This document shows, one piece after another, positions 1-64,000 of a DNA stretch of 64,000 bases. The position numbers and the translations under genes are program-made. The notes under the pieces are model-generated. The model was not told the origin of the DNA, made no database searches, and saw only the letters and a program-made list of their open reading frames with translations. The first letter of the stretch is position 1. Each line of letters opens with the position of its first letter. Source of the DNA: Apostichopus japonicus (lineage: Eukaryota > Echinodermata > Holothuroidea > Aspidochirotida > Stichopodidae); NCBI RefSeq assembly GCF_037975245.1, contig NC_092569.1, positions 16,724,001 to 16,788,000 of the forward strand. Reading direction: 5' to 3'.

Positions 1-129
1 AAAGTAAGCGGAACCGGGAACCTGTTTCACCTACAAGATAACCCTCTTTGCAAAGTACACAGTAGAATATGTAAATCACATAATCAGGATTACAAGAGAG
101 GGAAGGGGGTCTGAGATCATATAGTCAAC

Positions 130-172
<43 letters not shown>

Positions 173-988
173 GCGTTGTAAATGATTCTAGTTAAATTAA
201 TAATTTTCGTATCTCTAAGCCATTTCTGCATTATGTTATTTGATTCTTAGTTACTTTAATCGCCTTTTTTTTTTGCCCACATTAACCTTGAAACCTAATT
301 TAAATTTTTAGACAGTTTAATGATTTATCTAAAATAGTAGTTAGTATGGTGGGTACTCTCTCCACCCAGTATGGACAATTTTTTTTCTATACTGTAGTGT
401 CATGTCTCGCTTCACAGTACTCGTATTGTCAGTATGAGCAGTATGAATATTGGTGTACAGTTTAGAGAGGAATTAACATTAGGAAACTGGCTATTTTTCC
501 CCATCAAGGTTCGGTTTGCTTAGTAAGTAATACCATCTTGAACTTAAAGCCCATATTTTGTATTTGATAGTAATAATATATAATAATATTGAAAACTCCC
601 TCATAAAACAAAATATATTCGATACAGTTTATTACTATTTTAGCTATATGGTATAATTATTAAGTTACAGAGTGGTTTTCGTACATCATATTAATCAATG
701 TTGAGTTTGAGAAATTGGAAAACTTCAACGCACTGATTACTGATCAAGACAATACTTTATCATCAAGTGTAATATTCGCTTCCCGTGTTGTTTAAAATAT
801 TGTAATGGATTCTTCACTGCTTTCGCGACGTTTTCAAATGTTTCCAAAGATAAAAGCGTATTTGACTATTTTAATGCAAACTATTTTCTTAACATGAACT
901 AATACCTTTCGTCCAGCAGAATTGTTAATACAAAGCCTTATATATTCTAAAAAATCGGGAGATACATACTTATTTGAAAGAATTTTTT
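1..988. other. left flank, no gene recognised
   Basis: AT-rich DNA without a recognisable exon, RNA gene or element apart from a short (TA)n tract at about 134-169. Stop codons are frequent in all frames. Confidence 0.5.
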
Positions 989-1231
989 TCAGGCTGTTAT
1001 TACTAAATACAATGCAACGATCATATGAAGCATACTAGACCATAATATATTATTTGATACAGTCTCGGTAATTAACAAAAATGTATCATATTCCTTTTGA
1101 GTAATACGATGAACTTCAGCCAGATGTATATGACGTATATTTTGGAAACTTGATAAAATTAGATCGTCAAGATTTTTTTTGTAATGTTTTTCAAGTGTTA
1201 TTAAACGACTTTGAAATTCTACCACGGTTTC
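989..1231 (-). CDS. candidate terminal exon of an unknown secreted protein
   Basis: A minus-strand frame of 80 codons ends in TGA at 989. It is preceded by a usable acceptor (...TCATCAAG, cut before GAA at 1231) in phase 0, matching the phase-0 end of the signal-peptide exon at 2389-2457. The translation is charged and helical in character (begins ETVVEFQSRLITLEKHYKKN), could form a coiled coil, and ends in a hydrophobic stretch. I recognise no family. The polypyrimidine tract is weak and the frame could be chance; the join to the upstream exon is inference. Confidence 0.25.
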   Translation of the reverse strand, partial: ETVVEFQSRLITLEKHYKKNLDDLILSSFQNIRHIHLAEVHRITQKEYDTFLLITETVSNNILWSSMLHMIVALYLVITA

Positions 1232-2388
1232 CTTGATGACATGTCAAGGAAGGGACGCTCTTAGAACACGTCGGGAAACAAAATTATGGATTCTATTGAT
1301 ATAAACAATGAGTCTCGAGGTAGAATAAATAAATTTCTCTGTAGTGGGTATCCTGATTAGATATTCACAACTGTCAAATTCATTGTTTAGTGTATTTACA
1401 AATTAAAACAAGTCAAAGCAACTATATATTTTTTAACTTGAAACATCTATTCTGCTTTAGTCTTAAATCTAATTTAAGGGAACATATCTAATATATTTGA
1501 AATTATTCGTTCATATTTACTTGAAATATAGAAGACAATCGTTAGAATATTTAATATTTTTTTGATTAATAAATATGCATGATTTAAGTCATCATTTAAC
1601 TATTTGATCTAACCTACCTTTGCGGTTAATGAATAAATGTTAAGTTTTATCGATTCCTTCCACTAGTTCCTTTTATTGTTTCAATGCATTAAGTTATTGG
1701 TATTGCACTGTACCATGTATCTAGCAAGTCACCTTCCTTCAATCCTCCATTTTTTGTTATATCTTTGAATTGCCTAAATGGATGTTCGAACTGTGATTGT
1801 ACAATAGTATTGTAGTACTATCTTGGTAGCAAGTTAAATATGGCGAACAAGAATAATTTCAATTAATACTTTGTTAAGTTATCCACAGTTACATCCTTAC
1901 ATATATCATTACTATTTTCAATTTTCTGTAATCAAATACGGTTTATTTGCTATGGTAGAAGGTATAATTAAAGCCCATTTGAAAGTGAAGTCGTTGTCAA
2001 TCTTACATTGTTTATTACTGTCATAAAGATCGGCATTTCTATCATGGTTTTGGTGAAAATAACTGATGTTTTAACACCCCTTTTGAAACCTCGCTCTAAT
2101 TTTCCAATATCTTGTTGTCAAATTTCTGATTTTGTTATTGCGTAAAGGAGAGAGCTCAAAATGAGAACTCTAGAGTATAATATTTATTAAATAAGTTGGT
2201 TTAAGTACAAAATAGCAAGATTTCAAAGATAGAAAATACATCTATCAAATCACGAAAATGAGCATGGTAATGAACAACTGGCAAATTAATATTTAAAGTA
2301 CGAAAATAATTTCAAGTAGAAAATAATTTATCACAATTAAAATACAACTTCAAATTTAAAAATTTGATAAATGAAATTTTAAACTTAC

Positions 2389-2457
2389 GTTTTCTGCTTG
2401 AAAAGCTGGAATTTGCGAGAAAAGTCCACAAATAAGAAATGTTAGAATGAACTGCAT
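2389..2457 (-). CDS. candidate first coding exon encoding a signal peptide
   Basis: On the minus strand a good start context (CGCCACGATG) opens 23 codons beginning MQFILTFLICGLFSQ and ending at a consensus GTAAGT donor at 2388-2383. The segment has a hydrophobic core followed by a small-residue region, as in a secretory signal peptide, so the product would be secreted or membrane-bound. The rest of the gene would lie toward lower coordinates; 989-1231 is one candidate. No family can be assigned from this exon alone. The case rests on the combination of start context, hydrophobic core and a perfect donor. Confidence 0.4.
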
Positions 2458-4526
2458 CGTGGCGATTTGTTCTGGTCTTAACGATTGCAAATCTCAAGAA
2501 GGAATGAAGTAAACTTTCTGGCAGCGAACCAGTTCAACCCCTTTCTGAGCATATCCTGCGTACTGTGACGTGGTTGTTGACACGTGTCACCGAAGAGATG
2601 ATTAACCATTTACAATTAAACGACTTTATGATAAATCAAATTATTATTAGAATCAAAATATATTTCAAGATGTCTATAGATGATCGCTTCAATAAATGTG
2701 AGTGGGATGCTGGATACTTATGACTCCGTGATAGAAAGAGGGAGAGAGAGAGAGGGGTGGGTGGAGGTGGGTGGAGGTGGGTGAAGAGAGAGAGGGGCAA
2801 AAACAAGCAAACAACAGTGCTCTTAAGCATTAGACGTTATCGCATCTGAAAAGCATCTCTACAATCATGTGATAAAGATGTCACAACTGAAATTAACCTT
2901 TTTTGCCAAAATTACTTTTCTGACATTCGATGGTATTTTGTAAAGTTTCAGCCTATCTTTGATTAAAGTAAAGGTATCTTCACTTAAAATGATTTATTGT
3001 GGTGCTAACACCACGTGCCTGATAAGACAATGTCGTGTGATATGTCTGTTCATATTGTGTTTTGATTCGGTATTACAGGCATAAACCTTACCCGTATAAG
3101 CATTAAGCACAAGTTATACACTGTTTTGATTCTCTAGTTTTGAAGTAAAGGAGGCAATTAATAAAATATCCCGTCAAAATATCAAATCGTCAAAGAGTGT
3201 TAGAATATATTACGAGTATTTAACCAGTGCCAATTGACATTGCGTAATGTGCTTGTCATTGATCACCACAATGTTAACCCATAGACTTGAAGAATACAAC
3301 GGCAACCAAAACTCAATGGCGTTCTGCCAATATCAAAGGTGGATCACTGACGTGCACTGCAAGCTTAGAAAAGTGGAAAACATCCTTACTTAAGTTATTA
3401 TAATAATTGATATAATCTTGCTGTTCAAATCACACAGGCCTATTGTAAAGAAGATATGAATGAATTATAACGAACGATTTACTACAGGTATTTCACATGT
3501 TAATATAGGTCATCCTGAAGCCGTGTGCACTCTATGTTCCTCTTGATACACTGGCGTGGTGTAGTGGTGGTAGTGGGGCGGGAGGCTTAATATGTTAAGT
3601 CGTTTAGGTAAAGGTGTCACTTTGAGAAAATTGGGCAAATTGGAGGGTTGATTAAAAACATCAAAGTAGTGTTGCATCTTTTGAGTCAATGTTTCAGAAT
3701 TCTCGACTGTTTAGGTTATACCCTATACAAGTTATATATTTATGTACTGTACACTGGGAGTATGTATAATATTCTTTCTGCCAGTGAGTATGAGAATTGG
3801 GTGGGGATGGGGGTTTCCCCTGGTGTATTTGCTAAAGTCTCCCTCTGCCATAGAAGTACACTACAAATACTGTATTTCGTACTAAGTCTCACATCACCGG
3901 TCGCAACAAAGACTACCACTTCCAAAAACATACGTAATCGGTTCTAACTCTTCTTTGTGCCTTAATGTACTTTGGATGTAGTCATAGCTTATTCAGCTTT
4001 TGATCCCCTCCCCACCCCCCCCCTCCACTTACTCTCCTCCTTCACAAATCTTTCAATAATGTGTAATACTGCCATCAGTATACGCTTGTTCTAAGCGCTA
4101 GAGACTGTCAATAATTCTCTGACTGCGTAGAACCTGTTTTTTTTTGCTTTAAGGTAGTTTGGTATCTAATCCTTTTGATTCCTTCATTGGCTTTACCCAC
4201 ATTATTATCTGTTCATCCAGTTCATTACAATGCTTAATTGGTTCACGAGTTAGCTATTAACTGGAGCGCTACTTTCACCCTGCTCAAACATTTATATGAT
4301 TATTAGTATTGTAACGGAAATGTATCCCTTTAAGTAATTTGTTATTGTAATATTCGTTTTAGGATTGAGCGTTCCCTCGGTTCTACCCGTCGATGGCCTC
4401 TCTCTCTCAAAACATGTGTAGAGCTTTTGCGAGTTGCAGGTGGGGACAGCCAATGAAAATCGTACCCCTGTTTTGTTTGTAAACTTTGCTGAATCAGCAC
4501 CCGAATTTTGAGATGTTTCCCATGTT
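2458..4526. other. intergenic, no gene recognised
   Basis: No convincing exon. Holds a GA-rich and GGTGGG-type simple repeat at about 2735-2800 and C-rich runs near 4006-4050. Confidence 0.5.
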
Positions 4527-5191
4527 CAGGCGCGTATCCAGGATTTTCAAACCCGGGGGGCGCGAATTACTATCTAAGCGGAGCGCCACCATCGGTTGGC
4601 GCGCAGCGTACAAGAAAATTTCTTGTTTTGAAACCCCCCCTGATCACCGGAAACGGCACTTCTCGGCTTGAAATGACCAACCAGATGTACACTTTTTGCC
4701 TGAGAACCAGGTATTTCCTAATAGTTTTTTTTTTCCATCCATTACCTTTTTGAAGTTTGTCAACCCGGCACACATCATGTTCGACCTGATGGCATCTCCT
4801 GTGGGTCTTTGCTTTTGTAGGTGATTCTACGTCGCGGCCCACAATACCCGTCAGCCCCACTTTTCAAGGTTTTAAGCCCCATATTTGTTCAGAATTTGAA
4901 AATTCACATTTCTCGTGAATAAACTCACTTGAAAACATACCCATAATGTTGTACAAAATTTCATCTATGGACAACCAATATAGAAAAACTTCCTTGAACC
5001 CCTAACAGACCGGTCAAAATTGCACGAGTAGAGGGAAGTGTGATGCAGAATGTTGGTGAGAAAGTTTCGAAAATTCAGACACAGTTAATTTCTTGGTGTA
5101 CAAACATTAAAACCTCTTATAACGGCTATTATAAAACTTGGTTGAAGGAAATGAAAAAATAGCAGATATTTCCGAAAGCGAACACTACACA

Positions 5192-5872
5192 CATAGGCGT
5201 AGGAGGCGCGGCGGCAGTGGCGGAGCTAGGGGTATTGGTCAGGAGTGGCGAGAATGGTCTGTAGGAGCGCTTTCGACACTATCTAAGCGGAGCGCCACCA
5301 CTGGTTGGCGCGTAGCGTACAGAAAATTTTTGAATAAAGATACTCCCTAGATCGCCGGAAATGACCCTTTCCGGGCCTGGCTAATTTGCAGATAAACGAA
5401 GAATAAGGTGTCATCGCCAAATGACACCAAGAAAATGTGACAAATGTCAATAAGTAGATGAGAGCGCAATAAAAGAGTTAATAATCTAGAATAAGTAAAA
5501 AGTGGTAAAGAGCTGAAAAAGGCGCCAGCAGTCTATTTGAGTCCGTCAGCGGGGGGGGGGGCATCCACCCCCCGACCGTATGGACGCTCCGCCACTGCGC
5601 GGCGGGGGTGCAGCCCCTAATTCTCCATTACTAATGTAAAAGAGAGTTTTGACCTAATTGGACCTCCATGCTTTTTATACATCTACATGAGACATGTCGT
5701 TGTTTACATTAGCATCCCGCGAAATACTGCGCAATTTGAACGGACCGTACGGTACATGATGGCATGCGATGTAATAACCGATGCTTGCTTATATGATATT
5801 GACATGGAGACATTGAACGCGCGCTCCGCGCGCGAAAATTTTTGGTTATTTTTTCAGGCAAGTCGGACAGTT
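5192..5872. mobile_element. second-level insertion (CATAGGCGTAGGAG family)
   Basis: Comparison with the sister composite near 22240-22272 shows that the host sequence is interrupted here, between ACACTACACACA and TCGGACAGTTTTGAGG. The inserted DNA starts CATAGGCGTAGGAG. Its interior (about 5762-5872) matches the inverse of 39090-39180, including a run of alternating GCGCGC around 5817-5836. It is therefore a relative of the complete element at 39034-39448. Its right terminus looks truncated and no clear target duplication was found. Confidence 0.55.
5215..5597. mobile_element. nested hAT-like non-autonomous element with 8-bp TSD
   Basis: Starts CAGTGGCGGAGC and ends GCTCCGCCACTG, perfect 12-bp inverted termini. 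It is flanked by CGCGGCGG at 5207-5214 and again at 5598-5605, a perfect 8-bp target-site duplication. At 383 bp with no coding capacity it is a MITE. The 8-bp duplication and CAGTGGCG-type ends are as expected for hAT elements. It carries one copy of the 48-bp hairpin module (5278-5325). Confidence 0.85.
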
Positions 5873-6733
5873 TTGAGGCTTTTCATCCTGGAACGCAAAT
5901 TTTCATGCTCACTGATATGATGTGATATCTGCTGTTTGCGTTACAAATTCGAACAGGCGCGTAGCGAGGAATTTGCCAAGGGAGGGGCGAAGCCTGTAGG
6001 CAAATTATCTAAGCGTAGCGCCACAATAGGTTGGCGCGAAGCGTACAAGAAAATTTTGGCCGAAAATGCCTCCCAGATCGCTGGAAATGGCACTACCCAG
6101 GACCATTTGTTAGCGCGAAGCGTACAAGCAAATTTTGGCCGAAAATGTCTCCCAGATCGCTGGAAATGACACTTCCCAGGCCTTGTAAGTTGCCTCTAAG
6201 CACTTTCTATTTTGAAATTACTTAGCGATATCATTTAAAAAAATGCTGAATGGGGGGGGGCGGGCGGTCGCCCCCATCCCAAAATGCGTCATGTTCCCCG
6301 ACGACAAGGTCGAGTTCGAGACCAGCCACAGTTGGTTTCATAGCACAATTCTACACACGCGTTATGATAGACCATATATAGTATATATATAGATCATTAG
6401 TGAGAGAGGAAAATGGAAACGTCAAAAAATGGAGTTGTCGGTGTAAGGGGTAGGGTGAGTCACACTTTTACAAAATCATTGATCCGTCACTGGCTACCCT
6501 TCAGCGCTGTAATGATGTCACTGTTCCTCTTTCTCTCCCCGGTGTCTTCGCGTTTTTCTTTTACTCCCTCCTTTTCTCCTTTTTCTCTCTTTCTTCTTTT
6601 TCTTTTCCCTTCCTTCCTCTCCTCCTCCTCTTTTTTCCCCTCTTTTTTCCTTTTTTCTTCTCTTTTTTTCTCTCCTCTTTTTCTTACCCGGGGGGCGCGC
6701 GCCCCCAACGCCCCCCCCCTGGATACGCACCTG

Positions 6734-8477
6734 ATGTTAGTGGTAGCGCAGATTGTTTTATTAGTTTGAGCTCACCACGCTCACGCGGTATTCGAGATTG
6801 GCCTCTGACGGAGAGAGAACCGAGAGAACGCCTATTTTCTGTAAGTTGCTACCACTTCACTGGCATATTTTTGTTCTATCACACGATTATGTGCTTGGCA
6901 TGACTTCTAGGTTTAATTGTTTGTCTTAGGAAAGATTAAATCGGGAATCATTGGGGTGACGGGGGTTATTTTTTTTCGTACACCTAGGGAATTGTAAGAA
7001 AATTATCGTTGCGCTAAGTGCATTGAAGTAGCAAGAAACTAGGGTGTATTTTTAGGACGTCATATTTGTTGTCACATTCTATAGGGGGTTCGATAATTGT
7101 AATTTCGACTTCATTAGGAGGCTCACAAACGCTATACCGTGTGTTTCATGTGGGCGTTTGTTTTATTTATATCTTTTGTGTTTTCTTAAGCAAAGCAAGT
7201 AGTGAGAACGACTAGAGTCAACAAACGCTAGTATTATCCTTCATTTGTAAATACTTTTACCCACGTACTGGTTCGGTTGTGATCTCGAAAAGAGATATTT
7301 TATTTAGTAATATAAACTGGTTAAGTCTTTAAGCCTGTTGTTGAGTAAGTCCCAATAAAATATCTTGTATGTCTCCACGAGTTAGTGTAACTGCGTAACT
7401 GCGTAAGTGCGTAACTGCGTAAGTGCGTAAATGCGTAAGTGCGTAGTTGCGTAACTGTGTAACTACCTAACTGCGCAACTTCCTAAGTGCGTAACGGTGT
7501 TACTGCTTAAGTGTACAGACAGTTCCTGTTATCCTGTACCATTTCTATTAACTGCTTATCTGTAAAGTCTGTCAATGCCATAATCTGTGGTAAATTCATG
7601 TGCCAGTGAATCAAAGATCAACGTAATAAATCAATAAATAAGCGATCAACCAGTCATCAACCTCTTCTCCGATTTTTGTCTTGATATGTGTTGAAGATTT
7701 TTATTAGTTCAAGCAGCTGGACTTCGGGGACACTGGTCAACGTTACAGTATATTAGAGTCCACCGGACTCCTTATATGAATATATTGCCATTTGATGTAT
7801 GATAGTAACATTATTAGATAGGCTTCGCCAAGAGTTTTCCCACTTAGATATTACCAAAGTTACCCACAAATAATCATGAAATAGGTTCTACCGTTGCACA
7901 ATATATGAGGCATAAAAAAAAAATAATAATAAAATGACGCATTTTGCGCCTCTGACGAAACTATGTCTTTCTTCTCGACCAGGAGAAACCAGTCGCCTCA
8001 ATTGGCACCTCAAATTGGCTGCGCCTCCCGCTCCTCGGATTCAGCGGCGACCCACCGTTTCCGATCTGGTAGGCCATGGTATTCAGCCTCTGGCCCAATT
8101 TAACCGACGAAAACTATATGGGTCCCACATGGGTTATACTTATTAACCATGCAGATAAATCCCCGTTATGGCATTGCATGTATATATTTCTTTATATCAT
8201 GTACGAAATGGTGGTATACAAAGTGTGTACTTGATAACAGTTATCCCGGTCACTTGTCTATAACATATAATATTTAAGCCAGTAATTTTTTTTTTCAGAT
8301 ATCACTATATGAATTACTATACACAAGTATATGATACCCCTTTATATATACGTGCAGTATTACCGTTTAAATTGTTACCAGCATATCTGTGACGATATTA
8401 TGACACCATCGGATTTTATGTATGCAAAAACAATATTACTCGTCGCTGGGCTTGGCTTCTGCCATTACTGAAACAAG
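6734..8477. other. upstream flank of annexin A
   Basis: No gene recognised. Contains a decamer tandem repeat at about 7385-7515 and one 70-codon open frame at 7934-8146 that resembles no family I know. No TATA box could be assigned with confidence to the annexin A start. Confidence 0.5.
7385..7515. repeat. decamer tandem repeat (GTAACTGCGT-like)
   Basis: About a dozen imperfect copies of a 10-bp unit of the form TGCGTAA(C/G/A), decaying toward the right end. It lies about 1 kb upstream of the annexin A start codon. Confidence 0.85.
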
Positions 8478-10627
8478 ATGGCACAAACTGAAAACAAGGT
8501 AGGTGCGACGTTTAATTGTTTCGTTGCAATTACGACAACACGCGTACGTGTTTTACAATTGGTTACTATAGTTTAGGTTGGTTGCTTAAGTGTTAACACT
8601 TTTTTAAATTGCGGCAACGGGTTTTCTGGTTATCCTGATACAGATTATAAAGTACACATAATTGTTACCCAGTATATAGGGTATATGATTTAAAAAGCGA
8701 AGCTTTTCTGCCAAATAAGCGGATCCTCTAGAACAAACGTTCGTGTACAAATGATAGACAACTGTAATGAAAGTGAGGGAATTCTGCTGTAAATGATTTA
8801 TTTATCAAATCTGCAATTGCTTAAAATCGAGTCAAATGTTCATTTCCATGATTGTATTAATACTTTAGTTAAGATTATTGCCTTTATTCTGCTGATAAAA
8901 TATGTTAAATGTTTTATTTTTAAAATTGTGCCTGATGTGCACGCCCTTCTACGTCATCCGTATAACCGAACGTAACAAATCAGAGTTGTTGGGCTTAAAA
9001 TTGTTCATAATTTACATTGTAATATTATCTCGCTTAGATTAGATCGTCGCATTTTCTCTCTTTATTTTTGATGAACGAATCTAATTGTAATACATAATAT
9101 AGCAACGTTACCGTCTTGTTGTTGACAGCTATTTGATAATGTGTGATGTTTTCATTGTGGTTCTTGGATTTGAGCCAAGCAGTAATCCCACTAAAATTAG
9201 AGAAGAATTTGAATATTTGTTTCAGAGATCCTTTGCTTATCATGGCACAGTATTCACAAAGTTTCAAGCTAGGATGTTGATTTCAACTTTCTAGATCTCT
9301 GTTACGTATTACTCATGTTTAGTACACGGAAGTCTACTTGGGAATTGTGTTTTAATTTCATCAAATTGTAACGTTCAATGTATACTACGTAATATTGTAT
9401 TACAAACGTCCTCCAATCTGATGGTACCATGTATATTCACGGATAAAGAAACAGATATGTGTACGGTACACGGAAACACTGGTGCTTTGTTTCACAGGGA
9501 TTGCATCCACAATAATGAAAGTATAGGGAAATAGGTTGATAGGTTTGCAATCGCTGAACAAAAATCATAACATCAAAAACGGTTAGTAACTTTATTCTTG
9601 GGATCAGTCAGCCAGTCGCAATAAGCTAAATGCTTTATTGTGATATTAATATTGAGGAGTATCTAGCCATGTTGAAGTTTAGTACTATGGGTCAGAGAAA
9701 TTCAAAGTAAAATTCCAACCACAGCTCAAACGTGATTTTCCGATCAGAACTGTATATGTATTAATAGAAATATTGTTATAAAGCCAGCGGCGGATATGGT
9801 GCCTGGTGTCGTTGATTAAGACTCCTCATGTAAGGGGGTGGTGTCTATGGGGGGGGGGGGGGCTTCCTCCTTAGGTGTAGGCCCGCTATTGTGGTAATAA
9901 CTATTTGGGAACTCTCTTGTGTGAGGTTGTGTGAAAGTCATTTACAACTCCCACTCCAACCTGGTCATATGTGGCTGTAAGCATCTGGTAACAAACCTGT
10001 ACGGAGAGCCAAACGTTCCATTATTGTAAAAACTTGTAACAGCATGACCCTACTACATTGGTCATGTAAACACTGCTTGTTAGATACAAATTTGACATCA
10101 TGCTATAATTTTGGAACATTGGCGCGTACGGAGAGCCAAACGTTCCATAAATGTCCATTCGAAATCAACATGTTACAATTCCTTATGAACATGTCATGCT
10201 AATGTTGAATTTGTCCTGTTGATGGACGTAATGACATATTGTATTTTGTTTCGAAATGTTCATGTAGAATTGTTACATGTTGATATCGATATATATATTA
10301 ACTTGGACACTTCACTCTCTTTATGGAACGTTTGGCTCTCCGTACACCAGGTGTAAACCAAATAGCTGCTCTGTTTTCAATGAAACTATGCTTACCATCC
10401 TTCTATAGAGAGAGAGAGAGAGATTCTCAGATTGATAAACGATGAGAAAGTTTGTTTTGGCTCCAGTTGTAGCAAGTAACAATATGAATATCACAAGTTT
10501 GTACAGTAAATAAACAATGCCTGATTTTGTTGGATGCAGAAACTTTACCGCGATGCCATCGAGATCAACTGTATTGAGATTTATGAGACAGAGTGTACAC
10601 TTGAACTGTCGATGGTTTGGTACCGGT

Positions 10628-10688
<61 letters not shown>

Positions 10689-13600
10689 TAATTGTTTTCC
10701 TCTTCGCAAGCCAACGGTCTTTCCGGCCGACGAGTTTGACCCAGCTAAAGACGCGGATGCCTTGAGCGATGCCTTCAAGGGTTTTGGTGAGTTTAAAGAA
10801 AATGACATTAAAGAATATCATGCAAAACATATTAAAATTACACAAGTTTACACATGTTTTATAATACTAATTACAGCTATAAAATTGCCCCCATATGTGG
10901 TATGTTGTATGTTGTCAGGGTATGTTGTATCCTGTATATATATGACAACATCGATAGTACAAGCAGTGTTAGATAACCTTACATGTTGAGGGATGCAATG
11001 ATGTCATTCTTTTCTAGAAGTCATTTCATAAACCTATGAAACATTGATGTGCTTACGAAGAATTTCTCATTACTGCAATATTATTTGCCTCAAGCAAGGG
11101 CGTAGGAACCGGGGGGCTGGGGGGCGCCAGCCCCCCCAGTGAAAAATATGGAGGGGCGGAAGTATCATTCCGCCCCCCCCCCGCTTCGCAAGTCAGAAAA
11201 CTCCTTTTTATTTCCAAATGAGAACAAAATCTCATTTGGAGCACCAAATTGCATCTAAGGCCAGGTGAAAATGCAAAATTATATACAAAATGGAGTGGGG
11301 TGGGTTGAAGTGTGCTATATTGCACCAAATTGCATCTGAGGCCACCTGGAAATGCAAAAAAATTCCAAAGGGGAGGGGGAAACCCCCTCCCCTTAGACCC
11401 CTCCCCCAGGCCGGCCATCAGTCTTCAGCCCCCCCCCCACTCAAAAGTACCTTCCTACGCCACTGGCCTCAAGTATATTATTATTAAAAAGAGAATACAT
11501 TATTCTGTATCCTTTATTTCTCCGGGCCTCCGGACCCCGTGGCTGCCTCCTCCTTCCCCCTCCACTCCTGACCCCCTTCTATTCAGGCATGGTCCAACCG
11601 TGCGCTGTTACACCAGGTGGTCTGTTGAATTCACATTTTCATTTAAGAACATATAAACACTGCATTCCTAACAATCTCGAACTTAGATGACGTAAAGTAC
11701 CATTCTTGAAAATACACTAGGATTAATTAATCTCGAGATTATTAGACACTAACACATTACGTGTCTATCCGTACAAAGGGTTGCAGTTTAATAACATGGG
11801 TATGGACATGGTACATTCTATACTGATTGACTATGGAGTTAGATCTTTTCATTTTACTGTCTGTGTGTTGTTAACTTTGCTTTCACATTATGGATTTATG
11901 ATCGTATACATTTAAAACGTGTGTAATTACTTCGGTATTGGTTTCTTGTTGCAATTACTATTTCTAATGTATCTCATTACTTGATCGGGGGAATTCGACA
12001 GGGAAGGTATAACGGGGAGGCAGCAATAGGGAGGGGGGGGGGGGCTTGGGAGTGGGGGGAATCAGGAAAGCTAAGGCACGTCCAAGACAACCCTTCCTAT
12101 ATTTATGACATCCGGTTATAAAGGACTTACATCCGGTAAATTGTTTTTTTTTATTTGTTTTTTTATTCTCTTTTAGTGTTATTTTGGTTTCTTTGCTTGG
12201 TCTTTAATCTTGATTAGCTTATTTTGTTTCACACGCTGTAATTGATTTTTTAATCATGATTCCCAGGTATCTCTGTTTTTCGTGTTGGAACAAAGGATGA
12301 CGTCATCATATCGATATTTACTGGGAGATCATGTGATCAGAGACGAAAAATTCAGGACATTTACAATGAAACATACCAGAAGGTAAGATATATATAAGTC
12401 AAATGCCACGTGATAATTTGGTAACTTTATGTGGACATTCAAAAATACGTTTTATTATGTTACGCATATGTCTACATTTTTTGAAGTAGTAACACTTTGT
12501 ATAAAAAGTGATAGCAACACTTCGGGTATACATTAAAAGTATGAAGGATATATAATATACAATCAATGATAATTTCCATTATTTGATAAACCATATTGTA
12601 TTTCTATGCACCCTATACACACAGTTACTACGGTAAATCTTACAGTTTTGTACCACAGTAAAATTGCTATAATTCGGTAGCATGTGCTATTAGGATTACA
12701 GTAAGAACTGAGGATATGTGTAATTCCAACAATCCAGTTGTTTGGGATTTGTTGGAATTACAAATATCCTCAGTTCTTACTGTAAACATAATAGCACATG
12801 CTACCGATTTATTAGACTTGTCAGCACGATACAGTATTCACTGTGGAACAAAACGTTAGATTTACAGTAGTTACTGTAATCTATGTGTGAATCGGTTGTT
12901 CTATCATAACACTTATTTTGAGATAATATTCTATTAGTCATCTCTGGTTGATTACTTAAAAGGGACTAGAAAGATAATCCACAGTCTATAAGATCAGCAT
13001 TTAACGAAAAAGAAACAACAACAAATTCTATACGAAGCCATTAAAAGTGACAAAAAATACCCTCAACATAACACCTTTAAAATTAGTAAGATTTATTATT
13101 TTTTGACTTTGAGTTATTAATATAAGATAAACTTATAAAATAATCAATATCATGTAGTTCAATTATTAATTATTAACAGTTATAAATTACTGCAATTACA
13201 ATGATAAATATTATATTAACATAAGAATTAATATGAAACATATATTATCAATAAAAGACAATACATTTGCGTATACAATTAGATCGATTGACGTGTAGCT
13301 TCGATCTGGATGTAAATGAGACTGTCAGTGTTAGAGTTAAGTTTCAGTTTTATTTTCTGACAAATCAAATGTAAAATTAAGTGGAATGTGATCCTTTTAG
13401 TACCGTCACGCAATGTTTGAAGTCGCCTACTCGCATATTAATATAATATCACGCAATTACTGTTATGATTTTGTTATGTATTTAGTGCTTGGTAGACGAG
13501 CTACATTCAGAACTGAGTGGTAACTACTTGCAAATTATGGAAAGTATGCTTGATAAGCCTGATCAACTCCGAGCGAAGAGAATAAAAAAACTCATCCACA

Positions 13601-16600
13601 CAAAGGTAAAACGATTAAGTCATTTCACTTCTTTCTTTCCCTTCTACGTGTAAGGTAGCATACGCCCATTAAATACCCCATTGACTTTCACACTAAATTA
13701 CAAAAGTAATGTGGTCTTGTAAGTCTAGATAAAGGTTCTCACTAGCTAAATGCTACCATTGACTTACACACTGAATCACAAAAGTGATGTGGTCTCTAAG
13801 TCTAGATAGAAGTTCTTACTAGCTAAATGCTATACCCATCACCGGATAGCTGACAAGTTGGCCTTTCATGGCACTATCAACTTTCCGTACCATGACTATG
13901 TAGATTTTTTGCTATCCGAGCCGGAAGTTTTCGTCACTTGTAAACAAACCTCTTCACTCTTCGTACGCTGCTCCTGGGAGGCCTTAAGGGGTCTAAAATT
14001 GCCACAATTGACCCAATTGTTTCACAACAATTACTTCCATTCATGCTCTTCAACATGCAATCCACAAAAACTAGATCATGATTGATAACAGTTCAAATGT
14101 CCTTCTGCTGCATTTTGGCACTTTTCCTAAAGGAGAACAATTGAGCGGATGGATATAGACTCTTATAGGAGTATGCCACCATTAAATACGTTCATAGACC
14201 GTGTCATGCATGGTACTAAAACGGTAAATAAACATGGTCCAAAACAAAACAAATCCAAACAACACCGTGACGGTACAGACAGCACAGTTGGTGTTTCATG
14301 TTATGTAGGATAATGTGTGTCAACTGTGGCACTGATGCTAAAAGCGGTCAATTTCCCCTTTCTATTATTACAGTATATAGTTGGTAACAAAGAAATCAGC
14401 ATACACTTAAGCCTATAAACTTGAACACCAAAATATATGTTTTAGTTTCATGTAGTCATGTAGACGTTACCTAAAGTTACCTACAATTGCCTGAAGAAAA
14501 TTTATTTTTAACTCCCCCCCCCCCCCTCTCTCTCTCTCTCCAAAAAGTATCGAAAAGTTAAAGAAATGTTATAACTAAAATAAATATATATTTTACAGGT
14601 TAATTTGCCTGGAAGCCTCAGTACGGATGTAGCAGTCTTGGAAATTATTTACCCTCTTACCCCAGCGGTATGTATACTTTGGCTGGATTATGCATGTGCT
14701 CGACGATTCCGTGTGTACCTTAGTGTATAACCCACAGTAAACGTTACCTGCAGTATTTGGATTTCACATTTTCGTGAAAAGAGGGGAAGTTCACTTTTAA
14801 ATGGATGAAAGATGAATATATTTTTAGGATCCCTGGCGAACTGATGCATCGAGATGTCTAAAAATCTGCTGTGTTGTCATAGATGAACATTTGGTTCCTA
14901 TATTTGGGTAAAACTCGAAATTATAAACATTTTGACTTGTTACTCATGTTACCATTTCCAGCCTTTTAGGTGGATTCCCTGAAACTTTTATCAATTGGAT
15001 TAACTTTAAAATTTATCTTTTGAATTTCTTTACTCACAGATTTATCATTTTAAGGTTTAATAAAGAAAAAAAACATTATTTTCTCTTCTAGAGATATAGT
15101 TCATACAGAATCTCTGAATAAAAGTAATTTGATCGTATTATAGTCATATTTCATCATGACATCATTGCGACAAAAAATATATATATTATATTTCTTGTCG
15201 CAATGATGTCCTTGTGACAATATAACATAAATGAAATTTAAACGAATACATGGAGTTTCAGTCCATGTAGATTTAAGTAAACTGATACATAGAGGAAGAA
15301 AGTGTAAAGTCATTCTCTTCCAGAACAACCAATATAATCACAAACCAATAAAATATATTTCCAAATTCTACTAAATATTGAAATATTCCGCCTTCTGAAT
15401 TATTTTCAATAGATTATCTAATTGTATGTCATTTCATCTTTTGTGTTATAAAATTTGAAATTTTCACGACGCATTCTACAGCCTGTGTTGTTGTCTTGTT
15501 TGGAAAGAACCTATACTTATATTAGTTATGATACATGTCCGAATCTCTTCTGTACACAGGAAATAAACACGTTGGTAATTGCCTATGCAGACGGTAAGTT
15601 TTTTTTATATAATTCCAATATTTTTATAATTTGATTTAGTTTAAAAAATGTACAATTTCAATGTTTCACTTGTTACAAAGAAAAATTGAGTATATATATA
15701 AAAAAATAAAATGAACAAAATTGTTAGTGATTTCTAAAACAAAGCCAGTTTTCGATATGCTAAACCAGGAGTGGATTACTGAAACCAATATGAATGATAT
15801 ATGTTTGATACTTTGAAATGTAATTTAAACTATCAAATTTGATATATTTTGATACCGATACGGATACACTTTTTTGTCAATTATGATATATTTGAAGAAG
15901 AAACAAACACCTGATGATGTTTTATATTTACGTTGAAAAGTTTCTCATATTAACTATTGATTTTTTTTCGTTTTTCTCTGATTTTGTTCTCAAGCATTTC
16001 AGGTAAACCTGATTGAAGATATTGATGAGAAAGTTGACGGTGATTTTAAGGATACGCTGAAGCACATTCTCCAGGTATCTATACTCTGTAAATTACATAG
16101 AAACAATTAATGCAACATAAATAAATATATATATATATATACTCTGTAAATTACCTTCAACCATTTTAGACTAATGCAACATATGTATACTATCTTAATT
16201 ACACAGAAACAATTTAGACTAATTCAGCATCTATATATTCTCTAAATTACATAGAAAGAATTTAGGACCAATTAAGACTAATGCAACATATGTATACTAT
16301 CATTCTGGCATTAAGTTACGTTTGATGTTGAGCGTCATCTCGCCGTTTGGCCCTATAAAGAATACTGTTATCGAAGAATTAGATTTTCCCCAATGCTTCA
16401 TGAATAACTTGACTCCTAACTATATGTAGGGACCATTCTCGTCCTCATAACTGTTTCCTTGAAAGTTTGAAGATAATTTATGACAAAGTCTGCAGTAAAA
16501 TGACATTTCACGTCACAAACATAAACACTGCAACTGTTTTAATATTTCCATATATGAAGACATGGGCTTGGTATTAGTATTTATGCTTCATCAAATTTAA

Positions 16601-19600
16601 ACAGTTTCATTTCTGTATGAACTAATGGAAAAATCTCAGGAACGAATACAGTTTTACAATGTAGCAGTGTATGCACTGTATAATGTATCCAAGGCGAACA
16701 TATTCCGATGTAACATGACATTGTACTCATATTATACCGGCATTTGTTTTATCATGTTGATAATAATCAAAGCCACGGCAGGCTGTAAGAGACACTGCAA
16801 CTGTTGTTGTATTTCCATATATGAAGACATGGGCATAGTATTAGTATTAATGCTTCATCAAAGTCAATCAGATTCATTTTTGTTCGAACTATTGAAAAAA
16901 ATCTACGGAACAAATACAGTTTTACAATGTAGCAGTGTATACACTGTCTAATGTATCCAAGGCGAACATATACCGATGTAACATGACATTGTACTTATAT
17001 TATACCGGCATTTGTTTTACCATGTTGATAATGATCAAAGCCACGGCAGGCTGTATAAGACACTGCAACTGTTGTTGTATATCGATATATGAAGATATGG
17101 GCTTATTATTAGTATTAATGCTTCATCAAAGTCAAACAGTTTCAGTTCTGTTCGAACAATTGAAAAATCTACGGAACAAATACAATGTAGCAGTGTATGC
17201 ACTGTCTAATGTATCGAATGCGAACTTATACCGATGTAACATGACATTGTACTCATATCATACCGGCATTTAGTTTACCTTGTTGATAATAACCAAAGCC
17301 ACGACAGGCTGATATGTATAAGACACTACAATTGTTGTTGTCTCACCATAAATGAAGATATGGGCTTAGTATTAGTATTAATGCTTCATCAAAGTCAAAA
17401 AGTTTCAGTTCTGTTCGAACTATTGAAAAAAATCTACGGAACAAATACAAAGTAGCAGTGTATGCACTGTCTAATGTATCGAAGGCGAGCTGATACCGAT
17501 GTAACATGACATTGTACTCATATCATACCGGCATTTAGTTTAGCTTGTTGATAATAACCAAAGCCACGACAGGCTGTATAAGACACTACAATTGTTGTTG
17601 TCTCTCCATAAATGAAGATATGGGCTTAGTACTAGTATTAATGCTTCATCAAAGTCAAAAGGTTTCAGTTCTGTTCGAACTATTGAAAAAAATCTACGGA
17701 ACAAATACAGTTTTACAATGTAGCAGTGTATGCACTGTCTAATGTATCCAAGGCGAACATATACCGATGTAACATGACATTGTACTTATATTATACCGGC
17801 ATTTGTTTTACGTTGTTGATAATAATCAAAGCCAGGACAGACTGTAGAAGGTGCGGCTTTATTTCGTTTTAATGGTAAATTCAATTAACATATGGCAAAG
17901 TATGGAATGTGAGCTTCACGTTGTGACGGTATGCAATTATGCGTGTACGCTAATATTGTTAGACGGTATAGGGTGCGTGCAACGCTAACTGATGGGTAAT
18001 TGTGAGTGATAGTTGTTTTCCCTGCGCAGGCTTTGTGTGGATGTTGTCATCTCAGCGTTAAAACGTTGCAACGTTGATACAGGAGCGGAAAATGGACGGT
18101 GTGTGTCCCCGAGGTCTCTTACCTAGACTCAATTATTTATGGGATATGTGGCTCCCCCCCCCCCCACGCAAGAAAAACAATATTACATTGTAGTTATTCT
18201 GAGGCATATTTAGGCTAAGTGATTCTAAGTCATTATGTCTATAATGATGTCTTAAGGCAAGTGTGGTTAAATAAGCTACTTTAAATATATTTATCTATGG
18301 TTGACGAATGGGTATGTGCATCTCCCTGACTCCACTCCCCTTCTTGATTTGCACCATGGTGTTGTCAGACAAGCCTTTGGTGCCAATATATTCTCGTCAA
18401 AGCATAAAATGACTAATGCACGCTAATATTTTTCTCTTGATAAAAGTTGATATTTGTCTTGTATTTTGGCAAATAACAAGCACAACTACAGCCTAACACA
18501 TTAAACTGATACGTTAAGTATAGTTGACATGGTTTGTTTTTCAGAATGGAAGAAACATTGAAGAACCAAGTCCTAGTCAGATCCAGAGTGATGCTCAACT
18601 GCTTTCGAAGGTATTTGAGATATTTTCTGTGTCTGTGCGATTAGCAAAATTGTCAAATGACCAGCTTGTTGTTTTATGATCTTATTTTTTATAAAGGTAT
18701 ATTCGTTAGGTGAAAATAATATGCCAGTTAATAAATGCATACCAAGAAAATGTAGAAAAATAACGTACTTTAGAGAAAAAAAGGCTGGTACAATTATCAG
18801 ATACAATTGCACGTTGGAGCCAACAATTATATCTTAATAGGCATGTCAAGGGGCTAAGTACACTATATTATATTTAATATAATGATTAAATCCAATATTT
18901 TATGTGAATAGCTTTTCATCGAATTTTAAGTATCTCGTAGAAAGATGCTGGTTGTAGCTTTAACATTGTAATACACGAATTTGGAATGGTTCGCAAAGTG
19001 CTGGGCAAAATACACTGAAATTCTAAAAGAATATGTACCATGTATATCTGAACATCACGGAGCTGGGAAAAGTTCTGAAGGGAAAGGTCAAAGAAAGGCT
19101 ACAGCCATGGAGCTTGGAATAAAAAAAAGGCGGCCCTCGGAAAATGCGATAAAGAGTAATATATTCTCAATTCCATAATACAAATTGGAAGAAATGAAAA
19201 TTGAATAGGCCGAGGGGTGGTGGAGGGGGGGCGGGCACTCGGTATCGCTGCCCGTGCGTAAGCGACATATGAAAATAAAAACTTTTGAATACCGGGCCTT
19301 GTTCCCTTACCTACTTGGAAAAAAAACATGCGTCTTTAGTACAAGTTTGTTTTGTGAATAGATATTCCTGCATACGGAAAATGGAAAATTACCTACAATA
19401 TTTAAGTAAATCTTACAATCCTATAACCTGAAGGCAGTTTACCAAGTATGGCATGAGATTGATTGTATCTTTCCTTTACAACCTCAGCTCTCTCCGGCCG
19501 AGTGGAGTCCGCATCATCCAGCTTTCATGAAAATCTTCCTCTCAAGTAGCGTTTACCTCTTCTATTTGTTTACTGTCATTCGTGCTAATGAGTCGGTAAG

Positions 19601-22600
19601 TAACGGCACCGCGAAACTTCTTTTAGATCGGTAAGTACATTGACAAATAGGGCTCATGGACGAGACTGGGTACTGGGGAGGGGGACTGGTGCGTATAAAT
19701 GGCTATTGAATGAGTGATGGTGCCGGCGGGGGCGATGAGGTTCTTTAACCAGCATTGCATATAATGTCTTTGAAGAAATTAGAACATTTCTTGACAAGCG
19801 AACATGTTTCCTGAGATTTCTCAGTGAACCAAGAGGGAATCGACGTCTTCGGCATGCCTCAACTTTTCAACTTTGACGGCCGTTTCAACGCATTGAACCT
19901 AGCGGCGTACTGATAAAGTGGTAGGCCAATCCGCCTCTAATAATGAACTGACTGAGTCGATGTATGTTTTCCATACATGTTAGCATAATTATTTTAGCAT
20001 CATCATTTTAGCATAATCATTTTAGCTAACATACGCTAAAACATTTGCTAAAACTTAGGAACAAATTTCAGCATAATCATTTTAGCATTTTAGCATCATC
20101 ATTTTAGCATAAACATTTTAGCAAACATACGCTAAAACATTTTCTAAAAATAAGGAACACATTTAAGCAAAATCATTTTAGCAAACATACGCGAAAACAT
20201 TTGCTAAAAATAAGGAACACATTTTTGAGATCAGTGCAAAGTTTGTTGTTCTCCTCGTCAGTTAAAAGTCGAAATTATTTAATTTTAATGATGTAAACAA
20301 GAAAAACAAATCTGGTTAGAAAAAAATGGTTTGAACGTTGGTCGAAAGAAAGGCCTCACAGGAGATACATTACTTCAACTTAAATAGAATCATGAAGATT
20401 TCATTGTCGTGTAGTTTGTTTATTTTTCATGAATTAGTTTTTTATATTTATACTGTACATTTATCTGCCTTTCTGGCTTTTGCAGAAAACCTTACTCGAG
20501 GTAGCGAAAACCGAAACGAATGAAAAATACAGAGATGGTTTCGTTGTTATGGGTAAGGTAGCATCCTTCTATTGATTGTTTTATCTTTTGTCTTCTTAAT
20601 ACAATTCAAAATGCTTGACTTGATGTGGTTGAATGTTGCATCTTTTATCCTAACGGTGAAAACTCACCTATATGTCTGCTTTAAATAATGAATTTACCTA
20701 TTTCTTTTGTATTCTTCTTTTTCGGTTTTGCAACTCTTAGTAAATGCGGCTGATGGGTCTCGTCGCTATGTGGCAGATCTCCTTTATCAATCAATGAAAG
20801 GACTAGGTACCCAGGACGACAGATTAATATATTTGATCTTAGCTCATTGCGAGGTATTTTCTGCTTGCACTTCACATCTTTAACTTCTTCTTTCAAATTA
20901 TCCATTATTAAAATTTATTGAATTCTCTTTAACAGTTTCATCGATGAAAGGTGTTGTTTCGTTCCGTTTCGATTCGAATAGTTTCGTTTCGTTCCTTCCG
21001 TTTCGATTCGAATAGTTTCGTTTCGTTTCGATTCGAATAGTTTCGTTTCGTTCCTTCTGTTTCGATTCGAATAGTTTCGTTTCGTTCCGTTTCGATTCGA
21101 TTTGAATAATTTCGTTTGGATTCGTTCGTTTTAGTTTGATTTGACGGTAGCTGGGTACGCAATGGCGATGACAATGATGTCATCAGTAAAGAGAAAATGG
21201 TTGCGTTATTAACAATTAAGTTTCTTCCAAAGAAATACTAAAAGTCATGTCCTTGTCTGTTCTTTTCATAACATTTCGAATGAATAATGTTTAAAATTAC
21301 ATATGGTATATACTGGTTTATCTATTATTTGGTAAATTTGTTATTTAGCAGTCTTATATATTTTATGAGGATATTCTCTAAACAAATTAAATCATTATGA
21401 TAACGGAACAAAATAATACCTTCCAAACTATCATCAAATATATAGTGTCATACAGTGGCGGAGATTTCTTGTCAGAAGTGTGGGGGGGGGGGGGGGGTTG
21501 CAGGCCATTGATGAAATAAAAAGTAATAAGTGCTGGCTCACTATCTAAGTGGAGCGCCACCATAAGTTGGCGCAAAGTGCACAAGAATTTTTTGGCAAGT
21601 ATTGCCTCCCAGATTGCAGTAAATGGCACTGCCCAGGCCTTGAAAAGCTGCATTTAACCAGGGGCGTTTGCAGGATTTTCTAACCCGGGGGGCGCGTATT
21701 ACTATCTAAGCGGAGCGCCACCATTGGTTGGCGCGCAGCGTACAAGCAAATTTCTGGTTTTGGTACCCCCAGATCACCGGAAATGGCACTTCTCGGGTGT
21801 TGAAACTGAACAACCATATGTACACTTTTGCCTGAGAACAAAGTTTTTTTCCAAATACTTTTTTTCTCATCTATAACCTTTTTGAAGATTGTCACCAGTC
21901 ACACATCATGTTCGACTTCATCACATATCCTGTGGATCATTGCTTTTGTAGGTGATTCTTCATCGCGGCTCACAATATCCGTCAGCCCCACTGTTCAGAA
22001 TTTGAAAATTCACAATTTTCTTGAATAAATTCACTTCAAAACATACCCATAATGTTGCACAAAGTATCATCTATGGACAACCGATATAGAAAAACCTCCT
22101 TCAAACCCTAACAGACGGGTCAAAATTGCACGAGTATGAAGAAGTATGATGAAGAATGTTGGTTAGGGAATTTTCGAAAATTCAGACGGCTACTAAAAAA
22201 TTTCGTTGAAGGAAATAAAAATATACCAGATATTTCCGAAACCGAACACTACACATATCGACAGTTTTGAGCATGGGCGCAGATCAGTCTTGGATAATGG
22301 TGGGGACGCGTGTCTGTTCTATGACACTATCTAAGCGGAGCGCGACCGTGGGTTCGCGCGTAGCGTACGAGTTTTTTGGGCAAATATACCTCCCAGATCG
22401 CCGGAAATAACACTTCCCAGACCTAATGATGCTCCTAAACCTCCTTAAGTTTTAGATCTCATGGCTTAGAAATTTAGTTTGGAGAAATACATGGGCGTCT
22501 GCAGAAAGAAAATCAGGGGACAAATAATCCAAGTAGACTTTTGTATATACGATGGGTCTGGGGTGCTCTCCCAGAAAACAAATATAGACTGCCGCAAATG

Positions 22601-23831
22601 CGATTTCCGTCCTATATTTAACAACTGTGGATAAAATACAATAAAATGAGAACTGCTGCATGTCATTTGTACAATGCTGGATCAAACTGCGTTCAATACA
22701 GGGGAACTTGAAATGCAGCTATTGGTCAAGACAAATTGGTGGGGACACGGTATATCATGTCCCCACTACTGAAAAAGTTGGTAGGGACGCGTCCCCCTGT
22801 CCTCACCAGGATCTGCGCCCATGGTTTGGAGGCTGTTTATCGTGGAACGCCATTTTCATGCTCACTGATATGATGTGATATCTGCTGTTTGCTTTACAAA
22901 TTCGAGTAATTTGTCACTGTTCCTCTTTCTCTTCCCGTTTTCTTGCCGTATTTTCTACTCCATCCTTTTCTCCTTTTCTCTCTTTCTTCTTTTTCTTTTC
23001 CTTCCTTCACCTCGTTGAAGTTGGCAAGTGTATACAGTTCCAAAGCTATTCAACAGCAACAAAACGTTATTTTGTGTATGTCTCTTGTGGGGTGAAGTTA
23101 GCACTATGAGCTACAAGTTCCAATGCGCAAGGTGGGGGAAAGGGGCTAGAAATAATGTGTGGGTCATTTCTAACTCGATTTCCGGTCGTTAATTGTTGAT
23201 GTAGCCTACCAGGTAAAAGGTTGAAATGACTTTAACAATTTCAAATTTAATAATTTGATTTATTATGCCATTTGGAGCACATAACATAGGCTATAACAGA
23301 ACATTACTGGCAAAAACTAGGGGGGTTGATTGTATGGGCCAACCCCCCTCTTCAAAAAGTGGGGGGGGGGTTAAAAAAAACCAACCCCCCTGTTTCTCCG
23401 CCCATGGTGTCATAACTTACCAAAGTATGTTACTTTGTGAAAAGGTATGTTATTTATGTTTCACTATTATTTTGTAAATTTTGCTAAATAGGTAAAATGA
23501 CAAAAATTAAAGTTCCTGTTATATTGCATAGGGCAACGATTGAGGAAGCCAATCGTTAATTTGCAATGAAATACGAAAATAGTTGTAAAAACAATAATGG
23601 CTGTCTTCTTTATTTCACCATTAGAAAGACCTCGGGAACATCGAAGAGGAGTTTCTGAACAAGTATGAAGATTCCCTTCAGAACTTTATTCGAGGAGATA
23701 CCAGTGGTGATTTCCAGAAAGCTCTCTTAGCACTCTGTGGGCAGGAAACCGTCCCACCAATTGAGAAACGAGGATCTGTCGATTCGGCTTCGCCGCAGGG
23801 GGAGGAAAACATCCCAGTGGAACAGCAGTAA
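8478..23831 (+). CDS. annexin A (complete, 12 exons, 358 aa)
   Basis: Calcium- and phospholipid-binding annexin. Exons: 8478-8498, 10711-10786, 12267-12382, 13486-13605, 14599-14667, 15560-15593, 15995-16074, 18545-18610, 19488-19595, 20486-20552, 20741-20853, 23625-23831. All introns are GT-AG and the frame stays open across every join. A short N-terminus (MAQTENK) precedes four annexin repeats. Repeat 1 has KGFG (residues 30-33) and Thr41 followed 39 residues later by Glu80 in SELSG. Repeat 2 lacks the glycine loop. Repeat 3 is replaced by a divergent exon with a WSP motif (residues 200-202). Repeat 4 is canonical, with MKGLGT (Thr276) and Asp315 in RGDTSGD, again 39 apart. So one full type II calcium site is expected. 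The C-terminal tail is a 24-residue polar extension. Exon phases are identical to annexins B, C and D. Odd features: a 21-nt enlarged exon 3 and a duplication that creates the stop. The start is the only ATG giving a phase-0 first exon with a good donor. Confidence 0.93.
9999..10346. repeat. inverted and direct copies of a ~22-bp motif (MITE-like)
   Basis: GTACGGAGAGCCAAACGTTC occurs in direct orientation near 9999 and 10127 and inverted at about 10325-10346. The inner inverted pair brackets about 220 bp whose interior is also partly palindromic (ATCAACATGT with an ACAATT block on both sides). This is the form of a small palindromic MITE with an extra terminal copy to its left. It lies in annexin A intron 1. 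Confidence 0.75.
10631..10684. repeat. (TA)n microsatellite
   Basis: Pure TA dinucleotide run ending 26 bp before annexin A exon 2, so it sits where the branch point and pyrimidine tract are expected. Confidence 0.95.
11095..11465. mobile_element. hAT-like non-autonomous element with 8-bp TSD
   Basis: Ends are CAAGGGCGTAGGAA and, inverted, CAGTGGCGTAGGAA (two mismatches). GCCTCAAG flanks both sides (11087-11094 and 11466-11473), a perfect 8-bp target duplication. The interior is G/C-run rich at both ends and has an internal direct repeat around GCACCAAATTGCATCT. No coding capacity. It lies in annexin A intron 2. Confidence 0.87.
12267..12382 (+). CDS. annexin A exon 3, enlarged by 21 nt
   Basis: The exon is 116 nt, against 95 nt for the equivalent exon in annexins B and C. 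The extra 21 nt (12267-12287) are pyrimidine-rich and encode ISVFRVG, inserted between KGFG and TKDD inside the repeat-1 calcium loop. Directly before the expected exon start (GAACAAAG at 12288) the sequence is TG where an AG acceptor would be needed, and the nearest upstream AG is at 12265-12266. Confidence 0.85.
12615..12890. mobile_element. palindromic MITE, copy 1 (ACAGTTACTAC family)
   Basis: A near-complete palindrome. The left arm runs through ACAGTTACTAC, a TACCACAGTAAA block, GGTAGCATGTGCTATTAGG and ACTGAGGATA; the right arm repeats these blocks inverted. Other copies are at 26503-27012, 48767-48999 and 59406-59630. No coding capacity. It lies in annexin A intron 3. Confidence 0.8.
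13680..13836. repeat. two-copy tandem repeat (~78 bp)
   Basis: Two adjacent similar copies, each with AAAAGT(A/G)ATGTGGTCT and ACTAGCTAAATGCTA blocks. It lies in annexin A intron 4, about 75 bp after the donor. Confidence 0.75.
14512..14540. repeat. C-run followed by (CT)n
   Basis: A simple-sequence tract about 60 bp upstream of annexin A exon 5. Confidence 0.9.
15158..15210. repeat. perfect 16-bp hairpin with AT-rich loop
   Basis: GACATCATTGCGACAA at 15158-15173 is matched exactly, inverted, at 15195-15210, with a 21-nt loop of A/T repeats. It lies in annexin A intron 5. Confidence 0.85.
16525..17870. repeat. tandem repeat of ~250-273 bp, about five copies
   Basis: The block ACACTGCAACTGTTGT or a close variant starts at 16525, 16792, 17060, 17333 and 17583, giving unit lengths of 267, 268, 273 and 250 bp. 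Each unit contains GACATGGGCTTAGTATTAG, a TCTACGGAACAAATAC block and a TATACCGGCATTT block. The array fills most of annexin A intron 7. Open frames of up to 112 codons in it (16625-17742) are repeat translations with internal stops between units, not exons. Confidence 0.9.
19975..20230. repeat. degenerate TTTTAGCA-based tandem repeat
   Basis: Repeated ATCATTTTAGCA and ACATACGCTAAAACATTTGC blocks, with a higher-order unit of about 65-90 bp ending in AAGGAACACATTT. It lies in annexin A intron 9. Confidence 0.8.
20940..21135. repeat. TTTCG-rich tandem repeat
   Basis: Repeats of GTTTCGATTCGAATAGTTTC with interspersed TTTCG pentamers, strongly strand-asymmetric (T/C/G on the plus strand). It lies in annexin A intron 11, just after exon 11. 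Confidence 0.9.
21453..21658. mobile_element. truncated CAGTGGCGGAG element
   Basis: Starts CAGTGGCGGAGATTTCTTG, followed by a long G-run, and contains one hairpin module (21540-21587). No matching right terminus was found. It runs directly into the next element at 21659. Confidence 0.6.
21659..23010. mobile_element. second copy of the composite CAGG-family element (right end missing)
   Basis: Collinear with 4527-6733. It shares the left-end block (GCAGGATTTTC, then CCCGGGGGGCGCG), two hairpin modules (21701-21747, 22325-22372), TTCGACTTCATCACATATCC, CCGAAACCGAACACTACACA, TGATATGATGTGATATCTGC and the terminal pyrimidine tract near 22920-23010. The right terminus itself is absent. It is interrupted by the insertion at 22272-22823. 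It lies in annexin A intron 11. Confidence 0.7.
22272..22823. mobile_element. hAT-like insertion with near-perfect 8-bp TSD
   Basis: Ends CATGGGCGCAGATC and GATCTGCGCCCATG are perfect inverted repeats of 14 bp. Flanks are GTTTTGAG (22264-22271) and GTTTGGAG (22824-22831), an 8-bp duplication with one later change. At 552 bp it has no visible coding capacity and carries one hairpin module near its left end. Confidence 0.83.
23625..23831 (+). CDS. annexin A terminal exon with stop inside a 24-bp duplication
   Basis: Encodes the last helices of repeat 4 and the polar tail. The unit AACATCCCAGTGGAACAGCA is present twice in tandem (24-bp period). The first copy runs into TAA (23829-23831); the second runs into AAA and stays open in the same frame for 14 codons up to TAA at 23874-23876. 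Confidence 0.9.
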   Translation, partial: KDLGNIEEEFLNKYEDSLQNFIRGDTSGDFQKALLALCGQETVPPIEKRGSVDSASPQGEENIPVEQQ

Positions 23832-24034
23832 AACATCCCAGTGGAACAGCAGAAAAGTTCAACAGAGACTTCGTAAATTATACGTAAACTTATACGAAAA
23901 ATAGTAGCAGTAATTCTTTTTTTAAAGATGTGAAAGAAACGTTCAATAATTAGTTGTTTTTTTTTAATGAATGTTACCAGGGCAATTTGCTACTGTCAAT
24001 ATATTCTTTCTTCTGTAAATTCAACCTTTTTTAT

Positions 24035-24040
24035 ATTAAA
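24035..24040 (+). terminator. candidate polyadenylation signal for annexin A
   Basis: ATTAAA lies about 204 nt after the annexin A stop codon in an AT-rich 3' region. It is one of the common hexamer variants; no transcript evidence is available. Confidence 0.3.
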
Positions 24041-24533
24041 AGCGTTTCTAATTTGTGATTGATCTGCACATAAGGAAATATCATAGGTCTTGCGCACCAT
24101 ACCATATTTTAAAGTAGACAAACTGTTGCTGAAAGTTATTTAAATGCACGTTATGGAATATAGAATTGAAAGGAAAAATGTTAATCTGTTAAAGTAACTA
24201 TATAGTCCTGCTTGAAAAAGAATATTGAATATTGCGGAGACATGAACGAAAAATATATGGGAAGAAGGAAGTAAATTGGCCCAATTTGTTGACAAAATCA
24301 TAGAAATGAGATATCATAATTGACAAATATGGAGTAATGTTTTAGGAAATATATTGGAATTTTCGGTCCCCCTGGGACCTTCGTCAGCAATACTTGGCAG
24401 TCGAATGAAAAGTACAAAATGTAACACAATGAAAGTATGACGCTAGATAAGTGTAAGTTGCATTGATGGAATTAGAACCAAATACACCATGACAATGCAG
24501 GAAGCGGATTAAAGAGCAAATAATAGGAAGAAC

Positions 24534-24536
<3 letters not shown>

Positions 24537-24598
<62 letters not shown>

Positions 24599-24632
24599 AT
24601 ATGTATAAATATATGTATATATATATATATGT

Positions 24633-24721
<89 letters not shown>

Positions 24722-24840
24722 CCCGGGTTCGAATCCCAGTGGAGGCTGGAAGTTTTTTCACTGTTCTTGATTTTCCAAGTCATTACGATTTTCATTTATA
24801 TATATTCATTTGCCTCGGTCGTTTACCTCCATTTCATTAA
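24537..24840 (+). mobile_element. (TA)n tracts joined to a tRNA-derived SINE 3' part
   Basis: Two long TA runs (24537-24596 and about 24604-24720) end at a GGTTCGAATCC block (24726-24736), the consensus of an RNA polymerase III B box. GGAGGCTGGAAGTTTTTTCA, a TTGATTTTCCAA block and ATTCATTTGCCT...GTTTACCTCC follow. The same 3' body is found at 25086-25175 and, inverted, at 35990-36087. The A box half is missing here. Confidence 0.7.
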
Positions 24841-25007
24841 CATGAAGTCTGTTCGAAGTATCTCCTTCGAGATGCGGCTTTAGGAATCACAAATGATTTT
24901 CGAGTTGGTTAGCATCATGTTTGGGCAAAATATGTCACCAAAAACAGAACTAGTATTGTTCGATACAGGTGACAAACGCCCACAGTGGAATTACGGCCTT
25001 CCTTACC

Positions 25008-25175
25008 GGTTTCGAACCTCTGGACTTACAATCAGCGTCCATAGCCTTGTTGGTTAGGGTGTCCGCATACAAAGCGGGAGGCTGGGGTTCGAATCCCGGT
25101 GGAGGCTGGAAGTTTTTTTCACTGTTCTTGATTTTCCAACTCATTACGGTTTTCATTTATATATATATATTTAGG
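25008..25175 (+). mobile_element. tRNA-derived SINE, most complete copy
   Basis: Carries a tRNA-like segment: a D-arm-like AGCCTTGTTGGTTAGGGT, a stem CCGC/GCGG enclosing a 7-nt loop, then the B box GGTTCGAATCC at 25086-25096 and the shared SINE body, ending in a short (TA)n. On the opposite strand, 25008-25018 reads GGTTCGAAACC, a second B-box-like block head to head with the first. Confidence 0.7.
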
Positions 25176-25830
25176 GTGGGGAGATTGGAGGAACAAATGG
25201 TTTTGGGCGAGGTTGGGGGAGGGGGAGGAAGGGGTTTTATGGTAAATGAGGTGGAGGAAGGTGTATTAGCCGATTATGCAATTATGAAGGTGGCCCAAGT
25301 CACTATTTGTACACTATATATCTTCTTATAGCACATTTTGGCTGTGGAAATAAATTAAAGCGATACCTACACGTCAGCTCTACTCATATCCATTTCACTT
25401 CAGTTTCAATCTTTCCATTCACTGTCAAGAAGCCATTCACCCGATACCCTTCCATTTTTTTATACAAGTTGACCAACAGATGGTAAGGCCATTTGAAGTG
25501 TAATTATTGAATGATGTTTAGATAATAATAATAATAATAAACATATAGAAGGTGTGAGTAAAATTTTTTTTCATCACGTAACTATAGTCAGATATTCGTG
25601 TTATGATCAGCCACGGATTATACAACGGACGAATGAAACAATTACCTAAAGGGCCCCCGGTCAAGGTATCTCCAATTTCAAAGGACCCAAGAGCAAGGGT
25701 CCCTATGCTTAACTAAATGGCTTCCGTGAATAAGATATACGAAATTTCCATTGGGGGCTTGTGCCTGCAAAATTCAAGAGGAAGGGTAAAAGCGTATGTT
25801 GCCTTAGAGCACCAGAGCGTGTTAACCCGG

Positions 25831-26150
25831 CATTGGTGATGGATATGTGCCCTAGTTATAATATATTGCATAACAGAAGGCATTGGTCATGGATATGTGC
25901 CCTAGTTATAACATATTGCATAATAGTAGGCATTTGTCATGGAATGTGCCCTAGTTATAATATCTTGCCGAAAAGAAGGCATTGGTGATGGATATGTGCC
26001 CTAGTTATAATACATTGCCTTAAAAAGGCATTGGTCATGGATATGTTTCCTAGTTATAAAATATTGCCTTAAAGAAGGCATTGGTCATGGATATGTGTCC
26101 TAGTTATAAATATAATTGCCTCAAAGAAGGCACGTGTCATGGATAAAAAA
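25831..26150. repeat. 50-bp tandem repeat, about seven copies
   Basis: Units of 49-50 bp begin at 25831, 25881, 25931, 25980, 26029, 26079 and 26131, each with GGATATGTGCCCTAGTTATA and an ATATTGC block. Confidence 0.92.
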
Positions 26151-26502
26151 GCATCAGTAATGAAAACGTGCCCTAGATATAATGTATTGTGTAATTCAAG
26201 GGGCATGTAAAAGCAGCAACGATATAAATACATATTCTTAATCTTCTAATGACAACAAAAGTCCACCACTTTATGGTCCAACACAAACAATGTGTTTCTT
26301 TATTTCCTTCTCTGAATATGCATTTCCAATAATCGCAATAAATATTTATTTGTTAATTTGAAACAAGATACATTATGTATATTTACCACTATATATCACT
26401 CGCTATAAGATACGATTTCAAACACAACGTTCAGTTCTAATTGCAGAAAATTAAATTAAACAACTTGTTTAAAACCATTTTCCCGTCTTCGAATTCACCC
26501 GT

Positions 26503-27012
26503 TACACACAGAGAACACAGTTACTACTGCAAATCTTACAGTTTTGTACCGCAGTAAGAACTGGATCGTGCTATAAATCGGTAGCATGTGCTATTAGGAT
26601 TACGGTAAGAACTGAGGAAATGTGTAATTCCAACAAATCCAGTTGTTGGGGTTTATTGGGATAACACATATCCATAAGTTCTTACTGTAAACCTAATAGG
26701 ACATGCTACCGATTTATCACATTTTCAGCACGATCCAGTATTTACTGTGGTACAAAACTTTAAGATTCACAGTAGTTACTGGACTGTGCTGACAAATATG
26801 ATTAATCGGTAGCATGTGCTATTAGATTTACAGTAAGAACTGAGGATGTGTGAAATCCCAAGAAATCCCAACAACTGGATTTGTTGGAATAACAAGTATC
26901 CTCAGTTCTCACTGTAATCCTAATAGCACATGCTACTGATTTTTAGCACAATCCAGTTTTTACTGTGGTACAAAACTTTAATATTTACAGTAGTAACTTT
27001 GTTCTCTGTGTC
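26503..27012. mobile_element. palindromic MITE, copy 2, double unit
   Basis: Starts ACACACAGAGAACACAGTTA and ends in the inverse (AGTAACTTTGTTCTCTGTGT). Two palindromic units of the family lie side by side, joined near 26770-26790, giving about 510 bp instead of about 250 bp. Confidence 0.85.
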
Positions 27013-27726
27013 TATCGGGTGGGTGGAGAGAGCGAGGTAGATGGGGGGGGGGGGAAGGGTAGACAATAGCATATTCAATGTTGCAGAATTTTGAAATGAT
27101 CAAAGTGGCTAACACCCCACCGCCCCCCCCCCTCTCCAAGAGAAAAAGGAAATTAATCTAAACAGTTTTCACACTTGCCCGTTCTGCGTGCATGTTTACA
27201 CCAACATTGATTCCTTATGAACGCCACCAAGAATACACAACACCATCAAAAGATATGTCTTTACATCAAATGTTAACAGACACATATGATGAGCTTTTAA
27301 TTATAGTAAACATTAAGAATAACTCACATTAAACATTAATATTTGTTATATAAGGTTATATAAGGTTGGTATATACACTCGGCACATTATAAAGGCACTT
27401 GGTATAATTCCACTTCATCACTTATCATATCATATTTCTCGATTATAAAAAAAATTTAAAAAAAATCGAAATATTTGTGAATCGCACCTTTGTCCACTTT
27501 TCACCGAAAAGAAAAAAAATCCTTCAACTATCCGATCTAACGTTGCAAGGCTGACCGTCGGATCAAACGAATGCTTTCACACTCAAGAACGAAACCAAAA
27601 CATTGAGAAAAAAAAAATTAAAAAATTAACGAGTTTTGCATTGCATATAATGTGATCCCAATAGAAGATTTTCATTTAAAAAGGCTTAAATTGAGGATTG
27701 AGAAAACAAAAATGAATAAAGAAGCC

Positions 27727-36939
<9,213 letters not shown>

Positions 36940-39900
36940 TTTAATAAGTCTTCTTTGTTGGACGACTTTTTGACTTGACAAGTTCTAACAGACGAATGTG
37001 TTTTTTTGTCAACTTTCGATCAACCATCTGTCCAGGGATCGACATGAATCTGACAACGTCATTCTACCCGCATAAAAATTAACAGAAGTAAATAGACATA
37101 ATGAATATAGTTAAACTACCCTGGCGACATTAACTCTTCAACAAAGCCCAGGGTAGTACTTTGGGTGCGTATGTATGCTATGACAGAGCATCGTGGTAAG
37201 GTGTGTATAGCAAGCGGAATCATAAGTAGTCCTTGCTCAAATATGTGAATGCACAATGAGGAATATTGAAACTGGGGAATTGGAGAAAAATTGCGGCAGG
37301 GGAATAGCTATATAGCTCAGTTTAAGGGGGGGGGGGGGGGGGGAGTGTCACAATACTAGTCTAGGGGTAGGCATGACCTATTTTCTAAAGTAGCAAAATA
37401 TAACATTTCCAGCCATTTTTTTTGGGGGGGTGGGGGGTCGGACAGATATTTGGGGTGGTGTTAAAATCCCCCGGGTAGACAGGGGTTAGGGTGTTGAAAG
37501 TGTCAACGTTGGGTTCCAAGCGAAAGTGTTGGAAAAATCAGCGGCACATATTCTCAGACTAATGTTTCATCATTACATCGATAAGCAGATGCCGTTTCTG
37601 TATGAATTCTAATATTTTGGTGTTATTCTGTGAATCTGCCATGTTCTTGACTTTAATGACTTATTTTAATTAATATTTGTTTCCGTTGATTGCTTGTCCT
37701 GCATTGTGTATCCAATATAATATATACGATAAGTTACGCAATAAGTCTTGCCTTAACAGCTCATCCAATGTCATATTTTAAACTTCGAAAGAAACTACCA
37801 AGTTTCATGTTGGCGCCCTACCAAAAAAGAAAATATCAGACACATGGTTTCTATATATTTATGATATATAATTATTGGGCATGAACTTCGCCCCACTGAC
37901 CTTGTGTATCAATTACGTTATATCACTTGAACGAGCAATCCGGACTCGAGTTCACTTCAAGAGACCAAAAAAATTGTCGCCCGTGCCCCGTGACATGTTG
38001 ACATTGCTACGAAGCCGGTAGATTTACTAGATTTCACAATTTAAATGTCAGACCTAAAGTGCTCTTAAATATCTAGGGATTTGTTTTTCATAATATGCGG
38101 GTGTGTGCAATCACCGAGCAAGCGCCATGTGACTGGCACTAAGTGATACTTTAAACCAGCCAGTAAATTCTCAATCATCTTATAATATGAGAAAAGTTAG
38201 TCTAAGTGTTATGAAGAAACCATTAGATGGGCGTATCCAGTCTTCAAATATTAATCGAAAACAGGTTTACCAGACCTCGAGGTCATTTGATTCACAATAT
38301 GTACTATGTAGATGTCATTTTTATTGTTCACAGATAAGATAAGTACAGCATACCGTCAGTATTGCACCACGTACAAAAAGTTTATCTTAAGGTCACCATT
38401 GATCAGTTAGTGGAAACTGATATTGTTTTAATAAAAAGTCGATTGATTTTAATTCATTGTTATCTGTTAATCATCAAAACTGCAATCCTATTCAATATTA
38501 AGGAATGAAATCAACATATGGCTAATGAGACAGCTATAATGCAATACAATGCAACTATATTCCGTAACTAAGGAACACGTTAGAGATCGAATGATGAAAC
38601 TGACAAATAGGGAAACTTGTATATGATCTCTTTTGCATTACAGTCAGCAGAAGAACTGTATAACTGTTATGTGAAACTGTAACACTGATAAATCATACTT
38701 CAAATGAAACCTGTGAAACTGAAATCGTATATTAACATTGTCTTAGAGGGACTATGAAACTTACATGTCATTAATTTGTCTATTATGATCCATCTTTACA
38801 AATCGATGAAAAACTGACATCACAACTACATATAATACTGGTTGTACCCGTAAAAAGAATGCTTGCGGCTTGAACATGTAGACTGGCGGTATATAGTGGA
38901 CATTTTAATATGTTTGGGTAGGCTGCTAATAACCTTTGTATGTTCTGGGTATCTCTTTTGTTCGTTTTCGTTCTGTTGGTAACGGTGGACGCAAGAAGTA
39001 GCACCCCGTGGCAGCCATTAAGCTCTCAGCAGGCATAGGCGTAGGAGCCTAATTTGATTTGGGGGTGGGCGCTGTAATGGCTTGCCCGAAAAATATAACC
39101 AAAATTATTCGCGCGCTCCACGCGCGTTCAACATCTTAATGTATATCACAGGCGATCATTAGTTATTACATCGCATGCCAATTACATACAATCATTTGCC
39201 GTGTTATTACCCTTCCATAGTGGTTATAATTTATGGGGAAGTCGTTTTACACTTAGTAATACACTTAGGCGATTTTTATTCAACTATTGATTTCCTTTAG
39301 CTACATCATTCCAATTGATTTTTCTTTCAGTAGGTGCCCGAAAAATTCTAAGCATATTCCCCGAATGTTCACACAATTATTTGGTTGGGGCTACAGCTAC
39401 ACCCCAGCTCCCCAAGCCCCCCCCCCCCCCACGCCTCCTACGCATATGTCAGCAGGTGCAATTCTTCATTCGGTCTTCCCGGAAGTACAACCGTTAATAT
39501 ATCAAAAACAATATTCTTCTCAGAGATACCTTTGTCTCACCTAACACCGTTATATTAGTAATTTATCAACGATCAATCTTAACGTGAAATCATAAGCTAA
39601 CTTGAAAAGAGGAAAGAAACATTGGCAATAACGAGATTTAAACTATTCATCTACCTTGAGATTATACCATTCCTATGCTTCTTAGCATCTAGATCTTAAT
39701 TTCTGTGATCTCTAAAATAGCTCTGCTTTCTTTTCTAGGGCATCCCTCGCCCCCTTACAATGTCCCATCTTAGACGCTTCAATTGATATCCTCTTATGGG
39801 TTTGTTATGGGTACTTACAAAGGGAGACCAACCGTTCAAAAACAGAGCAAGTATCACTAAAACAAAATGAATGAATGTTCAACCTTATAACTGCAAATAG

Positions 39901-40058
39901 TTTAGGTATGTATTAGTTTAGGCATTTAATTTCATTGTATACTCTTGTACATTATCCAAATGCCAAAAATCCTAGACAATCCTAAGCCACTATAAAACAA
40001 CATGTGGATATAATCAATGTAAATTATATTCATGTTAGAACGTGGTTACTCATAATAG
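36940..40058. other. intergenic region between annexins C and B
   Basis: 5' flank of annexin B and 3' flank of annexin C. It contains a G-run at 37327-37343, G-rich stretches near 37424-37440, and the hAT-like element at 39034-39448. No coding exon recognised. Confidence 0.6.
39034..39448. mobile_element. hAT-like element with perfect 8-bp TSD
   Basis: Ends CATAGGCGTAGGAG and, inverted, CATATGCGTAGGAG (one mismatch). TCAGCAGG flanks both sides (39026-39033, 39449-39456). 415 bp, no coding capacity. The interior carries an alternating GCGCGC block and matches the inverse of 5762-5872. Confidence 0.87.
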
Positions 40059-43000
40059 TCACTCCCTAATAAGCTCCAACAGTATTCTTTCGAAGTCTCC
40101 GCGCAAATCTCCACGGATTGCATCGGCCAAGGTTTCACCGTAAGTCTCCTCGTAACAGTCTTTTATATTGCCAAGATCAATCTGTAAGGCCCAAAAAAAA
40201 AATGTAATAGAAATATTTAAAAATGTAAAAAAATTAAAATTAAAAACGACAAAAATGTTATGAAATTGATATTATGTCTAGATTATCATTTTATTAGTCG
40301 TCAATGAAAAATGCAATGATGTTGAGGAAATGAAAATTAGTGCTATAACTAATTCCCATGCTGTTTAGCAACATGTCTTGTCCTTGAACTTTGTGACACG
40401 GAAGTACACAGAATATCTATTTTGTGGCAAAGTTCTGAGGTGACCTCGCGGAATGCTCCCTCAAATCAAAGTGAAAACATGACACACTTGCCCTCGAAGT
40501 TTGTGTCCCCAATCCCTCAGTCTCAATCATGTTCCGCGACCCATTAATTAAATTAAATTTACATAATGAAGCAACAAAATTATATTAGACGTTAAGTAAC
40601 AAAACCGAATCTTTCTCAGTTTATATGACAGAAAGAAGAGTTCAGGCATTTTTGGATCTATTTTTTTCCAAATTTTAAGTTTTTTAAGTAGATCTGAGGT
40701 GTTAAAGACGATAAATTGAAATCTTTTACTACAACTTCATCAACATGTTCAGAACACATTAATATGTTAATAAAAGGGAATTTTCTTCATGACCTCCATT
40801 AAAAGGTTCATTTTGGGCTTCATGTACAGACAGAAACATTATACAACGTAAGAAGCCAATATAAATTGTCTTTCATACAGCTTAACATATCCCTGAAAAC
40901 CAGCATTATAAAGTAAAATGAGCACTAATAAAAATAATAACATTCACATGGAAGCTTTAGCTGATGAATGTCACACTGTTCTAACCCATTATCATGTGTG
41001 GGTTTGTGCGTGTGTTCGTGTGTGCTTAACATAATCCATTAATATCATATTTACCTCACTTCTGGATATGAGAGTTCTGGTCAACCTTACTTCATTCGTT
41101 CCCGCTCCCTTTAACGCACTGTTAATAACATTTGCAAAATAAACCACTGGGTTCATGGCGTAGGACACTGGGAAAAGATAAAGCAACAAACACTTCCAAA
41201 ACATGTTCAGGAAATAAACATATCGTTCTTGTTTTCACAGGCATTGACAGGAAGTGATATACATCATTTACAAAGAGAAATCTACTGTAATGTTAAACAC
41301 AGACTGTTTAACTATAAATAGATAAGTGAACCCTTTCGTGCGTATATTTGCAACTGTTTTAATTTTTTGTTTTTACATAGAAGTAAATGATAAAAGGGTA
41401 TTGTTTCTATTTCTATTCCCATATCAGTTTCAGTTTCAGTTATTCCTTAATGGCGGTTATGCAATATTGTATAAGTTAATTGCATGAATGGAAGCTCCTT
41501 GTAGGTCATATTCTGAACTATGACATTGCATTGACTTCTCGGTCTTTGATCATGAAAACGCTTCCAAATGATCTGTGTTTACTCACAGCAAATACAAATA
41601 CCCAAGGATAAACGTAGACAACATTGGATATTTATATGCATTCAATTATGATATATATATCTCTCTCTCTCTATATATATATATATACATTATTTTCGTA
41701 TTACTTACTAATATTGAGATAGGCTTCTTGGAGACTCCCAGACATTTCGCTACGAATAGAGTCTTCTAAACTTTTATCTGCAATCTAAAGAGTATGTTAT
41801 GCATAAAATAACGAAATTATTTTATTATCGTGGGTTATTTTAAGCCAGTATGCTGTCATTTTCGTGAGTTCCTGCTTGCGGGAAGATCACATATACATAC
41901 ATAGCTACAATAAGTGTCCACCAATGGTCAATGAAAGATTATAAAATACTTTTTCGATAGCTTGTAGGTAAACTAATATTTGTATAAAAACACAAACTTT
42001 GAATCCTGCGGAGTACACGTGAGAGGTTTTTTTTTAGCTTGAGTCGTTGAACTCCATGCCAGAGGAAATGTTCTGAATATAAGCGTACCTCAACCTCCCC
42101 CCCCCATCACTACCCCAAAAAACAAAAACAATGAAAATAAATATAAAAAATATAATCAGGAAAGGATGACGAAATCTTTCATGCGGCAAATTTCTTTGGA
42201 ATAACTAGCATATTCTTTCAGTTAGTGTATTAATAAAGAAATTGTTCGTAATGTCCTTAAACCTCATCAGTTTTGACCATCTCCCAACGCTAAATTTTGC
42301 TAGTTTTAAAATATCTTCCTGGAGGCTCTAATATTTCGTATTATTCGCAGCCACTAAAGATTATAAAACATAGAAAACTAACTATAGGCTATCGGTGTCA
42401 ATAATTGCTTTTTGAAGGGAAACGAAAATGTTTAGTTGAAGTTTTAGCATGGGTTACCATTATCTGAAATCCTAACATATTTGGCGTTAATGCTGTTGTC
42501 CTTTAGTGAGGTTTAGAGATGCAATTTTTGGTTGACTAGACCAGTTTTCAATATGCAAATGCCTTTCATATTAAGCCTACATCTACAAAGTTAAAGCAGA
42601 AAGAATTGCAACGGTAGAGTCATTGCTTTATTCAATTCATGAGCGATCATACAGGTGTGTCACCTAAATTCGCGCCGAGTTCATTCGACAAATTCTAACC
42701 ATTTCTTTCATTCGCAATTTTAATCTAGAAAACCTTAACTAAAACGCCCAAACTTGTCACAGTGTAACAAGTAAACATATATTTGGTATTTCAAACACAT
42801 TTGTGTATTTACTTCACCCATCTGTACAGTAACATTATGGTAAATTTCAACGAATGCACGGAGTTCAGGTAATTTTCATTGCTTTAGCAGTTTGACTCCC
42901 GACCTTTACAATAATAATTAAATATATTTCTAGCGGAATCCAGCTCAAACTATCCATAAAATCATATAAAGATAGAGCTAAACCTCTAAACGAGAATCAG

Positions 43001-46000
43001 CGAGATCGCCATGTACGCTACCCCTACAAAGAACATTAATGTTGTTATGATGGCGAATTCATGGTATACTATCATACCTCCTGATATTTCTCAGACAGAC
43101 ATCTCAGTTGACTCCAACTGCGAGTTACCAGAATTCTTTGGAATTCTGACTCATCAGTACCAAAGGTTTGTTCACCTGCCTGTATAGAGAGAGAGAGAGA
43201 GAGAGGTGGAGAGAGAGGTGGAGAGAGAGAGAGGTGGAGAGAGGTGGAGGGAGAGAGAGGGGGAAGCTGGGTTGCTACATTATAAGAGAATTTTGACCAT
43301 CAGTTAATCTTATGTATTGTTATGTAAAGCAAAATCAAATAAGCTTTGATTTGAAATTAACGTACAATACAATAAAGGACACATTGCGTTATATAGAGCC
43401 AATATCTGGACTGATGTCTGCGTGAGGGACTATCGAGTGTATTTCCAATGTACCGTGACCTAACCTTACATTCCTTACATCAATAGCAAACTTGTATCCA
43501 AAATATGTTTCGCTATTATATCATTTGATTCATATAACTGTTCACTTATTTTGAGATAACACAATCTAGAAAGTATGATCATGTTACCGAATTAGAAGAG
43601 CTGGTATACAGATCACTATTATACATAGAAACCATTATGAACATTGCACAGAAAGGACGTTCACCTCAAATAACGCAGTTGCATCGGTGACCGCCTTTTC
43701 TTCGTCAACTTCACCCTCTGCATCCCTACCTGCCTAATAGGAAAGATATAAAAGGACAATTTGCACTACATATGTGTCGTTGAAAGAAGGGTGTGTCCCA
43801 AACTGACAAATCAACTGACAACTACAATAAACTAGAAGTTGTACCAGTTTTCACTTAAAACATTTGATTTTAAATATGTACACACCTTCCTCTGTTGGTT
43901 AACGGTTACTTAGATTAATTCATTTCTCTTAGATGCACTGGAAGCAAGGGGTTAAAATCCTTTCACTTAGCGCATGAATTATATTTGTCGGTATCATGCC
44001 AGAATATGGGTTAAATTATATTCGTGCGCTGCATACATGATTTTCTCGGTTTCGTCAGCAACGTATTGATTAAAATTGTTTTTTTTAATACAATATTAGT
44101 TACAAAAACGGCAGCAACAGTGTATGTTAGTGCAGCTGCAGAATTGTGCATATATACTGCAGCACGCGAAGGTAGTGAACACGCGATGTTACAGTGTGCT
44201 TCTGTACCAGCATACCATATAGCTAACCAGAACCTGCAGTTTCACTGTATAATAATTAAGATTCCTCGAAATAACGCTCATTTATTTGATATTGTTAATT
44301 AAGCCATCATTCTCATATTATTAGCTTTTTTAAAGCTACATACTAGACTCGATTAACTCATTCTTGTTGATAACATTTCAATTCACGAAACCCTCCATAG
44401 CATAATGTACTTTTGAACATGCTGTAGTCGTTCCATCGGCAATAACACGAAATATGACGCATGGAAATATCGAAATTAAACATAAAACGTAATTTTCGGT
44501 GAACTAAACATTACGAAGCCTTTTAGTCTGTAACTGATCTTGACATAATGTCACAGGTGGTGCAGCATTATATAGGCCTACTACAGGCCTGCAGCCAGTG
44601 TTCCGTTATTATTAACTTTCTGTTCTTGTTGCCCGAATGGGAAAACTATGGCGTCACTCTTACCAACTTTGCAAAATTGTGAGGGGAACCGCCTATTGCA
44701 AAGTCGGCAGTGACTACAACGAGAATCGCAAAGTCGGTAATTACTATCACGGTTAGAATCGTCCAACTCGGCAGCACACTAAACGTTGCGCTCAAAGCCG
44801 AAGCCACAGTGAAGTACTCAGGTCACACATCCGGAGTCTATGCTAGGTTCTTCAGAACTGCCCTTATTACCTTTTGGGAACTGTTTCATACTACAAGTTT
44901 GATTTTATGATTGGGTCGCCAATAATTTTCGTCCCGTATAGGTTGCTATATGGAGGGGTGTCCCAACCCATATGATGGGGCTTAACGATGCAAAATGGTA
45001 ATATCATTTCCATGGCTTTTAACTACAATTTGAGTTGATTGCACTGTTATACATCAGTAAGACTTTATACAGTTGTATGGGAGGTCATGAAAAGTACAGA
45101 CAGTATGAGTAATGCACGTACCTGCACAAGCCCGGTCAAGAGACACTTCGTGGCTCCACTTGCCTCATTCTGAAGATCTTCTTCAAGATCTCCCAGACCA
45201 GCTGTTCTCGGATTATATTAAATTATGTACAATGTCAAGAGGATTTTTGAGGACCCTTCTTTTTGAGATTTGATACTTGTGTTTTGTACGATGTTCTATA
45301 TTGTCTATAAGCATAGTACAGATTATTCTTACATTGGTATGATATTGTTCTTAAAATTGGGTCAGTTCAGACTGGATTATACGCCATACCGTACTTACTA
45401 GAAACATGCAAATAATTTTATGCATTACATTATTTGAATATTATATTGAATAAAGTAAGTTTATATCCAGGACAAAATGCAACATTACAGATAATTTTGG
45501 ATACTGTGGGAAATTGAGACATGGTTTAAGATTTGTTCAATTCATTGTCAGTTTTAAATCGATAAATTCATGACATAACGATTCATGTACAATAGTTAGT
45601 TAATAGAACATGAAATACTTGCCAATTGACTAAACGCAACAATAAAAACGCCATTTAAAGGTTCTACAAATATCTTGTTTTTAGGCGTTAAACATGGTAC
45701 ATATGGAGGCTGAATGGCCTATCGGACTTCCATCATAATAATAGTAATTAATAGCGAACAATTATTTGTAGAATAAAATGTAATAATACATACCGGCCTT
45801 ATATGCCATCTTGATAGCTTTTATTTGCTAGAGGAAAAGAAATAAATAAAAACAACTTTATGTAAACCGGTTGCATTTTTCTTCCTTTTGTCATTTATTT
45901 ACTTCCCTCTATTCGACAAATCTATCTTCGACATTTTTCTCCTTATTAATTAACTATATTTATACCAATTGTTTTAGACGGAGCCTACTATGGAAGTATA

Positions 46001-49000
46001 TATAAACTGTGAGTACATATATAGAGCGGGAAGTTTCACACTCTATATAATGAGAACTTGTATACTAAACAATAGATATCACTGTTTTGCATCAACCCTC
46101 CCTTACCCTCCTTTACCCTCTCCAGTAAACCCTCCCTAGGAAAGACATCAGTCAACGACCCCACCCCACGCCCTTAAACTAATCTAGCTACCAGCCTATA
46201 TACGCTGATGTATACATAAATCAACCCTGGTATTCCTTTAACAAGAAAACACAACCACTAAACAGAATTGATTTGCAACAATATAGAACTTAGTAAAGCC
46301 GCCATGTAAACAAAATAATAATAATGATAAAAGACACATTTACAGTACCATGAAAAATGCCGGTTGACAAACTTGCAGGAGAATATATGAAACACATGAC
46401 AATGTGGAATTCGTGATTTTTTTTGTCGTTACAAAAAGTTTTTTTTCGGTATGAATTAATGCAGAACTTGAGTCTTTGTAGTCTAAGAGAATGTTAATGA
46501 GTGCTGATTATGTTTCTACGGGTTATTTTGGTTTACCAACCGATTCTCTTAGCTTTATCAGACAGTGGATGACAATTTACTGCAAAATGCTTAAAATCTG
46601 CAATTTGAACCATCTTTACAAGGTATACTTACTAGTCAAACATAGGGACAGTTGTTTAGACTCCTAACCAGTCATTAGTTGAAACAGCCTTTGAGCAATG
46701 TATTCATATGTTAGTAAGTTATGCACAGTAGTATCTGCTGACAGGTCTAACATGTGTTACGGTGTTATAAGACAATACAGCTTATACTGATTTATACTGA
46801 TATGTTTGTACTGATTCACAGTATAAACTGATCAAACCATGTACATTGGGGGCACATTAGCATCTGCTGGCAGGGCTAACATATCTTACGGTGTTATAAC
46901 ACAGTTCAGCTTATACTGATTTATACTGATATGTTTGTACTGATTCACAGTATAAACTGATCAAACCATGTACATTGGGGGCACATTAGCATCTGCTGAC
47001 AGGTGTAACATGTGTTACGGTGTTATAACACAGTTCAGCTTATACTGATTTATACTGATATGTTTGTACTGATTCACAGTATAAACTGATCAAACCATGT
47101 ACATTGGGGGCACAGTAGTATCTGCTGACAGGTCTAACATGTGTTAAGGTGTTATAAGACACTACAGCTTATACTGATTTATACTGATATGTTTGTACTG
47201 ATTCACAGTATAAACTGATCAAACCATGTACATTGGGGGCACAGTAGTATCTGCTGACAGGTCTAACATGTGTTAAGGTGTTATAAGACACTACAGCTTA
47301 TACTGATTTATACTGATATGTTTGTACTGATTCACAGTATAAACTGATCAAACCATGTACATTGGGTGCACATTAGCATCTGCTGACAGGTGTAACATGT
47401 GTTACGGTGTTATAAGACAATACAGCTTATACTGATTTATACTGATATGTTTGTACTGTTTCACAGTATACACTGATAAATCCATGTACATTGGGTGCAC
47501 ATTAGCATCTGCTGACAGGTGTAACATGTGTTAGGGTGTTATAACACACTTCACCTTATACTGATTTATACTGATATGTTTGTACTGATTCACAGTATAA
47601 ACTGATCAAGCCATGTACATTGGGTGCACAGAAGTATCTGCTGACAGGTCTAACATGTGTTAAGGTGTTATATCACACTTCAGCCATTACTGATTTATAC
47701 TGATATGTTTGTACTGATTCACAGTATAAACTGATCAAGCCATGTACATTGGGTCCACAGTAGTATCTGCTGACAGGTCTAACATGTGTTAAGGTGTTAT
47801 ATCACAATTCAGCTTATACTGATTTATACTGATATGTTTGTACTGATTCACAGTATAAACTGATCAAACCATGTACATTGGGGGCACATTAGCATCTGCT
47901 GGCAGGTCTAACATATCTTACGGTGTTATAACACAGTTCAGCTTATACTGATTTATACTGATATGTTTGTACTGATTTACAGTACAAACTGATCAAGCAA
48001 CGTACATTGGGTGGGTTTGCAGGATATTCGCCTTTAAAAATTATGCTAAATCTCTGAAAACTCATTTAAGGCTAAATTGATGATAACGTCAGCTCCCCAG
48101 TGTGGACTTAAATGTTCATCCAATCTTTTATACATGATAATAGCTCAACAAAACAAAGTTCGTAAAACTTAAATAAAACAACATGAAATCACGACTGGAT
48201 AACATTCAAAACAATTTTCTTGAAAAGGTTGACACCAAAACAATCTAATGTTTTTTTTTACTGAGTTTTGTTTTGCATCTGAGGAACATTCCCAATTTTC
48301 CGTGGATTATAATATTTAGTGCAGTGGTACTTTAATTTACGAACCACGGCTGATTAATGAGGAAAGTTGATAAAATGCTAAACGCGTTAAAGAGGTATAC
48401 AACCTCGACAGATAGAATTTGGTTTGTGTGTATAAAGTGCACCTTGGAAGACATAAATCTCTTGCTGTTTGGTTAATAATTGTTGGCATTCTGCTGGCAT
48501 TACTAATTTTAGTTTATACAGTACATAGCGATGAAAAGACAAGTTGCCGGTACATATTAATCAACATCGATTTGTTTATTCAGTCGAAGACGGTGTTTGC
48601 TCAAGCCTTTATAATTATGTTATGTTTGTTATGTAAAATATATACATCGTATTACACAATTGCAGGGCTATTATGGTTATTAATATACTATTTGTTTACA
48701 GCCTGTATATTGTACTGTATAAACACATTGTATACTACCATATGCAGCAGCCTATCGTACACCCGCTACACACAGAGAACACAGTTACTAGTCTATATAT
48801 TAAAGTGTTGTACCAGAGTAAAACTGGATCATGCTATATTCCAAAAAATCCAGCAATTGGGATTACACATATACTCAGTTCTTACTGTAATCTTTATAGC
48901 CTATGCTACCGATGTATCATATTGATCAGCACAATCCAGTTTGTTCTGTGGTACATAGTTTTAAGATTGATAGTAGTCACTGTAATCTCTGCAGTGTGAA

Positions 49001-49529
49001 TCGGCTGGATCGAGGAGGTACGGTAATAAAGATAAAGTGTCACCTCAATTAACATATCATGAAACTTTGATGAATCATTCACGAATCAGACCTGTTAAAA
49101 AAAGGTACCCGATGCCGAAGAGAGTGCGTTACAGTCATTACTTATTACATGTTACATTTAAAATGTTAACAACAAATTGAATAAGCCGAATTATTACCAA
49201 AACGGTGTTTTTTTATGATATTAATACTAAAGAGAATTATCAATTTACGAATGTGTTCCACCATTCCATTGTCAAGATCCTGTCAAAGTGAGATAACATC
49301 AACTATCTGGAATATGAATAGGAATATGAATCCAGTGTCTTTTATAAAGTCAACAATACAATAATTTATGTAATCCATCAATGTCAAGAGCAAAGACAGG
49401 CTATAATAAAAAATATTAAAAAACGTGACAATGTGCTAAAAGCGAGCACAATGTCATGATTTAAACCAGTCAGTTGACATATAAGGATTTCCAGATGCAA
49501 CATTTCATCTCTCCATGTATTTATATATA

Positions 49530-49584
<55 letters not shown>

Positions 49585-52500
49585 TTATATAATTTTTGGG
49601 GCGGGGCGGGGGTGTTTTTTTCTCTAAATAGGACCATTGATAGTTTCAATAACAAAATACTGTTATGTCTGACTTGTCTTATTTATCAACAGTAATAACA
49701 TGGTATAAATTTGAAACAATATTTTACCATGAACATCAATTGAGTCCACAGTCCTCTTCCATCCAACTTATCAGCTAGAACGTCATGCGATTTTAAAGAT
49801 ACTTTTAGCTGGGAATTATAATACTTACTGCGTTATTTCTAGCGCAAAGGATTTCCAGGAGGGTTGATTCGTCGGTACCGACACCCTAAGGAAGTAAGAA
49901 TTGTAGAGATTATTTTGAAGTAAGGCGGAATAGCTAGATTTTCTAAGTTTGGTTGAAGAGAAAAGCTAACATTGTTCATTTTCCTGTCATGCGGTTTCTT
50001 TGAATGATTTTAAACGCCGTTATAGAACAGTTTACTATTTGTAGTCGCTTCACGATTGCTCCTAAAAAGGGATAGTCCATATAAAAATTCTTTTGATTCT
50101 AGTGAAAGAAGAACATATTTTAAGCATCCTTGTGATATTTTTGTCTCACCTAAAGTTAAATCGATGCAAACAGGGGTGTGATGTCATAACTGCACACTGA
50201 CAAAGTTTGGTGTTTTTCTCCCAAATCTTCTTTCAAATCCTTTAAAGGATTGGTTCAGGTGTATGACATGTGACACATGTCTAATTTGTATGAAAGAGCA
50301 CAAAAAGACAAAAAGGACAGTGAAGAAACTACCATGATAGCATGCTCTGTTAAGGAGATATGATACTTTGAAGATATCAACATTTCTTTGAAAAAGACTG
50401 GTGCAGAAAGACTAACTGTGAGGGTGGGATGTCACATCCTCACATGATGTAACGTGATGTCACATTTTTAACACATTTGAAAATAATACAATCAAAAATT
50501 CTTCAGATGTTTAATCTCAAATACTTCCTTTGACAAATATGAGATCTTCTGACATATCTTTTGGTTGAAAGTCATGAAATCTTACAATAAATTTAGGAAA
50601 CAAAAACAAAGACTTTTCAGCAATGTGAGGATGTGACATCACAGCTAGTCAGATTTCAGTAGTTGCTACATAATCTGATAAAATTTACACTTGAATATCT
50701 CTTTAACCGAAAGAGATATTTGAACAGTGTTTTTTCACCATTTTGTTTCTTTTCTTGTCCTCTTTCATATAACATAAACATGTATGACAACTGAACCAAT
50801 CCTTTAAAACTGGGATGCATTTGCAGCACTAATTTCATTGGACAAATTGTTATCGGCACATTCCCTAAAGCCGAGTTTGAGGTTCAAAGCAGTTAAGTGT
50901 AAACATACAGTCGCGCAGCGTGCAACTATGACATCACACCTGTTTGCGTCAAGTTCACTTATGTTACTAATTGTGACAATTTCATCTAACGATTATATCA
51001 CAAAACAGCAATGTACGAATTTGATGCAAATTTCTCCAAGCTGCTTAACATAAGTTGCTCTTTCATCAGTCAATGATTAACTTTGCTCTGGACTATTATC
51101 TTCCCTAGTGTTTAACTCTTGTTTGTAAACAAATACACTAGATCTATTCATCTGACATATTGTAACAGTTAATTAGTTTGTTTATAGTAAGGCTCTCCAA
51201 TTCACTCAGAACTAGCGCTAACACGACACGCTCCTCCACAATATGTAAATAACAAAACTACTTATCATTACCATCTTTAAACAAACTAATCTTAACATAT
51301 TACGTAATCGATATTTTAAGTAACAAATCAATTAGTAACGTAAAACATTTCCAACAAGTCAAATTGGCAAAATATGTTCTCTTTAGTCATCACAGATTGA
51401 GCCTGCTTCACAGAATTGCCATTTGATATCGTTTCAGTTAAAGTTTTCATAGGAAGAAATTCTGTGATATTGTTGTAGACCGTTACCGAAGGAAATGTAT
51501 AGGTGCTTAGCATAATCCATACTTAAGTCAATCCAAAGCGTACGCGGCATGATGGAGTAAGATTAAACGTCAATAGGTTTCAATTAAAAACAAACATGAA
51601 ATTCATTTTGAGGAAAACAAAGTTTGTAACCGGTGTTGTAAGAAGGGTAACCGGGTAATCGCGTTGTAGACGGTGGTAACGTTGGATTGAGTTATTGCTA
51701 TTGCTGTAATACCACATTATTCAACGGACATGGAGGCACCCAAGGTCAAAGGGCATATGCAAGCACTTCCGCGTTTATTTCATTTACGAGATAAATTTAC
51801 GTAAAAACAAACTCCAAACACCAAATCTCAATTACTACGGAGCAATGCAACAGTGTAATGGTGTGTGTTCTCAGACGTTTAAGAATGTAAACATAGCGTC
51901 TCGGAAGTGAGCTGAGTTCCGCGACTGACGTCACGCCGCGTTACCGTAAATACAACAATTTTTAGAAAGTTTTTATTACCCTCGAATTTTTGATCGTTTA
52001 TTCCTCGAGAATGCAAGCTTCGTTTGACACAAATTGGGTATCATTGGAAAGCTACGAGTGTACAGAATACGATGATAAAGAATTTTTTTTCATTTCATAA
52101 CCTCTTTAAAGTGCATGAACTATGTGATAGTGGTTTCAACTTACTTTCATTGCTTTCTTTAGACACTGTGCATCATAAACAGGAAAAGGTTCCATTATAC
52201 CGAGGACTGCCATTTCTAGTTTACCTCCTAGTTCTTTCTTCAAGTCAGCGATCAAATCCTATAATAAGCAACAACAAAAAAAAATATTTCAGATCATTTT
52301 CTTGTTCTCATTAATAATAATAAATAATAATAACTAAGATTTATGATGCGCTAATTATAATCAAAATAGTTGTCAAAAGCGCCATACAGTTTCATTGTAT
52401 AAATGATTTGTGGAAGAAACGTTGAAAATGTTGCTCATGCTACGACATCTATGGGAAACGTTTTTTTTTTTTTTTACATTTCACGAAACAATTTAGACTC

Positions 52501-55378
52501 TCATATGAATACCTTTCAATCCATTTGACCATAAAAACATTAAATGTTAATGATTTTCACTTTCGGACGATATTAGTACTATTAATTCATTCCATAAACT
52601 CATAACTTCTTTCGTTAGTCATATTAACACAAATTTGGGGAACTTTTGAAGGAATTCGAGTCACACTGTGCTCACATAGCACATATAAAACACTACCTTC
52701 ACAGACACGTCATGCATTTCGTCCATATTGGTGTGGTTACCAATAATTTCACTGGAGATGTAACAATCAGTTGGTATCGCTATGGGGAGTTGATTAAAAT
52801 AACATATATTAATAGAAAAATTCGTAGGGTTACACAATGTAGGCTAGAACTGAAGACATTCTTGTAGAAATAACGGTATGCTGTATAAAGTTAACATATG
52901 ATTCCACATGAAAAGGATATCATGTCTTTGTGTTTTGTATCCAATTGCTTAGGGGACTGTATGACTGGTACAAACATGACTTTTAGCTTAACGTTTAGAA
53001 ATTTGGCACACATTATTGGGCAGTTTGAGATTATAGTTCAAAACACAGGTACGATCACAATCCGTACAAAAAAAATATATATATATTTATAGTACAAAAT
53101 ACCACAGTATTACAAGTGTCAATCTTCTAAAACAAAGATGTCCTCTCATACACCCTGTGTTCCCCACTATAGGTAAATAACACGAATTGGCTGAATCATT
53201 AGTTACAGTGTGCCTATTATAACGCTAGTCCTAACATCTACATTCTCAGCCGATACTCATAGCTGGTACAGCAACTACTGCTCGCGTCTCACAACCGTGC
53301 GAGAGTAATTACTATTTTGTGTTCGTAACATGTTTAACATATGTTACAGGACATGAACAGTACTTACTGTACGCTATGGGTATCGGGTCGTATGATATTC
53401 TGCGTTACATATGAAGTAGATATTTGCACGAGTAACAAACGTGTTTATTTCTACCTGAAAAAAAAAACAACACAATGCAATCCATCACATGCTATAGAAT
53501 AATTGTTAGTTGCTCATTTTAGCACATGTTAAGTGAATGAGTATGTACTAGGCCTATACACCCAAAATCGTTAAGAATACAATCAACTAAAAAGTATATA
53601 ATGATAACAAAATCGTACCCTGCCGTATGCTGTTTCCTTATCTCTTGCCTTTGGTTGTTGGATCGATGAGTTAGAATATCGATAATGGCCGTTTCGTCAG
53701 TTCCTTGTATTTTAATGAAAGAAATTAATTTAAAATGTGATAACAGGAATCAGATTTACCATACCACTTAAATTTAGTCGGACATATTTGGTTAACGGGC
53801 ATTAGGTTTTATGCGTATGACTGCCATACTTGTATAAACTTACCCTCTCCTCCCCTACCCCCTACTTATCCCTTTCCTTCTCCCCTATAAAGATGGTTTA
53901 CCTAAAAAAAAATTTTTGACCAGCCGCTTTTTTTTTTACGAAATATCATTTTGATTACTCGTATTCAATTATATGGCTTTGCTCATGTCAAAACCAATTC
54001 AGTAACGTTTAATAATTTAACTACGTGCTATTGAATGCAATGAGCCATTTCTTGAAGTAGGTGAAATTTGAACTGCTATAAATACAGTGATTTCAAAGTT
54101 CAGAAAAGTAAATATCCAATTAGTCACCCATTCCTTTCATAGCTTTCCTGAGGATTACAACGTCGGCATCTTTATCAAAGTTCGGTTCTTCTCCAACACA
54201 GGGCTGCATGGAATTGATAAATAATGCAAGAAATGATTGGATATATCATGTTTTGGTTTGTTATTGGAAACTTTATCAAATTGAAATCACGGTGGCTGAA
54301 AATTCATTGCTTAACAAAATTGCTTGAAGCTGGCATTTCCAACAGACTTTAGTGCAAATTCATACTATCATAGTATTTTATATTGAAAACACTTCAGAGG
54401 ATTGTTTAGTGCATCTGGGAAGACAGAGATAAAGGTTAGGTTATAAAGCTTTTAAACTTGTAAACATATTTTGTTTTCCTCTTCTTGTCATACTTGGATC
54501 ATGCATCCACATGTGAAAAGCAATGTATCTACCAAAAATTGCATTTTAATGAAACACAGAGAAAAATAGCCAATCATGCAAAGAAAATGAAAATATGTTA
54601 ATAAATCATTCAGAACATTATAATTGAAAAAATGCTTGCCAAGAACATCTAACATGATAACATCGCTGAAATACTAGACCTACTTCTGCTATACTTTATC
54701 CTCTTCTTGGAGTGAGGAATGATTTAGCCAAAAAAATATGGAGAATTCGATGGTAATAAAATTTAATGATCAAAGTGAATCCCCGTTAGAACCATATACT
54801 TATTAATTATATACTTTAGTATTATAGCACTTAAGGTTACTAAAAAAAACAAAAATCTATAGAATCGAGGTTCATATTGGCTCTGAAGGAAATTTAAAAA
54901 AAAAATAGTCGAATGTGTCAAATCCGCGGGTCTAGTTTTGATGTAAAAATTCTTACGAATCCATACAGCAATCGCAACAGTACAGTAGGAAATGTGTATG
55001 ATTATGAGCAACTAAGTCATTGTTTCACCGGAAACAAATGTGGTGCAACGCAAGAATCAGATTCAAACGTGACCATGTCGTTTAACATATCGGCAGCAAC
55101 TAATATTTATAAACTATAAAGGAATTCAGTCAATGGCATTGTATTGTACATGGGTTTGACTGCCTTTACGCCTTGTCCATAGTTTCTACTATTCGTATCA
55201 AAGCTATTCAACAAAGGCTTATTACAGCCTAGAAATATTATTCATACCAACTGTTTTATTATTCATTCATTTGCTTACGTCACCCCTCTGCAAATATATT
55301 GAATGACTTTCAAACAGTTGAACTTTTCTACTGGTACTTTTTGCCTGAACTTATACAACTTACCTTTAATGCAGCCAT
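40059..55378 (-). CDS. annexin C (complete, 12 exons, 317 aa, four intact calcium sites)
   Basis: Classical annexin. Exons in transcript order: 55378-55364, 54203-54128, 53703-53609, 52258-52145, 49885-49829, 45827-45794, 45201-45122, 43733-43665, 43179-43078, 41784-41709, 41167-41055, 40181-40059. The N-terminus is only MAALK plus a short linker. Four repeats each keep GxGT and an acid 39 residues later: Thr32/Glu71 (KGMGT, KELGG), Thr104/Glu143 (GVGT, NEASG), Thr188/Glu227 (FGT, SEMSG), Thr263/Asp302 (KGAGT, RGDLRGD). The constant 39-residue spacing across intron joins supports the exon model. Expected role: calcium-dependent binding to acidic phospholipid on cytosolic membrane faces. Odd points: the exon 3 donor is GTTATC rather than GTAAG, and repeat 4 has DLRGD where the family usually has DTSGD. 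It ends almost directly after repeat 4. It is the conserved member of the cluster; which vertebrate annexin it matches best cannot be told by eye. Confidence 0.93.
43187..43262. repeat. GA-rich simple repeat
   Basis: (GA)n with interspersed GGTG, starting 8 bp beyond annexin C exon 9, so on the minus strand it forms the CT-rich tract just before that exon's acceptor. Confidence 0.9.
46720..48012. repeat. 129-bp satellite, about ten copies
   Basis: The block ATCTGCTG recurs at 46733, 46862, 46991, 47120, 47249, 47378, 47507, 47636, 47765 and 47894, always 129 bp apart. Each unit contains CTTATACTGATTTATACTGA and the partial inverse CAGTATAAACTGATCA, so it can form a hairpin. Located in annexin C intron 5. 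Confidence 0.97.
48767..48999. mobile_element. palindromic MITE, copy 3 (degenerate)
   Basis: Starts ACACACAGAGAACACAGTTA and shows diverged right-arm blocks (CTCAGTTCTTACTGTAAT, CACAATCCAGTTT). The central part of the palindrome is deleted. Annexin C intron 5. Confidence 0.75.
49525..49590. repeat. (TA)n microsatellite
   Basis: TA run with a few ATTTAT and ACATAT interruptions in annexin C intron 5. Confidence 0.95.
50160..50965. mobile_element. long-TIR foldback element
   Basis: GATGCAAACAGGGGTGTGAT near 50164 and, inverted at about 50930-50960, GACGCAAACAGGTGTGATGT. A second pair, AATCCTTTAAAGGATTGGTT (about 50236-50257) with CTGAACCAATCCTTTAAAAC (about 50790-50812), continues the inverted arms, so the arms extend roughly 100 bp or more. 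The middle has repeated GATGTCACAT and GAGGATGTGACATC blocks. No coding capacity seen. Annexin C intron 4. Confidence 0.65.
52310..52400. repeat. (AAT)n with GCGC-type tail
   Basis: AATAATAATAAATAATAATA then GATGCGCTAATTATAATC and AAAAGCGCCATACAG, similar in plan to 35045-35125 in the opposite sense. It lies immediately 5' of annexin C exon 4 in transcript direction. Confidence 0.4.
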
Positions 55379-56366
55379 AGTTTTCTTGATATTGATGGAG
55401 TTCAAAAAATAACTTGTTCGTGGACCTGTTGATTATGGGGATAGTCAAAGCAGACCACTCAACACATACTAACGTTGATCTTCTAAACAGGTTAATTCTG
55501 GCCCTTTGGACTCTAAATCCCCTTCGCAAATTACGAACGGTGTTTGGGGTTTTACTATTAATTATCTGTTACAGCTTATTTTAGCTATTTGTTTGCATGA
55601 AGCTAAGTCGTACACGGCTAAGTAAATATTGACGTAACTTGAGATTCAAATCAGATTCTGTTTAAACTAGTTTATTCATTCAATTATATTGGTAATCTTG
55701 TTAGAGATGTAACCAGTGTTAGTATAACGCAGAATGCACCCCTGATGGTCAACTTTGAGAAAATAATATATTGTGAATATCGCTTTCCTTTGTCATTGTT
55801 TACTTTTATCATAACAACAGTTTATATCAAGCTCCATGTTATGATAGGTTATTTATTCATATATTTTTCAGTACTGTATTAGCATAGTACCGACGAATTG
55901 TGACACGAGATTTTCAACGATGGCCAGTCCCAGTTACAAATTTCCATAATTGATAAATTCCAGGTTTTCTGGGACAAATGCCTTGTCTATCAGAAAAAAA
56001 ATCTAAGAAACAATAACTGGACCAGCTTTTTAACCCCCATCTAGGATATAGACTCGCCGGATGTTCTAGGTGTAAACCAAGTTTCACTATACGATCTAGC
56101 TAGACACTGTGTATTTCTCTTTGACTCTATACACACGGTAAACAATGTTACAAAGTGTCACAATTTAAGACTTCAGCAAATATTACAACATCAATCCAAC
56201 AGTTTTGTTATATTTGAGTTGATTAAATCACTATGTATGTGCGTATGACAACAAGTATATCCGTACATATAATATTTTAATTATTGCCAAAACTTATTAT
56301 ATTTTTAGGCCTGGCACATACTCATTCATAGCATGCGCTAACAAGTTTAAGTAACATTTATTCTTT

Positions 56367-57284
56367 AGCACGTGAGGATTGCATGGTGTTGTTGACATAC
56401 CCAGTTTAGCACGTGAAGGATTGAATGGTGCTGTTGACATACCCAGTTTAGCACGTAATGGATTGCATTGTGTTGTTGACATACCCAGTTTAGCACGTGA
56501 AGGATTGAATGGTTTTGTTGACATACCCAGTTTAGCACGTAATGGATTGTATGGTGTTGTTGACGTACCCAGTTTAGCACGTGAAGGATTGAATGGTGTT
56601 GTTGACGTACCCAGTTTAGCACGTGAAGGATTGAATGGTTTTGTTGACGTACCCAGTTTAGCACGTAATGGATTGCATTGTGTTGTTGACATACCCAGTT
56701 TAGCACGTGAAGGATTGAATGGTGTTGTTGACATACCCAGTTTAGCACGTGAAGGATTGAATGGTTTTGTTGACGTACCCAGTTTAGCACGTTAATGTTT
56801 GAATGATGTTGTTGACATACTCAGTTTAGCACGTGATGGATTGAATGGTTTTGTTGACGTACCCAGTTTAGCACGTTAATGATTGAATGATGTTGTTGAC
56901 ATACCCAGTTTAGCACGTGATGGATTGAATGGTGTTGTTGACATACCCAGTTTAGCACGTGAAGGATTGAATGGTTTTGTTGACATACCCAGTTTAGCAC
57001 GTGAAGGATTGAATGGTGTTGTTGACATACCCAGTTTAGCACGTGAAGGATTGAATGGTGTTGTTGACATACCCAGTTTAGCACGTGAAGGATTGAATGG
57101 TGTTGTTGACATACCCAGTTTAGCACGTGAAGGATTGAATGGTGTTGTTGACGTACCCAGTTTAGCACGTGAAGGATTGAATGGTGTTGTTGACGTACCC
57201 AGTTTAGCACGTGAAGGATTGAATGGTGTTGTTGACATACCCAGTTTAGCACGTAATGGATTGCATTGTGTTGTTGACATACCC
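56367..57284. repeat. 42-bp minisatellite, about 22 copies
   Basis: Unit GTTGACATACCCAGTTTAGC followed by ACGTGAAGGATTGAATGGTG and TT, total 42 bp. Variant forms have ACGTAATGGATTGCATTGTG or ACGTTAATGATTGAATGATG. Because 42 is a multiple of three and the unit lacks stops in several frames, long open frames appear on both strands; these are artefacts of periodicity. About 16 of the units contain CACGTG. Confidence 0.97.
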
Positions 57285-58926
57285 ATTTGCAGGCTATTCA
57301 AGGGGACCATGTATGCTCGGGAAAGCTAAATATTGATAGGCTAGGCTTCACTGCCAACAACGTATGGAGGCTATTATTAGTATATTTCTTATGTCCCAGC
57401 AAGGGGACCTCTAGAGGTATCGAATCAAGCAAGTAGGATTCGAGAGATACAATTAGTTTTTGATCACTTTCAAATACTATTTCGCAACAACCGGTTCTAA
57501 GAAGTGGCTGCATTGATTCTTCGTACGTATCCAACTACTTTAAATTCAACTTCGTAACGGTGTTAACAGTGTTAACAATGTAACCCTTCAAAAGCATGAC
57601 TCATTTGACCTTGCTTGAACTATTATAAAAAGCAAGCTGCCTTCTTCCTGCAGTAAGAAACACAGGAAAAGTTCAGTGTTTCAAAGACAACTTCCACTCC
57701 ATGTCAAGGACGACTCGAAATAGATTACATTGTTAATGTTATAAATACAACAGCCGTCGATTTGATGATCAATGTGAAATATTGGTTGCTTTGTGTCCAA
57801 TTGTATTAATTTAAACATGTAAAAGCAAACCAAAATATTTTATCAGCTCCACACTGGAGTAATCAGTAAAATCGAAAATTGTAAATAAAGACAAATGTTC
57901 TTTCTCACCATTATATTGCTCATGTTTACCAGTAAGAAACAGGTTCCATCACCGAAAGTTACGTGCACATCGATTGTAAAAATGGTTTCTTAATCTTTTA
58001 AGCGTTAAATGTGAAAGTTAGCAAATATTAAAGAAGTCAATGTTGAATAAAGTACCGTACAAATTAATACAGGTGTATCGTATTATAATCATAATACAAA
58101 TATATCCATTATAACATACAAAAGACATTGAAACACCGTTTTTAACAACTATTACAATGCTATAAATTTTATTTTACTGTTTTCCAGTGTTATTTGCTAA
58201 CCTCGAACTTAAATCAAATACAAATTGTACCGCCAAAAATGATTTTCACTTGATTTTATTTAATAATAGAATAAATTTTTCTTTGACAATTTTATATTGT
58301 TCCATTATGATTATAATTGTTATGCTGACAATTTCTAGTTATTAACGTAAAGTTAGCGTTGGTTTTTTTTCACTAATTATATCTTTATCTCCATAACATC
58401 TTTAATTTTATAATATTTTGTAATTTCAATTTGTCGAAAATAAAACAACTAATTGAAATGAATAACAACATTAGGTGATAAAACCAGAAAATATTAAAGC
58501 TTATAATATTTACAGTGAGCATATCTTTAACATTCAATATTAAAAATAAAGGTGCAAAAATTAACTAGAAAAATTGTGCATTTCAGTAAATAATTGGAAA
58601 GACGTCTCTAAAACCACCGACACACAACGGGAATAATACTTTATCTAGCATTATAAAGTAGTCATATTTCATTTGAAAGGGTTATATTTAATTGGAATGT
58701 CTTAACATGTGGAAGAACTGAAAAGTTATAAATTGGTATTCGTCATAAGATTGTTTTGTTTGTACCATATTTTAATATTGAAGGCCACTCTCTGGTAATA
58801 TTTTGTTGTCTTAATTGTTGCTGTTCTGTTTAAGAGGTAAATGTACAACATTAGCATAACTGTATTCGATGGTTAGAAATAAATACATTTTGGATTTAAT
58901 ATTACAATGATTCTTTCATGGCTGAC

Positions 58927-58932
58927 TTTATT
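58927..58932 (-). terminator. candidate polyadenylation signal for annexin D
   Basis: AATAAA on the minus strand, about 155 nt after the annexin D stop codon. Confidence 0.35.
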
Positions 58933-59087
58933 TCGAGAAAAAAAAAACTGGCCGTTGTAATCTAAATTTAACATTAACTCCCATATCTTAGTTTTGTTAT
59001 CTTTCTTTGTGTGCATAAAATATATTGATGGTAATGTGCGGTAAGGAAGAACTTCTATATACTTGATAAAGTACTCGACATATGAAA

Positions 59088-62000
59088 TTAATTTGTTGCC
59101 GCTACCTCTGGCCCGACAAGAGCAATCAATAAGTTTCCGTAATCGCCAGATGTGTCGTCACGGATAAAGCTCTGCAGGGAACAATTAAACGTCTGCTGGA
59201 AGGTGTCAGCGATGTTTCCCAAATCAGACTGTTTAATTGAAGAAAATGAATCGAAAGTTGATTTGTAGTTGATATCTAATCGAAAGCTATACCCGTAGAT
59301 GTAAACCAAACCCATCAATTTAATTTAATTTAAGTACAACAAGTATAAAAAAAAATTAAGAATAGTGTACGATATATGGCCCCTTTATAGAAATACCGCC
59401 CGATATACAGAGAGAACACAGTCACTACTTTACATCTTAGACATTTTGAACCACAGTAAAGACCGGATCGTGCTATTTATCGGTAGCATGTGCTAGTATA
59501 ATTACTAGATGTTTCAAATTTATCAGTACGATCCAGCTTATTACTGTGTTACAAAACTTTAAAATTTTACAGAAGTTACTGTATCGGTTGGCATTACGGT
59601 AAAAAAAAATGTAGAATTCACTGTGTTCGCTTAAGGTAATTGTGTGCATTACGTAACATAAAATAAAAACTACATTATGAGAATGGCTTGCATCATTGTC
59701 ACATATGGAAAGAGATTATTCGTAGAAAATCCAATTGACAAGGCTAGGATTTCAGACATTACATACCTCACATCTAAAGACAATGATATAAATCAGCTTG
59801 CTGTCGTTTGTTCCGATCCCTTTCATTGATTGGTAAAGTTGCTTTGCAAAATACATCCAGTGATCCTGTGCTGCTTCAACTGCAGTATGAAATAAACGGA
59901 AACGTATATTTTTAACAGGAACACTATTATAAAATCTCTTTTGATCAGTCAGTTCAAGGAGAACTATCAAGCTAGTCAGGAGTTTCGGATCAAGCAGATC
60001 ATTCTGTTCATCTCGGTCCAGTTGGTGATGGTTGTCAGATAGGACACGAACGAGATAGGCCATGTCAACTGATTTAATCAGGTCGCACACCTCGACCACT
60101 TCGGTTATTCCGGTAGATCACATTGGTCCTGTCAATCAGCTCGTGCAGGTGGACAATGTCGTACAGTTGAGCGGTCAAGTCGGACCGGCATGACTGATGG
60201 ATCCGGTTCGACGTGTCAATCAGATCAACTAGATCAAACAAGTTGGCTTTGTGTGGTTCGCAGTGGCGTAGCTACGGGGGGGGGGGGGGCCTGGGGGGCC
60301 GAGGCCCCCCCATGAAAACGGCTGGCCCCCCCCCCCCCCCACTGGCCCCCCACTGGGAATGGGGTAAAAAAAAATGTAAAAAAAAAATAAGTGCGATTCA
60401 CTAATATTTTTTGTTCAATAATTTGGGAAATAGAGTTACACAATTTTCTCGTCTGTATATCTGGTAGAATAAGAATAATACAATATCTGTAGTAATCATG
60501 AGAATGGTCACACAGCATGGCATGGCAATGGTCGATGCGACCATACACCACGAACCTTGTTGTGCTGCGCGATATCGATATCTGCTGAATATGTTCAGTG
60601 CTTCCACCTAGCGCAACAATCTATCAAAAGATTGGCACCGTTTGTACTGAGCCGAGGTATCAGGTATTCATATATTGCCTCGAGTCAAATGAATATATGC
60701 AGGTGCGGATCCAGGGGGTCCAGGGGGTCCGGACCCCCCCCCTGCTCTTGGCCAAAAAAAAAAGAGGAAAAAAAGAGAAAAAAAAAGAGAGAGAAAAAAT
60801 AATTAAATTAAACGCCAATTTTAAACATGTAGGACGTCAGAAAAGCGGTTATCCTCACAAGTCAGCCAGGTGTGTCTTTTCCGTCAAATGAACTATAGTG
60901 TGCACGCGTGCTACACGTGCCAAAAATATCTTACAATCTCAATTTTCAGACAGAAAAGTTTCAAAATTGAGGTGGTGTTCAAATTTTTTTGGGCGGTGAT
61001 GTTACAGAGCGGTAGGCTGCTAGGATGCGCTAACGAATTTTTCATGAGCAAACCCCTCACCCTTCCAGAATCCTGGATCCGGCCCTGCATCAAACAGTGG
61101 TGACGGAACGGGAGGGGACTTGGGGCTAAAGGCATTATGATTTTTGTATCATCTCAACTCATCTGATATGTAATACCATATTTCATAGATTGTTTTTTTT
61201 TCTCATCAATTGAGAAATTGCAGACATGAGATCCATTTTTTCAGGCTAGGTACATGCAGCTTAGAATACTCGGGAAGTGCCGTTCCCGGCCATCTGGGGG
61301 GTTTGTAAAGCCAAAAATTTTCTTGTACGCTCCGCGCCAACCGATGATGGCGCTCCGCTTAGATAGTCTTACGTTCAGGCGCGGCTGGACCAGTCAGATC
61401 CCCCCTGTCACAAACCCTGCATCCGCCTCTGATATGTCATTGAATATTCCACAAAACTACTTATTTTATGCCCACGAAACTGTCGAAACATGATTTTCCA
61501 CTACTGGTAGAGATATAAAATATTGGTAATTCTGAAATTCCTGCAAATATGCGGCTATGCCTGTTCACTACTCACTACTGTATCGCCTTAAAAAATGATG
61601 AGTGGAAATTATTTCTCCAGGACCATATCGTATCGTGGGTATTGAGTGCGTCTGATGTACGAACGTACGTAGTACGTCTATGATGATATGCACTGTACTG
61701 TACTGATAAAAACAGGTGAATTTCACTCCATGGGAGTGATCACTGAGCACATTCCGGTATAAGAGTGAATTTCCACTCCATTGGAGTAAATCTTGACTCC
61801 TAATAGAGTTATATTCACTCATATTAGGAGTGAAGGATAACTCCAATAGAGTTAAATTTCACTCTTAATTTGAAGTGCGCCGAGTGATCACCCCAATGGA
61901 ATGAAATCCACTCATTTGTTTTTAGAGTGTTGCTAGATATATGAAGAAGAAATTTACATACCAATACATGTTATCGGTCATCGATTGGCACAAAAACCCA

Positions 62001-63769
62001 GATTCTGATGACAGCTACCTCAAAAAACCCAATAAATGGCCTAATTAGCACCGAGCCACCAATGTGGACCATTACCAAAACATCGATGCGTGTTAGTCTT
62101 CCATCCCCTTCCTCTAATGCTATTTAAGTCCACATGTGGGCATATCCTACAAACCTACCGGTAGCCCACAGGGGTTTGAGTTAGGAGAAAGGCCTTGACA
62201 CCTTGAAACGACAAATGATGCCAACTTCCCTCAAGTTAAAAGTCTGGCTGAGTTGGCAAGGCCAGTCAGCATGAAAGAGAATTTTTTTTTTTGCATTTCT
62301 GTCACCAAAGTTGCACATCTTTTTGGTTGCTATTTTGCCTCACAGGTGCCATCTCCTGCGATCTGGGGGTGCTGAAATCTCAAATTTTCTCTGTACGCTC
62401 CGCGCCAACCAAGGTGGCGCTCCGCTTAGATAGTAACCTCCGGCCCCCCCACAAGAAAGAACAGCCCCCCCATGGCCCCCCCACTCAAAAAATCCTAGCT
62501 ACGCCACTGGTGGTTCGGTCAGTCCGTTCGATCAGTCGTATCGATTAGGTCAACCAGACCGTCGAGTTATGTCACTTTATTTCATTCTTTCCATGATGTA
62601 CCCGGTACGTCTTGTCTTCAGTTCGTTTTTCAATATGTATGTAATCTTACCCAAGACTTTGAATCCTTCCCGATAGATTTCCTTCGGTTGGGTTTTCACG
62701 ACCTCTAGCAAGTCCGTGTTGGTCGTCTACATTGATTCAAATATGAGAAAATGTGCTACTAAATAGTATTTCACAGCGTTTAATTAATGAAACATCAATG
62801 TTGATAGCGCACAAAGAATTATGTCTTACAGCACCTTGGCACCATTTAAGTGTGAAATAATAAGACTTTCTTTGCGCGTGAAATATTTATCATAACGAAT
62901 TAATCATCTCTGATATGTCATGAAAGTCATAATCCATTCTACACATAAATTTCATTTTACATTTTTCCTAAGATTTCATTTTTTCATTAACTATATCTGA
63001 TATGACGACTTCAAAATCGGTTATTTGAAATTTAGACGTTTGAAATTTGGAATAAATCCATCTACAATAAATTTCATAATTGATATACCGTCTTATAGGA
63101 GTTGATCACGGCAAAGAGAGCCATTGGGTTATTCTTGAGAAGAAAATCCATCAAAGTGGTATTTTCAGGTGTCCAATCTTCTGCTTTCAACTGAAGGAAA
63201 TGGAAAAGGAAAGAATTTAAGACTAGGCAAAAAGGTTTTTGGTGATACCTGTTTTTAATCGTGTGTAACTCCGTTGCTTGATATACATTTAAAACGCAAA
63301 GGACATTGTAGCCTATTTAGGCCTATACGGATATGTCCAAAACAATCAAAGCATGTCCAACATAATCAAAGCATGTCCAACATAATCAAAGCATGTCCAA
63401 CATAATCAAAGCATGTCCAAAATAATCAAAGCATGTCCAAAATAATCAAAGCATGTCCAAAATAATCAAAGCATGTCCAAAATAATCAAAGCATGTCCAA
63501 AATAATCAAAGCATGTCCAAAATAATCAAAGCATGTCCAAAATAATCAAAGCATGTCCAACATAATAAAAGCATGTCCAACATAATAAAAGCATGTCCAA
63601 CATAATAAAACCATGTCCAACATAATAAAACCATGTCCAACATAATAAAACCATGTCAAAAATATTTAAAGCATGTCTAAATTAATGTTAAACGTGTACG
63701 TACCGAAACCAAAAAGTTGGTGTCGCTTTCAACTTTCTGAGAAGTCAGCGATTGGTTTACGTCGTTGCC
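59088..63769 (-). CDS. annexin D (partial, last five exons; 5' end beyond the window)
   Basis: Exons in transcript order: 63769-63704, 63190-63089, 62726-62651, 59879-59767, 59228-59088, matching exons 8-12 of the other annexins in phase and nearly in length (66, 102, 76, 113, 141 nt). The visible part starts in the linker before repeat 3. Repeat 3 is degenerate (LKAEDWTP in place of a GxGTD loop), as in A and B. Repeat 4 is canonical, with MKGIGT and RDDTSGDY, an acid 39 residues after the Thr. The C-terminal tail is short and ends VAATN. A 2.25 kb element is inserted in the intron between 62651 and 59879. The remaining exons should lie above 64000. Confidence 0.9.
59406..59630. mobile_element. 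palindromic MITE, copy 4 (degenerate)
   Basis: ACAGAGAGAACACAGTCACT on the left, then GGATCGTGCTA and CGGTAGCATGTGCTA, and inverted blocks ACGATCCAGCTTATTACTGT on the right. The middle is deleted. Annexin D last intron. Confidence 0.7.
59880..60260. other. intronic segment with an in-frame extension and GATCAGTC-like degenerate repeat
   Basis: Reading the minus strand, the frame of annexin D exon 11 stays open upstream of its acceptor for about 78 codons, to a TGA at 60118-60120. The DNA here and across the hAT insertion (62510-62575) is rich in TCAATCAG, GATCAGTC and GGTCAA words, a degenerate simple-repeat character, so the frame is probably not coding. Confidence 0.4.
60700..61087. mobile_element. 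nested CAGG-family element
   Basis: Ends CAGGTGCGGATCCAGG and CCTGGATCCGGCCCTG (inverted: CAGGGCCGGATCCAGG), related to the termini of the 4527-6733 composite. No target duplication could be found. Confidence 0.6.
61704..61927. repeat. palindromic block with CACTCCAATGGAGT-type words
   Basis: Outer arms resemble each other inverted (AAAAACAGGTGAATTTCACT against AAAAACAAATGAGTGGATTT). The interior repeats TTTCACTCCAT, TTGGAGTAA and CTAATAGAGTT words in both orientations. Confidence 0.6.
63331..63685. repeat. 20-bp tandem repeat, about 17 copies
   Basis: Unit ATGTCCAACATAATCAAAGC with exact 20-bp phase. Variants form blocks: CATAATCAAAGC first, then AATAATCAAAGC, then CATAATAAAA(G/C)C. It ends about 20 bp from the donor of annexin D exon 8. 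Confidence 0.97.
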
Positions 63770-64000
63770 CTATATATAGACAAACGAGAGTGGTAGAGGT
63801 TACCTTTTACATCTACAACAGTAACTTTCTTACATGACACGGTTTCCTCCCTACAAAATCAGTAAAGGAATACGTTTAGGAGAGTGAGGAGAAAGGGAAT
63901 GATGTTTGGGTGATAACATTTATCTATTACATGTCGTCATTTGCGAATGTTTATTGCCAATCATAATGTTATAATAATGCTTAAAAGTACGTTATTTTTT
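63770..64000. other. annexin D intron 7 (partial)
   Basis: AT-rich DNA before the exon at 63769-63704 in transcript sense. No further exon seen before the window ends. Confidence 0.6.

Follow-up and report, generated by a model that had tools for sequence, protein, structure and literature searches.

The Hermes transposase offers the closest described parallel to the locus analysed here. In the published description of the Hermes ends, its BED domains bind the STR1/STR2 quasi-palindrome of the left end and there is none at the right end, and left ends shortened to 223 bp keep full activity while those of 140 bp or less show activity that is sharply reduced or lost (PMC10368747). Short transposase-binding motifs beside the TIR, often different at the two ends, are described for Herves and, as cited in that article, for Ac, Tol2 and Tag1 (PMC3143072). 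A group of hAT elements with 5-bp duplications is named hAT5 (PMC12730594). In the coral CMITE families, a 75-bp internal region is more conserved between families than are the TIRs, tandem arrays occur, and a role in transposition has been proposed for that region (PMC2872659). Literature searches with block or tip strings gave no transposon title among the matches listed; searches by topic gave, among the matches listed, the coral CMITE paper and no comparable hAT case.

Here we describe a block of ~97 bp shared by many elements in a 64,000-nucleotide stretch of the genome of the sea cucumber Apostichopus japonicus (hereafter, the window) and in loci elsewhere in that genome. Like the bound region described for Hermes, the block is one-sided, subterminal and quasi-palindromic, and it lies in elements with 8-bp duplications; the reported Hermes left-end requirement also extends far beyond the TIR, similar to the subterminal placement of the block. 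Unlike Hermes, where 4-bp repeats in one element are described, the predicted site here is a ~97-bp block found with some 15 head types (PMC10368747). It is far longer than the 4–8 bp motifs reported for Hermes and Herves, and whereas the Herves-type motifs, as presented, are short and element-specific, one long block is here common to many families (PMC3143072). As in the CMITE families, an internal region is conserved across families and tandem arrays occur; in contrast, CMITEs are described as piggyBac-type (TTAA) elements of about 100 bp whose interior the block fills, while the elements studied here are hAT-type, 0.3–2.2 kb long, and carry a subterminal one-sided block (PMC2872659). One family, A, resembles hAT5 as there defined in its 5-bp duplications alone, no transposase having been found for A (PMC12730594). 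The block is unusual in being so long, in occurring across many families and in being present in two duplication-length classes.

Results

Extent and edges of the conserved block

The initial annotation had listed eight copies of a ~48-bp hairpin module in the window. All eight are present, with block starts at most 1 bp from the limits given there. A window search with a 20-mer, allowing up to three mismatches, returned eight matches with 0–2 mismatches, six on the + strand (4571, 5280, 6006, 21542, 21703 and 22328) and two on the - strand (61346–61365 and 62413–62432); none was expected, and none was found in 100 shuffles. A profile search of the window returned eight full block copies and one half copy (Table 1). 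The size of 48 bp was not borne out: judging from BLAST, the profile and identity bins, the unit runs from ACTATCTAAG to about CACTTCCCAGG, that is, ~97 bp made up of a 48-bp core and a 49-bp tail. In BLAST comparisons among three window regions, matches between elements mostly begin at ACTATCTAAG and end ~97 bp on, some sooner.

Mean pairwise identity over seven window elements (A21, the second A copy, being of the same family as A4 and omitted) was 0.85 in the core (bases 0–48), 0.63 in the tail (bases 48–97) and 0.17–0.28 in seven flanking bins, compared with 0.24–0.28 for random window sequence. Conservation thus drops sharply at the edges to flanks at random level, and the proposal of a conserved part common to elements with differing surroundings stands. 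Nor are the hosts copies of a single family with uniform conservation, since the edges are sharp and 16 head clusters were separated (see below). Among 12 representatives, eight of them picked by the core pattern, the three thirds of the core gave 0.97 (ACTATCTAAGCGGAGC, the most conserved), 0.80 and 0.81, and four bins beyond 97 bp gave 0.18–0.34. Core identity was 0.871 between families (27 pairs) and 0.978 within A; the corresponding tail values were 0.654 and 0.865. Two old A copies compared outside the block in four segments were 0.859, 0.876, 0.881 and 0.918 identical ungapped (0.728–0.881 gapped), so that the core is about as similar between families as these same-family copies are outside the block. 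The inter-family tail identity lies well under the within-family value, which suggests that selection, if any, would act mainly on the core.

Half copies of the block, lacking its first 19 nt, were also recorded, 47 of 264 profile hits starting at profile position 20. Many of these are the tandem unit in A copies; another half copy lies in element M_L046 (locus L046), at element position 453.

Table 1. Block copies and their host elements in the window (positions counted from its first base)
Feature	Position	Strand	Details
Element A, composite with nested B and C	4527..6733	+	2,207 bp; TIR CAGGCGCGTATCCAGG/CAGGTGCGTATCCAGG, 15/16 matching; 5-bp duplication ATGTT
Block of A	4569..4665	+	42 bp inside left end
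Element B	5215..5597	+	383 bp; TIR CAGTGGCGGAGC; 8-bp duplication CGCGGCGG
Block of B	5278..5375	+	63 bp inside left end
Element C, nested in A	5954..6508	+	left end CAGGCGCGTAGCGAGG; right limit approximate
Block of C	6004..6101	+	50 bp inside left end
Tandem half copy, arm 2 and tail only	6102..6183	+	from profile search
Element D with nested A copy	21453..23406	+	1,954 bp; ends CAGTGGCGGAGA/CATGGGCGGAGA; 8-bp duplication GTGTCATA
Block of D	21540..21637	+	87 bp inside left end
Older A copy inside D	21659..23008	+	interrupted by E; right end not found
Block of second A copy	21701..21797	+	
Element E	22272..22823	+	552 bp; TIR CATGGGCGCAGATC, 14/14; duplication GTTTTGAG/GTTTGGAG (7/8)
Block of E	22326..22418	+	symmetric change in both arms
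Element G with nested F	60261..62509	-	2,249 bp; TIR CAGTGGCGTAGCTA, 14/14; 8-bp duplication CGAACCAC
Block of F	61271..61367	-	64 bp inside left end CAGAGGCGGATGCAGG at 61431
Block of G	62337..62434	-	75 bp inside left end

Host elements and their setting in the window

Element B sits in A and has been amplified together with it. No clean duplication was found for element C, and a homologous site without C is present at 22905. Element F is nested in G, and a further F and G pair lies ~1.07 kb apart at L106/L107. Nests of block-bearing elements recur (A(B,C), D(A(E)), G(F) and M(B), M here being M_L055); some have been amplified as a single unit, and block spacings of ~709, ~335 and ~1225 bp recur. 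Two block-free elements with similar tips and 8-bp duplications occupy 11095–11465 and 39034–39448, the former with a G/C hairpin at its left end, the latter with none. Inside G, positions 61716–61911 form an imperfect palindrome of ~197 bp that is 75% identical to its own reverse complement and contains GGAGT/ACTCC units.

The window has the look of eukaryotic DNA, with a GC content of 0.32–0.43 per 4-kb bin and long TA microsatellites. Its largest ATG/GTG/TTG frame is 189 aa, and no Pfam family was found for four window ORFs or for a fragment thought to be annexin-like. Tandem arrays lie at 16525–17850, 46723–48011, 56364–57285 and 63333–63686, with periods of 268, 129, 42 and 20 bp, respectively, and copies of one dispersed repeat family, direct and inverted, lie around ACTGTGGTAC-like motifs at 12600–12876, 26496–27021 and 48760–48981. 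A tRNA-like gene at 25034–25108 scores 41.1 bits with Rfam and is called tRNA-Cys, anticodon aca, by ARAGORN.

Heads, tips and family relationships

Single-linkage grouping of the heads of 58 copies (30 loci on C1, 20 hand-picked short stretches and the 8 window copies) produced 16 clusters, a number that varies with the score threshold. The 50 non-window loci all lie within the first 9.9 Mb of a single contig. Because the core pattern was used to find them, part of their core conservation is built in by that choice, which does not apply to the conservation of the tail or to the patterns of edges and heads. In 15 of the 16 clusters the element starts with a hAT-type tip resembling CANNGGCG, degenerate in some; L057 has no hAT-like head. 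The termini had been called different, and the tips do vary between families, but they share this degenerate hAT-type sequence: left tips (bases 0–12) are 0.63 identical against 0.26–0.27 for random sequence in 12 representatives, among which the left end of family O is placed one base too far in. The right 12-bp tips are 0.67 identical between families (10 families; random, 0.26–0.27). Bases 12–40 from the tip are 0.45 identical against 0.26 for random sequence, in part owing to a G-run of 4–16 bases (12 representatives).

Short elements carrying the block measure 347–892 bp. When 30 longer loci were searched for end pairs, a duplication-flanked pair was found in 12 and none in 18 (raw counts with no shuffled control); L038 and L049 among the 12 represent a B copy within A and are not independent, and part of the 18 failures arose because A-type ends fall outside the 1.5 kb examined. 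The ends of L042 and L045 were obtained under other limits. In pairwise BLAST of 17 elements, the inter-family matches listed over the block start 0–28 bp before it and end at most ~155 bp past its start. The longest involve the subgroup of L056, K, M and the F nested in G, plus a few others; the L056 head type used in the 12-representative and 17-element comparisons differs from window element F. Other inter-family matches are due to nested copies or are located at the right ends.

Position, orientation and asymmetry of the ends

The block lies 41–90 bp from the left end, in a single orientation. The 264 profile hits (loci plus window) yielded 121 distinct full copies with flanks, of which 102 have the strict tip motif 30–100 bp upstream and none has it in the mirrored zone downstream. 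Most of the 19 copies without the strict motif have tips that are degenerate by eye, and about six have no recognisable tip. With no mirrored placement, the suggestion that the block could be a mobile module of its own is not supported, and an independent one was rejected on the grounds of orientation and position.

The left end reads tip, G-run, block; the right end reads tip, followed 16–28 bp in by an inverted repeat. A search of the last 200 bp at the right end in 10 families gave no significant block match (best E 0.34). Together with the empty mirrored zone, this gives the elements an end asymmetry like that of Hermes. The right-end stems of these 10 families are 6–10 bp long; in seven of them at most 5 of 200 shuffles reach the observed stem, while in B, E and O it is not beyond chance (28–41 of 200), and the right end of O has an A/T stem only and no G/C stem. 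At the left ends, none of the 10 families reaches the level of those seven (best, 23 of 200 shuffles). The right-end G/C hairpins of A, B, D, E, G, H, K, M and N have a family-specific centre, for example GGGGGGGACATGTCCCCCCC.

Relationship to hAT elements

Nine families are flanked by 8-bp duplications, perfect (8/8) in B, D, G, H, K, M and N and 7/8 in E and O. The TIRs are short with CA..TG tips, as in hAT elements, and the duplications, of 8 or 5 bp, vary in sequence rather than being the TTAA of elements with piggyBac tips such as CMITEs. By ends and duplications, therefore, the block-bearing elements look like hAT elements.

Sequences matching the hAT C-terminal dimerisation domain (PF05699) are numerous genome-wide (150 scored of 633 candidates), and none of the best 10 of these loci has a block within 1.5 kb. 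Locus L042, with head O, does contain this domain, on the opposite strand (42.5 bits; cut-off 21.4), in an element of 1,297–1,298 bp that looks internally deleted and whose duplication, ATCCGAG/ATCCGTG, can be taken as an 8-bp duplication with a single mismatch once the end is shifted by one base. When the O head plus block was used as a query, 12 of the best 40 of 584 candidates had an O-type domain on the opposite strand 493–1,477 bp away, 10 of the 12 distances being 758–837 bp; the chance expectation is ~0.0002 per locus (for 40 places with 2 kb on each side in 671 Mb). Conversely, 12 of 21 O-type domain loci of at least 66% identity (after manual merging of fragments) are accompanied by such a block and nine are not. 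In tblastn with the O fragment, only L042 matched among L001–L090 and the window. No intact O transposase was found, the open frames of the close hits (at least 66%) being no longer than 149 aa with introns left out of account, and no intact autonomous block-bearing element was found.

In family O the block lies beyond the transposase C-terminus. The bound end of Hermes is the left one, upstream of the gene, and the block is thus unlike it in being on the C-terminal side. The short elements appear to lack a transposase; as they would keep only the cis parts that are needed, a promoter or coding role for the block is unlikely.

Genome-wide copies and recent mobility of family A

The exact core pattern occurs 8,923 times in the genome (4,460 and 4,463 by strand), compared with 0 for the reversed control; exact-pattern scans of viral contigs gave 0 matches. 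A query with the A block yielded 856 first-look candidates, of which the 40 scored were 99–100% identical. Twenty other A copies drawn from these candidates are 2,132–2,251 bp long and all carry three blocks, at ~43, ~753 and ~1473; an exact 5-bp duplication flanks 17 of them and none was found for the remaining three. These 20 best-match copies have a mean pairwise identity of 97.7%, and family A has therefore been mobile recently. They were chosen as best matches to block 1, whose zero divergence is thus a selection effect.

Folding of the core

The stem that the initial annotation drew from GCGCCA...TGGCGC is possible, but it is weak: the DNA folding z-scores of eight 47–49-mers range from -2.8 to +0.3, and arm changes are mostly one-sided. 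In 35 distinct copies chosen without use of the core pattern, the arms seldom vary and the changes are one-sided, with one symmetric double change, in the block of E at 22326 (GCGCGA/TCGCGC); a second E-family copy (L004) has the same altered letters and an interrupted first arm. A protein site with two-fold symmetry would explain such a pattern no less well than a folded strand would. Rfam gave no match over any window block at the gathering threshold, and at E ≤ 5 the segment 21400–22450 gave four weak hits, none over a block. The RNA hairpin or small-RNA interpretation is thus not supported, given the weak fold, the little covariation and the absence of Rfam matches on window blocks, and for this last reason a small-RNA, ribozyme or tRNA origin was dropped.

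Discussion

The block is probably (we would put it at roughly 0.6) a one-sided cis-acting subterminal recognition site for a hAT transposase, comparable to the Hermes left end. Of the three functions initially proposed, a transposase site fits best, as the block is retained in short elements at a constant position and orientation relative to one terminus; an address at the left end is favoured because the BED domains of Hermes bind a left-end quasi-palindrome and none at the right. We infer binding by a transposase, selection on the block and an order of events as follows. BED-type domains of a multimeric hAT transposase would bind both the tail and the quasi-palindromic core, GCGCCA...TGGCGC flanked by GCGnAGC motifs, over a region roughly 40–185 bp inside the block end. 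Binding would locate the element, the degenerate CANNGGCG tips would then be paired and cut, and the opposite end, without block and usually with a G/C hairpin, would be captured second. Non-autonomous elements would be mobilised only if they retained the site, which would account for a block that stays nearly unchanged from family to family as the heads and bodies around it diverge or are exchanged for others; such exchange might also come about by block-bearing elements inserting into one another.

Shared orientation, position and tip consensus are also what would be expected if all the families went back to one hAT ancestor and the block, with little function, were simply the slowest-decaying stretch in young families. 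The head similarity in bases 12–40 (0.45 against 0.26) would follow from common descent as well, family A is young, and L056, K, M and the F nested in G are similar to ~155 bp past the block start. Neutral divergence of young families would, however, be uniform, yet 16 head clusters and random-level bodies accompany a core at 0.80–0.97, and the data already suggest that among master elements of the same age divergence is low in the block only; we therefore regard descent without function as unlikely. Slightly less likely again is a site for a host protein that, by binding the inverted GCGC half-sites, could time transposition. The arms are palindromic, and the half-sites TTGGCGCG (in E, TTCGCGCG) appear to resemble E2F-type sites, the change in family E retaining an SGCGC-like site; CTATCT within the block presumably resembles a GATA site. 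Against this, the most conserved third (0.97) and the 49-bp tail exceed such sites, and a distance to one terminus that hardly varies points to the transposition machinery.

The presence of the block in both the 5-bp and the 8-bp duplication classes, its abrupt left edge after different heads, and the nested composites listed above would also be expected of a captured module that had spread among unrelated transposon lineages by recombination or nested insertion and now served as a portable end cassette. The mirrored placement was seen in 0 of 121 copies, and the shared tip consensus and G-run are explained by descent, which makes such a capture improbable. Most improbable of all is a function at the RNA level, with the hairpin as a small-RNA source or a ribozyme-like structure: a short stem can form in the core and one family has a symmetric double change, but folding is weak, arm changes are otherwise one-sided and there is no Rfam hit over a window block.

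Recognition by a hAT transposase has itself to accommodate two duplication lengths. Family A has 5-bp duplications and the others 8-bp. A single enzyme would be expected to leave duplications of a single length, so the block must be accepted by two or more enzymes: either it is recognised by two hAT enzymes or it has been transferred from one class to the other. Other observations also weigh against this reading: no intact autonomous element with the block turned up, the block greatly exceeds the Hermes and Herves motifs in length and lies on the C-terminal side of the transposase, tail identity between families falls well below its within-family value, the heads share some similarity, and two elements with such tips have no block. 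It can be proposed, tentatively and as the less likely course of events, that the block is a portable address module for at least two hAT transposase lineages (5-bp and 8-bp cutters), with recognition uncoupled from tip and duplication length and new families arising by swaps of heads and bodies.

If the block is indeed such a recognition site, its thousands of natural copies in many families would establish which sequence beyond the tips is read by a hAT transposase, something so far known from few elements. It would allow a direct test of whether non-autonomous elements have one address label in common, and would bear on why two duplication-length classes carry the block. The block would, in addition, be a sensitive probe for hAT annotation in this genome.
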